The translations under genes and the position numbers were made by a program. Positions 1 through 64,000 of a stretch of DNA of 64,000 nucleotides are shown here, piece after piece; position 1 is the first letter of the stretch, and the number at the start of each line of letters is the position of its first letter. The DNA comes from Maribacter aquimaris. GTDB lineage: Bacteria; Bacteroidota; Bacteroidia; Flavobacteriales; Flavobacteriaceae. The notes under the pieces are model-generated. The model ran no database searches. It had not been told where the DNA came from and saw only the letters and a program-made list of their open reading frames with translations. The stretch is taken from contig NZ_JABTCF010000001.1 in NCBI RefSeq assembly GCF_014596745.1, positions 682,001-746,000 on the forward strand, given 5' to 3'.

Positions 1-355
1 ATCGTAAAACCTTTAAAATTCCAAAAGTAAATTCCTTGCCAACGTGCGTGGGTGGATTGCACAACCAAAGAATCCATAAAGGAAGCCAGCTGCCAAAATC
101 GAGGGAGAGGTAGCCCTTTTTAATGATTTCCATGCCTTGGCCATATGCAGACCTGAACTTATTATTCCATTGCCTTGAGACCCTCTTAATTCGACAGTAT
201 TTAAATTTTCCTTATCGTTAATAGCAGTATCCTTAAAAGAAAAATAATAAATGATTTTGCGTGTACACCTTCAAAATTGTTGTTATATTATCTCTTCAAA
301 AGTTACTTTGAAAATACCAAAAAAAAATAGCCACATTACTTTTAAATTCAAAACT
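1..355. other. Left-edge non-coding stretch, possible broken gene tail
   Basis: No convincing gene. Read on the minus strand, all three frames stay open over parts of 1-240 but each is interrupted, and none has a start and a recognisable motif. One frame reads MDSLVVQSTHARWQGIYF near the window edge, which looks protein-like. This could be the end of a decayed or frameshifted minus-strand gene lying mostly outside the window. The last 100 bases are the 5' region of the sulfatase. I see no copy of the island's operator with correct spacing here. Confidence 0.3.
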
Positions 356-1945
356 ATGACCCACAAAAATTATGTATTTCCAATATTTACCTTTCTTGCC
401 ATCTTAGCGGTAAGTTGTAAAAATAAAAGCACGGAAATCCATAAATCCATGGAATTACCCAAAAGTCCCAATATTGTGCTTATTTATGCCGATGATCTAG
501 GCTATGGCGATATAAGTCCTTATGGATCCATTGGCCTTCAAACCCCTTATTTGGATTCTTTGGCCACGGAGAGCATCGTATTTCGAAACGCCTATGCAAC
601 CGCAGCGACATGTACCCCTTCCCGTTATTCGCTGTTAACGGGTAATTACGCTTGGCGAAAGAAAGGTACCGGTGTTGCAAAGGGAGATGAGTCCCTATTG
701 ATCGATACGGCTAGCACAACCTTACCTTCCATTTTAAAATCCGCTGGATATGAAACCGGTATCGTGGGCAAATGGCATTTGGGTCTTGGAGGCATAGGAG
801 GCCCCGATTGGAATGGGGAAATAGCTCCTGGACCTTTGGAAATTGGGTTCGATTACTCCTATATCATCCCTGCGACCGGAGATCGTGTTCCCTGTGTTTT
901 TGTTGAAAATCACAATATTGTGGATCTAAATCCTAACGATCCCATCAAAGTAAATTACAAAGAAAAAGTAGGGGATTGGCCCACTGGCAAGGAAAACCCG
1001 GAACTGCTAAAAATGAAACCTTCACAAGGCCATGACAACACCATTGTAAATGGCATAAGTCGCATTGGCTGGATGACGGGAGGACGTGATGCACTTTGGG
1101 ACGACGAGACCATCGCCCAGCAATTAGTGAAAAAATCGACCGACTTTATCGAATCGAATAAAAACGAACCATTTTTCCTTTATCTCTCTACCCACGATAT
1201 CCATGTACCAAGGGCTCCCAATAAAATGTTCCAAGGTAAAAGCGGTCTGGGACCCAGAGGCGACGTAATCCTGCAATTGGATTGGACAGTGGGTCAAATA
1301 ATGTCCTTCCTTAGACAACAAGATCTGATGGACAACACCATAGTAATCTTTTCTAGTGACAACGGCCCGGTTGTTGACGATGGATACTATGACCAAGCAA
1401 GGGAACTCATTGGAGACCATAAACCAACAGGTGATTTAAGGGGCGGTAAATACAGTTCCCTTGAAGGAGGGGCGAGAATCCCTTTGATTGTAAGATGGCC
1501 AGATGGTAAAGGAAAGGGAACCGTTTCCAATGCCATGATCAGCCAAGTGGATTTCTTAAAATCCTTTGGCCGTTTGGCAGGGGTTGATACAATCCAAAAT
1601 GATGTAATCGATAGCCAGGACCGCTTAGACGTTTTATTGGGCGACGACAAGGTTGGCAGAAATGCATTGGTCCAAGAAAGTTTTGAAGGGCCCTTATCCT
1701 ATATTGAGGGTACTTGGAAATATATTGCACCGCACAACGGCCCTAAAATGGTTCCATGGGGACCAAAGATCGAGACTGGATTCGAGCCCAACCAACAACT
1801 ATACAATTTGAAAGAAGATTCTGGGGAGTCCAATAACCTGGCCGATAAATTTCCGGAAAAGACCGAGGAAATGGAAAAGAAACTAGCGGCCATCCTAAAA
1901 AATTCCTTTACCAACAAACTGGAGGTAAATGTAGAGCAATATTAA
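356..1945 (+). CDS. Sulfatase, S1-type lipoprotein
   Basis: Exported formylglycine-dependent sulfatase that would remove sulfate esters from a glycan. I chose the ATG at 356 over the upstream ATG at 251 because it starts a lipoprotein signal peptide (lipobox cysteine about residue 21); the earlier start adds 35 unlikely residues. The metal-binding ADDLGYGD segment is at residues 46-52. The maturation motif C-T-P-S-R is at 86-90, with Cys86 the residue converted to formylglycine, followed by SLLTG. GKWHLG lies near 138-143 and a late SSDNGP segment carries further metal ligands. At 529 aa it is full length. It stands alone on the plus strand and ends at a strong terminator. No maturase gene is in the window. 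Subfamily and substrate cannot be assigned by eye. Confidence 0.93.
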   Translation: MTHKNYVFPIFTFLAILAVSCKNKSTEIHKSMELPKSPNIVLIYADDLGYGDISPYGSIGLQTPYLDSLATESIVFRNAYATAATCTPSRYSLLTGNYAWRKKGTGVAKGDESLLIDTASTTLPSILKSAGYETGIVGKWHLGLGGIGGPDWNGEIAPGPLEIGFDYSYIIPATGDRVPCVFVENHNIVDLNPNDPIKVNYKEKVGDWPTGKENPELLKMKPSQGHDNTIVNGISRIGWMTGGRDALWDDETIAQQLVKKSTDFIESNKNEPFFLYLSTHDIHVPRAPNKMFQGKSGLGPRGDVILQLDWTVGQIMSFLRQQDLMDNTIVIFSSDNGPVVDDGYYDQARELIGDHKPTGDLRGGKYSSLEGGARIPLIVRWPDGKGKGTVSNAMISQVDFLKSFGRLAGVDTIQNDVIDSQDRLDVLLGDDKVGRNALVQESFEGPLSYIEGTWKYIAPHNGPKMVPWGPKIETGFEPNQQLYNLKEDSGESNNLADKFPEKTEEMEKKLAAILKNSFTNKLEVNVEQY

Positions 1946-2004
1946 AATCAATTTTTATGGTAAAAAGGACACTTTCCCGTAACCGCATAAGTTGAAAATA
2001 ACGA

Positions 2005-2040
2005 GGGTTTGACTTTTATTTAAAAAGTCAAACCCTTTTT
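2005..2040 (+). terminator. Rho-independent terminator after sulfatase
   Basis: Perfect 13-bp inverted repeat (GGGTTTGACTTTT at 2005-2017 and its complement at 2023-2035) with a 5-nt loop, followed directly by a T run at 2036-2040. It lies 60 bp after the sulfatase stop. Confidence 0.85.
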
Positions 2041-2098
2041 CATAGAACCAAAGGAATTGATTTAGAATGACGCACCATTTTCCCATGGACAAGCCTCC

Positions 2099-2252
2099 CT
2101 ATTTGGCAGCTTCCCTAGGAACCAAATGTACGGGATTCAACATCACATCGTCAGTAAAAGAATGGCTTGTATCTTGGTATGCGTTTCCTATAAAATGCAC
2201 CGCACCAATATGGGTCTAAAGGACCATGATTTCCATAATCCAAATAGACGTC
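2099..2252 (-). pseudogene. Decayed 3' end of an unidentified gene
   Basis: On the minus strand one frame reads DVYLDYGNHGPLDP (from 2252), and the frame shifted by one base continues HIGAVHFIGNAYQDTSHSF and on to ...VHLVPREAAK and a stop at 2099-2101. Removing one C from the CCC at the junction joins the two into one protein-like string of about 50 residues. Stops lie immediately upstream in both frames. I read this as the C-terminal stub of a gene lost by deletion and frameshift. I do not recognise the family. The alternative is chance open frames. Confidence 0.35.
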
Positions 2253-2300
2253 CTATTATCGAATATTACTAGGACCTTTTATTGTTTATAGCGTTTTCAA

Positions 2301-3161
2301 TCAATGATGCAACCCTTTATACCTTAGAAGTTCCAACAACATTTCAGGTTCATCGGTTTGAATCATATTTGCACCGTACTTTATAAGTTCTTGAACAACT
2401 TCTTCCCCCTTACCGTATCGGATAAGCGCATCTTTTTCCCCCAACGTATTTATCCAAATTCTTGAATTGTTCTTTTTTAGTAAATCACCAACCTCCTTGG
2501 TATTGAATTTTGAATCAATATGTACGACGGGTGGCGCAAACTTTACAATGGCCGAATCTGCCATTTGCAAAGAATAGGCTCTAGGCATAAGTTGCGCCGA
2601 CTTATCCAATTCCTTTATTAAATCCAATTGATCGTAATCATTGTCAAAATAAAATACCTGATCACCCATATCAAAGTCATGAACTGCCTTTAAAATACCT
2701 TTAACATTATCCGTCTTCATATCGACATCAACCATAATCTTGCCTTTGGTTACTTTTAAGAACTCTTCAAAGGTTGGCACGGTTTCATCACTTATTCTAC
2801 CATAGGGTGCCTTAAGCTTATACTTTCTGATTTCAGCCAAAGTTAAATCCTCAACCTTACCTTTTCCTGTAGTAGTTCGATCAATACTTGAATCATGCAT
2901 TAAAACCAAATATCCATCCTTGGTTGTTTTCACATCAGCTTCGATAATATCAACACCCAATCGAATAGCTTGCTTTGCGGAAGCTATGGAATTTTCGAAA
3001 TTACCCATATGTGCTCCTCTATGTGAAGCTACAAGAACTTTATTGGCATGAGCCGCATTAAACACCTGTAATGTTTCACTCAGGTCTGTCTTGTTCTTTA
3101 AACTTGAACAAGAGACAAAAAAGACGGCCACAAAAAGAACTAAATACTTAAAATTTCCCAT
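2301..3161 (-). CDS. Glycerophosphodiester phosphodiesterase lipoprotein
   Basis: GDPD-family phosphodiesterase (TIM barrel), which hydrolyses glycerophosphodiesters to glycerol 3-phosphate and an alcohol. The lipobox cysteine is at residue 18 (FFVSC), so it is predicted to sit in an outer membrane or periplasmic leaflet. Family motifs are present: SHRG at 46-49 (catalytic His), ENS at 56-58, EAD at 74-76 (metal ligands), and the second catalytic His in LMHD at 87-90. Length 286 aa is normal. It lies 50 bp downstream of the PAT gene at 3212-5413 and is probably co-transcribed. It may act on a phosphodiester in the glycan rather than on phospholipid turnover products; that is inference from the setting. 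Confidence 0.92.
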   Translation of the reverse strand: MGNFKYLVLFVAVFFVSCSSLKNKTDLSETLQVFNAAHANKVLVASHRGAHMGNFENSIASAKQAIRLGVDIIEADVKTTKDGYLVLMHDSSIDRTTTGKGKVEDLTLAEIRKYKLKAPYGRISDETVPTFEEFLKVTKGKIMVDVDMKTDNVKGILKAVHDFDMGDQVFYFDNDYDQLDLIKELDKSAQLMPRAYSLQMADSAIVKFAPPVVHIDSKFNTKEVGDLLKKNNSRIWINTLGEKDALIRYGKGEEVVQELIKYGANMIQTDEPEMLLELLRYKGLHH

Positions 3162-3211
3162 TATTACATTAATTTACTGAAAGTATAATACTATTTTCCT
3201 TTAAGATTCCT

Positions 3212-5413
3212 TTATTGTTTTGGAGCACTGATTGCTTCGGCATAACGACCTGCCCAATAAGGCAATAGATAAATATAGGGCGCATATTCTTGTTTGGCAT
3301 TACCCCCATTATTTCTATATGCACCATTATGCTTGTGTAGTACACGCTCATCACCTGGCAACACTTCAGAATACGTTTGGCTTCTAAAATTAGGCTCGAT
3401 CATAATCAAGTCCTTACGATGGCTATTGTCAATTTTCCAGTCGATCAAATCCATGGGGAATTCGCGCAAATTCCATGCAGACTCCTCGCTATCAATGGTT
3501 GTACTACCGGTTAGGGCAAAAAGATAGTTCCACAAAGGGTTCTTCTCTGAACGTTCGACTTCCCAATGGCTTTTTACCGTTTCGAAATGCTTTGCTCGTT
3601 GTTCCTCAGTAAACGAATAATTTACAAAACCCGGTATGGTCAAAAAATACATTTCATCATCAGAATGATTCCAACGGTCGCTTAAATCCTGGCCTTCAAC
3701 AAAACCAATGGTAGTTGCTGGGCGATTTGCATTTTCATCATAACCATATTTCTTGATTAACTTTAGGGCCGCCTTCTTATATTTTTCATCTTTTGTAAAA
3801 TGATATGTCGTTTGCAAAAAGGACAGTATAAGGGTAGAATTCAATCTTCTATCACCCACATTTATCGGAAAACTATTTACGTATTTGGGGTTCCACTTGC
3901 CCCATGCCGTAGGCTTACCGTTCCAATCGACCAAATACCAATTATTATCCATAATATGATCCATTTGAATCTTGAGTTGGTGTATTGCGCGATCTCTCCA
4001 TTCTTGATCCGGGGCCAACTCCGCAAAAAGCGCATGAACATAGAAATGTCCACAGGTTTCATCACTACTGGTTGTCGATTTCCATCGCCATTTTCCATCA
4101 TCGGTCAATCGCCAGATCCTACCATTTTCGGCTACGTGTTTTTTATACCATTCCTCAGAGAACCCATTTGCATGCAGTCCCATCTCATAACCGTCACGTT
4201 CGAATGACCTTGCCGGAAAACCATCCATCGGAGGAAGTGCCGTCAGCCTTTCCATAGCTTCAAAGGCCTCATAGGCATTTTGTTTTGCATCCTCATCCTT
4301 GGTAACCGCATAGCGATACAATTCCCCGGCCAAATACATCGATGTCCATAAACCATCATTATCGGTATCATGGTAGTAACCTGTTGTTAAATCTCCAGGT
4401 GTTTTCAATTCAAGATTAGCAGTAAAACCATATCGAATATGACGCAAACGCTGGATTTTTTGAAAATACGCTGCTTTTTCAGCGAGGGTCATCGACACAA
4501 AATTTATTTGTGACAAGCCCGTTTTGGTAGCAATGAGCACGCTATTATCAGGCCCTTTTGCTATGTCGATCACCTCATCATCAACCAACCAACGTTTTGA
4601 TGCATAATAGTCATACTTACCATCCTCACGTAATTTGAATGCCCCTTTTGTAGACCCCAACCACAAATCATTATTGATATTTTTAATTGCTGTGATTTCC
4701 GTCCAAGGTAATTTCTGATTGACTTCACTTTCTTTTAAAGCAGTACCGGTTAAAGTAATAATGCCATTATTGGTCCCAACAACGATATCATCCTTATAAA
4801 CGGCCATGGCAGTCAAGTTTGAACCCGAGTATAGTTTTTTAAGTTCCGGTTTGGCAAGTGCAACCCCATAAATAGCGTTCGAACCCAAAAGCAAGAAACG
4901 ATTCTTTCGGTTATCATATTTTAATGAAATAAGGTCCAATCCGTTTTGATTGGTTTCCCATAATATCTTTCCTTCCTTATTGATTAATTTCAATGTATTG
5001 GCAGAAGAGACCAAAGCCGTAAATTCCGAACCCATTACAAAATGGGTTGGTTGCTGCAAACCATGTTCCACTTCAAACGTTCCGCCCCATGCATTACTTA
5101 AGACAGAGGTATCGGTCAAATAGACAAATTGGTTTTGATAGTTGTCGATAGCGACTATTTTCATATCCGTTAGGGGCCTATATTGCAGATCCAAAGACAG
5201 TTCATTTTCAAATGCATTCAAAAGTCCGTCAGCAGAGAGCATTTTAATCGCTAAGTTCCGATCACTCCTTACTTGTTTCAGGTGTACACCCTTGACCGAT
5301 TCCTGTAGTTCAAATTTTACTGCGTAATCCTGAAGATAAGGCACATCCTCATATTGTTGCGCGGTTAAAACAATCGACATAAAAAGACTTAAAACCAATG
5401 TTAATTTTCCCAT
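3212..5413 (-). CDS. PAT family protein A: propeller plus alpha-rich domain
   Basis: One of four paralogues in the window. I start at 5413 because it gives a signal peptide ending LTAQQ; an in-frame ATG at 5467 adds 18 residues before it. The N-terminal half (about 20-330) is a beta-propeller like the sensor repeats of hybrid two-component regulators (LWLGSTKGAF, SVLIATKTGLSQI), but no membrane segment, kinase or HTH follows. The C-terminal half (about 350-733) is alpha-rich and carries the family motifs: DTDNDGLWTSMYLAGELYRY, GFPARSFER, STTSSDETCGHF, NGKPTAWGKWNP, RWNHSDDEMYF, MDLIDWKIDNSHRKDL and LLPYWAGRY. It is closest by eye to the copy at 53520. The fold suggests a toroid seen in glycosidases and lyases, but I cannot name an activity. 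It is likely the first gene of a two-gene unit with the GDPD. I found no island operator upstream. Confidence 0.85.
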   Translation of the reverse strand: MGKLTLVLSLFMSIVLTAQQYEDVPYLQDYAVKFELQESVKGVHLKQVRSDRNLAIKMLSADGLLNAFENELSLDLQYRPLTDMKIVAIDNYQNQFVYLTDTSVLSNAWGGTFEVEHGLQQPTHFVMGSEFTALVSSANTLKLINKEGKILWETNQNGLDLISLKYDNRKNRFLLLGSNAIYGVALAKPELKKLYSGSNLTAMAVYKDDIVVGTNNGIITLTGTALKESEVNQKLPWTEITAIKNINNDLWLGSTKGAFKLREDGKYDYYASKRWLVDDEVIDIAKGPDNSVLIATKTGLSQINFVSMTLAEKAAYFQKIQRLRHIRYGFTANLELKTPGDLTTGYYHDTDNDGLWTSMYLAGELYRYAVTKDEDAKQNAYEAFEAMERLTALPPMDGFPARSFERDGYEMGLHANGFSEEWYKKHVAENGRIWRLTDDGKWRWKSTTSSDETCGHFYVHALFAELAPDQEWRDRAIHQLKIQMDHIMDNNWYLVDWNGKPTAWGKWNPKYVNSFPINVGDRRLNSTLILSFLQTTYHFTKDEKYKKAALKLIKKYGYDENANRPATTIGFVEGQDLSDRWNHSDDEMYFLTIPGFVNYSFTEEQRAKHFETVKSHWEVERSEKNPLWNYLFALTGSTTIDSEESAWNLREFPMDLIDWKIDNSHRKDLIMIEPNFRSQTYSEVLPGDERVLHKHNGAYRNNGGNAKQEYAPYIYLLPYWAGRYAEAISAPKQ

Positions 5414-5662
5414 AAATTCCTTGCTTTGATAAGTGGATAAAATTAGCATTATGAAAAACGCTTTCATTCATCATTATTGATTAAAACACATAATATATTG
5501 ACCTAAAAGCCAATTTTAATCGAATTCATCCATCTTCCATCCTTCTTGATTATACATCACTAATCGGAAACATAACTGCTAATCTGGTATCCCTTTAAAA
5601 GAAAATCCAATGGTTTTGCAACAAACACCCTGAACCTTGCTCTATTTAATTTTTCTAAAAAA
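5414..5662. other. Divergent intergenic region
   Basis: A stretch between two divergent genes. The right part (from 5664) holds the operator and promoter of the FG-GAP gene. In the left part I see no promoter for the minus-strand PAT gene that fits the -7 consensus with good spacing, and no RNA gene. Confidence 0.4.
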
Positions 5663-5663
5663 G

Positions 5664-5728
5664 GTCAATTTTCCATATAAACAAATCAATAATAATAGAT
5701 AACTACACTAAAGCTATTCCTATTTTTA
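5664..5728 (+). promoter_or_regulatory. Island operator and promoter, FG-GAP gene
   Basis: Direct repeat GTCAATTTT (5664-5672) and ATCAATAAT (5685-5693), start to start 21 bp. After 27 bp comes TATTTTTA (5721-5728), a 7/8 match to the Bacteroidota -7 box; the ATG is at 5763. The first 18 bp match the element at 47229 at 15 positions. Confidence 0.5.
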
Positions 5729-5762
5729 CGTAACCAATTATGTACAGACTATCCTCTTTATT

Positions 5763-7727
5763 ATGAATTCTACCAAAGCGTTACTATTTATTGTTCTATC
5801 CACACTGTTAAGTTGTAAAACAAAAAACGAATCCAATGTCGAATTTTCCCCAAAGTTTGAACGTTTGGCCTATAACAATCCCGGCTTAACGGTCGACCTG
5901 GGGGTGGGACTATGGGCTTCCCCGCTACCTATGGATTATGACAATGACGGGGATTATGACCTATTGGTTTCCTGTAGTGATGTGCCTTTTCATGGAATCT
6001 TCTTTTTCGAAAACACCAGTGGTGATTCCTTTCCGGTCTTCGCCCCGGCCGTCAAGGTTAGCGATGACCCCGTAAAACACATCCAAGTATCTTATGTTAA
6101 TGGGGAACCCCGTTTTTTGAGACCTGGTGAGGAATTGAAAGATTTTAAAAACACTTTTGCCGATACGTCCGAAGTACTCTACCCAGGGGATGCTTTTGAA
6201 AAACTCCATAATAAAATCCGATTCAATCAATGGAAATACGTCGATTATGAGAATGATGGTGATCTGGATATCATTGTTGGAATCCAGGATGGGGAGGATT
6301 ATGGATGGGATAATGCCTTTGATGACCATGGCATTTGGACCAACGGACCGCTTCATGGCTACGTCTATCTGATCGAAAACGTAAACGGTACCTACGCGTT
6401 GAAGGATAAGATTACCGCAGACGGAGAACCTATTGACGTCTACGGTGCCCCTACCCCAAACTTCGACGATTACGACAATGATGGTGATTTGGACATTATT
6501 TGTGGGGAATTTATGGATAAATTCACATGGTTCGAAAACATCGGTACGCGGGAAAAGCCAAAATACGCCAAGGGTAAGTATTTGGAAAACGAGACTGGAA
6601 TTATAGCCATGGACCTCGAAATGATCCTACCCGTTTCTTTGGACTGGGACAAGGATGGCGACATCGACTTGGTTGTCGGGGACGAAGACGGTCGGGTGGC
6701 TTTCGTTGAGAATACCGGAAAAACCAAGAATGGCATGCCGGTGTTTAACGACCCCAAGTACTTTCAGCAAAAAGCGGAACACGTGAAATTCGGAGCGTTG
6801 GTCACTCCTTTTAGCACCGATTGGGACGATGATGGTGATGAAGATCTTATCTGTGGCAATTCTGCAGGATATATTGCATTTATTGAAAACCTCGATGGAA
6901 AGGATACCCCCAAATGGAATGCCCCAAAATTACTGTCCGCCGAAAATGAAACCATAAGGATCCAAGCTGGTGAGAGTGGCTCCATCCAAGGCCCCTGTGA
7001 AGCAAAATGGGGCTATACAACCTTGTCGGTAGAGGATTGGAACAATGATGGCTTAAAGGATATCATCGTAAACTCGATATGGGGAAAAATTGTTTGGTAT
7101 GAAAATATAGGCACAAAGGGGAACCCCAAACTTAGTGCCGAAAAACCCATTCATGTGCAATGGGAAAACGAAACACCCAAACCGGAGTGGTATTGGTGGG
7201 ATCCCGAACCGAACACCTTGGCTACCCAATGGAGAACAACACCCAATGCCACTGATTGGAATAAAGATGGACTAATGGATTTGGTTATGTTAGATCAAGA
7301 AGGGTATTTAAGCTACTATGAGCGATTTAAAGATGGGGCGGAGTTAATTCTAAAACCAGGGCAGCGGATTTTTCATTCAGCAAATGGCACCTTTGATCGA
7401 AAAAACAAGCTTATTGATATATCAAACGGTCCATTAAGGCTCAGCGAGAAAAAATATGGCAGCAGTGGAAGGCGAAAACTTGCTTTTGGCGATTGGGATG
7501 CCGATGGGGATATTGATATTTTGGTCAACGGCATCAATGCGGCCCTATGGGAAAATATCGGACAGGCCGATGGTAAAGTAGAATTCAAATTCAACGGCAA
7601 CTTATCGGATCTGAAGTTAGCCGGCCATACCACGAGTCCCACACTCGTTAACTGGGACAATAAAGGAAATCCCGATTTACTTTTGGGTGCCGAGGACGGC
7701 TATTTCTATTATTGGAAAAATGACTGA
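5763..7727 (+). CDS. FG-GAP/VCBS repeat lipoprotein
   Basis: Exported lipoprotein (MNSTKALLFIVLSTLLSC, Cys18) made almost wholly of FG-GAP-type propeller repeats. At least eight calcium-binding loops of the D-x-D-x-D-G-D-x-D kind are visible: DYDNDGDYD, DYENDGDLD, DYDNDGDLD, DWDKDGDID, DWDDDGDED, DWNNDGLKD, DWNKDGLMD and DWDADGDID, each followed by a hydrophobic strand and often by a VWYENIG-like strand. Such propellers serve in glycan or protein binding and as scaffolds in some lyases; no catalytic domain is evident. It is monocistronic and divergent from the PAT-A gene, with an island-type operator upstream. A surface binding role is plausible but unproven. Confidence 0.85.
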   Translation: MNSTKALLFIVLSTLLSCKTKNESNVEFSPKFERLAYNNPGLTVDLGVGLWASPLPMDYDNDGDYDLLVSCSDVPFHGIFFFENTSGDSFPVFAPAVKVSDDPVKHIQVSYVNGEPRFLRPGEELKDFKNTFADTSEVLYPGDAFEKLHNKIRFNQWKYVDYENDGDLDIIVGIQDGEDYGWDNAFDDHGIWTNGPLHGYVYLIENVNGTYALKDKITADGEPIDVYGAPTPNFDDYDNDGDLDIICGEFMDKFTWFENIGTREKPKYAKGKYLENETGIIAMDLEMILPVSLDWDKDGDIDLVVGDEDGRVAFVENTGKTKNGMPVFNDPKYFQQKAEHVKFGALVTPFSTDWDDDGDEDLICGNSAGYIAFIENLDGKDTPKWNAPKLLSAENETIRIQAGESGSIQGPCEAKWGYTTLSVEDWNNDGLKDIIVNSIWGKIVWYENIGTKGNPKLSAEKPIHVQWENETPKPEWYWWDPEPNTLATQWRTTPNATDWNKDGLMDLVMLDQEGYLSYYERFKDGAELILKPGQRIFHSANGTFDRKNKLIDISNGPLRLSEKKYGSSGRRKLAFGDWDADGDIDILVNGINAALWENIGQADGKVEFKFNGNLSDLKLAGHTTSPTLVNWDNKGNPDLLLGAEDGYFYYWKND

Positions 7728-7827
7728 TTAAAAAATCGAAACCGTTTACGGGAATAGATCCACCATGCCTGATTGAGCGATAGCTTTACACACAATGGAA
7801 AACAATGCACAAGTGGACGTGCCCCCA

Positions 7828-10080
7828 TTATTCTGTTTGTATCAAATTAAGGTAACGCCCCATCCAATAGGGCAAAAGCCAATAAACAGGTTCCTTTTCC
7901 TGGGCCGGGTTGCCAACTACAGCCTCGTAGATATTATTGTCCCAACGCACTGCACGGGATTCACTTGGTGGTCGCAACGCGACCTGTAGTTCCTCTAATA
8001 TGGGTTCCCTGACTACTTTTAAATCCTCGCGTTTACCATTGTCAATATTCCAATCGACCAAATCCAATGGAGCATCCTTAAGAAAAGCAATGGAAGCCTC
8101 AAGTTCATCATTACCACCGGAAAGATAATTATAGGTAAAATTAACAAGGGGACTATTCGTTTTCCTGTTCTTTTCAAACCACTGGTTTAAATGGATTACA
8201 TATTCCTTCTTAATCTGTGGATCATCCTCATACTTTATCAACGGGGGGTAAACATACAAAGCCATATAAATATCGAAATACGTTTCCCATGCAGGATTTG
8301 TAGCATGCAACATTTTAGCGTTTTCAAGGTACCCCTCTTTATTTATCAATTTTAAATATTCGTTCTCATATTTTTTATTTTTGGTAATGTGGTACGTAAA
8401 TTTCAAAAAAGAGAGCAATTCAAGGGAGTTCAAAGCCTTTTCCGAAGCCCATTCTGGATCGTTATTCAGCATTTGAGGTGACCATACCCCCCACTTTGTA
8501 TGCTTACCATCGGCTCCTATCAAGTTAAAATCATTTGCGATCAGATGATCCATTATCTTACTGAAATGGTTTGCTACACGTTCCTTTTCTTGGTTATCCG
8601 CAACCAATGTATAATAGCAGTAATAACCGAAGAGGTGGCCACAAAGCTCATCACTACTCGTATCTCCTTTCCATTTCCACTTTCCATCTTTAGAAATATG
8701 CCAACGCTGTTCCACGGGTTTTTGTCGTGGATTTTTGATTATTTCCTCCGCCAATTCCCGATCCGTATAGGTACGGTCCATATCGTGTGATTCTTCCCAG
8801 GATACCGGTATAATCGTTCGTGCAAAGAATCCATCAATTTCGGTCACTTCGCGCAAATAATGTAGAAAATCAAATGCTTTTTTAGCCCTTTCCTTCGCCT
8901 GTGGATTTTTTGTGGTTGCGTATCGAAATGATTCCATGGCCAAGTACATTGCCGTATATTCCCCATCATTGTCGTCATCTTCCGGGACAATGGATGTTGT
9001 ATCCCCGGGAATCGTAAGTTTGGACCTCCCTACAATCCATGGTTCCCGAACGTGACGTGGTATTAATTTCTTGTAGAAATAATCCGCTTTGGATTGAAGC
9101 GTCATTTGCTTTTTCCTGATAGCACTAACACCATTTGCAGTGGCAATCCATGCATTTCCATCAGTATCAAAAGCAATGTCCCGTACCTCATTATCCATCA
9201 GCCAACGTCTACTCAATCGTATTGAATATTCCTTTTCCCCCGGTGTAAATCTTGTAATGCCATAATTTGTCCCGACCCACATAATACCATTGGGTGCTTT
9301 TTTAACCACATTGATATTGGCATTCGGTAGACCATCCTGGGGCAATTTTTCCCCTACTTTTTCAGTAGCATTCCGGATTGCAATACCCCCCATACTTCCA
9401 ACCCACAATTCACCTTGACCGTCATAATCGATCCCTTTGACATAAGCACTTACCAGGTCATTATTCTTTTGATAGACCTTTGTTTCCCCATCATTACAAT
9501 GATATAGTCCGACATCGGTCCCTACCCACAACCCTCCATTATTATCGGACAGGGCTGCCCTTATGCTTCTGGCGATGTCATAATCCTTTTTGACCCAATT
9601 TTCCTTATTGTAAAACCAATTACCATAGGGTCCCAAGGCGTATACCCCCTCTTTAGCACAAACCACTTTTGCGATGGGCGGATTAAGCCCTTCCATTTTT
9701 TTGATTCCCTTGGATGTATAGGTATAGACACCATTCCATGTTGCCATCCATAGGGTTCCTGTAGCGTCCAATCCCACATCATATGCAGGGCCTTGATCTG
9801 CATCGGTAATCATAAGTTGCCAATCTTGGGAAGTTGCTTTTTTTCGATATATGCCATCCTTGGTGGCGACCCATATATTTGAATCCACATCTAGACTTAT
9901 GGCCCTTATATCATTTGCGTCTGGATTATTCCCTTCGACCCAAAAACCTTCGTGGTATTCCTGTTCAAAAGGTACATCTACATAAAACGATCTGTTCCCT
10001 GCCTTGGTTTCATCGGTTTTATATGGAGTTTCCTTACACGATATAATAGAAAGGATTATAAGTAAAATCGATTTTCTCAT
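7828..10080 (-). CDS. PAT family protein B: propeller plus alpha-rich domain, lipoprotein
   Basis: Second member of the four-paralogue family. The start at 10080 gives a lipoprotein signal (MRKSILLIILSIISC); the ATG at 10131 is too far upstream. The N-terminal propeller has strong repeats (WVATKDGIYR, LWMATWNGVYTY, WVGTDVGLYHC, LWVGSMGGIAI, MWVGTNYGI, AWIATANGVSAI). The segment RRWLMDNEVRDIAFDTDG is shared closely with the copy at 55793. C-terminal motifs: DDDNDGEYTAMYLAMESFRY, GFFARTII, KWKWKGDTSSDELCGHLF, DGKHTKWGVWSP, PLDLVDWNIDNGKREDL and LLPYWMGRY. It is the last gene of the aldolase-symporter operon, 178 bp after the metallophosphatase. It groups with the 55793 copy rather than with the copies at 3212 and 53520. 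Activity unknown. Confidence 0.85.
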   Translation of the reverse strand: MRKSILLIILSIISCKETPYKTDETKAGNRSFYVDVPFEQEYHEGFWVEGNNPDANDIRAISLDVDSNIWVATKDGIYRKKATSQDWQLMITDADQGPAYDVGLDATGTLWMATWNGVYTYTSKGIKKMEGLNPPIAKVVCAKEGVYALGPYGNWFYNKENWVKKDYDIARSIRAALSDNNGGLWVGTDVGLYHCNDGETKVYQKNNDLVSAYVKGIDYDGQGELWVGSMGGIAIRNATEKVGEKLPQDGLPNANINVVKKAPNGIMWVGTNYGITRFTPGEKEYSIRLSRRWLMDNEVRDIAFDTDGNAWIATANGVSAIRKKQMTLQSKADYFYKKLIPRHVREPWIVGRSKLTIPGDTTSIVPEDDDNDGEYTAMYLAMESFRYATTKNPQAKERAKKAFDFLHYLREVTEIDGFFARTIIPVSWEESHDMDRTYTDRELAEEIIKNPRQKPVEQRWHISKDGKWKWKGDTSSDELCGHLFGYYCYYTLVADNQEKERVANHFSKIMDHLIANDFNLIGADGKHTKWGVWSPQMLNNDPEWASEKALNSLELLSFLKFTYHITKNKKYENEYLKLINKEGYLENAKMLHATNPAWETYFDIYMALYVYPPLIKYEDDPQIKKEYVIHLNQWFEKNRKTNSPLVNFTYNYLSGGNDELEASIAFLKDAPLDLVDWNIDNGKREDLKVVREPILEELQVALRPPSESRAVRWDNNIYEAVVGNPAQEKEPVYWLLPYWMGRYLNLIQTE

Positions 10081-10258
10081 GGTTGATGTGGTATTTATGA
10101 CTTTTGGGAACTCTTCTAATCCAACATGCAAGAATTAGGACAAACCGGAAAACCGGATTTATTTTGGGTGTGAAAAAGGTTATTTTTATTATTCCAAAAT
10201 GGGTAGAAAAAATGCAATAGGGGTTTCCGTAAAGGCTTCCCTAATCCGGAATCTAGAA

Positions 10259-11659
10259 TTACTTTGGCGCTACAAAATCACTTTTCAACCGTATTGGACT
10301 ATCCGGTACCTTGTTTATCAATTTCTTTTTACCTCTCTTTTTTATGATCTCAAAGGCATCGTATAGCGTACCTATTGGGGTGTAGGCCCCATAGGTTATC
10401 TTGTCTTCCGACACAGTAATAATCTGGAACAGTTGGGTATACTCCCCCCTCCTGATCATCCATTCCTGGTCTTCAGATTCATACATTTTTGGCCCACTTA
10501 CCGATACGGCATAAACCGTACCTGCATCTTTCACTACCGTTAATCCTTTACCTTTATTTTCCGGAAAACCTCTTGCATAGGTATGGTCATGTCCTTGTAA
10601 GACTAAATCAACCCCATATTTATCGATCAAAGGCTTTATAGCTTCCCTCAACTCCCAATTATCCCTACCCTCTTTTGTAGAATACACAGGGTAATGCGTC
10701 GTTATGGTTATCCATTTTTTGGTGTTTGATTGCAATACGGAATCGAGCCATTTCACTTGGGATTCCCGTGCCTCCATACTTTCATCAAAACCTTCGCTAT
10801 CTATGGAAATCAGTTTCATATCTTGATAATCAATAACAAAACACGTTTCTTTCAATGCTTCAATCGGCCCATTTTCCGGCAAGGTAAACTGTGGTCTCCA
10901 TAAAGAAGTCAATATGCCATCCCTGTATTCATGGTTGCCTGGTGTCATTACACTTGGTACCGTGGCGTGAATAAAACTACCCGCATAAAACCATTCACCC
11001 CATTCCAAATTGGAGTCCCTATCGCTTATCAAGTCACCGGCATGTAACATAAAATCCACTTGTGGAAATCGACGGTACGAACTGCGAATCACCCTTGACC
11101 ATAATGATTTTACATCGTTTTGCGCATCGCCAAAATAGATAAAACTAAAAGGTTCCTTCATATCTGTTTGGGCAGTTGTAATTTGGAACCATTCACTCCA
11201 GTAGCCATCATCTTTGTTCCCGTTACCCACTCTATACACATACGTCGTATTGGGTTGTAAATTTTCGATCAAGGCCGAATGGTAGGTGGCCTTAACCAGA
11301 GGTTCATTCCTATTTTGGTTTTCAAATTTTTGGGAAACCGCCTTTATTCTTCGAACATTTCCCAATAAAAACTCTGGGCCATCAGTGGCCAAAGCCACCT
11401 CTACCACTCCATTAGGCACTTGTTGATCGGTACGCCAATTAACGGCAAAAGTATGCGCGGCATCCACAGTAAGATTCGAAATAATACGATCTGGAGTATT
11501 TGACGGATATATCAATTTATGCGCTGGGGTCGCCATGTGTTCCATATAATGGGAATGGCTGTGCACCACTCCGTTTGCATGCTCATGTTGGGCATGTAAT
11601 GTCACATTCAACATAAACATTATCACAAAAACTGAAAGACTCCTTAATGTTCCAATCAT
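10259..11659 (-). CDS. Exported purple-acid-phosphatase-like metallophosphoesterase
   Basis: Secreted phosphoesterase with a signal peptide ending near LHAQ (24), a histidine-rich linker at 25-47 (His at 25, 27, 33, 35, 37, 41, 47), a fibronectin-like domain (about 55-165; NLQPNTTYVYRV) and a calcineurin-type metallophosphatase domain. The metal-site motifs are in order: YFGDAQND, HAGDLISDRD, TPGNHEY, TTHYPVY and LQGHDHTYARG. This is the domain order of bacterial purple acid phosphatases. The His-rich stretch may bind zinc or help metal loading. It lies in the aldolase operon, 82 bp after the oxidoreductase. It could release phosphate from phosphorylated sugars outside the inner membrane. Confidence 0.9.
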   Translation of the reverse strand: MIGTLRSLSVFVIMFMLNVTLHAQHEHANGVVHSHSHYMEHMATPAHKLIYPSNTPDRIISNLTVDAAHTFAVNWRTDQQVPNGVVEVALATDGPEFLLGNVRRIKAVSQKFENQNRNEPLVKATYHSALIENLQPNTTYVYRVGNGNKDDGYWSEWFQITTAQTDMKEPFSFIYFGDAQNDVKSLWSRVIRSSYRRFPQVDFMLHAGDLISDRDSNLEWGEWFYAGSFIHATVPSVMTPGNHEYRDGILTSLWRPQFTLPENGPIEALKETCFVIDYQDMKLISIDSEGFDESMEARESQVKWLDSVLQSNTKKWITITTHYPVYSTKEGRDNWELREAIKPLIDKYGVDLVLQGHDHTYARGFPENKGKGLTVVKDAGTVYAVSVSGPKMYESEDQEWMIRRGEYTQLFQIITVSEDKITYGAYTPIGTLYDAFEIIKKRGKKKLINKVPDSPIRLKSDFVAPK

Positions 11660-11741
11660 TAATTTTATTCTTTTTTTAAACTATTTTAATCTTGGTTAAA
11701 ACCAATATCCATAGAGCAACTTATTGTTAACGCTACACTCC

Positions 11742-12731
11742 TTAAATAGTAACTCGACTACCTAATCTATGGCTTTCGTGTAATTTTCCAATGACCATCA
11801 GGTTAGCAATAGCATCATCCAGGGGTACCGGTGTTGCCTTATCTTCCAATATAGCCAATGAGAAAGCATCGGCCTGCAGTGTATATTGATCACAAATTTC
11901 AAATTCAATTTCCGTTATCACCTCATCCTTTGTCAACCACATTTTAGAAGGTCTATTGTTGGGCGGATTAAAAGGAATCTCAAATCGGATACTTCCTTTT
12001 GTGCCGAAAATTTGGGCTTGTTGCGTATAATCCAATTGGGTTGCACAAAAGAAGGTGGCATTCCCATGTTCAAATTCAAGGATTCCCGAGGCCAAAATAT
12101 CCACTTCATATTCCGGATGGTATTCAATGGAAGCGATTACACTTTTTGGTTCTTCGCCAAACAACCATCGTGAAATGGAAATGGAATAGCAACCAATATC
12201 CATCAAACTACCGCCACCAAACGATTTCCTATTGGTAATGCTTGTAGCGTCGTCATCAAAAAATGAAAACGAGGATTGTATCGTCTTTAAGGTGCCAATT
12301 TCCCCGGAATCAATCAGCTCCTTGGCTTTAACCCATTGTGGATGAAACTTGTACATAAAGGCCTCCATCACCTTAAGCCCTGGATTCTTTTGGACTTCAT
12401 CCTGTAATCCCAGAACCTCTTTGGCGTTCATTCCCGCCGGTTTTTCAACAAGAACATGTTTTCCTGCCCGTAAGGCCTTGATGGCCCACTCCACATGTAA
12501 ATGGTTTGGCAGGGGAATATAAACAGCCTCAATTTCGGTGTCATTCAGGAGTTCTTGATATCCCTCATAACATTTTGAAATACCGAATTTTTCTACAATT
12601 TTTTGCGCCTTGGCCTTATTTCTTGAAGCTATGGCCAATACATTACAATACTTGCTTTTAAGCATTGCCGGAATAACCTGCTCCACTGCTATGGTCGCTG
12701 CTCCCAACACCCCCCATTGTACTTTTTCCAT
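11742..12731 (-). CDS. Gfo/Idh/MocA-family oxidoreductase
   Basis: Cytosolic NAD(P)-dependent sugar oxidoreductase. The Rossmann start VQWGVLGAATIA (4-15), the IPLPNHLHVEWAIKALRAGK segment (72-91) and the EKPAG signature (96-100, Lys97) are typical, and the C-terminal domain has GGSLMDIGCYS (173-183). At 329 aa it is of normal length. It has no signal peptide, unlike the Tat-exported relative at 45519. It follows the symporter by 47 bp and would act on an imported sugar or its aldolase product. Substrate unknown. Confidence 0.93.
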   Translation of the reverse strand: MEKVQWGVLGAATIAVEQVIPAMLKSKYCNVLAIASRNKAKAQKIVEKFGISKCYEGYQELLNDTEIEAVYIPLPNHLHVEWAIKALRAGKHVLVEKPAGMNAKEVLGLQDEVQKNPGLKVMEAFMYKFHPQWVKAKELIDSGEIGTLKTIQSSFSFFDDDATSITNRKSFGGGSLMDIGCYSISISRWLFGEEPKSVIASIEYHPEYEVDILASGILEFEHGNATFFCATQLDYTQQAQIFGTKGSIRFEIPFNPPNNRPSKMWLTKDEVITEIEFEICDQYTLQADAFSLAILEDKATPVPLDDAIANLMVIGKLHESHRLGSRVTI

Positions 12732-12778
12732 TCTAAAGTATATTATTATTAGCTGTCATACGATATACCCCTATACTC

Positions 12779-14266
12779 TTATTTACCCCTTTTATTGGTT
12801 ACCGCAAATAAAAGCGACAATACAATAAGTCCGGCTGTAGCGACCGCACCGATTATTATGGGATCAAGTGTACATTCGAGCCAATCCAATTGGGGTGACA
12901 GATCTCTTAAGAAAGTACCCCATATGATAATCAAGATACTAAAAACAACAGCGGTAATGCCCTGCCAAGGTTTGATCTTTACATTAAAGATGGCCAAAAG
13001 GAACAGTCCAAGGATTCCCCCTCCGAAGATACCTGAAATCTGCCACCAAATATCAAGTGCACTCTTTGCGTTGATTAACAACAAACTGAAGATTATCCCG
13101 AGTAAGCCCCAAATTACGGTTGTCCATCTTAAAAATCCGATACTACTCTTTTCAGAGGCATTGGGTCTAAAATACTTTTTATAATAGTCCAAATAAAGAA
13201 CCGTTGCCGAAGAATTCAAAGCTGAATCAACTGTACTCATCGATGCGGCAAGAATGGCCGCGATGATAAGTCCCTTTAGCCCTACCGGTAATTCGGTGGC
13301 AATAAAATATGGAAAAACCTCGTCACCCTTTATGATTGATGGGTCAAGAACATGCCCCCCTCCTGCATAAAAAGCGAACATTGCGGTTCCTATATAAAGG
13401 AATATGGCGGTTAGGGGCAAATAGATGAGCATTGCAATCCATACCGATCTTTTAGCTTTTTTCTCGGTGGCCACCGAACTATATTTTTGCGTATAGTTTT
13501 GGTCGGCCATTAGATTTCTGATGTTCTCGGTAACCCCGTATATCACCATCACCAAAATAGTACGGCTACTCAATGACATGGAAGTATCACCTAAACTAAA
13601 TTTATTCGCATCAAAGGCTTTTTGAATCAGGAAATCGGGTTTTGAAAATACTTCGGTCGTTAATATGTAGGCGCTAAAAAGCAACCCTCCGATCATAATA
13701 ATCGACTGTAGTACATCGGTCCAAATTACAGCTTCCATGCCCCCCATTAAAGTATAGGCAATGGTCAGCACCCCAATAATCAAAATCAAGGTACGGATAT
13801 CAATATCAATAAAGGAAGTCAGTAACAGCGAGGACAAATATAGGATTACCGCCGTTCTACCCACCATAAAAAGCACAAAGGAAAAAGAGGCATATATACG
13901 CCCCCAATCCCCTATTTTATCCTCAAGGTATTTATAAACTGAAATAATCTTATTCTTTCGATAATGAGGAATAACATATTTGGTCACAAACCAAGCTACA
14001 GGTAAGGCCGTTAGGGCAAAAATTAAAGGATGCCAGTTATCGTCAAAGGCCTTACCGGGCACGGCAATATATGAGATACTACTCGTGTAGGCACTCATTA
14101 CGGCTATACCGGCTGCCCATGCAGGAATACCCCTACCAGCCACCATAAACTCCTCAGAGGTTTTGGTCTTCCTTAAAAAATAAATTCCCATTGCCACCAT
14201 TATCAATCCATACAAGATCAATATTACCGTGTCAATCGTACCAAGTTGATAATTCATAAGCTTCAC
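12779..14266 (-). CDS. Sodium:solute symporter (SSS family)
   Basis: Polytopic inner-membrane transporter of about 13 helices, 495 aa, with SSS-family features: the early YFLRKTKTSEEFMVAGRGIP loop, MSAYTSSISYIAVPGKAF in the second helix, TDVLQSIIMIGG in the middle, and AAILAASMSTVDSALNSSAT, which holds a conserved sodium-site segment. Members of this family import sugars, inositol, proline or sialic acids. It starts 18 bp after the aldolase stop, so the two are very probably co-translated. The pairing with an N-acetylneuraminate-lyase-like aldolase suggests an acidic or N-acyl sugar, but the sequence does not prove it. Confidence 0.92.
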   Translation of the reverse strand: MKLMNYQLGTIDTVILILYGLIMVAMGIYFLRKTKTSEEFMVAGRGIPAWAAGIAVMSAYTSSISYIAVPGKAFDDNWHPLIFALTALPVAWFVTKYVIPHYRKNKIISVYKYLEDKIGDWGRIYASFSFVLFMVGRTAVILYLSSLLLTSFIDIDIRTLILIIGVLTIAYTLMGGMEAVIWTDVLQSIIMIGGLLFSAYILTTEVFSKPDFLIQKAFDANKFSLGDTSMSLSSRTILVMVIYGVTENIRNLMADQNYTQKYSSVATEKKAKRSVWIAMLIYLPLTAIFLYIGTAMFAFYAGGGHVLDPSIIKGDEVFPYFIATELPVGLKGLIIAAILAASMSTVDSALNSSATVLYLDYYKKYFRPNASEKSSIGFLRWTTVIWGLLGIIFSLLLINAKSALDIWWQISGIFGGGILGLFLLAIFNVKIKPWQGITAVVFSILIIIWGTFLRDLSPQLDWLECTLDPIIIGAVATAGLIVLSLLFAVTNKRGK

Positions 14267-14284
14267 TAATTAAACAACAATCTT

Positions 14285-15178
14285 TTATATTTCGCGCATA
14301 TATGATTTGATTTTCTCTCGATCCCCATTTTCAAACCTTCGCAATGGTAATGCCATATAATCCTCACAGATGTCCATTGCCGACAATGCACTCTTAATTC
14401 CTTTGGTTACCCGCGATTCGTATTTACCCACACTATAAATAGTATCGTAAATATACTTTACCTTTTCATTAAGTTCATCAATAACCAAATTGTTATTTTG
14501 AACCGAGGCGTTATAGAGATCCACAAAAAGTCCAGGAACAAAATTGGCCCCACCGGCTACGGCACCATGCCCTCCTTTTCTAATCGTTTCTGACAGAAAA
14601 GATTCGGTACCCACGATAATGGGGAAGTCGGGCGAGCCTTTGAATTCCTCAATCAAGGAATTTAAATAATCCATATCGCCAGAGCTATCCTTTATACCAA
14701 TGGCTCCAAGTTCCTTCGCTCTCTTGACCGTTTTTATCGTTAAGTGTATTTTGGTACAGCTGGGCATATTATACATCATAAAGGGCAATGGCAGTTTAGG
14801 GGCCAAACACTCTAAATATTCGATCATTTCATTCTCCGATATGGGAAAATAATAGGGTGGCGCCACCACTACGGCATCCGCCCCGGCATTTTTGGCATGT
14901 TCGGCAATGTCAAGTGACCCCAAAAATGACGTATCTGTAATACCTACCAGGACAGGAATCCTACCGGCCACGAATTTACAGGAATATGAAATTAATTCCT
15001 TGCGCAATTCATAGGTCAAGCTTGGTCCTTCCCCATTGGTGCCGAGTAAAAAAATACCATGCACCCCTCCAGAAATCAAATGTTCTATAAGTCGTTGCAC
15101 ACCTTCTATATCCAAATTACCATCTGCCGTCAATGGTGTAATCATTGGTGGAATAATACCCTTTAATACTAATTTCAT
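14285..15178 (-). CDS. DapA/NanA-family aldolase
   Basis: Class I lyase of the dihydrodipicolinate synthase / N-acetylneuraminate lyase family (TIM barrel, Schiff-base lysine). I start at 15178 (MKLVLKGIIPP), since the longer reading adds 18 residues with no family similarity. GTNGEG at 46-51 binds the keto-acid carboxylate; Tyr136 in YNMPS is the general acid/base; Lys163 in IKDSSGD is the Schiff-base lysine. All catalytic residues are intact, unlike the relative at 37727. At 297 aa it is standard. It leads an operon with symporter, oxidoreductase, metallophosphatase and PAT-B. It could cleave a sialic acid, KDG or another 2-keto-3-deoxy acid. Confidence 0.92.
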   Translation of the reverse strand: MKLVLKGIIPPMITPLTADGNLDIEGVQRLIEHLISGGVHGIFLLGTNGEGPSLTYELRKELISYSCKFVAGRIPVLVGITDTSFLGSLDIAEHAKNAGADAVVVAPPYYFPISENEMIEYLECLAPKLPLPFMMYNMPSCTKIHLTIKTVKRAKELGAIGIKDSSGDMDYLNSLIEEFKGSPDFPIIVGTESFLSETIRKGGHGAVAGGANFVPGLFVDLYNASVQNNNLVIDELNEKVKYIYDTIYSVGKYESRVTKGIKSALSAMDICEDYMALPLRRFENGDREKIKSYMREI

Positions 15179-15198
15179 AGTCCTGTTTTTATCTCTTA

Positions 15199-15263
15199 CA
15201 AAGAAAATCGAAACATGGCTGGATAAGCGCAATTATTTTATGCAAATCATATAGTATCTTAAC
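15199..15263 (-). promoter_or_regulatory. Island operator and promoter, aldolase operon
   Basis: Read on the minus strand: direct repeat GTTAAGATA (15263-15255) and CATAAAATA (15242-15234), 21 bp apart. A TTG follows as a possible -33 element, and TTTCTTTG (15206-15199) sits 27 bp after the repeat. It lies between the aldolase and the divergent AraC gene, where an autoregulated activator site would be expected. Confidence 0.5.
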
Positions 15264-15317
15264 TTAGATATCATTTTTTTTATGTAATATTGAAAATAAG
15301 AGTTAAAATAGTAAGAT

Positions 15318-16166
15318 ATGGAGTTTATTTTTGAGAAAATTTATGTCCCTAACAACCACTCTTTCATTTCTAGGAAATTACCGCTATCATCTGATGCCCG
15401 GATTCATTCCCACAAGAATTTCGAACTTAATTATATTACTTCGGGTACGGGTAGAAGAATTGTTGGCGATAACATTTCGGGATTTGAAAAGGGTGACCTT
15501 GTATTATTGGGTCCTGAGCTACCACATTGTTGGGAATTATTGGATGCTGAAAAAGATGAGGATCCATCCTGCATTGTGACGCATTTTTCAGAAAATATCA
15601 TAGACAATGAGTTCTTTAAAATGCCAGAACTCCAAAATGTAGTGGTATTATTGAAACAAGCCAACCGTGGTATTCGATTCAGAACCGAAAACGACAGCGA
15701 AATCAGTGAAATTTTAACTGAGCTGTCGCAAAGTGTAGGTCTCGAATATTATATAGGTTTACTTAGGATTTTCAACCTATTGATAAAAATCGAGGATAGG
15801 GAAAGACTCTCCAACCCAATGAATCGATCTTCCGTTTTCACCAAAAACATTGAAAAGATCAATAAGGTCTATGAGTATGTCTTCCTAAATATTCAAGAAG
15901 GTATTAATCTTGAAGAAGCTTCATCGGTATTGAATATGGCCCCGAGTTCCTTTTGCAGGTTTTTCAAAAAGAAGACCGGTCTTACGTTTATGGAGTATGT
16001 AAAAAATGTAAGGGTCGGAATGGCTGCCAAACTGTTAGCCGAAACAGATAAGCAAATCACCCAAATTTGCTATGAAAGTGGTTATAATAATTTAGCTAAT
16101 TTCAACCACTACTTTAAAGCGAGTATGGGCAAAACCCCATCGGAATATCGCAAAAACTTCAGGTAA
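15318..16166 (+). CDS. AraC-family transcriptional regulator
   Basis: The only DNA-binding regulator visible in the window. The N-terminal half (about 15-150) is a cupin-like sensor domain (LNYITSGTGRRIVG, DLVLLGPELPHCW). The C-terminal 95 residues are an AraC/XylS double helix-turn-helix: INLEEASSVLNMAPSSFCRF, then ITQICYESGYNNLANFNHYF, ending KTPSEYRKNF. It is divergent from the aldolase operon. Proteins of this class bind tandem direct repeats spaced two helical turns apart next to the promoter, matching the 21-bp repeat found upstream of ten transcription units here. A single GTTAAAATA (15302-15310) just before the start codon could be an autoregulatory half-site. That this protein binds those sites is inference. 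Confidence 0.93.
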   Translation: MEFIFEKIYVPNNHSFISRKLPLSSDARIHSHKNFELNYITSGTGRRIVGDNISGFEKGDLVLLGPELPHCWELLDAEKDEDPSCIVTHFSENIIDNEFFKMPELQNVVVLLKQANRGIRFRTENDSEISEILTELSQSVGLEYYIGLLRIFNLLIKIEDRERLSNPMNRSSVFTKNIEKINKVYEYVFLNIQEGINLEEASSVLNMAPSSFCRFFKKKTGLTFMEYVKNVRVGMAAKLLAETDKQITQICYESGYNNLANFNHYFKASMGKTPSEYRKNFR

Positions 16167-16197
16167 GGCCATTTGCAATAAACAAAGTCACTAAAAA

Positions 16198-16848
16198 CTA
16201 CTTGCGGCCCAAAAGGTTAACCATAAAGCCCATCAAAAACAAAGAAAACGAGAGTAGGCTTATTGGAGGCAATCCTCCGTGCCATTGATCGATCCCCAAC
16301 CATCCTTTGAAGCCCATAAAAAAAACATGGCAGCCAAAGAAAAGCATGGTACACACCACAATTTTTTTGGATTTCACGGCCACAATAATAGGATATGCCC
16401 GTTTAGCCCCTTCCTTAAAACTAAAATGATGGATACCTGCAAGCGTAAACCCCAAGATACCCGCCAGAATAACAATACTCCCCTGTAAGGACAGGGTATA
16501 ATCCGAAGCAAAGAATTTAGGATAATACCTAGGATTTAAAATTGACATGCTCATTAATAAATGTATTGAAACATAGACGAACCCTATGATACCCATCGAT
16601 TTTCTTGCATGCAAGATCGATTCTGAAATACGTACCCCCAAATTGCACAATGGTCCTAACGAAAGGCTCCCTATCAATAATACCAATGAAGCCAAAGAAA
16701 TCCCTTTGTTTAAAACAAACACAGGCACATCCTTCCATGGTACATTCCCCGCCACATTATAACGTACTATCGCATAGGCTATACACAAGAACGTCGTTGC
16801 TGTAATTATCCTGTTCCCTATATTTCTGCCACTGTAAACAACTTTCAT
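16198..16848 (-). CDS. Ferric-reductase-like transmembrane protein
   Basis: About six transmembrane helices in 216 aa. I start at 16848 (MKVVYSGRNIG); the longer reading from 16941 adds a non-membranous, unlikely leader and would overlap the upstream gene. The segment ILHARKSMGIIGFVYVSIHL, with two His about one helix face apart, and later GIHHFSF and FFGCHVFF resemble the heme-ligand helices of the ferric reductase / MsrQ family. So it may carry b-type heme and pass electrons across the inner membrane. It is the last gene of the PHP-GH31 operon, an odd partner for a glycosidase. It has no FAD/NAD domain, so it would need a partner reductase. Confidence 0.7.
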   Translation of the reverse strand: MKVVYSGRNIGNRIITATTFLCIAYAIVRYNVAGNVPWKDVPVFVLNKGISLASLVLLIGSLSLGPLCNLGVRISESILHARKSMGIIGFVYVSIHLLMSMSILNPRYYPKFFASDYTLSLQGSIVILAGILGFTLAGIHHFSFKEGAKRAYPIIVAVKSKKIVVCTMLFFGCHVFFMGFKGWLGIDQWHGGLPPISLLSFSLFLMGFMVNLLGRK

Positions 16849-16906
16849 TCTATCAACTCTAATTATTAACCCCGAAGACAATCCAACTTCACAACTGTAT
16901 TTTTGA

Positions 16907-18175
16907 TCAAAAGCGATTGTGACTATGTGGCAATTCACCATGGATACTAATCAAGATCACTGTACACAGGGCGATAAACGCCAGAATACCCAATAAATAG
17001 ACGAACCATTTTTTGCTATTGACCGTATCTGAAACCACATCGAAGGTTCCATAGTTTCCCTTCTTGTACAGAAGAAAGATTGCGATTATATTCAACACAT
17101 ATAAATGGTGGTTTAAAATCATATGACCTGCAAACAAACCTTTGATTACATAACTCATTAAGGCATACAACCCCAAATAGGTAAAGAGAAAAAGAGCTGT
17201 TTTCTTTTGGTCATAATGTACGTTCTTCAACCGTGTATAAACCAGAACTACGGTCAATACCATTATCGTCGCGGCAAAAATAGTACTCGACAAAGCTACC
17301 TTCTCCAGATTATCAACTTCTCCCAGTCGTTTTAGAAGGTGATCATACGCCAATGATTCGCGATAAACGATCAAGGGTACGAATACAAGGACAATAAATA
17401 AGGAGACCCTATTTACCCATGCTCTAGGTTTGGATTCATCCACAGGCCATTTAGAACTGAACACACCATAGGCCATACCCGATCCCCCAAAGAAACCGAT
17501 ACTGTATTCCATCACGTTCCACATATTGAAATCTATCTCCATCACATTGCCCACCACATGCAGAAAATTCCCGAATGCAAAACCGAACCCCCCGCCAAGT
17601 GCGGAAAAAACAGCGACCCTAATGGCCGAGTTTTGTTTATTACGGGCCATATACCATAGCATGGCAAGACCAGCGCCCAATATGATAGCCCAGGCCTCAG
17701 ATCGTGGTGGAGTCATTTTAAATCCGATTTGTTCTACCAGAAAATAGTAGGAAATAAGTCCACCCGCGGTCATCTCTGAAACCAAGGAACCCCATCGAAC
17801 CTTATTCTGTTTGGTATGACCAAGAACCAAACCAACCAAACCACCTCCAAGCAATCCGAAAAGTGCCCCGATAACAAACAGCATCGAAAGACCATAAAAG
17901 GCATTCGGGAAATTATCGGCCCGGCCGTAACCCACGACTTGACCATAACTGATCATACCTCCGGCACCCCACCCTACAGCGGATGCCAGGGCCACTAAAA
18001 CCATTTTAGGATACCAATCTTCCCTTTTTGCTGCCAAAATCAGGGCTAGCCCTCCGATGGCACCCGCCCATGCCGCACCTTGTTCATGACCGAACTGACC
18101 CCTGATGGCCCATGCTGTTGCAAGCGACATGGCAACTATCAATATCCCAAGAACTTGTTGTTTTTTTATATTCAT
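16907..18175 (-). CDS. Polytopic membrane protein, function unknown
   Basis: A 422-aa protein with about eleven predicted membrane helices and many glycines in the first half (AGAIGGLALIL, GALFGLLGGGLVGLVLG, ALGGGFGFAFGNF). The N-terminal stretch ATAWAIRGQFGHEQGAAWAG is distinctive. The C-terminus is hydrophilic and His-containing. I do not recognise a transporter family signature. It starts 11 bp after the GH31 gene and ends 58 bp before the ferric-reductase-like gene, so all four genes are probably one transcript. It could be a permease or a membrane partner of the redox protein; I assign no function. Confidence 0.75.
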   Translation of the reverse strand: MNIKKQQVLGILIVAMSLATAWAIRGQFGHEQGAAWAGAIGGLALILAAKREDWYPKMVLVALASAVGWGAGGMISYGQVVGYGRADNFPNAFYGLSMLFVIGALFGLLGGGLVGLVLGHTKQNKVRWGSLVSEMTAGGLISYYFLVEQIGFKMTPPRSEAWAIILGAGLAMLWYMARNKQNSAIRVAVFSALGGGFGFAFGNFLHVVGNVMEIDFNMWNVMEYSIGFFGGSGMAYGVFSSKWPVDESKPRAWVNRVSLFIVLVFVPLIVYRESLAYDHLLKRLGEVDNLEKVALSSTIFAATIMVLTVVLVYTRLKNVHYDQKKTALFLFTYLGLYALMSYVIKGLFAGHMILNHHLYVLNIIAIFLLYKKGNYGTFDVVSDTVNSKKWFVYLLGILAFIALCTVILISIHGELPHSHNRF

Positions 18176-18186
18176 CCTTACCTGTT

Positions 18187-19959
18187 TTAATAATCGATTT
18201 TATACTCTCCATTGCTATAATGACTCGTAATTCTTATAACTATCTTTTTTTGTTCTTGGTCATACTTCCACATTTGTTGTTGTAAAACCTTACCATCAAA
18301 GGTTATCGCCTGGGGAGTTTTTTCTGAATGTATTTTCAAAATATGGGGTATTTTTCCTCCCTTGAACCTTATCATAAGGCCATTGGTTTTTGCTTCGTAG
18401 GAAATAATCGTTTTCTTTAATGTCTCGATATTATAATACGTGAAGGAATTTTCCCCTTCAGGATATATCAACACGGTAATAAAACCCTCAGAATCATTAT
18501 CCCCAAAACCCGTATAATCCCTTTTGATATCCATAGGAACAATAGCCCCTTCCTTGATGTAAACTGGAAAACCATCAAGCGGAAATTCCCTTTCTAATTC
18601 AATGGGGCCCTCCAATACGTATCCGTCATCAAAGAAATAACGCCATTTTCCTTCGGGCAACACCACCTTTCTGATCTCGCTATCTTTATATATTGGGGCA
18701 ATCAAAAAATCGTCACCAAACATATACTGGTATTTACCCTGTGTTAAAGGTGTCTGTAACTTTCGTCCTCCTTCATGGGCACTAACCACATAATGGTACA
18801 TATAAGGCACCAATTCAGTGTGCAACCAGGCATACTTTCTAATAATCCTCAATTCCTGTTCGGTTCTTTTCCATAAGCGCCGCTCCCCATGTCCCCCGTT
18901 TAGGAATAATCCACAAAAAGAGGAAAACTGGGCCCATCGTATATAAAGTCTTGGTGGAATTATCGATCCAGAAAATCCAGCCACATCGGAACCCACAATA
19001 TTATAGCCCAATTTGGCACTACTAAGAATGTTGCTTATAGCCGATTCAAAACCTTGTACCCCTTTTAAAGCAATATCTTTTTGGGAATCATCATTTTCCT
19101 GGATCATTTTATCAGTCACCCATTCGTGTTTTTGATCCCCGACCCAGTTGACAGGTGAAGCATCGATAGGTGCAAATCCTTCCGGATGATACCCCCGGTC
19201 GATAGCTCTTGAGAGTGTCAAAAATTCAGGATTCTGGGTTAGTCCGTAGGTATACTCATCCCGGTAATAATGGTCCATATACGTTCTGGTCGACATCCTC
19301 CCTGTGCCCGTTTTTTTATAGAAAAAAGGTAACGGACCGATTTTTGAGTAAAAAAGAGTAGCTGCACCGTCCAATTTCCAACCGTCAATACCCAAGTCAA
19401 AAACATTTTGTTGTAATCCCCGCCACCATTCCATGGCCTTGGGATTCGAATAATCGATAAATCCCCCTTCCCCTTTCCACCATTCATTAGGTGATTTCGA
19501 CTTCGCCAAAAACCCTTTTTCCATCGCGTTGTCATACCAGGTTTTATCTTTTTTAATCCGGGTATCCTTGCTAAAACTATTGACCATCGGGGTCATCCAA
19601 AGTACAACACGATACCCTTCATCCTGTAGTTTGGGAAACCAAACCTCCGGGTTTTCATACCTGACAGTATCAATTTCAAAATCATTATAACGCACCGACC
19701 AAGGACTGTCCAACAAAACAGTGCGTACTGGAATATCGTGCTCTTTATATCCTTTCAATAATTCATCTATATAATCAGAGGTATTGACGTCGTCTTCCCA
19801 AAGCCAACATTCCAATGCCCAGGCCGGGGTAAGTGGTGGGTTTCCCTGTCGCTGCCCATTAAAAGGAATTCCCCAAACAGGAAGAAAATAATAGAAATAC
19901 GCTATGACCACCAATAAAAACAGGGACCACAAGATGATTTTCAAAACTTTCATTCCCAT
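18187..19959 (-). CDS. GH31-family glycosidase, membrane-anchored
   Basis: Glycoside hydrolase family 31 (alpha-glucosidase / alpha-xylosidase class). An uncleaved-looking N-terminal helix (about 5-27) probably anchors it to the membrane. The catalytic barrel starts by residue 45 (TPAWALECWLWED), so the usual N-terminal beta-sandwich is absent and the 590 aa are short for the family. The likely nucleophile is Asp197 in DGWKLDG and the likely acid/base Asp275 in NWVGDQ. The following NIVGSDVAGF matches the family's VGADIGGF segment. The distal beta domain is present (APIYKDSE, VVLPEGKWRYFFD, FPVYIKEGAIVPM). It sits 2 bp after the PHP gene, which implies tight coupling. Substrate not predictable. 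Confidence 0.88.
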   Translation of the reverse strand: MGMKVLKIILWSLFLLVVIAYFYYFLPVWGIPFNGQRQGNPPLTPAWALECWLWEDDVNTSDYIDELLKGYKEHDIPVRTVLLDSPWSVRYNDFEIDTVRYENPEVWFPKLQDEGYRVVLWMTPMVNSFSKDTRIKKDKTWYDNAMEKGFLAKSKSPNEWWKGEGGFIDYSNPKAMEWWRGLQQNVFDLGIDGWKLDGAATLFYSKIGPLPFFYKKTGTGRMSTRTYMDHYYRDEYTYGLTQNPEFLTLSRAIDRGYHPEGFAPIDASPVNWVGDQKHEWVTDKMIQENDDSQKDIALKGVQGFESAISNILSSAKLGYNIVGSDVAGFSGSIIPPRLYIRWAQFSSFCGLFLNGGHGERRLWKRTEQELRIIRKYAWLHTELVPYMYHYVVSAHEGGRKLQTPLTQGKYQYMFGDDFLIAPIYKDSEIRKVVLPEGKWRYFFDDGYVLEGPIELEREFPLDGFPVYIKEGAIVPMDIKRDYTGFGDNDSEGFITVLIYPEGENSFTYYNIETLKKTIISYEAKTNGLMIRFKGGKIPHILKIHSEKTPQAITFDGKVLQQQMWKYDQEQKKIVIRITSHYSNGEYKIDY

Positions 19960-19961
19960 GG

Positions 19962-21419
19962 TTATATTGATTTAGCGGTAGGTTTAAAAAAACGAAAGTA
20001 TCCTGCAAATAAGCTAATTATCAGAAGAACCAGACCTACAGGACCAAGGATTCCCATATACTCGGTATACATATCACTATAGCCTTTTACTTTTTCTCCC
20101 TTAACATAATAGACCATGGCCAAGACCAACAGAAAAAGGGCACTTGCCCCAGCCAATAGTATGACCCATAGATCAAAGTCGATATAAGTGGATTTCATCC
20201 ATTTCCCTATAAAACAGAACAATATCACCCAAAACACCCAAGAGATTACTTGAAGCATATGGAGTGTCCTGAAGTAATCAATTACGGTAAAAAAGGGCCT
20301 GAAAATTAAGTTTGAATCGGAATAATAAGGTCGGTCTTTATATATCAGTATCTTTATTTTTTCTTGGGGACCGTCTTTGAGAATGGTTAAAATGGCGTGT
20401 TCCTTGGCAACAGGATCCATGATATCCCAATTGGGAATTTCAAAAGCATTGTAAACCGAACATGCCCTACCATAACCGTGGAAATCGAGGCCGCCAACCA
20501 TTAACATATCATTTTCGCTACAGAACTTCTTTAGATTACTAAAGAGATCACGATCATAATAAAGATCACTTCCGACATTTTCAATTTCAAAACCATCAGC
20601 CCCTAGATGTCGATAAAACTCTTTTTCTTTTCCTTTACCATCGAACCAGTGGTTTATAATTACCACTCCCCTATGGGCATGGACCGAATCGACTACTGCC
20701 TCATCCGACATTCGTTTGGTTTCGAATGCTCCATCTAGTCCCAATAAGCTCATATGATTGCTCCCTGAATGCTCCTGTCCAACCAGAACCAATGGAGACA
20801 TGGGGAATGCGCCTTTTCGTTGTGCCTGGGCAAATTCCAAGCTTTTTTTATGATTGGCATGGTCTGTAATAAAAAAGGCATCAAAGCCATTTTTCTGATG
20901 CCATCGCCACATCCCTTCCTGCGAAATAAGTCCGTCATGACTATACTCGGTATGGGCATGGGTGGTTACCAAAACGGCATTTTTGGAATTGTTTACAATC
21001 GTATTGTTCGGCAATGGAACGAATAGGATAAGAACGAAAATCGAAAAACAAATCCCCAACATCAAGAGTACATTGAGTAAAACGTTTCCGATTTTTTTCT
21101 TTCTAAATCCTTCGCGCCCAAATATCCCACTGAAAACAAGGTAAACAATCAACACCCATAAGAATACCATAGGCAATTCACGAAGTGCATAAATGGAACG
21201 GTTTAAAAAGAGTAAAGGGCCCAAAAAAGGTTCAAAAAGAATTCTCCAATTTGAAATTCCCACCCCAAAATCAGTTTCTGGAAGTCCGGTTAGTGCATTT
21301 TCAAAATATATTTCAAAATGAAATACAACGGCCAGGGCAACTATTAAAACCAGAAGAACACCAATGCCGTATTTTTTTATTCTATCCCCTTTCATCCAAT
21401 CCTTTTTTTGACCGATCAA
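19962..21419 (-). CDS. PHP-domain phosphoesterase with membrane helices
   Basis: N-terminal membrane region (about four helices to residue 150), a PHP metallo-phosphoesterase domain (about 155-370), then three or four more C-terminal helices. PHP motifs are clear: THAHTEYSHDG (first His pair), ITDHANH, GQEHSGSNHMSLLG, INHWFDGKG and GGLDFHGYG. PHP domains hydrolyse phosphate esters at a trinuclear metal site. The helix-PHP-helix layout is unusual, since most PHP proteins are soluble. The catalytic side is probably periplasmic, to match the GH31 anchored next to it, but I cannot prove topology. First gene of the operon, with the GH31 start 2 bp downstream. An internal ATG at residue 9 is an alternative start. 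Confidence 0.85.
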   Translation of the reverse strand: MIGQKKDWMKGDRIKKYGIGVLLVLIVALAVVFHFEIYFENALTGLPETDFGVGISNWRILFEPFLGPLLFLNRSIYALRELPMVFLWVLIVYLVFSGIFGREGFRKKKIGNVLLNVLLMLGICFSIFVLILFVPLPNNTIVNNSKNAVLVTTHAHTEYSHDGLISQEGMWRWHQKNGFDAFFITDHANHKKSLEFAQAQRKGAFPMSPLVLVGQEHSGSNHMSLLGLDGAFETKRMSDEAVVDSVHAHRGVVIINHWFDGKGKEKEFYRHLGADGFEIENVGSDLYYDRDLFSNLKKFCSENDMLMVGGLDFHGYGRACSVYNAFEIPNWDIMDPVAKEHAILTILKDGPQEKIKILIYKDRPYYSDSNLIFRPFFTVIDYFRTLHMLQVISWVFWVILFCFIGKWMKSTYIDFDLWVILLAGASALFLLVLAMVYYVKGEKVKGYSDMYTEYMGILGPVGLVLLIISLFAGYFRFFKPTAKSI

Positions 21420-21583
21420 GACCTATAGTAGAACTTCGTTGTTTCTACAACATCTTGATGTGGTACTGATTATTAATCACATTCGGATTTTGGTAATTCA
21501 AATTAATTGCCATTATTATAAAACACCTAAGGGACAAGATTTCCCTAAAGTGTTATTCAATGGGTATTACATTTGTATTGAAA
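21420..21583 (-). other. Leader of the PHP-GH31 operon
   Basis: If the promoter at 21584-21648 is right, the operon has a leader of about 155 nt. I see no riboswitch, tRNA or clear hairpin in it. Short open frames here lack any protein-like features. Confidence 0.35.
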
Positions 21584-21648
21584 CAAATTAACACTAAAAC
21601 CAGCCCTTATACCACTATAATATTACAGGAAATATATTATATATTAAC
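21584..21648 (-). promoter_or_regulatory. Island operator and promoter, PHP-GH31 operon
   Basis: On the minus strand: GTTAATATA (21648-21640) and TGTAATATT (21627-21619), repeat period 21 bp; 27 bp later TTAATTTG (21591-21584). The rest of 21649-21819 is AT-rich with no gene. Confidence 0.45.
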
Positions 21649-21819
21649 CCTTTGGCATCTTCAACCCAATAAAAGCTGTTTTTGGGGCAAAAAACACCTA
21701 CTTTTTGCCTTTTTCTTATTTTACATCTTTCCTGATGGCCTGTTCTACCCGAATAAGAGGTATAAAAGTTGGGTAGATTAGGATTGCCTCCTAAATCAGA
21801 ATACCCTTTTACCTCCCAT

Positions 21820-21853
21820 AAAAAAAGGGTGCTTCAAATGAAACACCCTTTTT
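21820..21853 (-). terminator. Terminator of the SusCD operon
   Basis: Inverted repeat AAAAAGGGTG-CTTC / GAA-ACACCCTTTTT with one mismatch and a 4-nt loop. Read on the minus strand it follows the SusD stop by about 20 bp and ends in a T run. Confidence 0.75.
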
Positions 21854-21874
21854 AAAAACTATACGATCAAACCA

Positions 21875-23533
21875 TCAATACGGTTTATTTGTCCCCTTTA
21901 AAAGCCACATTTTGGACCATGCGCTATTATTACTCGCATCATCCCCGAGAAATTCCGTAGGCTCCAATCTATTGATAGCCTGCTCGGCATTTTCGGTATT
22001 ATTGTCCAATTCATCAATATGGTAATAAAACCGAATAGGCAATGCTCTTCTTTTGGCCGACTTGCCGGGCTGTAGGTCAGGAAGCCCCGTTCTTCTATAA
22101 TCGAACCATGCTTCGGATGCAGCCGACCAACTTGCTATCCATTTTTGCTCAAGAATATCTTCATAACCGGAATAAGCCGCGGCTCCGGAAATGTAATCGC
22201 CATAATCATCAACAACCCCCCAAGCTTTAAAGGATTGTAATATGCCTTCGTTATAGTACTGTTCGACAGACCCCGAGGCCCAGCCTTTCTGTGCTGCTTC
22301 CGCCAGTACAAAATTCACTTCGGCTGCGGACATTAAGCGGGCTTGTAGCAAAGGCCCATTAGCTTCTTTATAGATATCGTTCAACTGAGAGGCGTGCTTG
22401 TTAAAGGTTCCTTGGTTCACATCCTCACTCAAATTATAAGCTGCACCCAAGGTGAGCCCGGTGGGCAAACCAATATATTCCTTATCATAATCAACCGGAT
22501 ACCCATAGGATGATTCATAGGCATCAACAATGGCCTGTGACACATGGCGTTCACCATCTATGACTTCATCGTAATCATCCGCAACATCAGATTCGAGAAC
22601 CAAGGGTTCGGCAACTTTGTTGGCCCAGACACCCAATCGGGGATCGTCCAATTCCTGTAAGGCATCGACCAAGGTTTTGGCCATTTTAATCCTGAAATAA
22701 GCCCCTTGTGAGCTCTCATCAAACTTGGTATTGCTCGGCCAAGAATCATCACTGGTATTTCCTACATAAGCCATATTGGCATCATCCTCGGCATCCAATA
22801 TCAAAGGATACTTGCTTGGGTTTGATACTATATTGGCAATTCCCTGTTGTGCCAATGCAGCTTCTTTCTCCGACAATCTCATGTAATAGCGCAATGCCAA
22901 TGAATTAGCGAATTTTCGCCATTTTGACACCTCCCCATTATATAAAATATCCTGTTCATCCTCAATTCCGAAATAGGCACCCCCATCTTGGGACAAGAGC
23001 TTATTGGCCCTATCCAAATCGGCGAAAATGCCTTGATAAATTGCGAACTGTTCGTCGAAAGGGGAATCGAAAAACTCAAACCCCAAATCGCCTTTTAAAG
23101 CCTCGGAATAAGGAGCATCTCCCCATAAATCGGCAATTAGACCAAAGAGATAGGATTTTAAAACCAACCCTACGCCGAGCTGAAAGTCCAAGGCATCGTT
23201 CTCGGACTTTTCAATCATGGTCTGATTATTCTTCAATAGGGCATAATAATCTTTCCAACTATGGGAATCGTTACTCCAGTCATAGGAATTATGGCCACTT
23301 GACCAGCCGTCTTTTTGGGTATGTTGTACAACCCCTGCCAAATCGCCAAAACCAAGACCTACATAAGTCTTACCAGTTCCTTTGATTACTGTGGGCATTA
23401 AAAGGTTGGGGTCGATTTTCTCTTGCCCCGCAGCATTTGGATTTTCGTTCAAATCTTCCAGACCATGGCAGGCGACAAGTAGCATACCCCCCAGGAACAA
23501 AACGACTATTTTATTTTTAATTTGATACATCAT
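21875..23533 (-). CDS. SusD/RagB-family outer-membrane glycan-binding lipoprotein
   Basis: SusD-like surface lipoprotein that caps the SusC transporter and captures oligomers. The lipobox is LLVACHG (Cys22). The early NENPNAAGQEKIDPNLLMPT segment and the later ARLMSAAEVNFVLAEAAQKG (TPR-like helix) and WFDYRRTGLPDLQPG (C-terminal family signature) are characteristic; the pattern is that of the SusD-like superfamily branch with an N-terminal DPNLLMPT. Length 552 aa is normal. It begins 19 bp after SusC and ends at a terminator. It is the only SusD in the window. Confidence 0.95.
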   Translation of the reverse strand: MMYQIKNKIVVLFLGGMLLVACHGLEDLNENPNAAGQEKIDPNLLMPTVIKGTGKTYVGLGFGDLAGVVQHTQKDGWSSGHNSYDWSNDSHSWKDYYALLKNNQTMIEKSENDALDFQLGVGLVLKSYLFGLIADLWGDAPYSEALKGDLGFEFFDSPFDEQFAIYQGIFADLDRANKLLSQDGGAYFGIEDEQDILYNGEVSKWRKFANSLALRYYMRLSEKEAALAQQGIANIVSNPSKYPLILDAEDDANMAYVGNTSDDSWPSNTKFDESSQGAYFRIKMAKTLVDALQELDDPRLGVWANKVAEPLVLESDVADDYDEVIDGERHVSQAIVDAYESSYGYPVDYDKEYIGLPTGLTLGAAYNLSEDVNQGTFNKHASQLNDIYKEANGPLLQARLMSAAEVNFVLAEAAQKGWASGSVEQYYNEGILQSFKAWGVVDDYGDYISGAAAYSGYEDILEQKWIASWSAASEAWFDYRRTGLPDLQPGKSAKRRALPIRFYYHIDELDNNTENAEQAINRLEPTEFLGDDASNNSAWSKMWLLKGTNKPY

Positions 23534-23552
23534 GATTCTGTTTAATTTTTAA

Positions 23553-26500
23553 TTAAAAAGTTACGCCGATTTTAATACCTATAGGAACCAACCAAGGCTC
23601 TACATTATAACGTTCTATGCCTTGTTTAAACTGCGTTCCCCTATTACCACTACTTGTTTCGGCTTGAAAAGCCCTTTCGGGATCTACACCAAATGCAGAG
23701 TCTTTGGTCCAAAGCATAATATTTCGACTATAGATTGAAAAGTTTAGATTATCAATCCCCATGCGCTCAACAAATTTACTGGGCAGAGTGTATCCCAAGG
23801 ATATTTCCCTCAGTTTAATAAAGTCGGCATCAAACATATGATTGGTTCCAAAATCCCATGGATTACTTACTGAAAATGGTATAAAATCCGTTCCGGCATC
23901 ACCAAGGTTCTCATGCTCCAATATAAAATTTCCCGAATCGTCATATGAACCCCTTACCCCAGGAACAAAGACCCCATCATAAACGGCCTGTCCTGATAGG
24001 TTTTCCTCAAAACCACCATTCCCTGGAGTACCTCCCACAGAATAGAAGTTTTCAGCATAGATTAGCTCATCAGCATTGTCCAACACCCACTGCTTGAGCT
24101 CGGGTCCAGCTCCTGATATCCCTGAATCAACCAAATTATCCAATAGTTGTTGTCCGTAACCATCCTCTACCATATATCTTGATGTCTGGGACATATACTG
24201 TCCGCCAGAACGCCAATCAAAGGTCATATTCAAGGTGAAGTTTTTATAGGTAAGGTTGGTTTGTAACCCCATTATAAAATCAGGGTTATAATTCCCTACC
24301 TTAAACCATTCATCTTCATTGGCAATCCATTCGGCATCCTCACCTTCCCCTATAAAAGGGTAATTGTAGTAGGGTGAATTAGAATCGGTAACCCTTTTTA
24401 TTTTCCGGGAATAGATATTCCCTACCAAACCATCTTCCCCAGTTTCCGGATTAGCAACGAAGCCTCTGGAAACACTTTTATTATCACTCCAAAACTCAAT
24501 ATAATCAACCCCATCGGACAAGGCCAATATCTTTGATTCGTTGGTTGTATAGTTCACATTGATATCCCAATTCCAATTTTTGGTTTTAATCGGTGTAAAA
24601 CCCATGGAGATTTCAAATCCCTTACTCTCCAATACCCCTGCATTCAGGCTCACACTATTAAAGCCCGAAGAACCTGCTATAGGAATGTTCGGTACTATTT
24701 GATTTTTATTTTCAACGGTATAATACGTTGCTTCAAAACGAAGTCTGTTATTGAACATGGTCAGATCTACACCGTATTCCTGGGATGTAGCTTCCTCTGG
24801 TTCCAGGTCGGGGGTATTCAACCCGGTCTGCCCACCGTAAAGCGTGGCATTTTCCCATTCTCCAGCATTATTGTAATAAACCCCCAATTGGTACGGATTG
24901 GTATCATTACCTACCTTTGCCCATCCACCGCGAAGTTTAAAAAGATCCACTTTAGGAATATCGATCAATTCACTTACCAATAAACTTAACGAGGCTGAAG
25001 GATAGAAATAAGAACGGTTATCTACCGGTAGTGTACTTGACCAGTCATTTCTGGCCGTTACACTAAGGTATAACAAGTCCATATATCCAATATCGGCAAT
25101 ACCATAAACACTATTGATGGCCCTTTCGGTCAAAAAGCTCGAATAATTCAATGTCCCTGAGGCTATGTTATCTACCGTAAAAAGATTAGGGACCGTAAGT
25201 CCTGCCCCATTAGCGGATGAATTGACAAGTCCTGTGTTCTTTTGATACATCAGGTTGCCCCCTGCTGAAATTGAAAAATCAAAATTATCATAATCCTTGG
25301 CATAAGTGGCCAAAAAATCAATATTGGTCTCTAACCCCTCGGTCTTGGCAATACCATAAGTACCATTGTTACTCTCCCTGGTATAGCCCGGTGCCATTTT
25401 GGTCTCCTGCGTTTGGTTATAACTGTTCAGGTTATAACTGGTCCTAATATTAAAATCAGGGGACACTTTCCAATCCAACGCAATATTTCCGTAAATCCTA
25501 TTTCTCGAAAAGCTATTCTTTATCTCATTGGCCAAAAACCATGGGTTCTCATAGTCTTCAGAAAAATTATACACCTCAACACCTGGTAAATCATAATCCT
25601 TTATATCCAAGATATTGACGTTCGCCGGTACGGCATATGCCCATTGTAAAGGGTTGGTGCCCCTATTCGAGGACGGCCTATTATTGGCATAACTGTTGAC
25701 ATAATTTATATTGGTACTAACCATCAACTTATCGTTCAAATCGGAAGTAGCGGATAATGATATACTGTTACGCTTTAAATCCGAATTTGGAATGATTCCG
25801 ATATTATCCATGGCCGTTACACCCAATCTATAATTAATTATTTCAGAACTATTGCTTATGGTCAAGCTATTGGTCGTTGTAATTCCCGTACGCACAAAGT
25901 TCTGTATGTTATTGGGATATGACTTCAATTCCGTTGGGACAGGGTTACCATTGGCATCCTTAGGGGAATTCCATTGTACCGCAAAATACCCCCTATCCAA
26001 TTCTGGCCCCCCATTACCTCCTGTAGGCAACACATCGGGCAATATATAGCTTCCACCTTGGGATTCCGGGGAATAGGATAAGTAGCCCGAAGCAAAACTA
26101 TGTTGGGCATCCAAAAACTTATAAGGAACGTCAAAAACCGTATTTGAGGTTATGCTTACTTTCATCTTTTGGTTTTCCTCCGCTTTTTTCGTGGTTATCA
26201 ATACCACCCCGTTACCAGCCCTTGAACCATATAAGGCAGCTGCACTGGCTCCTTTCAATATGGTTACGTTGGCTATATTATTGGGGTCCAAATCAGAAAT
26301 GGCATTACCATAATCCACTGGGTTTCGATCACCAAAACCTCCTATATTATTAAGACCATTAACCACGGGTACCCCATCGACCACAAAGAGTGGTTGGTTA
26401 TCAGAGCTCAGTGAAATCGCCCCTCTTATGACCATACTAACGGAGGAACCCGTTCCTCCAGTGGCATTTAACGAGACTCCGGCAACTTTACCCGAGAGCG

Positions 26501-26966
26501 AATTCAATACGTTCTCTTGGGCAACCCTTGTCAATTCCTCGCCAGCTACGTTCTCTACCGAATACCCCAATGATTTGTCCTCCCTTTTTATACCTAAGGC
26601 GGTAACCACTACCTCATCCAAGGCATGTTCACCAATAGCCATAGTAACATTCAATGTCGTTTTTCCGTTGACGGCCAATTCTTTGGGCTCGAATCCAATA
26701 TAGGAAAACATCAATGTGCCCGTTGCGGGTGCTTCAATGCTATAATTACCGTCAAAATCAGTAGTCTCCCCTATTGCAGTACCCTTTAATACAATACTGA
26801 CCCCCGGCAAAGGCATACTATCCTCCTCAGAAACGACTGTTCCGGTCACCGTAATGGTACTTTGGGCCCATACGGAATGATTGCCCAAAAGCAGGAACAT
26901 CAGAAAAAACAACGCAGAAAACCGCTTGATGTTTTTCTTAATATAATAATAAAAGTGCTTATCCAT
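23553..26966 (-). CDS. SusC/RagA-family TonB-dependent outer-membrane transporter
   Basis: TonB-dependent importer for oligosaccharides, 1137 aa. Signal peptide ending VWAQ (35), a carboxypeptidase-regulatory-like domain (about 38-112; GTVVSEEDSMPLPGVSIVLK), a TonB-box-like region, then the plug (LFVVDGVPVVNG, ILKGASAAALYGSRAGNG VVLITTKK) and a beta-barrel ending in an aromatic residue (IGVTF). No STN signalling domain precedes it, so it is unlikely to signal through an anti-sigma factor. This fits control by an AraC activator instead. Transcribed between the PKD lipoprotein and SusD. Confidence 0.96.
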   Translation of the reverse strand: MDKHFYYYIKKNIKRFSALFFLMFLLLGNHSVWAQSTITVTGTVVSEEDSMPLPGVSIVLKGTAIGETTDFDGNYSIEAPATGTLMFSYIGFEPKELAVNGKTTLNVTMAIGEHALDEVVVTALGIKREDKSLGYSVENVAGEELTRVAQENVLNSLSGKVAGVSLNATGGTGSSVSMVIRGAISLSSDNQPLFVVDGVPVVNGLNNIGGFGDRNPVDYGNAISDLDPNNIANVTILKGASAAALYGSRAGNGVVLITTKKAEENQKMKVSITSNTVFDVPYKFLDAQHSFASGYLSYSPESQGGSYILPDVLPTGGNGGPELDRGYFAVQWNSPKDANGNPVPTELKSYPNNIQNFVRTGITTTNSLTISNSSEIINYRLGVTAMDNIGIIPNSDLKRNSISLSATSDLNDKLMVSTNINYVNSYANNRPSSNRGTNPLQWAYAVPANVNILDIKDYDLPGVEVYNFSEDYENPWFLANEIKNSFSRNRIYGNIALDWKVSPDFNIRTSYNLNSYNQTQETKMAPGYTRESNNGTYGIAKTEGLETNIDFLATYAKDYDNFDFSISAGGNLMYQKNTGLVNSSANGAGLTVPNLFTVDNIASGTLNYSSFLTERAINSVYGIADIGYMDLLYLSVTARNDWSSTLPVDNRSYFYPSASLSLLVSELIDIPKVDLFKLRGGWAKVGNDTNPYQLGVYYNNAGEWENATLYGGQTGLNTPDLEPEEATSQEYGVDLTMFNNRLRFEATYYTVENKNQIVPNIPIAGSSGFNSVSLNAGVLESKGFEISMGFTPIKTKNWNWDINVNYTTNESKILALSDGVDYIEFWSDNKSVSRGFVANPETGEDGLVGNIYSRKIKRVTDSNSPYYNYPFIGEGEDAEWIANEDEWFKVGNYNPDFIMGLQTNLTYKNFTLNMTFDWRSGGQYMSQTSRYMVEDGYGQQLLDNLVDSGISGAGPELKQWVLDNADELIYAENFYSVGGTPGNGGFEENLSGQAVYDGVFVPGVRGSYDDSGNFILEHENLGDAGTDFIPFSVSNPWDFGTNHMFDADFIKLREISLGYTLPSKFVERMGIDNLNFSIYSRNIMLWTKDSAFGVDPERAFQAETSSGNRGTQFKQGIERYNVEPWLVPIGIKIGVTF

Positions 26967-27020
26967 AATCGATTTAGTATAAATTGGTTATTGTTAGTTT
27001 TGGTTTAAAACGCTTTCTGT

Positions 27021-27971
27021 CTACTCAACTGCTTCAAAGGTCAATATAACCGCGTTGGTATTTATCCCTATGGCTTCTGGGGAAGCGGACAAGAACATCA
27101 CCAATCGCATGGAATTCGATGAGATATCCTGAAGGATGACCTTATTTTCAAAATCCTTAAGACCTACAAACTCATTCCCTGAAAAATCCAGGGTAGTAAC
27201 CCCTTCATAGGTTATGGCACCACCAGCACCATATACTGACGAAGTGGTCAAATCATCATTTTCAACATACGTAAAGGTTGCATCGGATTCCGGTTCGAAC
27301 AATCCAGTACAAAGTCCAAATCCAACACCCCCATCATTTACGATACCAGCACCCCCTGTTGTGGCAAATTGATATAATACACCACTAAAAGCCGCACCAT
27401 CTTCCTTTACATCATGGCCATAGCTTCCATCAAAATAGAACGTAAATTCATCCTCATATACTTCAGCCATACCTAAACCAGAGCCGAATATTCCGCCAGG
27501 CAATGGATTTGGCGCCTCATCATAAGGGGATAAATCCGCATCCGAATTCGCAAAATAATCATCCCCCGAGTGACCGTTTGAAATTCGCCATGTTCTGCCA
27601 TCAGTATCATTGGCACCTCCTGTCAAAAGCACGTATGGCGTAATGTCCAAAGCCAGTTCAACCTCCTTGGTTATTGTTGCTCCAGAATTATCGGTCACTG
27701 TTAGGACAGCAGTATAAAAGCCCGCATCTTTATAGAGATGAACCGGGTTTTGTTCGCTACTTTCCGTACCATCCCCAAAATCCCATTTCCATGAGGCCGC
27801 ATTATTTGTCAAGCCATGGAAAGCTACTTTCTTTCCATTAACCGAATTATAAATATCAGCGGTAAACGGAATAACGCTTTTTGCCGCATCGTCGTCAGTA
27901 TTACAGGACACCATGGTCAATAATACCGAAAAACAAAGTCCTGATAATAGGTATGCATACTTTTTTCTCAT
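27021..27971 (-). CDS. PKD-domain surface lipoprotein
   Basis: Lipoprotein (LLTMVSCNTDDD, Cys23) with an acidic stretch after the cysteine as seen in surface-exported lipoproteins. A PKD domain follows at about 35-110 (WKWDFGDGTESSEQNPVHLY, then YTAVLTVTDNSG). The C-terminal 200 residues look like a beta-sandwich (WRISNGHSGDDYF, DEFTFYFDGSYGHD, TLDFSGNEFVGL, LVMFLSASPEA). This layout is common in surface glycan-binding proteins beside SusCD pairs. It is the first gene of the operon, 54 bp before SusC, an atypical order since such proteins usually follow SusD. Confidence 0.88.
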   Translation of the reverse strand: MRKKYAYLLSGLCFSVLLTMVSCNTDDDAAKSVIPFTADIYNSVNGKKVAFHGLTNNAASWKWDFGDGTESSEQNPVHLYKDAGFYTAVLTVTDNSGATITKEVELALDITPYVLLTGGANDTDGRTWRISNGHSGDDYFANSDADLSPYDEAPNPLPGGIFGSGLGMAEVYEDEFTFYFDGSYGHDVKEDGAAFSGVLYQFATTGGAGIVNDGGVGFGLCTGLFEPESDATFTYVENDDLTTSSVYGAGGAITYEGVTTLDFSGNEFVGLKDFENKVILQDISSNSMRLVMFLSASPEAIGINTNAVILTFEAVE

Positions 27972-28072
27972 AACTGAATTTGATTTTAATTCCTACGCAA
28001 AACTGGATATATTTTAAAGCACCAGTCTTAATTTTAAGTTATATAACTGTTAAATAAAAATCACAATATCCT

Positions 28073-28137
28073 CAAATTTATATCCAATTACTTCAATATA
28101 ATTCAATTATTTTATTAATTAATGAACATATCTTAAC
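28073..28137 (-). promoter_or_regulatory. Island operator and promoter, PKD-SusCD operon
   Basis: On the minus strand: GTTAAGATA (28137-28129) and AATAAAATA (28116-28108), period 21 bp. A TTG lies at 28106-28104, and a perfect -7 box TAAATTTG is at 28080-28073, 27 bp after the repeat and about 100 bp before the ATG. Confidence 0.55.
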
Positions 28138-28195
28138 CCAACAGTTGTTTTTTTAAGATTATTTTTACCAAACATATCAATATTTTGACACTTTT

Positions 28196-29533
28196 ATGAA
28201 AATGAACACCAACTTGCCTTATTTAACAAATTCAATTTGTTTTCGTCATTGCAGGATTATTTTCAACCAAAGGTTTTTACTTATAATCCACCTATTGTTT
28301 TTTGTGTTTATATCCGGTGCGCAAGAATTAAAAGTTGGATGTGCCAAACGCGTATTGACACCTAATCCCTTACTTCCTGTTTCCGGCGGTGTGGGTCTCC
28401 CTAAACCTGTAGAAATCAAAAAAGGCGATCTTTATGTTCGTGCTATGGTTTTGGTAAAGGGTTCCGAGAAAATAGCGATCGTATCCATTGACAACCTGGG
28501 TTGGCCGGCCGCCCTCGGAAACAAATCGAGGAGTCTGGTCAAGGAGATAGCTAGCGAGAATATCCTTATAGGAGCCACACATACACACAGCGCTCCCGAT
28601 GCCTATGCATTTCCTAATTCTGAAGGCATCCATGGTGCGGACCTTGACTACCTGGATTGGTGTACCGTCCAAGTTGCCGAAACCATAAAGGAAGCACTCA
28701 AAAATACAGAACCTGCCGATTTAAAGATCGCCGTAGGGAAAGCGGAAGGAAAAATCGCTTACAATTATTATGCCCCTGACCTCTACGACCCGCGTTGTGG
28801 TGTGATACAAGCCATTGGCACAGAAGGGGAAAACAAGGGAAAACCCCTTGTTACCCTCGTAAACTATGCCATTCACCCTGAAGTTCTTGGCAGCAATCGA
28901 GGCATATTGAGTCCTGATCTGGTGGGCCCCTTAAACGAAAAAATAGAAGCAGAAACCGGGGGAATGGGCATTTTCATGAACGGTGCCCAAGGAGGCATGG
29001 TCACCGCCGACAATCGTTTAGCCGATGGTAAGGAAGCTGGCAATTGGGAAGAATGTATACGCATAGGAAATCTTTTGGCCTCTGAAGCATTGCGAATCGT
29101 CAATGATGCCCCACTGCAAAAGAATACGGATATTTTCTGTACTCATAAAAAAATAGAATTCCCCATTGAATCGGCCATGTTGCGCTTTATCTTGAAGAAT
29201 TCCCCCCTTTCAATGGAATCTTCCGATGGAAATTCGATTCGTACAACCCTTAATCTATTAAATATAGGCAGTGCACAAATATTGACCATACCCGGTGAGG
29301 CCTTGCCCAATATCGGTTTTTATCTAAAACGAAAAATGAACACCGATCACCCCTTTCTTTTTGGTCTGACCAATGACGCTTTTGGCTACATTTTGACCAA
29401 GGAAGATTTCAACAGTTTTGAAAGATACAAATACATCAGTCGAACCAGTTTAGGCGAAATGACCGGTGAAATACTCATATCGAATTCCCTAGAATTAATT
29501 CATAATAGTCCACAACCCAAAAAAAACAAATAA
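28196..29533 (+). CDS. Neutral/alkaline ceramidase-like hydrolase, copy 1
   Basis: Exported zinc hydrolase of the neutral ceramidase N-terminal-domain family. Hydrophobic signal region about 25-45 (LLIIHLLFFVFISGAQ). Zinc-ligand motifs: GATHTHSAPDAY and NYAIHPEVL. The hexapeptide GDVSPN that carries the nucleophilic Ser in true ceramidases is not found; the matching region reads NGAQGGMVTADN. At 445 aa it lacks the C-terminal Ig-like domain of the roughly 650-aa enzymes. So the fold call is firm but ceramide hydrolysis is doubtful; an amide or ester bond in a glycan or glycolipid is an alternative. First of a tight seven-gene run. Confidence 0.82.
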   Translation: MKMNTNLPYLTNSICFRHCRIIFNQRFLLIIHLLFFVFISGAQELKVGCAKRVLTPNPLLPVSGGVGLPKPVEIKKGDLYVRAMVLVKGSEKIAIVSIDNLGWPAALGNKSRSLVKEIASENILIGATHTHSAPDAYAFPNSEGIHGADLDYLDWCTVQVAETIKEALKNTEPADLKIAVGKAEGKIAYNYYAPDLYDPRCGVIQAIGTEGENKGKPLVTLVNYAIHPEVLGSNRGILSPDLVGPLNEKIEAETGGMGIFMNGAQGGMVTADNRLADGKEAGNWEECIRIGNLLASEALRIVNDAPLQKNTDIFCTHKKIEFPIESAMLRFILKNSPLSMESSDGNSIRTTLNLLNIGSAQILTIPGEALPNIGFYLKRKMNTDHPFLFGLTNDAFGYILTKEDFNSFERYKYISRTSLGEMTGEILISNSLELIHNSPQPKKNK

Positions 29534-29536
29534 CAA

Positions 29537-30958
29537 ATGATAACAAACGTAAATGTCCGCAGGTATTTGACCCTAACCCTATCTGTTGTAACCCTTATTT
29601 TGATATCCTCATGTAAGAATACCCAAGAATCAAATAAAAAGGGAATGGCATCAATGTCCCTTCCCGAAATCAAACCTACCCCAAAAACCGCATTGCAAAG
29701 CTATTTGAAAAATGGAGATACCACCTTTAATTGGGTAGTAAAGGATTCTTTTGCCATAGGAGGGGTAACCGCCTACGACCTGTTGTTGACCTCCCAAAAA
29801 TGGCGCGAATTCACTTGGAAACATCAATTGACGCTTATGGTGCCTAAAGAGATCGAGTATGATGGGGCATTACTTTTTATCACAGGAGGAAGTCAATCCA
29901 ATGGTATGCCCAATTGGAAATCAAAAGAGAAGACCGGAAGCGAAAGTGGTGCCATGGCCCAAATCGCCGAAAAAAACAAGGCCATCGTAGCTATTTTGCG
30001 ACAGGTGCCCATGCAACCTTTATATGAAGGGGACTTGGTCGAAGACCAATTGATCTCCTATACCTTGCATAACTATAAAAAAGATAAAGACCTGACATGG
30101 CCGTTGCTATTTCCTATGGTAAAAAGTGCGGTTCGCGGTATGGATGCCGTCCAGGAATTCTCAAAGAAACAGCTCAACAACCCTGTTACCCGATTTACGG
30201 TAGCGGGGGCCTCAAAACGCGGTTGGACGACTTGGTTGACAGGCGCCAATGATAAACGGGTGGAGGCCATTGGCCCCATGGTCATCGATGTACTTAACAT
30301 GCCGGTAAGTCTTGACTACCAAGTGAAGGCTTGGAATGAGTACAGTATACAGATCAATGACTATATCAAACTTGAAATCCCCCAAACGGTCAATTCCGAA
30401 GATGGCAATGCCCTAACCCAAATGATCGACCCATACTCCTATCGTGATAAATTGACCATGCCCAAAATTATATTTATCGGCACCAATGATGAATATTGGC
30501 CGGTTGATGCCATTAAGAATTACATCAATGATATCCCTGGTGAGAACTATATACATTACACCCCAAATGCCGGACATAACCTCGATGGGGGAGAAAAAGC
30601 ATTGAAAGCCCTAAGTGCTTTTTGGGGAAGGACCTTGGCAAAAAAACCATATGCCGATTTATCATACGAACTTTCTACCGACAAATCATCGGCACTTCTA
30701 AAAGCAGGATCGGCTGCTGAAAACCTAACCTCGGCCTTCCTTTGGTCAGCCGACTCCGAGGACCGTGATTTCAGGGATGAAAAATGGGATTCCATTCCCT
30801 TAAAGTTATCTAAAAATGGTGAGATACTAGAAAGAGTCCCATTCCCCAAAAAAGGATTCAAGGCCTTTTACATCGACCTCGAATACAAAGATTCCAACGG
30901 AGGCACTTATACCAAGAGTACCCGTATGTACTTGGCCGACGATGATGAAGTACTCTAA
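29537..30958 (+). CDS. PqaA-type (PhoPQ-activated) alpha/beta hydrolase lipoprotein
   Basis: Lipoprotein (LILISSCKN, Cys26), 473 aa, matching the PhoPQ-activated pathogenicity-related family: FITGGSQSNGMPNW (oxyanion side), QVPMQPLYEGD, and GASKRGWTTW with the likely nucleophile Ser226. GTNDEYWPVD carries the likely acid Asp and NAGHNLDGG the His. These are predicted serine hydrolases of unclear natural substrate. Starts 3 bp after the ceramidase-like gene and overlaps the next gene by 17 bp, which suggests translational coupling. Confidence 0.88.
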   Translation: MITNVNVRRYLTLTLSVVTLILISSCKNTQESNKKGMASMSLPEIKPTPKTALQSYLKNGDTTFNWVVKDSFAIGGVTAYDLLLTSQKWREFTWKHQLTLMVPKEIEYDGALLFITGGSQSNGMPNWKSKEKTGSESGAMAQIAEKNKAIVAILRQVPMQPLYEGDLVEDQLISYTLHNYKKDKDLTWPLLFPMVKSAVRGMDAVQEFSKKQLNNPVTRFTVAGASKRGWTTWLTGANDKRVEAIGPMVIDVLNMPVSLDYQVKAWNEYSIQINDYIKLEIPQTVNSEDGNALTQMIDPYSYRDKLTMPKIIFIGTNDEYWPVDAIKNYINDIPGENYIHYTPNAGHNLDGGEKALKALSAFWGRTLAKKPYADLSYELSTDKSSALLKAGSAAENLTSAFLWSADSEDRDFRDEKWDSIPLKLSKNGEILERVPFPKKGFKAFYIDLEYKDSNGGTYTKSTRMYLADDDEVL

Positions 30959-31859
30959 AAACAAACGGAATTGGCTCATTGGTGTAACACTGATAGGGCT
31001 GGTTACCCTAGGTATGCTCCAGTTTGTTTTTGGCCTAAGCACCTCTTTTCCCGTTGCGGAGTATTATGAATATGACAAAGCCATCCCACTTAGGGATACG
31101 ACTCGTATTGTGTTGGATACCACGGATTATCAAACATTCAGTATTTCGTATAATAGTGTACATGACCAAAGGGTTTCCGGATTATTAAGTATCCCCAAGA
31201 ACATTGCGAAACCCATACCGACGATTATACTCATGCACGGATTGGGGGACCACAAAGCCGTCGATTATGTCGCCTATGGGAATGAATCCTTCCTAAAGAA
31301 TGGTTATGCTGTATTGCGTATAGATATAAGTGGACATGGGGAGAGGAAAAAAGAATTTTATGATTTCGACCTAACAGGCCCCAACAAATATTGGACGCGA
31401 AATATCGTTAGTCAAACAGTCTTTGATTTGCGGCGTGCAATAGACCTTATTGAGACAAAAAGTGAGCTTGACCCAGACAGAATTGGATATTATGGTATTA
31501 GCCTGGGGGGTATCATCGGTTCGATATTCTGTGGTGTTGACCATCGAGTCAAAGTCCCTGTATTGGCATTGGCCGGAGGTCAATTGAATTTGCTTTATGG
31601 GAAACAGGCGGTCTCCAAAGAGGTCAAAGACTTTTTGGGTATCATAGAACCCCTCAATTTCATAGCTGACATTTCACCGAGGCCCTTGTTGATGTTAAAT
31701 GCGAAAAACGATGAGATCGTACCGCCTATTATGAGTAAATTACTATACAAAAAAGCAAAAAAACAAAAAGAAATAATTTGGTACGATGCCAAACATAGGG
31801 ATGCCCCCCTCGATATCATTTACGGTGACGGACTGGATTGGTTTAATCAAAATTTATAA
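30942..31859 (+). CDS. Alpha/beta hydrolase, dienelactone-hydrolase/esterase type
   Basis: Exported or membrane-anchored serine hydrolase (hydrophobic 12-31). Catalytic triad visible: Ser in YYGISLGGI, Asp in NAKNDEIVPP, His in DAKHRDAP; LMHGLGDHK forms the oxyanion hole. At 305 aa it is typical of esterases that remove acyl groups from polysaccharides. Its start lies inside the 3' end of the PqaA-type gene (17-bp overlap), and the deacetylase gene begins 4 bp after its stop. Likely a deacylase for the same substrate. Confidence 0.87.
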   Translation: MMKYSKNKRNWLIGVTLIGLVTLGMLQFVFGLSTSFPVAEYYEYDKAIPLRDTTRIVLDTTDYQTFSISYNSVHDQRVSGLLSIPKNIAKPIPTIILMHGLGDHKAVDYVAYGNESFLKNGYAVLRIDISGHGERKKEFYDFDLTGPNKYWTRNIVSQTVFDLRRAIDLIETKSELDPDRIGYYGISLGGIIGSIFCGVDHRVKVPVLALAGGQLNLLYGKQAVSKEVKDFLGIIEPLNFIADISPRPLLMLNAKNDEIVPPIMSKLLYKKAKKQKEIIWYDAKHRDAPLDIIYGDGLDWFNQNL

Positions 31860-31863
31860 AAAA

Positions 31864-32883
31864 ATGAAATACCCAAAACGCTTAACAGCCCTTCTTTATT
31901 TCTTAATTCTATGTATGGGATGCAAGGAAAAAAAGACCCCTGCCACTACTCCCGAAACCACGATGACAAACTCTGAAATCAATAAAAACCCCAGTACCTG
32001 GGCCGAGAAATTGGGTTGGCCAGAGGGCAAAAAAGTCATTTTACTACACGCCGATGATATCGGCATGTGCCCCGAAGCCAATATTGCGGCAAAAAAGCAA
32101 TTGACAACGGGGGTCATTCAATCCGCAGCGGTAATGATACCCTGCCCCAATGCCCAAGAGTTCATATCATGGGCCAAAGAAAATCAAAAATTGGATATCG
32201 GCCTTCACTTAACCCTGACCAGTGAATGGAAAACATATCGATGGGGTACCGTATCGGATAAAGCCGAAGTACCGGGTCTACTTGACGAGGAACACAAAAT
32301 GTGGCATGAAGTGCCCCAAGTGGTACAACATGCCACTGCGACAGAAGTAGAAAAGGAAATAAGGGCCCAAATAGAACAATCCTTGGCCTGGGGTTATCGG
32401 CCCGACCACATCGACACCCATATGGGCACCCTATTTGGACACCCCTCCTATGTGAACGTATATATGAAGGTCGCACAGGAATATGGCATACCTGCCAATA
32501 TAATAGACATATCCAATCCAAAAGTACTGGCAGAGTTCAGAAGTAAAGGTTACCCCATGGATGATAGTGTGGTTGAGATGTCCGAAGCGTATACCCTGCC
32601 CAAACTCGATTATTTCACCAGTGTACCCAAGGCTAAAACCTATGACGAAAAAATTACCAACTTTAAAAAGCTTATCGGTTCTTTGGATTCCGGACTCACT
32701 GAAATAATTTTCCATCCATCGGTGCTGACCGAAAATTTAAAGGGTATTACCAACTCTTGGGAACAGCGCTCATGGGAAGCCCAAATGTTCTCAGACCCGG
32801 AACTTATCCAATTTTTCAAGGAAGAAGGAATCATATTCACCAATTGGAGGGAAATCATGGAGCGTTTTCAAAAACAGAAATAA
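31864..32883 (+). CDS. YdjC/ChbG-family carbohydrate deacetylase lipoprotein
   Basis: Start at 31864 gives a lipoprotein signal (LYFLILCMGC, Cys20) and 339 aa; the longer reading would overlap the preceding gene. Metal-binding motifs of the YdjC family: LHADDIGM (His62, Asp64-65), GLHLT (113-117) and HIDTHMG (182-188). Relatives such as ChbG remove N-acetyl groups from chito-oligosaccharides in the cytosol; this one is exported. Closely packed with two predicted esterases, it suggests an acylated, perhaps N-acetylated, sugar in the substrate. Confidence 0.9.
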   Translation: MKYPKRLTALLYFLILCMGCKEKKTPATTPETTMTNSEINKNPSTWAEKLGWPEGKKVILLHADDIGMCPEANIAAKKQLTTGVIQSAAVMIPCPNAQEFISWAKENQKLDIGLHLTLTSEWKTYRWGTVSDKAEVPGLLDEEHKMWHEVPQVVQHATATEVEKEIRAQIEQSLAWGYRPDHIDTHMGTLFGHPSYVNVYMKVAQEYGIPANIIDISNPKVLAEFRSKGYPMDDSVVEMSEAYTLPKLDYFTSVPKAKTYDEKITNFKKLIGSLDSGLTEIIFHPSVLTENLKGITNSWEQRSWEAQMFSDPELIQFFKEEGIIFTNWREIMERFQKQK

Positions 32884-32936
32884 TTCAACTATCCTAACAT
32901 CCTTTACTGTTAAATTCTCACAAACAACCAACTATA

Positions 32937-33001
32937 GGCAATATTTAATGTGTTTCGAATAATATTCAAGTAGCCTTGTGTTTAGATTAAGGTGTTATTT
33001 G
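32937..33001 (+). promoter_or_regulatory. Island operator and promoter, sialidase-like operon
   Basis: Direct repeat GGCAATATT (32937-32945) and AATAATATT (32958-32966), period 21 bp; 27 bp later GTTATTTG (32994-33001). The first box is a weaker match than most. It sits in the only sizeable gap of the plus-strand run and would start a second transcript at the sialidase-like gene. Confidence 0.4.
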
Positions 33002-33030
33002 TAATCTATAAAATTTCAAATCCAAAAGGT

Positions 33031-34110
33031 ATGAGACAATTTACTTTTTTCGCCCTGGTATTAATGATTTTCTCTTGTAAGGAAAAGTCTCCCGAATTAC
33101 CCAAGGTCGTTCCCTTAAACCACCCAGCAGTGATCACCGAAGAATTCATATATGAAATAGATAAGGCACCCACACCCGAATGTCATGCCTCAACGGTAGC
33201 AGTAAGTAATGGGGTAGTTGTCGCATCCTGGTTTGGCGGAACCAAGGAAAAAAACAAGGATGTAGGCATCTGGGTCGCTCGTAAAACGAACGAAAAATGG
33301 TCTTCCCCTGTTGAAATCATCAATGGGGTACAGGAAGATGGTACCCGCTACCCGTGTTGGAATCCTGTTTTATTCAAACCTAAGGGAAAGCCGCTCTACT
33401 TGTTTTATAAAGTAGGCCCTAGTCCACAAGAATGGTGGGGACTTTATATGACCTCTAAAGACAATGGCCAAACATGGTCAGAACCGACGGAACTTCCTAA
33501 AGGCATTTTAGGCCCCATAAAAAACCAACCGATCCAACTGGCCGATGGAACCATTTTGTCTCCATCGAGCAATGAGACCACTTCCGGGGATTGGACTGTT
33601 CATTTAGAATATAGTATGGATAGTGCAACATGGACGAATTCGGAACCCTTGAACGATCCGGAAGTATTCGGAGCCATACAACCGGTGATATTGAACTACG
33701 GAAATGGGAAATTACAATTATTGAGCCGTACCAAGAATGGTGTCGTAAGCGAGAATTGGTCCGATGACTTCGGAAAAACCTGGAGTACCATGGAAGCTAC
33801 TTCCTTACCGAACCCAAATTCCGGTATCGATGGAACCAGCCTTCAAGATGGACGACAATTTCTGGTGTATAACCCTACCGATAAAAATTGGGGTGACCGG
33901 GTACCTTTGAGTATCGGACTTTCCAAGGATGGTAAAAACTGGGACCGGGTGCTCGACTTGGAACCCTTACGCGAGAATACGGATAAGGAAGGAGAGGAAT
34001 ATTCCTATCCCACCGCTCTACAAGCTGAGGACGGTAAAATACATGTCGTCTATACGTGGAATAGAAAAACGGTCAAATATGTGGTTATCGACCCCGAAAA
34101 ACTTCAATAG
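33031..34110 (+). CDS. Sialidase-like (BNR repeat) lipoprotein
   Basis: Start at 33031 (MRQFTFFALVLMIFSC, Cys16), 359 aa. Six-bladed propeller of the BNR/Asp-box type: TSKDNGQTWSEP and WSDDFGKTWSTM are Asp boxes, and ECHASTVAVSNGVVVASWFGG followed by KDVGIWVARK is the usual start of this subfamily. The F/Y-R-I-P motif of true GH33 sialidases is missing and the arginine triad cannot be made out. So the name reflects fold, not activity; glycosidases and lyases of other specificities share it. Stop and next start are adjacent (34110/34111). Confidence 0.8.
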   Translation: MRQFTFFALVLMIFSCKEKSPELPKVVPLNHPAVITEEFIYEIDKAPTPECHASTVAVSNGVVVASWFGGTKEKNKDVGIWVARKTNEKWSSPVEIINGVQEDGTRYPCWNPVLFKPKGKPLYLFYKVGPSPQEWWGLYMTSKDNGQTWSEPTELPKGILGPIKNQPIQLADGTILSPSSNETTSGDWTVHLEYSMDSATWTNSEPLNDPEVFGAIQPVILNYGNGKLQLLSRTKNGVVSENWSDDFGKTWSTMEATSLPNPNSGIDGTSLQDGRQFLVYNPTDKNWGDRVPLSIGLSKDGKNWDRVLDLEPLRENTDKEGEEYSYPTALQAEDGKIHVVYTWNRKTVKYVVIDPEKLQ

Positions 34111-35517
34111 ATGAAAACAAAAAGATGGCATCGGCGACTGGTCAGGGTTTTTGCGACCCTCCTTGTCATCTTCCTTTTGCTCTTTATTTTTGCCACAAGG
34201 GCTATTGACAATACGCCGTATTTCGAAACGGACTATTACAAAAACACCATCAGGAACATGGATAGCGAAGTCAAAAGCATGACTGAAGCCAAAGGCTTGC
34301 TCTATTCAGGTTTCTCCAAGGTGAATATTACCCCGAAAATCGTTGAGGGTAACGCCGATGACACCAAAGGGGAATTCAATACCATAAAAATGGCCGGATA
34401 TGGTGACGGGGCATTTGCAAAAGGCGCTCACGACTCTTTATACGCCAAGGCCATTTCCCTTCAGGTCGATAACAAGGAAATCGTACTTATCAGTGCCGAT
34501 ATGGTCTTGATTCCCGAAACGGTCATAATTCAGGTCGCGGAAAATCTAAAAAACAGGATTTCAAGAAAACAACTCTTCTTTGGTGCTACGCACACCCATG
34601 CCAGTATAGGCAATTGCATACCCGGTTTTGTCGGGGAAAGCTTTGGAGGCGAATTCAACCCTAAGGTGGTTCAATGGCTCAGTGATAAATTCACCTCCCT
34701 TATTTTAAAAGCATTGGAGGACAAACAACCCTCAAAATTCGGATCCGGATATGTAGATATACCCCATTTGGTCCGGAATCGGATTATTGGTGAAACCGGC
34801 CGTCTCAATACTAAATTCACCCTGCTATCAATCATTCAAGATAATGGAAAACAAGCCGTCGCAGGTATTTTTTCGGCCCATGCCACCACAATTGGTCCTT
34901 GGAACAATACCTTCAGCGCAGACTACCCGGGTTACTTTCAGCGAGGTCTTGAAGCCAAAGGAATCGATTACGCCCTGTTTTTTGCCGGTACGAATGGTAG
35001 CCAATCAAATAAAGGAAAAGGTAAAAAGTTCGAAAAAGTGAAATATATCGGTGAAACCTTGGCCGACTCCGCACAATCGGTACTTAATGAAATGAAATAT
35101 GATTCGATCTTGAATCTATCGGTCATCTCCCCTGAATTGGAAATACCCCGACTACAGGCATTCTATGTATCAGACAGCCGAAGGTTTTCCCCTGCCGTAA
35201 GCGGATTATTGATGCCCGAGGTGGAATCGGTCTATATACAAGGATTGCGATTGAATAACCTCATATGGATCGCCATGCCCTACGAGCTGAGCGGCGAATA
35301 TGGCATAGACCTGAAGAATGCTTTGGAACTCAAAGGCTATAATTCGGCCATGACCAGTTTCAACGGTCAATATCTTGGTTATATCGTTCCGTCGAAATAT
35401 TATTACTACGACACGTATGAAGCCCGTTTGATGGGGTGGTACGGCCCTAGTATGGGCGATTATTTAATGGAACTGAACTACAGGTTGGCAAATATCCTCA
35501 CACATTCACGATTATAA
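34111..35517 (+). CDS. Neutral/alkaline ceramidase-like hydrolase, copy 2
   Basis: 468 aa with an N-terminal membrane anchor (about 12-30). Family motifs: SGFSKVNITPK, LISADMVLIP, FGATHTHASIGN (zinc site), FSAHATTIGPWN and FFAGTNGSQSNKG, where the last region holds a Ser but not the GDVSPN sequence of known ceramidases. No C-terminal Ig domain. Starts directly after the sialidase-like gene and precedes copy 3 by 10 bp. Of the three copies this one keeps a Ser nearest the expected nucleophile position, so it is the best candidate for serine-dependent amidase activity. Confidence 0.8.
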   Translation: MKTKRWHRRLVRVFATLLVIFLLLFIFATRAIDNTPYFETDYYKNTIRNMDSEVKSMTEAKGLLYSGFSKVNITPKIVEGNADDTKGEFNTIKMAGYGDGAFAKGAHDSLYAKAISLQVDNKEIVLISADMVLIPETVIIQVAENLKNRISRKQLFFGATHTHASIGNCIPGFVGESFGGEFNPKVVQWLSDKFTSLILKALEDKQPSKFGSGYVDIPHLVRNRIIGETGRLNTKFTLLSIIQDNGKQAVAGIFSAHATTIGPWNNTFSADYPGYFQRGLEAKGIDYALFFAGTNGSQSNKGKGKKFEKVKYIGETLADSAQSVLNEMKYDSILNLSVISPELEIPRLQAFYVSDSRRFSPAVSGLLMPEVESVYIQGLRLNNLIWIAMPYELSGEYGIDLKNALELKGYNSAMTSFNGQYLGYIVPSKYYYYDTYEARLMGWYGPSMGDYLMELNYRLANILTHSRL

Positions 35518-35527
35518 TCCCAATAGT

Positions 35528-37084
35528 ATGAAAAAAGTATTAAAAGTATTTGGCCTTCTGATTTTATTGATTGCCTTAATCATTGGCGGTATTTTTATCT
35601 ATAACTGGCGCGATCGACACCCCAATTATAACATTGACCTAAAGACGATAAGCCAAAACCCTAGCCCCATAAAAGCCGGTTTTGCCAAACGCCCCATAAC
35701 CCCGACTATCGTGGATACATGGAATGATGCCAATGGTGATAACAAATACAACGAGGAGGATGGGGATACCTTTAACGACAACAACGATAATGGTACTTTT
35801 GATGCTTTCTGGATAGCCGGGATGAGCAATGCCAAACCTGCCCAAGGTGTTCATGATGATGTGTGGTCCAGGGTCATGGTACTCGACGATGGCAAAAGTC
35901 GTGTAGCGATGGTATCTTTGGATGCCATTGGTTTTTTACATGGTGATGTCATCGATATAAGAAAAAGGATCCCTAAGGAATTAGGTATCGATTACACCCT
36001 AATCGCTTCAACCCATACCCACGAAAGTAACGACCTTGTCGGTATTTGGGGGGAAAACATGTTCAATTCGGGAGTAAATCCTGAAATGATGGAATATGTC
36101 AAGAAACAAACGGTGGCCGCCGTTACCGAAGCGGTAAATAACCTACGGTCGGCTAAACTGGTTTTTGCCGAGGATCTGACGGAAAGGGATTCCGTACTGA
36201 TCAAGGACACCCGGAAACCCATTGTAAAAGCTACAGGAATCCATTTAATGCAAGTTCTTGACGACGAAACGGAAGAGACCTTGGGCACGCTTATCAATTG
36301 GTCTAATCATCCTGAAACGTTGTGGAGTCAAAATCTTTTGATCAGCTCCGATTTTCCACATTATGTTAGGGAAGCCATTGAAAATGGTGTGTATAGTAAA
36401 AAAGAACTAAAAGAGAAGGGCTTAGGGGGGGTCGCCATTTATTTCTCGGGGGTTATTGGTGGCTTAATGGCCCCCCATCCTTCCATTTCCATTGAAGACC
36501 CTTATACTGGAGAATCCTACGCTTTGCCCACGTATGAAAAAACAAAGGCTCTTGGCGACCAATTGGCACTGATGTCCTTGGAAGCTTTACGTAAAAGAGG
36601 CGATACCATGGCTACCTCAAACATATCCGTTCGGGCCAAAACAATCCTAGCTCCCTTGGACAATACCACCTTCAAGATCGCAAGTGGCATTGGATTGATC
36701 CAAATGGGGGTTCCCGAGTATTTCAAAACCCGTACCGAAGTAGGGGCTATTCGAATCGGACCGGCGATGTTCTTAAGTATTCCAGGGGAAATCTATCCTG
36801 AAATTGTTTTTGGTGGCGTAGAAGCACCTGAAGGTCGGGAATTTGACATTCAACCCTTAGAGACCCCTCCTATCCAAGAATTCATCAAAGACAAATACAA
36901 ATTCTATTTAGGACTTTCGAACGATGAAATAGGGTATATTATACCGAAAAGTGAATGGGACACCGAAGAACCCTACCTGTATTTGGATAAGCGCGATACT
37001 TATGGCGAAGAAAATTCCCTTGGCCCTGAGACTGGTCCCCTTATCTACCACTCCCTAATAGAGGTCATTAACGATTTGAAATAA
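35528..37084 (+). CDS. Neutral/alkaline ceramidase-like hydrolase, copy 3
   Basis: 518 aa with an N-terminal membrane anchor (about 7-25). Zinc-site motifs STHTHESNDLVG and NWSNHPETLW are present; the nucleophile region reads YFSGVIGGLMAPHP with no suitable Ser in the usual place. It differs from its neighbours by an acidic Asp/Asn/Gly insertion at about 66-92 (WNDANGDNKYNEEDGD and NDNNDNG) that looks like paired calcium loops. Last gene of the plus-strand run; it converges on the HAD gene with 11 bp between stops. Confidence 0.8.
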   Translation: MKKVLKVFGLLILLIALIIGGIFIYNWRDRHPNYNIDLKTISQNPSPIKAGFAKRPITPTIVDTWNDANGDNKYNEEDGDTFNDNNDNGTFDAFWIAGMSNAKPAQGVHDDVWSRVMVLDDGKSRVAMVSLDAIGFLHGDVIDIRKRIPKELGIDYTLIASTHTHESNDLVGIWGENMFNSGVNPEMMEYVKKQTVAAVTEAVNNLRSAKLVFAEDLTERDSVLIKDTRKPIVKATGIHLMQVLDDETEETLGTLINWSNHPETLWSQNLLISSDFPHYVREAIENGVYSKKELKEKGLGGVAIYFSGVIGGLMAPHPSISIEDPYTGESYALPTYEKTKALGDQLALMSLEALRKRGDTMATSNISVRAKTILAPLDNTTFKIASGIGLIQMGVPEYFKTRTEVGAIRIGPAMFLSIPGEIYPEIVFGGVEAPEGREFDIQPLETPPIQEFIKDKYKFYLGLSNDEIGYIIPKSEWDTEEPYLYLDKRDTYGEENSLGPETGPLIYHSLIEVINDLK

Positions 37085-37095
37085 GTTTTTTTTGG

Positions 37096-37749
37096 CTAGG
37101 AACCGAATATGTCAATAAAATCAACAGTGATTTCGGAATAAGTGGATACAATCCTATCGGCTAGGACCAATTGATCAGGCTTTTCACTATTCGTTATGGC
37201 AACGCAAGCCATACCCGCTGCCTTGGCCGATTTCACCCCATTTTCAGAGTCTTCGATTACGAGACACTCCACGGTCGGTACACCGAGCTTATCGGCGGTA
37301 AGCAAATAAGGTTCGGGATCTGGTTTTCCCTTTGTAACATCCTTGGAAGTCACCACTACCTTAAAATACTTGTGTAGCCTCAATAAGTCGATCACCGCGT
37401 TGGCTTCTTCATAAGTAGAACTGGTCGTTAATGCCAGGTCATAGCTTTTATAAAGCCTTTTGATCAAATCAATTACCCCGTCGAATACCCTGAGGTTGCC
37501 TTTGACCAATACCATATATTGACGGGTTTTGGCAGCGATGAGGTCATTTATTTCGACATGTTCAATACCATAGGTACCCATAATATCCTTAAACGCGGAA
37601 ACATCGGTTCTTCCCAAACAGAACTTTCGATAAATTTCAGGGGTCATTTCAAAACCAATTTCCTTAAAAGCCCCTTCCGTGGCCAATTCATGGCAATCCT
37701 CGTCATCGGTAATGACCCCGTTCATATCAAAAATGATGGTCGTTATCAT
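37096..37749 (-). CDS. HAD-superfamily hydrolase, beta-phosphoglucomutase-like
   Basis: Cytosolic 217-aa HAD protein with a helical cap. Motif I reads FDMNGVITDDED: the nucleophile Asp8 is there, but Asn10 replaces the second Asp that acts as general acid/base in phosphatases and beta-phosphoglucomutase. Motif II is LTTSS, the lysine is in TKGKPDPEPY, and motif III is IEDSENGV. The D-x-N form suggests altered chemistry or a specialised phosphatase. Its start overlaps the end of the DapA-like gene by 23 bp, so the two are probably translated together. Confidence 0.88.
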   Translation of the reverse strand: MITTIIFDMNGVITDDEDCHELATEGAFKEIGFEMTPEIYRKFCLGRTDVSAFKDIMGTYGIEHVEINDLIAAKTRQYMVLVKGNLRVFDGVIDLIKRLYKSYDLALTTSSTYEEANAVIDLLRLHKYFKVVVTSKDVTKGKPDPEPYLLTADKLGVPTVECLVIEDSENGVKSAKAAGMACVAITNSEKPDQLVLADRIVSTYSEITVDFIDIFGS

Positions 37750-38659
37750 AATCTAGTTTTAATTTAGCCTCTATTTCCAGAATGCGGTTTATATGTTTAT
37801 TGGCAATTTCTTGATGCACCCGGTCAAAGGGCAAACTGGGTTGTCTAACATTGGGGGTTGGGTATATCCCTTGCCGGTATAAAAGCTGTTTGAAAAAATG
37901 AATGGAAATATCCAAATGCTGGTTTGAGAAAGCCAAAATCGGTACGATCTGTCTGAACAATTTTTCGGATTCATTGACCTCACCTTGCTCAAACAACCTA
38001 TAAATAGCCGTATATATAAAGTGCATCCCTGTTGGCATAAAGGCATGAACACCCCTTTGTAGCCCCTCGATCATTTGTGATACGGCCCACCCGCCACTAA
38101 CATTCAGGCAACCTTTGGTCAATTCCAAGATCCGTGAATATTTAATACCTGCCGGAACCGTTTCAATTTTAAGACAACGGAAAGACGCCACATTCTCAAA
38201 TAGTTCACATATAAGATCGTCAGGTAAGCCATAACCCATGGCATCCCAATCCTGAAGCATGATCATTTGGGGACCAAGTGCTGCCAAATCATAAAAATGT
38301 GCTTTAAAACGCTCTTCACCATCGTATGGGATTTGGAACAATACATTTTCGCACCCCAAAGCAAGATACTGCCGCAGCAATATTTTACTTTTGGCCAAAT
38401 CGGTTTCCCCCGCCCCAGCAATTACGGGAACCTTGCCATTCACCGTTTCAAGTACGGTAGCCACCATTCCGAGGCGTTCACGATTGGACAACTTATAAAC
38501 CTCAGCGGCCATTGCTGGTATAAGAAAACCGGCTACTCCCGCACCTAATGCCTCCCTTACATGGTTGCAAAGCGCCTCATGATCAACAGTATCATTACCA
38601 TCAAAAGGGGTATTGAGTACTGTAACGATGCCCCTGAGAGGATAGGTTTCTTTTTTCAA
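37727..38659 (-). CDS. Divergent DapA-family protein
   Basis: 310-aa TIM-barrel protein of the DapA family with the Schiff-base lysine kept (Lys164 in RCLKIETVPAG) but other key parts changed. The GTxGE carboxylate-binding motif is replaced by IPAMAAE (47-53), and the YNxP tyrosine region reads QDWDA (136-140). So it may be a carbon-nitrogen or carbon-carbon lyase or dehydratase on a different acid. It follows the large metallophosphatase by 44 bp and overlaps the HAD gene. Compare the canonical aldolase at 14285. Confidence 0.85.
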   Translation of the reverse strand: MKKETYPLRGIVTVLNTPFDGNDTVDHEALCNHVREALGAGVAGFLIPAMAAEVYKLSNRERLGMVATVLETVNGKVPVIAGAGETDLAKSKILLRQYLALGCENVLFQIPYDGEERFKAHFYDLAALGPQMIMLQDWDAMGYGLPDDLICELFENVASFRCLKIETVPAGIKYSRILELTKGCLNVSGGWAVSQMIEGLQRGVHAFMPTGMHFIYTAIYRLFEQGEVNESEKLFRQIVPILAFSNQHLDISIHFFKQLLYRQGIYPTPNVRQPSLPFDRVHQEIANKHINRILEIEAKLKLDYDNDHHF

Positions 38660-38703
38660 AATATCTATGGGTAATCATTCTTTTTACTACACACGGTTAA
38701 GGA

Positions 38704-41010
38704 TTATTTATGGATCAATTCAAAATAGTCCATGATTCCTCCGTCCGAGCCGTCTCCATTCATTTTACGTGCGGTACATTTTAAGTGTTTTCCATCAATC
38801 TCGAAAACAACATAGTGATATTCATAAAATTCCCCTGCATCGGTATTATCATTATCCTTTACCGCCTTATGATCCGGGTAATCGATTTGTTCCCACTCAG
38901 AATATTTGTGGTTGTCCAGATTTGACCCCCCACCTCCCGATATAATATAAGTCGCATTATTGCCTTTGCCCGTTTTGGGATCATAAGGCGGATGGGGCAA
39001 TCCTCTTTCATAGTCATGCGTATGACCGCTTAGGACAACGTCTACCTTATTCGCCTCTATTAAAGGGACAATATACTTGCGCAAAGGGGGCTCCCCATCA
39101 TATGGACCACCCGACCAAGCTTCGGAATACGGAGGTTGGTGCATTAAGGTAAATATCCATTCGCTGTTTTTCTGGGCTTTTTTAAGGTCGTCCACAAACC
39201 AGTTGTATTGTTGGCCGTGAACAGTGATACCCTCACCCTCCTCAAAATTGGACTTATTGGGATCTAGAAAAATGAAATGTGAATTCCCATAGTCCACTGA
39301 AAAGTAATATTCCGTACTCCCAGGCGAATTACGTGGGTGATCGACATACTTTTCAAAAGGCGGAACTATCCGATCTTCCCCATACCCCCCATATTCGTGG
39401 TTCCCTATGGAAATATAGGTGGGGGTGGTTCCACTAACATGGCGTAGTGGATAAAAATATTCATCGATCCAACCGGTCAGGTTTGTACCCGTAGATACCA
39501 CATCCCCAACATTCAAGATAATATCGGCTTGTTCAAGTGCCATCATTTTAACCAGATTGTCGTGCACTTTCGGATAAGACCGATTGTCTCCATAAACGAT
39601 AACCTTGATCGGGGCATCTTTGGGCTTTCTGGTTCTAAATATCTTCGATTCACTACGCAAATTGGCTGATTCGACCCTATAGGTATAAGTCTCATTGGGT
39701 TTAAGGCCTACCAGGGTGATTTCGTGCATGGTTTTTGGAATTTCATTCTCAACGACTTCATGATCCAATTCACCGTTTTTCCCGTAAACCACCTTTCCAT
39801 AGGTAGGATATACCGTTTCCCACATCACGGTAATCGACTCCTCTTGCAAATTCTGTAAATAAGGGGGGATTACAAAGGCTGGTGCTTCCTGAAGCTGTAC
39901 CTCCGCACTTTCAAGCGCACTATTAGTAAAAGCTAATCTCGTTGCTAGGTCAAGTGTTCGTGTTCGCTGTAATGTCTGGGAAAACTCATTGATCACCCCC
40001 ATATTTGGTTTTGGGTGTCTTTCACAATAACGATCCAATCGATTAAGGGCTAAATTGACCTCTTCCAAGGTCTTTTTAAGTTGATAGGCCTCATCGCTTA
40101 CCAAGCGTACCTTTCGCAGATCGCCCGAACCCCATTCATTGATTACTTTTATGGCAATCCATAGGGCATCCCCGACATTTGCAGAGTTACTGAGTACAAT
40201 ATTCCCTTCTCCCCCGGTGAATCGCTGCCGTAATTTACCATTGACCCAGATTTCACCCCTATCATTCGCATTGACCGTTAGTCGCAATGTCCTATCCTGC
40301 ACTTGGAAGGTGTCTATGGACTCCGGTATTCTTAATTTGGTTCGATACCAAGCATGGGTATATTCACCACGCCAACTCTTGCCTGCACTCCTTTCTTCCC
40401 ATGAGGAATCATCAAATGCGATCTCAGATGCCTTATCATTGGCTTTGTGCTTGTATTTCCAATCAACTATACCTATACCTTCCACGGGCAAAGGAAAATT
40501 CAAACCACTCATAAAAAGGGCATATCCCTTGGGCATTCCCGTAATGCGGGCATTATAAAAACGACTGTTGTAATTTCCGTTCTTGGCTTTTATCTGTATC
40601 GTATATTTTTCCCCTTCCTTAGCCGCTTTGGCCAATATCCCCTTTCCTGAATACCCGCTTGCCAAAAACAATTCCCTGCCATTTACATAGACCTGTGCCT
40701 GTGGTGAAACATCAATATGAAGGACAAGATCGTATCCCGCGAGGTATTTCGGAACAATAACTTCCTGTTTAAACCATTTTATTCCGTTCTTCTCCCAAAA
40801 AGGTTTGTTCAATGTTTCCGGTTTCCAGAGCTGGGGAGTATCAGCCAACACCTCTTTCAAAGTCAAGTCCCCTTCATGTGCTTGCCATTGTTCAATTTCC
40901 AGATAAGGATGAGACTCCAATTTTTGTACGATTGTATCTTTTTGGGCCGATACGATCATCGTCCAAAAAAACAAGGTCAAAACTAAATACTTACTATGAA
41001 TGTTTCCCAT
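38704..41010 (-). CDS. Metallophosphatase fused to galactose-binding-like domains
   Basis: 768-aa secreted protein. Signal peptide ending MIVSAQ (about 22). Residues 45-310 hold two jelly-roll modules like those of beta-galactosidases and sialate esterases ([29 protein letters not shown]; then [18 protein letters not shown]). A short helical linker follows, then a fibronectin-like domain ([14 protein letters not shown]) and a purple-acid-phosphatase-type domain: [43 protein letters not shown]. The jelly-rolls probably target the enzyme to glycan. Second gene of a four-gene minus-strand operon. Confidence 0.88.
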
Positions 41011-41082
41011 TACTCGATTTAATTATAATTAAAGGCAACCCATTAAGATGAAAAAACAACAGGGTCAAAACTGGTTCATTGG

Positions 41083-42216
41083 TTATTTAATCGTTCTTCT
41101 TTCCACCCTAATGGTGTCAAACTCGTTGCCTTCAATATCGAACACATGCAATACGGCTTCATCCTGTTCAACCTCAACATTGATAAAATGCTCTATTTTT
41201 TTATAATTAAGGGTTTCCGGCTGTACGGCATCAATATCGTATAATGGTGCCCCTGCCCCTGCTGATGTGATAAAATGAACCCCATTGTCATATGCATGGT
41301 GGTAATGGTGGTCATGGCCATTTAAAAATACCTGTACGCCATATCGACTAAAGATATCGCCCCAAAAAGCACGGACCTTCTTTGACTCCTCCACACGACT
41401 TTTTTTCACACTATATAATGGAGTGTGCTGAAAAATAAAAACGAATCCTGCCTCACGGTTCAATTCCAATACCTGTTCCAACCATTCCTTTTGTTTCTTG
41501 AGATACTCAATGCCCGATTCTTCCCAATAGGCATCTTCCATGCCCTCGGATGTGAAAGCGGGTATCGTTGTCCGTAAACCTTCACTATCCAACACAACGA
41601 ACAACGCATCACCCACGGTAAAATAGTAGTAGCGTTCATTGTTGGGAAGATCAAAAAAATCGTAATAATACGGTGAATCCTTTTCATGATTGCCCAATAC
41701 CGGATAGTAGGGTGTATTGGTCATAAAATCCTTATTGATCTTAAAAAAAGACTCCCAATCCCGCATTGAAAGTCCGTTGGCAACCAAATCCCCGGAATTC
41801 ACAATAAACCTTGGATTTAGTTTCCCTACCTGTTCGATTATTCTCTTATGGACATTGTTTCGACTGCGAGTATCCCCAATTGCGACAAAATTAAAAGGTA
41901 TGCTTTTATCAGGATACGTCCTCAACTTACCTTTACCCTCTTCGCTGCCATCATTCAAAACATCATAAACATATTCAGTGTCCGGTTTTAAATTGGCCAA
42001 ATGTATTTTATGTTGTTTATATTCCCGGATGGTGTCTTTTTCTCCCTCTATACCCGAAATGGTCATTTCACCCTCAAGGGTCGACCAACATATGGTAGCG
42101 TCTTTTGTACTCATTTGTTGGATATAAGGTCCGAAGGCAATCTTATCACTTGTTTGCCCAGCTAGTTGTAGGATGGTAAAGAATAAAAAAAGCGTAATTG
42201 GAATCGAATTTTTCAT
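41083..42216 (-). CDS. Exported metallophosphatase
   Basis: Start at 42216 (MKNSIPITLFLFFTILQLAG) gives a signal peptide; the ATG at 42306 adds 30 unlikely residues. 377 aa: a short fibronectin-like domain (ANLKPDTEYVYDVL), then calcineurin-type motifs AIGDTRSR, NSGDLVAN, LGNHEKD, FQHTPLYS and LNGHDHHYHHAYDNG. Purple-acid-phosphatase-like in layout. First gene of the operon ending with the HAD gene, behind an island operator with a perfect -7 box. Confidence 0.9.
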   Translation of the reverse strand: MKNSIPITLFLFFTILQLAGQTSDKIAFGPYIQQMSTKDATICWSTLEGEMTISGIEGEKDTIREYKQHKIHLANLKPDTEYVYDVLNDGSEEGKGKLRTYPDKSIPFNFVAIGDTRSRNNVHKRIIEQVGKLNPRFIVNSGDLVANGLSMRDWESFFKINKDFMTNTPYYPVLGNHEKDSPYYYDFFDLPNNERYYYFTVGDALFVVLDSEGLRTTIPAFTSEGMEDAYWEESGIEYLKKQKEWLEQVLELNREAGFVFIFQHTPLYSVKKSRVEESKKVRAFWGDIFSRYGVQVFLNGHDHHYHHAYDNGVHFITSAGAGAPLYDIDAVQPETLNYKKIEHFINVEVEQDEAVLHVFDIEGNEFDTIRVERRTIK

Positions 42217-42303
42217 GGTATCGGTTATAAGAAGTTTATTTCTGTTTATGAAATGAGGTTGACACAATAGCCTAAATTGATTGAACATTCCATAATCATG
42301 TAA

Positions 42304-42368
42304 CAAATATATTCAACCGAAACAAAGACGCATTAGTTTATCTTATTTGAAACCTATGTTATTTTAAC
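42304..42368 (-). promoter_or_regulatory. Island operator and promoter, metallophosphatase operon
   Basis: On the minus strand: GTTAAAATA (42368-42360) and AATAAGATA (42347-42339), period 21 bp, then perfect -7 box TATATTTG (42311-42304) after 27 bp. The ATG is at 42216. Confidence 0.55.
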
Positions 42369-42548
42369 CATTCATTCTTTTCAATAGCTCTATTTTTGTT
42401 TATGAAGTTAAAATTCCAACATATTGAATAACCAGAATTATAGATTCTGTAAAAGACCTATTTCGATACACTGGATATATTCATATTGAAGTACCGGTAT
42501 TCTGGGTTGAAATCCATATCTTCTTGACATCTTTTATCATCTGATTTT
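42369..42548 (+). other. 5' region of the cytochrome c/FG-GAP gene
   Basis: Non-coding. It holds GTTAAAATTCCA at 42407-42418, which resembles the first operator box and mirrors the minus-strand copy about 38 bp away. No second box at 21 bp and no -7 octamer at the expected distance are found, so I do not call it an operator. Confidence 0.25.
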
Positions 42549-44126
42549 ATGAAGCTTTTTTGTATTTCCCTTTTGTTTTTCACCTTATTCGTATCCTGCA
42601 AGGAAGAACCTAAAAGTAGTGTAGTTCTGCCTATGGAGCCCAAGGCAACACTTTTGGACGGGGGCCAATTGGCAAAAGCACAATGTGCCGCTTGCCATCA
42701 ATTTGTTTCTCCCCAGATATTATCCAAATCAATATGGAAGGAAGATGTACTACCGGCCATGGGACACCGATTAGGCATATTCAATGGTAACAGGCCACCA
42801 GATAGTATTTTTGGTTCACCCCGGAATGCCATTATAGTCAAAAAAGCGAATATTTATCCGGAAACACCCCTATTGGCAAAGGCCGACTGGCAAAAAATCG
42901 TGGATTATTATATTGAGAACGCCCCTGATTCCCTTTTACCCCAAAAAAGAAACCATACTATTGAAATAGGGCTTAAACACTTCAAGTACAAAGAACCTTC
43001 CTATGCCCATCCTCCTCCTTTAACCGCAATGGTTAAAATAAGGCCCCATAAAAAAGGACTTGTTTTTAGTGATGGCAAGCGCAACAACAATGTACTCACC
43101 TTTCTTGGTCCTGATCTGAAGTTTAGGAAGAATCTGTTTTTTAAAAATACCCCCGTCCATTTCCATGAAGATTCGGATACCATCTATTTAACCACAATCG
43201 GCAAGAATATTTTTCCACATGACACTCCGGACGGGGCCATGCAGAAAATCGTTGATTCTAAAAAAGGTCAAGACCTAATAATCGCAAAGCCTATTATCGA
43301 AGGACTTCAACGGCCTGTTTTTATGGCTTATGGCGATTTGAACAATGATGGAAAAGAAGATATCGTAGCCTGTGAATATGGGGACCTAACGGGAAAATTG
43401 GTGTGGTATGAAAACCAGGGGGACTCCAAGTACATCCCAAAAACACTAATGAATAAGCCAGGGGCTATAACCGCGATTATCAATGATTACAATGCAGATG
43501 GCCTAAACGATATTTTTGTACTGATGGCCCAAGGGGACGAAGGTATTTTTTATTTTGAGAATAAGGGTGATGGCTCCTTCTTTGGGAAAAGACTATTTAC
43601 CTTTTCCCCCCTCAATGGCAGTCAATATATTGAACTTGCCGATTTCAACAATGATGGCCATAGCGACATTTTATACGTCTGCGGGGATAATGCGGACAAA
43701 ACCCCGATTCTTAAAGATTATCATGGTATTTACATCTTCTTGAATGACGGAAACCTGAATTTCACACAAGGGTATTTTTACCAACAAAATGGAGCCTACA
43801 AAGCCATGGCAAGGGATTTTGACCTTGATGGGGACTTGGATATTGCCGCAATTTCATTTTTCCCGGATTACTTGAAGAATCCCAAAGAAAGCTTTGTATA
43901 TCTTGAAAACATCGGTAATCTGACCTTCAAGGATTTCTCCTTTCCTGAATCGACAAATGGACGGTGGATTACTATGGATGCCGGGGATATTGATGATGAT
44001 GGGGATATTGACATCGCCTTAGGTTCCTTTGTTTACTTTATGGCGAAAGGTGATACTACGGGACTGAGCAAAAAATGGCTTAAAGAAAGTCCCTCCGTCA
44101 TTCTGCTCGAAAACACACTTAAGTAA
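42549..44126 (+). CDS. Cytochrome c domain fused to FG-GAP propeller, lipoprotein
   Basis: 525-aa lipoprotein (LFFTLFVSCKEE, Cys17). A c-type heme site CAACH is at 46-50, and Met71 in LPAMGHRLG is a candidate axial ligand. The rest is an FG-GAP/VCBS propeller with calcium loops DLNNDGKED, DYNADGLND, DFNNDGHSD, DFDLDGDLD and DIDDDGDID, each followed by repeat strands such as LVWYENQGD. Cytochrome-propeller fusions occur in periplasmic dehydrogenases, but no quinoprotein motif is clear here. It may pass electrons from an extracytoplasmic oxidation, for example by the Tat-exported oxidoreductase nearby. Monocistronic. Confidence 0.82.
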   Translation: MKLFCISLLFFTLFVSCKEEPKSSVVLPMEPKATLLDGGQLAKAQCAACHQFVSPQILSKSIWKEDVLPAMGHRLGIFNGNRPPDSIFGSPRNAIIVKKANIYPETPLLAKADWQKIVDYYIENAPDSLLPQKRNHTIEIGLKHFKYKEPSYAHPPPLTAMVKIRPHKKGLVFSDGKRNNNVLTFLGPDLKFRKNLFFKNTPVHFHEDSDTIYLTTIGKNIFPHDTPDGAMQKIVDSKKGQDLIIAKPIIEGLQRPVFMAYGDLNNDGKEDIVACEYGDLTGKLVWYENQGDSKYIPKTLMNKPGAITAIINDYNADGLNDIFVLMAQGDEGIFYFENKGDGSFFGKRLFTFSPLNGSQYIELADFNNDGHSDILYVCGDNADKTPILKDYHGIYIFLNDGNLNFTQGYFYQQNGAYKAMARDFDLDGDLDIAAISFFPDYLKNPKESFVYLENIGNLTFKDFSFPESTNGRWITMDAGDIDDDGDIDIALGSFVYFMAKGDTTGLSKKWLKESPSVILLENTLK

Positions 44127-44141
44127 AAAATTGCTCCATAG

Positions 44142-44190
44142 AGGACCCGCCCCCATGACACCCATACGATTTTTAATATCGGGTCCTTTT
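44142..44190 (+). terminator. Possible terminator between convergent genes
   Basis: AGGACCCG (44142-44149) pairs with CGGGTCCT (44180-44187) across a 30-nt loop and is followed by TTT. The stem is short and the loop long, so the call is weak. Confidence 0.35.
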
Positions 44191-44262
44191 AACAGGCACC
44201 TGGGTATAAAAAAACGCACCTTAGCTTAACTTCTTCCCGTATCGATTGCTGGTAATCCAATC

Positions 44263-45354
44263 CTAATTACCAGCGAAGTCGATATAGGCCTTGTCCAATT
44301 GGGCCTTGTCAATTTTACCATCAAAAACAGCTATTCGATACGTAAAGGTAACCGCCTCATTAGGTAGTAAGGAAAAATTCAATACCTCCTTGCCATCACT
44401 GAATATTTTCTGTCCTAGCGGATTGGCTGCAAATAGTCCATAACCACGGGCATGCCAATAGGTAGGATAACCCACGTTATTGGGACTATCCATAATAACC
44501 ACGGTTACATCCTTATTGTCAATGGTCCCATAGAGTGCTACCCATTTGGCCCTAGTACCCCATACCGCATCGCCCTCAATACCCGTACTGCTTAAATAAT
44601 GTCCATTGACCCCTTCATTATCCAAAACGGGCACATCGGTCTTATTCCCTTGGGCATCACTGAGTGTCACTGGCTTTTCACTTGGGTGCTCCAATCCACG
44701 AGCGGTACGTATGGCTATCATCCCTTCTTTGTTATCCTTAAAAACGATAGGATCGTCCAATGCTTTTAGGGTAACTACCCGATCGATAATCCGTTCCCCA
44801 TTTTTAGCGTAAAAAACAAATTTGGTATCTTCTTTCAACAATATGGAACCGTCTGGTTTCAACCAATTGGCCGCTACTTCCAAACCAGCCTTTCCGGCAC
44901 CACCATCCATGGCTATAATTCGATCATGCCGAATGGTCCCCATTTTATCACTTTGTTCTTCAGGTATTGCATCGGAATTGTTCCAAAAATCCAATCCGTT
45001 TACATCACCGTAATTGAACCATGCCCCTATATGGTGCGGATGATCGGTACGTTCCTTTCCTTTTGGTGCTATGGGATAACCGCGGGTAATGGTTGCTCCG
45101 TTGGCGGCATTGATCGGATAGAGCGTAGTTTTTTTAAGCACCGGAAGGTCATCGGTATACAAATAGGATGTAAATAATTTTCCATCGACCAAAACATCAA
45201 TTTTAGCCTCATCCGCATTATCTGCCAATACAATATTATTCTTTACCTCTTTTTCGATGTTGTCTGTTTTTTTTGGTTGCTGTCTACAACCAGATAAGCC
45301 TATGGCCGAAAAAATAACCACTAAAAATGATACTCCAATATTCTTCATCTTCAA
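44263..45354 (-). CDS. DUF6807 (PmoA-like) family lipoprotein
   Basis: 363-aa lipoprotein (FSAIGLSGCRQQ, Cys23). The sequence fits the DUF6807 / methane-oxygenase-PmoA-like family of Bacteroidota and Planctomycetota: LYPINAANGATITRGYP, DHPHHIGAWFNYGDVNG, NVGYPTYWHARGYGLFAANP and NEAVTFTYRIAVFDG. It shares no function with methane monooxygenase beyond the name. Members commonly sit beside Gfo/Idh oxidoreductases, as here (164 bp after one). His-rich HPHH suggests a metal or sugar site. Role unknown. Confidence 0.82.
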   Translation of the reverse strand: MKMKNIGVSFLVVIFSAIGLSGCRQQPKKTDNIEKEVKNNIVLADNADEAKIDVLVDGKLFTSYLYTDDLPVLKKTTLYPINAANGATITRGYPIAPKGKERTDHPHHIGAWFNYGDVNGLDFWNNSDAIPEEQSDKMGTIRHDRIIAMDGGAGKAGLEVAANWLKPDGSILLKEDTKFVFYAKNGERIIDRVVTLKALDDPIVFKDNKEGMIAIRTARGLEHPSEKPVTLSDAQGNKTDVPVLDNEGVNGHYLSSTGIEGDAVWGTRAKWVALYGTIDNKDVTVVIMDSPNNVGYPTYWHARGYGLFAANPLGQKIFSDGKEVLNFSLLPNEAVTFTYRIAVFDGKIDKAQLDKAYIDFAGN

Positions 45355-45518
45355 AAATTATAAAAATTTAATTACATCAATTAAAAAACAATCCCTGTGA
45401 TAGAATTTAAATGTCAAATATCACAGAGACTGTGCAATCTTTCTATTTAGTAAAACAAGGTGTTCCAAAAAGAATCCATCCGATAGCATATCGGTGGCAC
45501 ACCTACTTTGTAAGGGGT

Positions 45519-47003
45519 CTAGACCACGTCAGGAACCATAAACCCTTTTCGGTAATCCCTTGTCAGCATTTTATTCGCCTCCTTATCCTTAACAAAGGAC
45601 TCTTGGTTGCCGTCAATTTTCAATTCCCTTCCAAGTCGATAAGCAACATTGGCTATCAATGGCAGCACTGTTGATTGATGGCCCGTTTCTATATCACAAG
45701 TCAATTCAGACCTATCATTGTTACGAACGGCAGAAATGAAATTATCAAAAATGGCATCTCCTCCTCCGCTTCCAGTCAAATCAAGGGGATCATAAGAATC
45801 GTCCTTTTCACCAGAGGTAGGTCCAGCCTCGTTTTTGCGACCGAAAAAGGTTTGCCAATTACCACCGGCATCAATCTGCATCCACCCTTCCGTTCCTAAA
45901 ATAATGGTTCCTATTTTAACGGGTGTAGCATTGGTAGTTGCCGATATTTTACCATCACCGGTAAGCTGTATATCGGGTAAAAGCACACCTTCCGGATTTG
46001 TGGTTAGGCCCCGCGTTCCAAATTCCAAAATCTTGCCATCAGCGTATTCAAAAAGCGACGTTTGTGTATTTGGGGTTTCCTGTGATGAAGGCTTGCCATA
46101 AAACCCTCCCATTGAATTTACCCTGACGGGTAACTCCTCCTTGCCCAATGCCCACCGGGCCACATCAAATTGATGGGGACCTTGGTTCCCTGTATCCCCA
46201 TTACCGTAATCCCAATGCCAATGCCAATTGTAATGGAACCTATTTCTGTTGAAAGCTCGTTGTGGTGCAGGTCCTAGCCACATATCATAATGCACCTTAT
46301 CCAAATACGGTTGGGTATACGGTGTTTCATAACTACCTGTCTCCAAATTCATACGGAATTTTTCACCAGCTTCCATCGCCCCATCAGGATATTGACCAAT
46401 ATTCGCCCTTGGCTTAAAACAGAGGCCCCGCGTCATATATACTTCCCCTAATTTACCATCACGAATAAATTTCATGGCCCTAATCGTACTTTCTATGGAT
46501 CGGTTTTGGTAACCTACCTGAACCAATACATTGTGTTTTCGTGATGCCTCTATCATTTTCCGGCCCTCAAAAACATTATGCGCAGATGGTTTTTCCACAT
46601 ACACATGCTTACCTGCCTGTGCCGCCCATATGGTCGACAGGGCATGCCAATGGTTTGGGGTCGCAACGGACACCGCATCAATCTCCTTATCATCAAAAAC
46701 ACGCCGCATATCCCATTCCGTTTTGGGCCGGTACCCTGCAAATTGCTCCACTTCATCAAGGCGCTCTTTGAAGAGGTTTTCGTCTACATCAACAAGATAT
46801 TTCAAACGTACATTCTTCATTTTCCCAAAATTATCGATATGGGTCCCTCCCCTTCCCCGGATACCGATAACCGCCATTTGAATGGCATCGTTCGAACCGA
46901 GGATACGACCATAAGAAAGAGCACTAGTAGAAAGCATTGAGGCCCCCACTAATCCAGCAGACCCTTTCTTGATAAATTTTCGTCTGGTGATTTTTTTCTT
47001 CAT
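45519..47003 (-). CDS. Tat-exported Gfo/Idh/MocA oxidoreductase
   Basis: 494 aa with a twin-arginine signal (TRRKFIKKGSAGLVGAS), so it is folded with bound nucleotide before export. Rossmann start MAVIGIRGRGG, ATPNHWHALSTIWAAQAGK and the EKPSAHN signature are present; the central domain has GPAPQRAFNRNRFHYNW HW DYGNGDTGNQG. Exported members may use a tightly held NAD(H) that is regenerated in each cycle, as in the GH109 glycosidases, rather than acting as dehydrogenases. That is established for relatives and only inferred here. Followed by DUF6807. Confidence 0.9.
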   Translation of the reverse strand: MKKKITRRKFIKKGSAGLVGASMLSTSALSYGRILGSNDAIQMAVIGIRGRGGTHIDNFGKMKNVRLKYLVDVDENLFKERLDEVEQFAGYRPKTEWDMRRVFDDKEIDAVSVATPNHWHALSTIWAAQAGKHVYVEKPSAHNVFEGRKMIEASRKHNVLVQVGYQNRSIESTIRAMKFIRDGKLGEVYMTRGLCFKPRANIGQYPDGAMEAGEKFRMNLETGSYETPYTQPYLDKVHYDMWLGPAPQRAFNRNRFHYNWHWHWDYGNGDTGNQGPHQFDVARWALGKEELPVRVNSMGGFYGKPSSQETPNTQTSLFEYADGKILEFGTRGLTTNPEGVLLPDIQLTGDGKISATTNATPVKIGTIILGTEGWMQIDAGGNWQTFFGRKNEAGPTSGEKDDSYDPLDLTGSGGGDAIFDNFISAVRNNDRSELTCDIETGHQSTVLPLIANVAYRLGRELKIDGNQESFVKDKEANKMLTRDYRKGFMVPDVV

Positions 47004-47055
47004 AATACTCTGTTTTTATATATGCGTTTGTCTATTTTGATCTTGGGGATTTCAA

Positions 47056-47120
47056 CAAAGTAAACCATAATAAAAACGTGATGCTTCAACTATTTTGCTC
47101 TTTATACGTGCCCGTTTGAC
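47056..47120 (-). promoter_or_regulatory. Island operator and promoter, Tat oxidoreductase operon
   Basis: On the minus strand: GTCAAACGG (47120-47112, weak) and AGCAAAATA (47099-47091, identical to box 2 of the neighbouring plus-strand site), period 21 bp. A TTG follows, then TTACTTTG (47063-47056) after 27 bp. Confidence 0.35.
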
Positions 47121-47228
47121 CTTTTCGTTTTATAGTTTCCGCAACCATAACCGTTCTTAAATCTGTCCTTTAAAGGGAATTTCCATTTTCTTTAAAAATC
47201 CATCTTTATTTATGTTTAAATCCAGGAT

Positions 47229-47294
47229 GTTAATATTCCATGTAAAAACAGCAAAATAGAAGAAACATATGTTTCCCGGTATAGACTATATTTA
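47229..47294 (+). promoter_or_regulatory. Island operator and promoter, esterase gene
   Basis: GTTAATATT (47229-47237) and AGCAAAATA (47250-47258), period 21 bp; 28 bp later TATATTTA (47287-47294). The 18 bp from 47229 are identical to those at 53377, GTTAATATTCCATGTAAA. Confidence 0.55.
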
Positions 47295-47386
47295 GAATTC
47301 GAAATGAGCTTTTGAACTTCCCTGAATTCGACCGAATGGGAAAATAATTTTCAAATATTAAAGCAATAAAAAAAAGGAAAAACCGA

Positions 47387-48537
47387 ATGGGAAAGTTATT
47401 TATTTATCTGTTTTTTACGACTGTGTTCCTAAATGCACAAAATGATATGTTGTGCCAAGGAGACTATTGGACGGAAGATGAAGCCAATTTGAAGATGAAG
47501 GAATTTGCCTCGCAATGGAATGACCGTCAATCTTGGGAAAAACGGGCCGATATGATTCGCACAGGGATTATTACAGGTCTGAAATTGGATAAAATGCCAC
47601 AAATCAAAGGTAATTTCAATCCGATTATCCGGGACAAGAAAGTAATGGATGGTTATTCCGTTGAAAATATTGCCATCGAAAGCTTTCCCGGATTTTATAT
47701 CACCGGCAACCTATACCGACCCAATGACCCCGACAAAAAAATGCAGCCATTCTTTCCCCCCATGGTCATTTATCGGACAAGCGCTTAAAGGAGGATGTAC
47801 AAACCCGGTGTGCCGTACTGGCCCGTATGGGTGCTATTGTATTTGCTTACGATATGGTCGGTTATGCCGAATCGACACAGGTAACGCACAAAATGCCGAT
47901 TGCCTTATTGTTACAAACCTGGAACAGCAAACGGGTACTCGAATACCTCCTCTCCCGATCCGACGTAGACCCTGAACGGATCGGAATGACCGGGGGCTCT
48001 GGAGGGGGCACACAAACCTTTGTGCTGGCCGCCATCGACAACCGTATAAAAGTCGCTGCACCAACCGTTCAGGTTTCTGCCCATTTCTTTGGAGGTTGTG
48101 TCTGTGAAAGTGGTATGCCCATCCATAAAAGTGCCCACCATCAGACCAATAATGTCGAAATTGCCGCACTTTGCGCGCCAAGACCCCTTTTGCTTATTTC
48201 AAACGGATCGGATTGGACAAGGAATACACCGCGGATCGAATACCCCTATATTCAGAAAGTATATGCCTTGTACAATGCAGAGCATAAGGTTGAGAATGTG
48301 CATTTGCCTATGGAAAAACATGATTACGGACCCTCGAAACGTGCAGCGGCTTATATGTTCTTTGCCTACCGTCTCCAATTGGACAAGGGTAAAGTCACCA
48401 TTACAACCGGGGTTCAAGAGGATTTTGTTACGATTTTACCCCAAGATGACCTAAAAGTGTTTACGAAAACCCATCCAAGGCCTGAAAATGCCATAATGGG
48501 AGATCAGGCCATCATGGATTATTTGGGAATCCATTAA
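47387..48537 (+). pseudogene. Acetylxylan-esterase-like alpha/beta hydrolase, frameshifted
   Basis: One gene split in two frames. The 5' part (47387-47788) has a signal peptide and runs to [18 protein letters not shown]6 tract at 47756-47761 then shifts it out of frame to an early stop. The 3' part continues in the next frame as [19 protein letters not shown], with [16 protein letters not shown], the nucleophile motif [24 protein letters not shown] (Asp) and PMEKHDYG (His). Adding one C to the run restores a protein of about 384 aa. Either the gene is broken, the run is slippage-prone and phase-variable, or the base was missed in sequencing. The operator upstream is intact. Confidence 0.88.
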
Positions 48538-48591
48538 AAGGGGCCTGTAGCATAGGGTCCAATGACTCCAAATTCAAAAGAAAAACATAAT

Positions 48592-48629
48592 TGGGTATAG
48601 GGTTAACTATGAATATGACCCTATACCCA
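48592..48629. repeat. Perfect 12-bp inverted repeat between convergent genes
   Basis: TGGGTATAGGGT (48592-48603) and its exact complement (48618-48629) with a 14-nt loop. It lacks a T run on either side, so it is not a standard terminator, but its place between two convergent genes suggests transcript-end processing or termination in both directions. Confidence 0.55.
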
Positions 48630-48714
48630 GTTAGGTCACCCTATTGTCCTATTAGCGTGGTTCCCACAAAATGTATCATCACCATGGGTTACTCCATATT
48701 TATTCTCTTTACGT

Positions 48715-49695
48715 TTATCCTTGCCCGGCCTCGATTCCTTTGTTTGCTGTTTTCAAGCGTTCATTTTCCCATCCATGATCGACATATTCCCATGTGAAGT
48801 CATCGCCTTGCACTTTAATCCTCATAAAACCTTCTTTGGTATTGTGTCTTCGGCCTTTCCATCCGTTTCCGGCAATAGAGCCACCGGTTAAAAAATGGAA
48901 TCGGTCATTTACAAATCCATATTCCTTCCAATGGATATGCCCCTGCAACACCAATTTTAAATTGTAACCTTCCAACATCCTAAACACTTCAAAGCCGTTG
49001 CCCACCGTACGGCTTCCCTTACTTCCATTCAATTGTGAATAAGCACATATCATAGGAATGTGGGTGGTTATTACGATTGGGGTTGATGGATCAACTTTGC
49101 TAAGGTCTTTCGCCAACCACTGCAATTGCTCTTTATGGAAAACACCTTTGTACCGCTTGTTCTCCGTTACATCCAACGAATTCAAAGTGATAAAATGCCA
49201 ACCCTTATGATCAAACGAATAATAGGTATCCCCGAAATGCCGTTCCCACATGCCATATTTATAATCGGGATGGTTTTCATCTTCTGGGCTTTCTTCATAA
49301 ATGCCGAACAGATCATGGTTTCCGATACAATTATAAATCGGCATTTTAAACCCCTTGCACATATCCTTGTACAAGTTGAACAGCGCTTCACTCTTTTCAT
49401 AATTACCCCGCATAACATCATAAACAAGGTCGCCACCCGTAATTACAAAATCCGGGTTCAATCCATTCACCTTATCGATGGCCATCTGAAAGCCTTTTGG
49501 GGCATTCATCTCCGGTTTGATATGGATATCGGTCAAAAAAGCGAATTCAAAAGTATTTTCATCTAATTTTTCGTCTGGTTTTTCAGCAGTTTTCTGACAG
49601 GAAATCGGCAAGAAAGGAATCGAGGCCGCTGCCAATCCCGTGCGGAACAAGAAGGATCTTCTTCCCAAACCATCTTTATTACGGTCTTTCATCAA
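48715..49695 (-). CDS. Tat-exported metallophosphoesterase
   Basis: 326 aa with a twin-arginine, lipobox-like leader (GRRSFLFRTGLAAASIPFLP, then ISC). Calcineurin-type motifs: LTDIHIKPE, TGGDLVYD, CIGNHDLFG, TTHIPMI and LQGHIHWKEYG. It lacks the fibronectin-like domain of the purple-acid-phosphatase types in this island and resembles smaller phosphodiesterases. Starts 54 bp after the 2-hydroxyacid dehydrogenase gene. Fourth metallophosphatase in the window. Confidence 0.9.
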   Translation of the reverse strand: MMKDRNKDGLGRRSFLFRTGLAAASIPFLPISCQKTAEKPDEKLDENTFEFAFLTDIHIKPEMNAPKGFQMAIDKVNGLNPDFVITGGDLVYDVMRGNYEKSEALFNLYKDMCKGFKMPIYNCIGNHDLFGIYEESPEDENHPDYKYGMWERHFGDTYYSFDHKGWHFITLNSLDVTENKRYKGVFHKEQLQWLAKDLSKVDPSTPIVITTHIPMICAYSQLNGSKGSRTVGNGFEVFRMLEGYNLKLVLQGHIHWKEYGFVNDRFHFLTGGSIAGNGWKGRRHNTKEGFMRIKVQGDDFTWEYVDHGWENERLKTANKGIEAGQG

Positions 49696-49749
49696 TAAGG
49701 TATTTATTCAACATATGTCGGAGTATTAGAAATGGAAAACCCATTCGGA

Positions 49750-50712
49750 TCAATTCACTTTATTCATAGGATTCCCCTGTAGGTATGCGTTAAGATTATC
49801 GATAGCCAAATTCAGCAACCTAGCCCTGGATTCCTTCGAGGCCCATGCAATATGCGGGGTAATGATACAGTTTTTCGCCTTTAATAGCGGGTTGTCCGCT
49901 TCAATGGGTTCCGTCGATACCACATCAATGGCCGCACCGGCGACTTTTCCAAGATCCAAGGCTTCCTTTAAATCCTTTTCGACAACCAACTGTCCCCTGG
50001 CTGTATTTATGAGCATTACACCTTCCTTCATTTTAGTTATGTTGGTCGCATTTATAATTCCCTCGGTATCAGGAGTCAATGGACAGTGTAGACTAATAAC
50101 ATCCGATTCCGTCAATAGCCCATCCATATCAACATACTTACAGGTCGATGTTTCCAATTCGGGCCGCCTACGGCTACCAGAGGCTAAAATATTCATTCCA
50201 AAGGCCTCGGCTAATTTGGCGGTTGCCCTGCCTATCCGTCCAAAACCAATAATCCCCATGGTTTTTCCTTCCAGTTCGATCAAGGGATAGTTCCAAAAGC
50301 TAAAATCCTTGCTCTTCATCCATGCCCCCTGTTTTACGGCACGATTGTGTTCACCAACATGATGGCATATCTCAAGAAGTAAGGCTATCGTCATTTGAGC
50401 TACCGCAGTGGTACCGTAGGTGGGTACATTGGTGACCGTTATACCCAAATCTTTTGTCGCCTGCACATCGACTACATTATACCCTGTAGCCAAAACCCCA
50501 ACATATTTTAAAGATGGCGCCTTTTCAAGGACTTCTTTTGGCAAAGGTGTTTTATTGGTGAAAATGACCTCGGCATTACCAATGGCATCCACGATTACCG
50601 CATTGGAGAATTCGGTTCTATCGTATACCGTCAATTCGCCCAAAGCCTCCAATTTTTCCCAGCTCAAATCACCCGGGTTCAAAGTATACCCATCAAGAAC
50701 TACTATTTTCAT
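49750..50712 (-). CDS. D-2-hydroxyacid dehydrogenase
   Basis: Cytosolic NAD(P)-dependent dehydrogenase, 320 aa, of the glycerate dehydrogenase / hydroxypyruvate reductase type. NAD site GIIGFGRIGRATA; catalytic Arg in NTARGQLV, Glu in VSTEPIE, His in TPHIAWAS. It would interconvert a 2-keto acid and a D-2-hydroxy acid, a natural last step for the product of an aldolase or of sugar-acid breakdown. Behind an island operator with a perfect -7 box and divergent from GH92. Confidence 0.92.
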   Translation of the reverse strand: MKIVVLDGYTLNPGDLSWEKLEALGELTVYDRTEFSNAVIVDAIGNAEVIFTNKTPLPKEVLEKAPSLKYVGVLATGYNVVDVQATKDLGITVTNVPTYGTTAVAQMTIALLLEICHHVGEHNRAVKQGAWMKSKDFSFWNYPLIELEGKTMGIIGFGRIGRATAKLAEAFGMNILASGSRRRPELETSTCKYVDMDGLLTESDVISLHCPLTPDTEGIINATNITKMKEGVMLINTARGQLVVEKDLKEALDLGKVAGAAIDVVSTEPIEADNPLLKAKNCIITPHIAWASKESRARLLNLAIDNLNAYLQGNPMNKVN

Positions 50713-50781
50713 TTAAATCTATTTTTCTCAAAAGAACCATTATCCCCTGCCCAAAACAGTTGTTTTAAAATGGCTTCTTTA

Positions 50782-50847
50782 CAAATATAAGGCTTAAGAC
50801 ATTCCTGCTATTTCCGCTATCTTATCCCATTTACATGTTATTTTAAC
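50782..50847 (-). promoter_or_regulatory. Island operator and promoter, dehydrogenase operon
   Basis: On the minus strand: GTTAAAATA (50847-50839) and GATAAGATA (50826-50818), period 21 bp, then perfect -7 box TATATTTG (50789-50782) after 28 bp. The first 18 bp match the element at 47229 at 15 positions. Confidence 0.55.
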
Positions 50848-50849
50848 TA

Positions 50850-50877
50850 TTGGATTATTTTCACTAAATTATCTTTG
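50850..50877 (+). promoter_or_regulatory. Promoter of the GH92 gene
   Basis: TTG at 50850-50852, 17 bp, then TATCTTTG at 50870-50877, a perfect match to the Bacteroidota -7 consensus. The ATG is 70 bp downstream. The divergent operator lies directly upstream, so one bound activator could affect both sides. Confidence 0.5.
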
Positions 50878-50935
50878 TTAAGCAGGTAATATTCTTTAGG
50901 TGACTAAAAAATAACCTCAACAAAACTTTAAAACC

Positions 50936-50940
50936 GGAGG
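50936..50940 (+). promoter_or_regulatory. Strong Shine-Dalgarno, GH92
   Basis: GGAGG six bases before the ATG at 50947. Such a complete Shine-Dalgarno is rare in this phylum and fixes the start. Confidence 0.6.
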
Positions 50941-50946
50941 ATTCCC

Positions 50947-53319
50947 ATGAAAAATTTACTGAACCTGATATATCCACTTACGTTTTCACTGTTCTTTGCA
51001 TGTACCCAGATCGGTTATACGCAGGCCAAGACGCCCAGTGCGTATGTCGACCCCTTTATTGGTACCGACTTTTTTGGACACACCTATCCCGGTGCAGCAT
51101 TGCCCAATGCACTTGTGCATTTAAGTCCGGATGTATATACCGAGGGATGGACCTATTGTGCAGGTTATATCTATGCTGAAAGTTCAATCATGGGTTTTAG
51201 CCACACCCACTGGAGTGGTGTTGGCATGGTCAATGGTGGCGAGATATTACTGATGCCAACGGTGAACCAAAAACTACAGATCGTACCGGGTTCCTTGGAG
51301 AATCCGGATGCAGGGTATCGCTCACGATTCGACCACTCCGAAGAGCGTGCCACACCGGGCTATTACACGGTAAAACTTAAGGATTATGATATTAACGTTG
51401 AGCTAACGGCAACCCAACGGGCTGGTTTTCATCGTTATACATTCCCAGAATCAAAGAATTCACGCATTATTTTGGATGTCGGCCATCAAATCGGGGATAT
51501 GACCCAGGGCGAACTTTCAGAACTCAAGATTGTCGATGACCACCGTATTGAAGGTGCGAAAGGTGCAGGGTTAGGGAAAGTATATTTTGTTGCTGAGTTC
51601 AGCAAGCCCTTTTTATATTATGGCACTTTTGACGCCACTTATAAGACCCCTGAATCCAATGGCAGTATTTTCCCATACAAAAATGCCGAAGTAGGTGATA
51701 AAATAGGGGCATTTGTACAATACCACACTGTAAAAGACGAACAGGTATTGGTAAAAGTAGGCCTTTCCTACACCAGTATTGAAGGTGCTCGAAGAAACCT
51801 CCAACAGGAAATACCTGACTGGGATTTTGACGGTGTAAGGGAAAACGCAAAAAAAATATGGAACAAAGAGCTTTCAAAGATCACCGTTAAAGGAGGCTCA
51901 GAAGGCCAAAAACAGATTTTCACCACCGCACTCTACCGATCTCTGTTGGCACAATATATCTCGCAGGATGTCGATGGCAAATATTTTGGTTCGGATGGAA
52001 AAATACACGAAGCCAAGGACTTCGATTTTTATGGGTCTTTTTCATGTTGGGACACTTACCGAACCCAGCACCCCTTACTTACCCTTGTGGCTCCTGAACA
52101 CGTAAATGACTATATCAAATCGATCGCGGCAAAGGTCGAAAATTATGGATGGTTACCCGCCCAACACTTTTTAAACGTCTATGGGGAGTCAATGGTCGGC
52201 GATCACCTGATCCCGATTATTGTGGATGCCTATTTTAAAGGATATCGCGATTTCGATGTTAACCTATTATACAAAGCGATGAGAAAAAAAGCTTTGGAAC
52301 TGCCCAAGTCCCCCATTTCGCAAGATATGGGACGCTCGGGGTTGACTTATTATCTTGAAAAAGGATATGCCCCCATCGATAAGGTGACTGAAGCTGTACC
52401 CAATACCCTTGAATTAGCCTATGACGATTGGTGTATTGCCCAATTGGCCAAAGCGCTTAACAAACCAAAGGACTATACGCTATTCATGAAACGGGCCAAC
52501 AATTACAAGAATGTATGGGACTCCGAAACCCAATTCATGCGACCCAAAAAATATGATGGGACATGGCTCCCTGAAATCGGTGACAACAAGCAGGAAATCA
52601 TCAAGAATGGTGACCACAGTTATTACAAATACTTTGACCCCTTATTGGTTGGTCGACGCCCCAACCGCCACTATACCGAATCGAATGCCTGGCAATATAT
52701 ATGGTCGGTACAACATGACCCTCAAGGACTCATATCCCTTTTCGGGAACAAAAAAGCGTTTATCGCCAAACTCGATACCTTTTTTGAGATGAGTCCGGTT
52801 ATCAGTCCACCAAAGTATGTAGGTGTGGTCGGCACCATAGGGCAATATGTCCATGGCAACCAACCTTCACATCATGTTGCCTATTTATACAATTATGCCG
52901 GCCAACCCTGGAAAACACAGTTCAGGGCCCGGCAAGTAATGGAGGAAATGTACCGAATAGGTCCTGGTGGCCTCCCGGGAAATGAGGATATGGGTTCACT
53001 TTCATCCTGGTATGTATTAAGTGCCATGGGTATTTACCCAATGGCCCCAGGAAATGGAATGTATACGATAGGCAGTCCACTTTTTGATGAATTGAGTCTA
53101 CACTCCGCAGAAAACAAGACTTTTACGGTACGCACCCTAAACAATTCCAAGGATAACGTATACATCCAATCAGCTACCTTCAACGGTAAACCTTTCAACA
53201 GAACATGGATTACCCATGAGGAAATTATCAAAGGAGGTGTACTTCAGTTTAAGATGGGACCACGGCCAAATACGAAATGGGGTACGGACAAAATACCTAC
53301 ATCCGTATTACCTAACTAG
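50947..53319 (+). CDS. GH92-family alpha-mannosidase
   Basis: 790 aa, calcium-dependent inverting exo-alpha-mannosidase family. Leader with a possible lipobox (FSLFFACTQ). The N-terminal domain has SAYVDPFIGTDFFGHTYPGA and SIMGFSHTHWSGVG. The catalytic domain has FYGSFSCWDTYRTQHPLL, IPIIVDAYFKGYRDFD and the signature GNEDMGSLSSWYVLSAMGIY, with the catalytic Glu in GNED. Members cut alpha-1,2, -1,3, -1,4 or -1,6 mannosides, often from N-glycans or mannans. The family call is firm; the linkage is not predictable. Leads a plus-strand unit with two PAT genes, though the next gene has its own operator. Confidence 0.96.
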   Translation: MKNLLNLIYPLTFSLFFACTQIGYTQAKTPSAYVDPFIGTDFFGHTYPGAALPNALVHLSPDVYTEGWTYCAGYIYAESSIMGFSHTHWSGVGMVNGGEILLMPTVNQKLQIVPGSLENPDAGYRSRFDHSEERATPGYYTVKLKDYDINVELTATQRAGFHRYTFPESKNSRIILDVGHQIGDMTQGELSELKIVDDHRIEGAKGAGLGKVYFVAEFSKPFLYYGTFDATYKTPESNGSIFPYKNAEVGDKIGAFVQYHTVKDEQVLVKVGLSYTSIEGARRNLQQEIPDWDFDGVRENAKKIWNKELSKITVKGGSEGQKQIFTTALYRSLLAQYISQDVDGKYFGSDGKIHEAKDFDFYGSFSCWDTYRTQHPLLTLVAPEHVNDYIKSIAAKVENYGWLPAQHFLNVYGESMVGDHLIPIIVDAYFKGYRDFDVNLLYKAMRKKALELPKSPISQDMGRSGLTYYLEKGYAPIDKVTEAVPNTLELAYDDWCIAQLAKALNKPKDYTLFMKRANNYKNVWDSETQFMRPKKYDGTWLPEIGDNKQEIIKNGDHSYYKYFDPLLVGRRPNRHYTESNAWQYIWSVQHDPQGLISLFGNKKAFIAKLDTFFEMSPVISPPKYVGVVGTIGQYVHGNQPSHHVAYLYNYAGQPWKTQFRARQVMEEMYRIGPGGLPGNEDMGSLSSWYVLSAMGIYPMAPGNGMYTIGSPLFDELSLHSAENKTFTVRTLNNSKDNVYIQSATFNGKPFNRTWITHEEIIKGGVLQFKMGPRPNTKWGTDKIPTSVLPN

Positions 53320-53376
53320 AAAACTTCAATTATTCTAACACTATATAGGTATATATTACCATCATTATTTTAAAAG

Positions 53377-53441
53377 GTTAATATTCCATGTAAACCTTGT
53401 AAAATATAGGTGGTAATGTACTTATAAAATAGGTTTATTTG
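53377..53441 (+). promoter_or_regulatory. Island operator and promoter, PAT-C/PAT-D genes
   Basis: GTTAATATT (53377-53385) and TGTAAAATA (53398-53406), period 21 bp; 27 bp later TTTATTTG (53434-53441). The ATG is at 53520. The 18 bp from 53377 repeat exactly at 47229. Confidence 0.55.
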
Positions 53442-53519
53442 TTTTGAATGTTATACAGTGTTTTGCTTTACCGTATATCAACATCATTAACAAATAACCA
53501 TCCTAACCTCATAGCTATT

Positions 53520-55751
53520 ATGAAAAAGATCAATCAATACTGCATTTTGATGATTTCACTTCTCGTGGTTTCCTGTAACAACCCCGATAAGGAAAAAGAA
53601 CAAACATCCTCAATGCCTATATATGAAGACATCCCTTATCTTCAAGATTATAGCATAAAATACAATTGGACCCAAGATCAGGACATATCCAAGGTATATA
53701 TGGATAGGAATGGCGTAATCCAGGTGCTTTCTACAGAAGGAATTCTACGCACCCATGATGGGCAATTTTTATATCCCGGCACCCTGCTGAAAGACAAAAC
53801 ATATCGCCCGCTTACCGATAAGCAAATAAGTGGACTTACCCTGTATGAAAACCAATTTGTCTATTTAGATGATAAGGCGGTTTTCAGTAATGCATGGGCA
53901 GGCAGCCTTTATCTTCCGCACAAGCTGCCCAAGGCCCATATTTTGGCTGCTGGATCCGATTTCGATTTTCTGATCAGTGATGGCAAGTCCCTTCAATTTC
54001 TATCAAAGGATAAGGCCCCTTGGGAAGGAGCAATCGATGATCGCCTTTTGGACATACGGTACCATGCCGTGAATAAAACTTTTTGGATTTTAGGAACGCA
54101 CAGTATTTCAAGTTTTGATGCAACCACCAACACTTTAAAGACAACACAACAAGAACAACAATTGACTGCATTGGCCCTACAAGGTGACCATTTGGTCATA
54201 GGTACTTCAAATGGTTATTTTGAACTCGATCCCAAAACGGCAACAAAGGTTGGTTCTTTGCAAAACAAACTACCGGCTACCGATATTACTTATATCGAAA
54301 CCATCGACAATCACCTTTGGTTTGGATCTTCTGAAGGCGCCTTCAAATTACGTGATGATGGTAAATTCGATTACTACTACGGAAAGCGTTGGTTGCCCAA
54401 CAACCATGTAAAACATATATCCAAAGGAAATGATAACTCCATCTTGATTTTGACCGATACCGGTCTGGGTCAAATCGTTTTCGAAGAAATGACCCTTTTT
54501 GACAAGGCCGAATATTATGAAAAACAAGTAAGGGACCGTCATATCCGTTTAGGCTTCAATGCCTCTTTGGTCGATATGGATAATGGAAATATTGATACCG
54601 GACGACTTTCGGATTCCGATAATGACGGACTATGGACAACCATGTATCTCGCAGGGGAGGTTTTTCGCTATGCGGTGACCCAATCAGATGATGCCTTACA
54701 GAATTGCAGGGAATCCATGGAGGCTATGGAGCGATTGTTCAGTATCAATCCAGTTCCTGGGTTCCCCTCGCGTTCCTTTGAGCGTAGTGGGTATATCGAC
54801 AAATTGCACGACCCGGACCGATGGCAACACTCCAACGACCCGGAGTGGGATTGGAAATCGACCACCAGTAGCGATGAGGCTATCGGTCATATTTTTGCCT
54901 ACGGTGTCATGGCCGAATTGATGGATAATGATTTGAAAGATCGTGCCATAACCCTTATTGACACCTTGATGAGTCATATCGTCCGCAATGACTTGTACAT
55001 GGTCGATTTTGATGGAAAACCTACCACTTGGGGCAAATGGAACCCCGATTACGTAAATGCCAGACCCAAAATGGTGGGCGATCGAAAAATAAACTCTTCC
55101 AATATTATTGGTATGCTACAGACTGCCTATCATTTCACAGGAAAGGAAAAATATAAGGAAAAAGCCTTCGACCTGATGAATAACCATGGCTATCTCGAAA
55201 ACCTTATGTGGCCGATGAAAGATGTAGCCCCTGCCCCTGACGATGCCGACGACTGGAGTAAAATGTTATCGGAATCATGGAACCATTCCGATGATGAAAT
55301 GTATTTTGTAGGATATTGGGGATTATACAACTATGCTTTGAATGACACGCTTAAAACAAAATTCAAAGCATCCATTCTTGACCATTGGGAGGCTGAACGA
55401 CCCGAAAAAGAAGGAGCATGGAACATTATCACCGCATTGACCGGTACTTCCGAATTTGACCTTGACGAGGCCGTATGGTACCTCAAAGAGCATCCCATGG
55501 ATATGATCTCCTGGGATATCAAAAACAGCCATAGAAAGGATTTGGATTTCATAGCGCCCAATTTTAGGGAGCAGACTACCGCCGAAGTACTTCCCCCTGA
55601 CGAAAGAAAGGTACAGCGCCATAATGGCAATATGTTTCGATTGGATAAAATCGGAAATGATGGTGGGGAAGAATATTCGGCCGGCGATATTTGGTTGCTT
55701 CCCTATTGGATGGGAAGATATTTGGGAGTAATAAGCGAACCCCAAGAATAG
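53520..55751 (+). CDS. PAT family protein C: propeller plus alpha-rich domain, lipoprotein
   Basis: Start at 53520 gives a lipoprotein signal (YCILMISLLVVSC). 743 aa. Like PAT-A it opens with YEDIPYLQDYSIKYNW, and the two align along their length. Propeller segment LWFGSSEGAFKLRDDGKFDY, then KRWLPNNHVKHI. C-terminal motifs: SDSDNDGLWTTMYLAGEVFRY, GFPSRSFERSGY, KSTTSSDEAIGHIF, DGKPTTWGKWNP, SWNHSDDEMYF, MDMISWDIKNSHRKDL and LLPYWMGRY. So A and C form one subgroup. Followed 41 bp later by PAT-D. Unknown activity; secreted enzyme most likely. Confidence 0.85.
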   Translation: MKKINQYCILMISLLVVSCNNPDKEKEQTSSMPIYEDIPYLQDYSIKYNWTQDQDISKVYMDRNGVIQVLSTEGILRTHDGQFLYPGTLLKDKTYRPLTDKQISGLTLYENQFVYLDDKAVFSNAWAGSLYLPHKLPKAHILAAGSDFDFLISDGKSLQFLSKDKAPWEGAIDDRLLDIRYHAVNKTFWILGTHSISSFDATTNTLKTTQQEQQLTALALQGDHLVIGTSNGYFELDPKTATKVGSLQNKLPATDITYIETIDNHLWFGSSEGAFKLRDDGKFDYYYGKRWLPNNHVKHISKGNDNSILILTDTGLGQIVFEEMTLFDKAEYYEKQVRDRHIRLGFNASLVDMDNGNIDTGRLSDSDNDGLWTTMYLAGEVFRYAVTQSDDALQNCRESMEAMERLFSINPVPGFPSRSFERSGYIDKLHDPDRWQHSNDPEWDWKSTTSSDEAIGHIFAYGVMAELMDNDLKDRAITLIDTLMSHIVRNDLYMVDFDGKPTTWGKWNPDYVNARPKMVGDRKINSSNIIGMLQTAYHFTGKEKYKEKAFDLMNNHGYLENLMWPMKDVAPAPDDADDWSKMLSESWNHSDDEMYFVGYWGLYNYALNDTLKTKFKASILDHWEAERPEKEGAWNIITALTGTSEFDLDEAVWYLKEHPMDMISWDIKNSHRKDLDFIAPNFREQTTAEVLPPDERKVQRHNGNMFRLDKIGNDGGEEYSAGDIWLLPYWMGRYLGVISEPQE

Positions 55752-55792
55752 AATTAAGCGACCCGGAGTACCTTAAAAAAACAAACCCTTCA

Positions 55793-57934
55793 ATGCGATA
55801 CCCTATGCGAACCATATTACTATTGTTATTAACGTCACTGCAATTCTCTTTTATAGCCATTGGGGACAAAGATAAATTCCGACAAGATGTTGCCGTGATG
55901 CATGGTAGCGCACAGGGGCTCCCACAAGGTGCCATTGATAAAATACAGCTCTATAACCAATCACCCTTGGCAGTAGCTACCGGGGGAACCTACCAATGGA
56001 ATGGAAGCCAATGGACAAGGTCAAAGGTTTCCTCCCAGTATAATTCAATCACCCAATTTAAAAAATTGCCCGAGGGTTGCGGAAAAGTACTCTCCGAAGT
56101 AACCAATAATGGAGACACCTATATAGGTTGCGAAAACGGTCTTTTCATTAAAACCCGAAAAAACAGATGGCAACAGGTATTGCCCTCCGATGAAAACTAT
56201 AGTTGGGCATTGAAAAATGTGGCGGCCTTGGTAGTCGATTCAGACGGTAATCTATGGTTTGGATCCAAAGAGGGTATTGGAAAGAACACCAACGGAACAT
56301 GGCATTTGTTTACCGGAAAGGAAGGCCTTCCGTATAACAGGTTCACCTGTGCTTCGGCAGGACCTAAGGGTGAAGTTTGGTTCGGTACGGAAAATGGAGC
56401 CATAAGGGCCGAAAACAACTATTTTTACTATCGTTCTACACGGCGTTGGCTGCCTGATAATCGGGTTAATGATATTGCCGTTGATAAGGATGGTACGGCT
56501 TGGATTGCTACGAACAAAGGTATAGCCCAGATTATATCCAAGGAGATGACCTATGAGGAAAAAGCGGCTCATTTTACCAAACTTACAGAGGAAAGGCATA
56601 ATAGAATGGGCTTCATTTGTCAAAATCACCTCAGCGAGCAATTCAACATAGACAGTTATGAACTTGCCATCTCCGACAACGACGGCCAATATACCGCTAT
56701 GTACGGGGCCGCACAGGCTTTTCGATATGCGACTACCGGAGATAAGGAAGCCAAAAAATTAGCAGACAGAAGCTTTAAGGCCGTAAAGTGGCTGGTCGAT
56801 ATCACTTCAGTACCTGGTTTTCCTGCACGGGTTATCATACCCGTTGATTGGCATGAACCGGTAAACGAACAGTACAGCAAGGAGTACAATAAAAGACATC
56901 AAAAAAATGATCCTTTCTGGAAGGATATCTTTCCCCGTTTTCCGCTAAGCGAAGATGGCAAGTACCGATGGAAATGTGACACCAGCTCGGATGAATTGGC
57001 AGGGCATTACTTCTATTATGGTGTCTACTATGACCTTGTCGCCGAAACCGAAGAAGAGAAAGCCGCAGTTAAACAAGTGGTCGCCGATGTTACCGACCAC
57101 CTTATCCGCCATAGTTTCAAATTGGTCGACTACGATGGTAAACCCACACGTTGGGGCAGCTTTGACCCCGACTATTTCAACTCCATTTGGGGTTGGGATC
57201 AACGCGGCCTGAATTCGATGATGATGCTTTCCTTTCTCAATGTAGCCAGCCATGTTACCGAAGATCCAAAATATGATGAAGTGGCCAAAATGCTACGCGA
57301 CGAGGAACACTACCATATCAATGCCATGCATCCCAAGGAATTTTTTCCTCCTGAAAATGTAGTCCCATGGGACAATAACCTAGGATTGATGAGCTTCTAC
57401 GGTTTGATCAATTATGAAAAAGACCCCGAACTCCTTATGATGTATCGCCTTTCCCTGGAATATGCCTGGTTAAATATCAGCAAACAAAAGAATGCCTTTT
57501 GGGACGGACTTTACGGAGCATTGGCGAACACTTTTACCAAAAAAGTAAACGAAGGCTATTTCAATACCGATGAACTGTTCAAGGAAAATCCCTTGTTTGC
57601 CCAATCGGTCATTGACCGCTATGGAAAAAGCAGCCTCGATACCCAATATATCAAGGAAACCTTACAACGTATCCCCTTAGACCTTATCGGATATGAAATG
57701 GACAACACCCATCGTCTGGATGTTCTTTTCGACCCTACCCCTGCCCAGGAAGCTGATATGGGGTGGCGTGTAGACTCCTATGCCCTTCCTATTGACGAAC
57801 GTGGACATGTTCGATTGGACAGGGATGCCTTTGACCTACACGATTCAGAAGGAAATGGCTATTCGGAACACGAAGGTACTTTCTATCTTTTACCCTATTA
57901 CTTTGCGAAGTACCATGATTTAATTCCCCAGTAA
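55793..57934 (+). CDS. PAT family protein D: propeller plus alpha-rich domain
   Basis: 713 aa from 55793; an ATG at 55805 is an equal alternative, and the open frame beginning at 55691 overlaps PAT-C. Signal peptide MRTILLLLLTSLQFSF. Shorter N-terminal propeller (LWFGSKEGIGK, VWFGTENGAIR, AWIATNKGIAQI) with RRWLPDNRVNDIAVDKDG shared with PAT-B. C-terminal motifs: ISDNDGQYTAMYGAAQAFRY, GFPARVIIPVDWHEP, RWKCDTSSDELAGHYF, DGKPTRWGSFDP, PLDLIGYEMDNTHRLDV and LLPYYFAKY. Groups with B. No HTH or kinase. The gene converges on the MFS gene. Confidence 0.83.
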   Translation: MRYPMRTILLLLLTSLQFSFIAIGDKDKFRQDVAVMHGSAQGLPQGAIDKIQLYNQSPLAVATGGTYQWNGSQWTRSKVSSQYNSITQFKKLPEGCGKVLSEVTNNGDTYIGCENGLFIKTRKNRWQQVLPSDENYSWALKNVAALVVDSDGNLWFGSKEGIGKNTNGTWHLFTGKEGLPYNRFTCASAGPKGEVWFGTENGAIRAENNYFYYRSTRRWLPDNRVNDIAVDKDGTAWIATNKGIAQIISKEMTYEEKAAHFTKLTEERHNRMGFICQNHLSEQFNIDSYELAISDNDGQYTAMYGAAQAFRYATTGDKEAKKLADRSFKAVKWLVDITSVPGFPARVIIPVDWHEPVNEQYSKEYNKRHQKNDPFWKDIFPRFPLSEDGKYRWKCDTSSDELAGHYFYYGVYYDLVAETEEEKAAVKQVVADVTDHLIRHSFKLVDYDGKPTRWGSFDPDYFNSIWGWDQRGLNSMMMLSFLNVASHVTEDPKYDEVAKMLRDEEHYHINAMHPKEFFPPENVVPWDNNLGLMSFYGLINYEKDPELLMMYRLSLEYAWLNISKQKNAFWDGLYGALANTFTKKVNEGYFNTDELFKENPLFAQSVIDRYGKSSLDTQYIKETLQRIPLDLIGYEMDNTHRLDVLFDPTPAQEADMGWRVDSYALPIDERGHVRLDRDAFDLHDSEGNGYSEHEGTFYLLPYYFAKYHDLIPQ

Positions 57935-57985
57935 GGCAAATCGGAAAGTACTAAAACAAGCCTCCTATTTTTCCCAAGGCAAAGC

Positions 57986-59218
57986 CTAATTTTGCGCTTC
58001 GACTTGGGCGAATTCATTGGCTCCGGGTTTATACCCATTTACTGCATAATAAATGATAAATGCGTAACATAGAAGTGGTAATATATAGGAAAGATGGAGT
58101 CCGATAGCCGGCATATCGGCTAAAACCCCTTGCAACAGGGGTAATATCGCCCCGCCCACCGGTGCCATTACCAAAATACCAGCAGCCTTGTTCGTGTATT
58201 TACCAAGTCCCTTAATGGCCAAGGTGAAAATATTGGACCACATTATCGAATTAAACAGGCCAACGGCCAGCATGGCCCACATGGCAACATAACCATTGGT
58301 GAGTATCGTCACGGCCAGCAACAGAACAGATGCCAATGCGGAAAAACACAATACTTTTTGGGCACTGGCCTTTTGTAGAATAGCTGATCCCAAAAAACGA
58401 CCGATCATCAATCCGGCCCAATAAAGAGGAATATAGGTCGCCGCTTTTTTCTCGGCAAATCCAGCAATATGGGGTTCTCCCAAAAAGTTCACGATAAAAC
58501 TGCCTATGGCCACTTCTGCACCGACATATAACATCAAAGCAATGACACCCAAACGCAATTGCCTGAATTTCAAAACATTCCCCTTAACTTTCACCCCATC
58601 GGTTTCCAACACTTTCGGTAGCTTCAGAAAAAAGAAAACAACAGCTATCAAAAAGGCAAAAATCGCCAAGCCAACATATGGACCTTCTACAGCGGCAGCA
58701 GCCTCTTTTGGCGTATTATAATGTCCCAATATCAAATAGCCACCTGCCAAGGGTGCCAATGTGGTGGCCAAGGAATTGATGCCCTGTGCCAAATTCAACC
58801 GACTGGAAGCCGTTTCGGGCTTCCCTAAAATAATCACATAGGGGTTCGCCACTACCTGAAGGATCACACTACCGGTAGCCATGGTAAACAATCCGAATAA
58901 AAACAACGGATACGAAACAGCCCAAGAAGCCGGTAAGAACAAGAGCGCCCCCAAACCAATCGTGATCAATCCCGCAGAGATACCCTTTTTATATCCAATA
59001 CGTTCAACGAGTAAACTAGCTGGAATCGCCATTAAGAAATATGCCCCAAAGAAACAGAACTGTATCAGCATCGTCTCGGTGTAGTTCATATCGAATAGGC
59101 CCTTGAAATGGGGAATCAATATGTCGTTTAAGGAAACAATGGCCCCCCAAATAAAAAATAGTGAAGTCATTAAGGCAAAAGCACCCCTAAAATTATTCGT
59201 CTGTGTTGCGTTCTTCAA
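57986..59218 (-). CDS. FucP-type MFS sugar transporter
   Basis: 410 aa, twelve helices, of the fucose:proton symporter / NagP group: FFIWGAIVSLNDILIPHFKG in helix 1, QFCFFGAYFLMAIPASLLVE in helix 2, QVVANPYVIILGKPETASSR and LNLAQGINSLATTLAPLAGG in helices 4-5. Members import fucose, glucose, galactose or N-acetylglucosamine with protons. Last gene of the ROK-SIS operon, so the imported sugar is probably the ROK kinase substrate. Confidence 0.93.
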   Translation of the reverse strand: MKNATQTNNFRGAFALMTSLFFIWGAIVSLNDILIPHFKGLFDMNYTETMLIQFCFFGAYFLMAIPASLLVERIGYKKGISAGLITIGLGALLFLPASWAVSYPLFLFGLFTMATGSVILQVVANPYVIILGKPETASSRLNLAQGINSLATTLAPLAGGYLILGHYNTPKEAAAAVEGPYVGLAIFAFLIAVVFFFLKLPKVLETDGVKVKGNVLKFRQLRLGVIALMLYVGAEVAIGSFIVNFLGEPHIAGFAEKKAATYIPLYWAGLMIGRFLGSAILQKASAQKVLCFSALASVLLLAVTILTNGYVAMWAMLAVGLFNSIMWSNIFTLAIKGLGKYTNKAAGILVMAPVGGAILPLLQGVLADMPAIGLHLSYILPLLCYAFIIYYAVNGYKPGANEFAQVEAQN

Positions 59219-59260
59219 TGGTATGGATTTAAGTTGTTATTGTACTAGAGGTCCTTGGTT

Positions 59261-60640
59261 TTAACGGGTAAGGGCACCATGCAGTTCTAAAATGAATATC
59301 TGTTTATACAGATTGCTTTGAACACCGTCTATACTTCGTGAACTGGTTGCACTGGGCACATCGACATTATAGGCCAGAATTTTTCCATCGGGGGATACAA
59401 CCAAAGCTTCCCGGTTCAAATCACTAGGAGTCAATACAATCGATTTTCCAAAGCCATCCGGACCACCAACAAAACTGGCATAAACTTTTCCATCACTGAT
59501 GGAAAACAACCATTGATCGGAAGGATGCCAACGGACATAACCGGCATCTGTAGTATAATGTGTGACCTGCATCGGTCTGCTTTTCGGATCTACCGCTAAA
59601 TCGGAACCGCCAACCGGAATTACAAAAACTTGTAATACGCCCTTTTCATCCTTTGATAAATAAGCGATCTGTTCGCCGGAGTATGACCCCCGCACAATAC
59701 CCTCATCATTGGTACTATGGGTCAATCTTTTTATTTTGATACCCTTGGGAGGTTCCGGATAATTAGTTGCATCACCGGAATACGCCGACGTAATATCGAC
59801 GGTACTAGGTATCTCAGCGACGAAAAGCGAAGTTTCATAATCCACTCCGTTTTCGGCACGTACCTTTCCTATAAAGGCACGTTTGGATCCTAAGGAATCG
59901 ACCCAAGAATCACCGTAGGCCTTTTCGATTTCCCCTGGTTTTGATTCCCCTTTTTTAGCAGGTTTCAATAAGACCGCAAAATAATGGCTAAATCCTTCCG
60001 GAGTACTCTTGTTAGCTTCCATATATCCGATGGTACGGTCATAGTCCTGTTGCAGAAAGTCATCATAGGTGAAACCGATACGCTTCCCATTCCTGGAATA
60101 TTCATGTCGGTGGGTGCCCCCTCGTTGTGCTCCCGGAGTGGTTGGTCTATCGGTGGCCACGTCCCTTAAGTCGGCAATTGAAAATTCTCCCTTTCCATCG
60201 GCACTGACGATGGCCCCATTTCTGTTGCGTATGTCATAATACCCCCTTGCATCAACTTCCTCCAATTGGGGACCATGGATAAAAACCACCTTGTTTTCAG
60301 TAGGATGATACGAAACCGCGGCAACACCAGGAGCACCATGCTCCCCGGAAACGGATTCCGGTTGCCATAGGACGGTTTCCTCTCCCGTAGCCAAGGCTAC
60401 TTTTTCAATGGACTTACTATTGGCCAGATTGGTATTGAACACCATATAACGTGTATCGTAACACAAAAAGCGTCCGTCTGGGGAGAAATTATCATTGTTA
60501 TCCAGGGCGTGTGTCTTTGCATTGAAGGTGAGCTGTTTTTCGGTCATGATGTTGTTTTTGGAGGTTACTCGTTGCTTACAACCTAACATGAGGAAAAAGA
60601 CCATAATCAATAAGGAACCTGTGATTTTTAAAGTGCGCAT
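59261..60640 (-). CDS. DUF3748-like beta-propeller lipoprotein
   Basis: 459-aa lipoprotein (LLIMVFFLMLGC, Cys21). TolB/WD40-like propeller with repeats such as NDNFSPDGRFLCYDTRYM, AAVSYHPTENKVVFIHGP, RHEYSRNGKRIGFTYDD, YVRWHPSDQWLFSISDG and ALVVSPDGKILAYNVD. By eye it fits DUF3748. The binding partner is unknown. Placed 42 bp before the MFS gene and 53 bp after the SIS gene. Confidence 0.8.
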   Translation of the reverse strand: MRTLKITGSLLIMVFFLMLGCKQRVTSKNNIMTEKQLTFNAKTHALDNNDNFSPDGRFLCYDTRYMVFNTNLANSKSIEKVALATGEETVLWQPESVSGEHGAPGVAAVSYHPTENKVVFIHGPQLEEVDARGYYDIRNRNGAIVSADGKGEFSIADLRDVATDRPTTPGAQRGGTHRHEYSRNGKRIGFTYDDFLQQDYDRTIGYMEANKSTPEGFSHYFAVLLKPAKKGESKPGEIEKAYGDSWVDSLGSKRAFIGKVRAENGVDYETSLFVAEIPSTVDITSAYSGDATNYPEPPKGIKIKRLTHSTNDEGIVRGSYSGEQIAYLSKDEKGVLQVFVIPVGGSDLAVDPKSRPMQVTHYTTDAGYVRWHPSDQWLFSISDGKVYASFVGGPDGFGKSIVLTPSDLNREALVVSPDGKILAYNVDVPSATSSRSIDGVQSNLYKQIFILELHGALTR

Positions 60641-60693
60641 TTATATAATTGTTACTTTAACAGCTACTAGATAAAATACTTATTTTCAGAATC

Positions 60694-61329
60694 TTAAAAG
60701 AAAGTCTCTTCGACCATGATACAAAGGGCATGGTATATGGGTAAATGATATTCCTGTACCGCTGCGGTGTTCGTCACCGGAACGCATACTGCCACATCGC
60801 ATAACGATTTGATCTTGCCCCCCGTTTCCCCAAGCAAGCCTACGACCTTCATCCCCAAAGCCTTTGCGGTAATACATGCATCCAAAACATTGACGGAATT
60901 CCCAGAGGTGCTAATAGCCAATAAAACGTCATTCTTACGACCATAGCCCAACACTTGTTGTGCAAAAATGAAATCGCCCCCTATATCATTTGAAATCGCG
61001 GAAACCAAACCCCCATGGGCATTCAATGAAATTGCCGGCAATCCCCTTTCCAGTTTCGATGCCAGTATCGCCCCCCTTTCCCCTGAACTTTCAAGAATAT
61101 TTTTTTTGAATTCATTGGTAACAGGGCGTTTTTTGGAAAAGCTTTTCATCAATTCCCCCACGATATGATCCGAATCGGAAGCACTTCCCCCGTTTCCACA
61201 AATCAATAATTTACCCTCGTTTCGATAACATTCGACCCATGTTTCACCTGCTTGTATAACTGATTCCTTACAAGTTTCAAGTGCTGGATACCGTTGTATT
61301 AAATCCTGGACTATATCTTCTATGTTCAT
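60694..61329 (-). CDS. SIS-domain sugar-phosphate isomerase, GmhA-like
   Basis: 211-aa cytosolic SIS protein. LLICGNGGSASDSDH (41-55) and LLAISTSGNSVNV are the phosphosugar-binding loops, and QEYHLPIYHALC carries the C-terminal Glu/His pair used by phosphoheptose isomerase. Here, in an operon with ROK kinase and sugar permease and not with lipopolysaccharide genes, it more likely isomerises or carries a phosphorylated sugar from the catabolic route. Gap of 65 bp to the ROK gene. Confidence 0.85.
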   Translation of the reverse strand: MNIEDIVQDLIQRYPALETCKESVIQAGETWVECYRNEGKLLICGNGGSASDSDHIVGELMKSFSKKRPVTNEFKKNILESSGERGAILASKLERGLPAISLNAHGGLVSAISNDIGGDFIFAQQVLGYGRKNDVLLAISTSGNSVNVLDACITAKALGMKVVGLLGETGGKIKSLCDVAVCVPVTNTAAVQEYHLPIYHALCIMVEETFF

Positions 61330-61394
61330 ATCAACTTCTTATCATTTACCCTAAGGGTAATTCCTATTAATTTCAATTCTCCCCCTTCCCCATT

Positions 61395-62378
61395 TTATTG
61401 CATGGCCACACCTAAAGCCGCGTAATCCCCAATTTTATCACCGAGTTTCGCAGGTAAAATACGACATACTTCCAAGGCTTCGGGAATGGCTTCTTTTTCA
61501 AGCACTTTGTAGACCAATGGTTTTAACAAAGCTTCATTTCTAGCATAAATACTACCGATGACAATACATTCGGGATTCAAAGTATCTATAAGTATGGCCA
61601 GTGCCTTACCGAGATACTCCGCAGAAATTTTCACGACTTCCAATGCCACCCAATCACCCTGAAGGGCCGCGGCAAAAACCGATTTAGCCGTAATGGTATC
61701 GATATCTTCCGCTGAGGGACAAAATCCGACAGTTATACCGTTCTTTAATTTATGTTCAACGGTACTTTTGGCTAACTTGGCAACACCTCCCCCACTACAA
61801 AATCCTTCAAATGACCCCGCTTTCCCAAAACCAACAGGTCCGTCTTCAGCCATACGTATATGCCCTACTTCCCCTCCTAGGTCATTGGTCCCAGAGTATA
61901 TTTTTCCATTCAGTATGAGTCCAGCCCCCATTCCTGTCCCAAAAGTCAAAAAGATCATATTCTCAGTGCCTTTGCCGGCACCCATCATCCACTCGGCCAG
62001 GGCACAGGCATTGGCATCGTTTTGGATCGCTACATCTATTCCAAATTCCTTCTCAAGAATCTCTACTATTGGAATATTATCCCAGCCCGGCAAATTGGGC
62101 GGCGATTTTATCAATCCCTTCTTAGAATCAAGGGGACCCCCACAACTTATTCCGATTTTCACCAGTTTTTTACGATCGTACTTTTCGAACAGCAGGTGGA
62201 TATGCTGTTTAAATTCATCTAGGATAATGGTTGGGCCACGCTCCACTTTAGTTTCAAAGAACACCTTCTCGTAGATGTTGAAATCTTTATCACCTAACAC
62301 GATGGCGCATTTAGTGCCGCCAATATCCAAGCCGAGGTAAAGGCCCGAAGTCTCTTTGAAATGGTTCGGTTTCATCAT
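61395..62378 (-). CDS. ROK-family sugar kinase without the zinc cysteines
   Basis: 327 aa. ATP phosphate loop LDIGGTKCAIV (18-28), catalytic Asp121 in IQNDANACALAEW, FGTGMGAG, and GGEVGHIRM with the His173 substrate/zinc ligand. The usual C-x-C-G-x-x-G-C motif reads VGFGKAGSF (182-190): all three cysteines are replaced. Zinc-free ROK kinases exist, so activity is possible but the site is altered. It would phosphorylate a hexose or N-acylhexosamine brought in by the MFS permease. Confidence 0.9.
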   Translation of the reverse strand: MMKPNHFKETSGLYLGLDIGGTKCAIVLGDKDFNIYEKVFFETKVERGPTIILDEFKQHIHLLFEKYDRKKLVKIGISCGGPLDSKKGLIKSPPNLPGWDNIPIVEILEKEFGIDVAIQNDANACALAEWMMGAGKGTENMIFLTFGTGMGAGLILNGKIYSGTNDLGGEVGHIRMAEDGPVGFGKAGSFEGFCSGGGVAKLAKSTVEHKLKNGITVGFCPSAEDIDTITAKSVFAAALQGDWVALEVVKISAEYLGKALAILIDTLNPECIVIGSIYARNEALLKPLVYKVLEKEAIPEALEVCRILPAKLGDKIGDYAALGVAMQ

Positions 62379-62443
62379 TTATATCGTATTGTGTTGCTTA
62401 AATAACCAAGGTATGTACCCTGGATAGATCAATAAGAACATAG

Positions 62444-64000
62444 TTATTGTTTTAATATCCATACATCGGTAACCCTCGATTGTTTTCTCCAATTTAAATG
62501 TTCCTCATCGGGCTTATCAAAGGTTATCTTCAATTTCCCTTCTTGGATCAGATCTTTTGGAAGCGGAAATTCCTTAAATTGTTCAAATCCTTTTTCGTAT
62601 TTGGTAGGCTTTAATCGTTGGCCGTTAGCCCGCAAAAGCGCCTCCCCATATCCTGACACACGTATAAGGTAATTGGCCTCGGCATCAAGTCCGTCATATT
62701 CCAAGGTTGGGGAAAACTGAAATAATTGGGTGGATAACCGTTTTCTGCTTACCCCGTCATTTTCCCATAAATAGTCAATAGCATCATCGGTCTCGGAAGT
62801 GACGTGCTTGGCATCAGCACTTGAAATATTGTCATAAAAACTTCCTTCTCCGGGGAATTCATACGTTCTAATAAAATCAAGTCTGGCCAATTTTTCTTTT
62901 TCTGTAGGAAGTTTTTTTACTTTTTCGAATTCATCCTCGAGCCACCATCGATTATTCAAAGGGTAATCTATAAAGTCTAGAATAGCACCACGTTCCGCAC
63001 TTCTGGCATTGTATTTAGACACACTGGTCTGCGCCCCAATGGAGTTAAAAAGCGCCTCGGCATAGTCAAAAACCTTTTGTTTTAAATTTTGGGCCACCAA
63101 CTCGGTATCCGCCTTTTCCAAATAAACAAGGGCATCATTGATAGCTTTCCCCGTCCCAATCGTATTCGCCTTGGCTAGAACGTCATAGGCTTTCGATTCG
63201 AGACCTTTTTCATAGGTAAGCCTTTCTTTAATATAGGCATCGTAATACGCACGCATAACCAATTGCTGCCACCTCCAATTGTCGGCCAACTCCGGGTATT
63301 GGGTTTCCATCTTTTGCCATAGGGCCAAGGTTGTCGTAATAACTTCATTATCTAAAGCCGGACCTACCCAATTCTGTTCCAAGGCAAAAATTCCTTTAGT
63401 GGCCTCTTCGGCGACTTTTGGCCCAAAGAAAAACTGGCAGTACTCAAAGATAATACCGTGTACATCTTGCTTGGAATCCCAACCCAACTGGCTCCAAACC
63501 ACTTTATTCACATCATCATGAGATCCATCGGAATAGGTGATAAAACCATCGGTATACCCAATATCCTTATGAAACAGCTTGGTATATTGAAGCGGTTGCG
63601 GATTACAGGGTTCCCGCCCCAAGGTCAATGCAAATGCTTGATCCCAGCGCTCTACAGGATAGTGGCACCGTACCGTATGGGTGATATCGGGATAAAATCG
63701 ATGTAAGTATTTTTTAGGCAAGAGCTCACGCTCAACTTCTATGGGCGGACTACTGGGTCCATAAACAAGTCCTTTCAACCAATCGGGATTATCAGTTTTC
63801 AGATACTCGAAAAAGTAAGAAACTTTCTCTTCGTTGAAACCCTGTAGGGATACCCATATTCCTGCATCGGGATGATATTTTTTTAATACTACGGATAGAT
63901 CCTTGAGGTAAGGTATCAATTGGGAAGGATGGTTTTCACCTGGATCGCCTCCAGGCACAAATACCCCATCCAATCTTGGACAACGGGCATAGAAGGCCTC
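62444..64000 (-). CDS. Glycosidase-like protein, partial (5' end beyond window)
   Basis: The frame is open to the right edge (it begins EAFYARCPRLDGVFVPGG at 64000), so the N-terminus lies outside; 518 residues are visible. The first part looks like a beta/alpha-barrel hydrolase (DGVFVPGGDPGENHP, GIWVSLQGFNEE, DDVNKVVWSQLGWDSKQDVH, IIFEYCQFFFGP), followed by a helical region (about 190-320) and a C-terminal beta domain (YLIRVSGYGEALLRANGQ, ending VTDVWILKQ). The pattern recalls alpha-glucuronidase- or hexosaminidase-like families, but I cannot assign one. Upstream partner of ROK, SIS and MFS in one operon. Confidence 0.7.
   Translation of the reverse strand, partial: EAFYARCPRLDGVFVPGGDPGENHPSQLIPYLKDLSVVLKKYHPDAGIWVSLQGFNEEKVSYFFEYLKTDNPDWLKGLVYGPSSPPIEVERELLPKKYLHRFYPDITHTVRCHYPVERWDQAFALTLGREPCNPQPLQYTKLFHKDIGYTDGFITYSDGSHDDVNKVVWSQLGWDSKQDVHGIIFEYCQFFFGPKVAEEATKGIFALEQNWVGPALDNEVITTTLALWQKMETQYPELADNWRWQQLVMRAYYDAYIKERLTYEKGLESKAYDVLAKANTIGTGKAINDALVYLEKADTELVAQNLKQKVFDYAEALFNSIGAQTSVSKYNARSAERGAILDFIDYPLNNRWWLEDEFEKVKKLPTEKEKLARLDFIRTYEFPGEGSFYDNISSADAKHVTSETDDAIDYLWENDGVSRKRLSTQLFQFSPTLEYDGLDAEANYLIRVSGYGEALLRANGQRLKPTKYEKGFEQFKEFPLPKDLIQEGKLKITFDKPDEEHLNWRKQSRVTDVWILKQ

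Follow-up and report, generated by a model that had tools for sequence, protein, structure and literature searches.

At least 13 promoters within 67.0 kb of the Maribacter aquimaris genome carry a two-part site of fixed geometry, and they very probably form the local regulon of a stand-alone AraC-family activator with a cupin domain, encoded at 15318-16166. In the mechanism we propose, an AraC dimer would bind a direct repeat of two half-sites at a 21-bp distance and would stand on one helix face beside RNA polymerase. Its cupin domain would sense a breakdown product, whereupon the at least 13 promoters of this 67-kb glycan-uptake and -degradation region would be activated, and araC would limit its own synthesis through a third half-site. 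The window analysed is a stretch of 64,000 nucleotides (C1:682001-746000 of a 4.86-Mb genome), and coordinates refer to it unless a contig is named.

Layout and register of the sites

A first-pass annotation of the window had listed ten sites, each with a GTTAA-like box 1, a second box 21 bp downstream and an octamer at a fixed distance. Read on their strands and aligned, all ten box-1 positions are correct. Box 1 opens G-T/G-T/C-A-A in each of the ten, and the G at +0 and the A at +3, +4, +24, +25 and +27 are invariant (10/10). The 18 identical bases claimed for the sites at 47229 and 53377 can be seen in the alignment, and the claimed two-turn direct repeat is borne out by the self-similarity of the site profile, which peaks at a shift of 21 (189.7, with a runner-up of 149.8 at 22). 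Half-sites in direct repeat two helix turns apart are a mark of AraC/XylS sites. A 36-column matrix trained on the ten sites, which served for the window scan and for leave-one-out, recovered all of them together with an eleventh at 5502(-) (score 27.0; best non-site in the window, 18.3). The earlier tally was thus accurate in what it named and incomplete in extent: it missed 5502(-), and sites continue beyond the window. Two further candidates were dropped as unsupported, 11690(-) (score 18.3), which lies between two genes of one operon, and C1:754146(+) (score 20.0), which has no -7 box at +61.

On the forward strand, the site at 5664..5728 precedes a gene for an FG-GAP protein (5763-7727; -7 box TATTTTTA), and that at 32937..33001 precedes a BNR_2 (sialidase-fold) gene and two ceramidase-N-like genes (32992-37084). 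The site at 47229..47294, which has the top core score of the matrix, stands before esterase-like ORFs (47387-48537), and 53377..53441 stands before 53448-55751 and the gene of a Reg_prop protein (55691-57934). On the reverse strand, 5438..5502, the eleventh site, lies before the gene of a 751-aa protein (5467-3212) and a GDPD gene, and 15199..15263 is the proposed driver of genes for a DHDPS-family aldolase, an SSF symporter, a MocA protein and a phosphatase (15232-10259). Further along this strand, 21584..21648 precedes PHP/CehA-like, GH31 and two unknown genes (21419-16198), 28073..28137 the genes of a PKD-domain protein, SusC and SusD (27971-21875; -7 box at +61), 42304..42368 metallophosphoesterase, DHDPS2 and HAD genes (42306-37096), 47056..47120 those of a MocA-family oxidoreductase and a DUF6807 protein (47003-44263), and 50782..50847 those of a 2-hydroxyacid dehydrogenase and a metallophosphoesterase (50712-48715). 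Outside the window, a site at C1:754460(+) (window-equivalent 72460) precedes a second SSF symporter gene, and a weaker one at C1:754108(-) (window-equivalent 72108) a second SusC/SusD pair.

Gene starts in the ORF list are too far upstream for several targets; for 53448-55751, a later ATG at 53520 fits a lipoprotein signal. The esterase-like gene after the strongest site is read as two ORFs in different frames (47387-47788 and 47827-48537), with a Pfam esterase domain only in the second, perhaps owing to a frameshift or because it is a pseudogene. Three divergent genes, 28196-32883 (ceramidase-N-like), 42549-44126 (FG-GAP) and 50947-53319 (GH92), share an intergenic region with a site, and the window scan found no site in their own direction at a matrix score of 9 or more.

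The repeat lies directly upstream of a -7 box. The Bacteroidota sigma-ABfr element TAnnTTTG (TAHHTTTG) has a counterpart at 13 of 13 sites in this genome, with the leading TA and the final G not invariably kept. Counted from the first base of box 1, TTT[G/A] falls at +61 in 11 of these sites and at +62 in two; within the window the proportions are 9/11 and 2/11, the +62 sites being 47229 and 50847. TTTA replaces TTTG at 5502, 5664 and 47229. Both the fixed distance of the octamer and the promoter adjacency of the first-pass annotation are therefore upheld. The same register recurs in the 80 orthologue loci described below. A matrix that ended at +35 picked out 117 distinct but related cores there, and TTTG begins exactly at +61 in 95 of these. 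In the numbering given for the Flavobacterium johnsoniae -7 box, its G is at -5 (PMC6847099). Placed in this way relative to the predicted start, box 1 would extend from about -69 to -53 and box 2 from about -48 to -33, so that the promoter-proximal half-site would abut the polymerase site, as at AraC/XylS sites.

The proposed regulator and a half-site before its own gene

The proposed reader of all sites is a 282-aa AraC-family protein (15318..16166, +) that joins an N-terminal cupin-like domain, the sensing fold of sugar-type members of the AraC/XylS family, to the two helix-turn-helix motifs of the family's C-terminal domain (about 100 aa). Pfam HTH_18 covers residues 204-279 (E 1.1e-23), and Cupin_2 and AraC_binding match only below their cut-offs. 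The AlphaFold model (mean pLDDT 84.4, pTM 0.59) has beta strands over residues 6-90 and seven helices over 172-279, and its PDB matches are ToxT, RhaR and AraC (Foldseek: RhaR 5u93, TMt 0.66-0.70; AraC 2arc, TMt 0.58-0.59, 13-16% identity). The protein is 99% identical to an AraC of Maribacter polysiphoniae. Residues H30, H32, E36 and H70 form an H-x-H-xxx-E...H set, unchanged in all 33 of the AraC proteins compared from this subgroup and the second one described below. Such cupin-type sets typically bind metal, and the invariance hints at a metal-dependent sensor.

The leader of araC contains a single GTTAAAATA half-site, box 3 (15302..15310, +); box 1 of the divergent site lies 39 bp away. 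A sense GTTAA-like element stands 14-34 bp before the araC ATG in 76 of 80 orthologues, compared with 9/80 on the antisense strand and 96/770 for other ORFs, the pattern having been chosen after inspection of araC upstream sequences. Box 1 and box 3 are inverted and 38-40 bp apart in 69 of 73 cases, including L060 and L062, where the start codon lies about 17 bp further off, whereas boxes 1 and 2 form a direct repeat of 21 bp. Upstream of box 3, TAATATTG (15285..15292, +) can be read as a candidate -7 box of araC, a weak match to TAnnTTTG, and would place box 3 at about +6 of the araC start. As box 3 lies just downstream of this predicted start, AraC probably limits its own synthesis, which suggests that box 3 is a putative autorepression site. 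A tentative extension, which we think unlikely, is a three-box switch used across Bacteroidota: an uninduced dimer on boxes 1 and 3 would silence araC, an induced dimer on boxes 1 and 2 would activate, and a sugar acid chelated to a metal may be what the cupin senses. Such a mechanism would amount to the AraC switch of E. coli at short range.

Box 3 also bears on the sign of regulation, for AraC might bind its sites as a repressor, or act both ways, with the inducer releasing it. Its predicted place near +6 of the araC transcript is indeed that of a repression site. At the 13 targets, however, no part of the repeat reaches the -7 box, which lies downstream of it; the repeat covers the -33 region alone, and this layout resembles araI1-araI2 of E. 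coli, where binding to araI2 recruits polymerase (PMC4760080). We regard repression in either form as unlikely, and activation of the targets remains our preferred reading.

Pairing of site and regulator across genomes

We scanned 80 loci around AraC orthologues, the best 80 of 103 (59-99% identity; Flavobacteriia to Bacteroidales), with a matrix of the 11 window sites, which was also used for the second subgroup. These loci gave 132 hits at 18 bits or more, compared with one in order-1 Markov copies and one with the reversed matrix. A site adjoins araC in 76 of the 80, at 53-73 bp in 75 and at 162 bp in L038, with scores from 17 to 35. L067 and L068 have only weak versions of the site beside araC, and L055 and L059 have no full site there (2/80 loci). 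A DHDPS gene was found in 77 of the 80 loci; in L018 the divergent neighbour is a phosphatase gene instead, yet the site remains with araC.

The scan of related genomes that the first-pass annotation had proposed gave a concordant picture. An orthologue is present in 14 of 199 family genomes, our own included, and in all 14 a match to R2, a 71-column model trained on the 13 own sites (25 first-look candidates scored per genome), lies 53-161 bp from araC. At E up to 1e-4, a cut-off chosen after the list was seen, R2 matches occur in 12 of 14 genomes with the orthologue and 3 of 185 without it (Fisher p 7e-15); minus our own (training) genome, the proportion is 11/13 (p 8e-14). R2 E-values are rough, because at a loose E (up to 0.1) 105 of the 185 orthologue-negative genomes also show some match. 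Neither the 80 loci nor the 14 genomes are independent, and part of the co-occurrence comes from common descent of a single locus. A phylum-wide draw of 296 genomes contained the orthologue in our own genome only, and the spread across the phylum thus rests on the best 80 of 103 loci. Taken as a comparison of genomes, the role of the 15318 protein as putative reader of the sites is well supported.

The best-scoring exceptions have a regulator of their own. All nine orthologue-negative genomes with an R2 match at E up to 6.2e-4, the best-scoring genomes of that kind, encode a related AraC of 31-37% identity, whose gene is 89-117 bp from the matched site. Sites of this second subgroup have box 1 in common with the 15318 group and a different box 2. 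Likewise, the HTH1 helix FCR[FY]FKK is common to both groups of proteins and HTH2 differs, from which we infer that the common HTH1 pairs with the common box 1 and the differing HTH2 with the differing box 2. From 38 matrix hits, four of them from L114, 26 subgroup-2 sites were picked by eye and 12 dropped, some overlapping; TTTG is at +61 in 18 of the 26, at +60 in six and absent in two. Divergent site pairs stand exactly 29 bp apart in eight of eight measured, two of which represent a local duplication in L114, and L116, L120 and L123 show no divergent pair in the 29-bp register. Our own genome has a subgroup-2 paralogue at C27:210819, with sites of that kind (L114, C27:209577-210819). The neighbours in L121, also of subgroup 2, include fatty-acid desaturase, acyltransferase, HD and radical-SAM genes, possibly a membrane-lipid regulon.

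Another protein might nevertheless read the sites of the window, be it a remote paralogue of AraC, an AraC-type regulator of the hybrid two-component kind or a factor not linked to the locus, with araC 15318 merely a member of the regulon. At E up to 0.001 the AraC query finds 20 further matches in this genome, box 1 is very similar at the sites of related AraC proteins, and 16 hybrid two-component regulators are among those for which 21-bp direct repeats are known in Bacteroides (PMC3878776). Against such a reader, it is the presence of a 15318 orthologue that predicts strong sites, and the nine exceptions inspected have their own AraC beside the site. Within the genome 15318 is the sole close match, its next paralogues being 34-36% identical, and among the 43 window ORFs scanned there is no other DNA-binding domain. 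Moreover, box 3 precedes araC even in L055 and L059, whose short contigs show no DHDPS gene. As kinase-type or other regulators in the window we considered the Reg_prop proteins 7828-10131 and 55691-57934 and rejected them, as neither has a DNA-binding domain in Pfam to E 0.5. A reader other than the 15318 protein is, in our judgement, very unlikely.

Genome-wide, the best matches are confined to one locus, as seen in the scan with a position model that the first-pass annotation had called for. R1, a sequence-only model of the ten sites, was used to score 150 of 6623 first-look candidates, of which at least 21 match at E up to 10. The top twelve, with E no higher than 0.16, fall within C1:687-754 kb without exception, and the next match has an E of 0.83. 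These twelve include 5502(-) (E 0.011) and C1:754460(+), both from outside the training set. The other 13 genomes with the orthologue have 57 matches at E up to 1e-3, of which 46 are within 100 kb of araC on its contig; the main exceptions are G181 (2/7) and G113 (3/7). The seven matches of G181 are spread over five contigs, one of them the araC contig, so the regulon is not always one locus.

The annotation had also asked whether the pattern is equally dense in AT-rich DNA, and here the answer differs between sites. Measured against intergenic window DNA simulated with an order-2 Markov model, seven of the ten sites, when held out, reach scores for which 0.009 or fewer positions are expected. 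For the remaining three, 5664, 28137 and 47120, the 36-bp core by itself gives weak scores (0.5 to 1.5 positions expected), and 10, 4 and 4 non-training window positions, respectively, score higher. All three keep the -7 box in register; 28137 is conserved upstream of 12 of 12 PKD orthologues and 5664 upstream of 11 of 18 FG-GAP orthologues, and 47120 is kept in its one testable orthologue. With 68% AT between the genes of the window, and three of the ten sites weak by leave-one-out, one might suspect an AT-rich element common to promoters in general or an accident of composition. The chance of either is negligible, given that the best genome matches are confined to one locus and that 0.006 positions are expected at 20 bits in simulated intergenic DNA.

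Target genes and known regulatory systems

Across the orthologue loci, sites stand before operon-first genes, upstream of 70 of 77 DHDPS orthologues and 9 of 11 orthologues of the 751-aa protein, and are rare before inner operon genes (SSF 1/37, SusC 0/19, SusD 0/25, GH31 0/20). Several targets in the window mostly have no site in relatives (PHP 2/29 within 450 bp, BNR_2 1/28, metallophosphoesterase MPE407 of the 42368 site 0/11), and at the 53377 target the site is kept in one of four, L018. Since the DHDPS-family aldolase gene is the most constant target, the inducer would most likely be a substrate or product near that step. The best match of this aldolase-family protein is a protein called dihydrodipicolinate synthase (4xky), followed by the KDG-aldolase YagE, and it reaches no NCBIfam cut-off.

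The gene set of the window comprises phosphoesterases, GDPD, ceramidase-N-like, BNR_2, GH31, GH92 and YdjC proteins and two DHDPS-family proteins; the BNR_2 protein matches sialidases only at 8.5e-8. The glycan locus extends past the window, where positions 444-19213 of L105 (C1:744444-763213) hold a second SusCD pair and FGE-sulfatase-like, SSF, GH2, DegT aminotransferase and GDPD genes, as well as another purple acid phosphatase gene. From the phosphatase, GDPD and SusCD genes, our guess is that the substrate of the region is a phosphorylated glycoconjugate. Four large proteins, 3212-5467, 53448-55751, 7828-10131 and 55691-57934, all match one stretch of L075, and likewise of L038, and so look like paralogues; the last two have Reg_prop repeats without a regulator domain.

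The 21-bp layout is not new, because it has been described both for the HTCSs of Bacteroides and for the AraC-type RhaR. In Bacteroides thetaiotaomicron, comparative genomics assigned to HTCSs direct repeats that lie upstream of polysaccharide-utilization operons and are 21 bp apart on average (PMC3878776), and an HTCS unites a membrane-sensor histidine kinase with response-regulator parts in a single protein (PMC11253607). The layout and the kind of inference are the same here; the regulator differs, being a 282-aa protein with its own motif that consists of cupin and AraC domains only, whereas an HTCS has sensor-kinase and response-regulator parts fused to its AraC domain. Bacteroides RhaR, like 15318 an AraC-family regulator of Bacteroidota, acts through 21-bp direct repeats in positive control of rhamnose genes, and rhamnose regulons are mostly local, with one to several operons (PMC3870299). 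Here, by comparison, the sites span a large mixed locus with at least 13 promoters, and the regulator gene has a third half-site of its own.

E. coli AraC has the same cupin and two-HTH build and a divergent regulator gene; the likeness is at the level of fold only, and the -7 promoter is different here. Its proximal operator pair araI1-araI2 lies beside the promoter, and further operators (araO) are used in the uninduced state (PMC4760080). Closer in habitat is CgrA (ZGAL_3159) of Zobellia galactanivorans, the AraC regulator of the carrageenan regulon, which is needed for normal growth on a glycan (PMC5698469). Both are marine flavobacterial AraC regulators with a multi-gene glycan regulon, and the gene clusters differ. 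A literature search by title and abstract, with subscription papers mostly outside it, found no paper on the 15318 regulator or its motif. Within that search we have not met a confined regulon of this size, a register that holds to the base in two AraC groups, or the third half-site.

For a large glycan locus of a marine flavobacterium, the analysis gives a regulator, a base-precise putative binding syntax and at least 13 promoters. It ties phosphatases, GDPD, ceramidase-like, sialidase-fold and aldolase-family proteins and two SusCD pairs into what would be one co-regulated pathway. The third half-site makes the proposed autoregulatory switch directly testable, and the rigid register from site to -7 box in two AraC subgroups could help to find which sites belong to other AraC proteins in the phylum.
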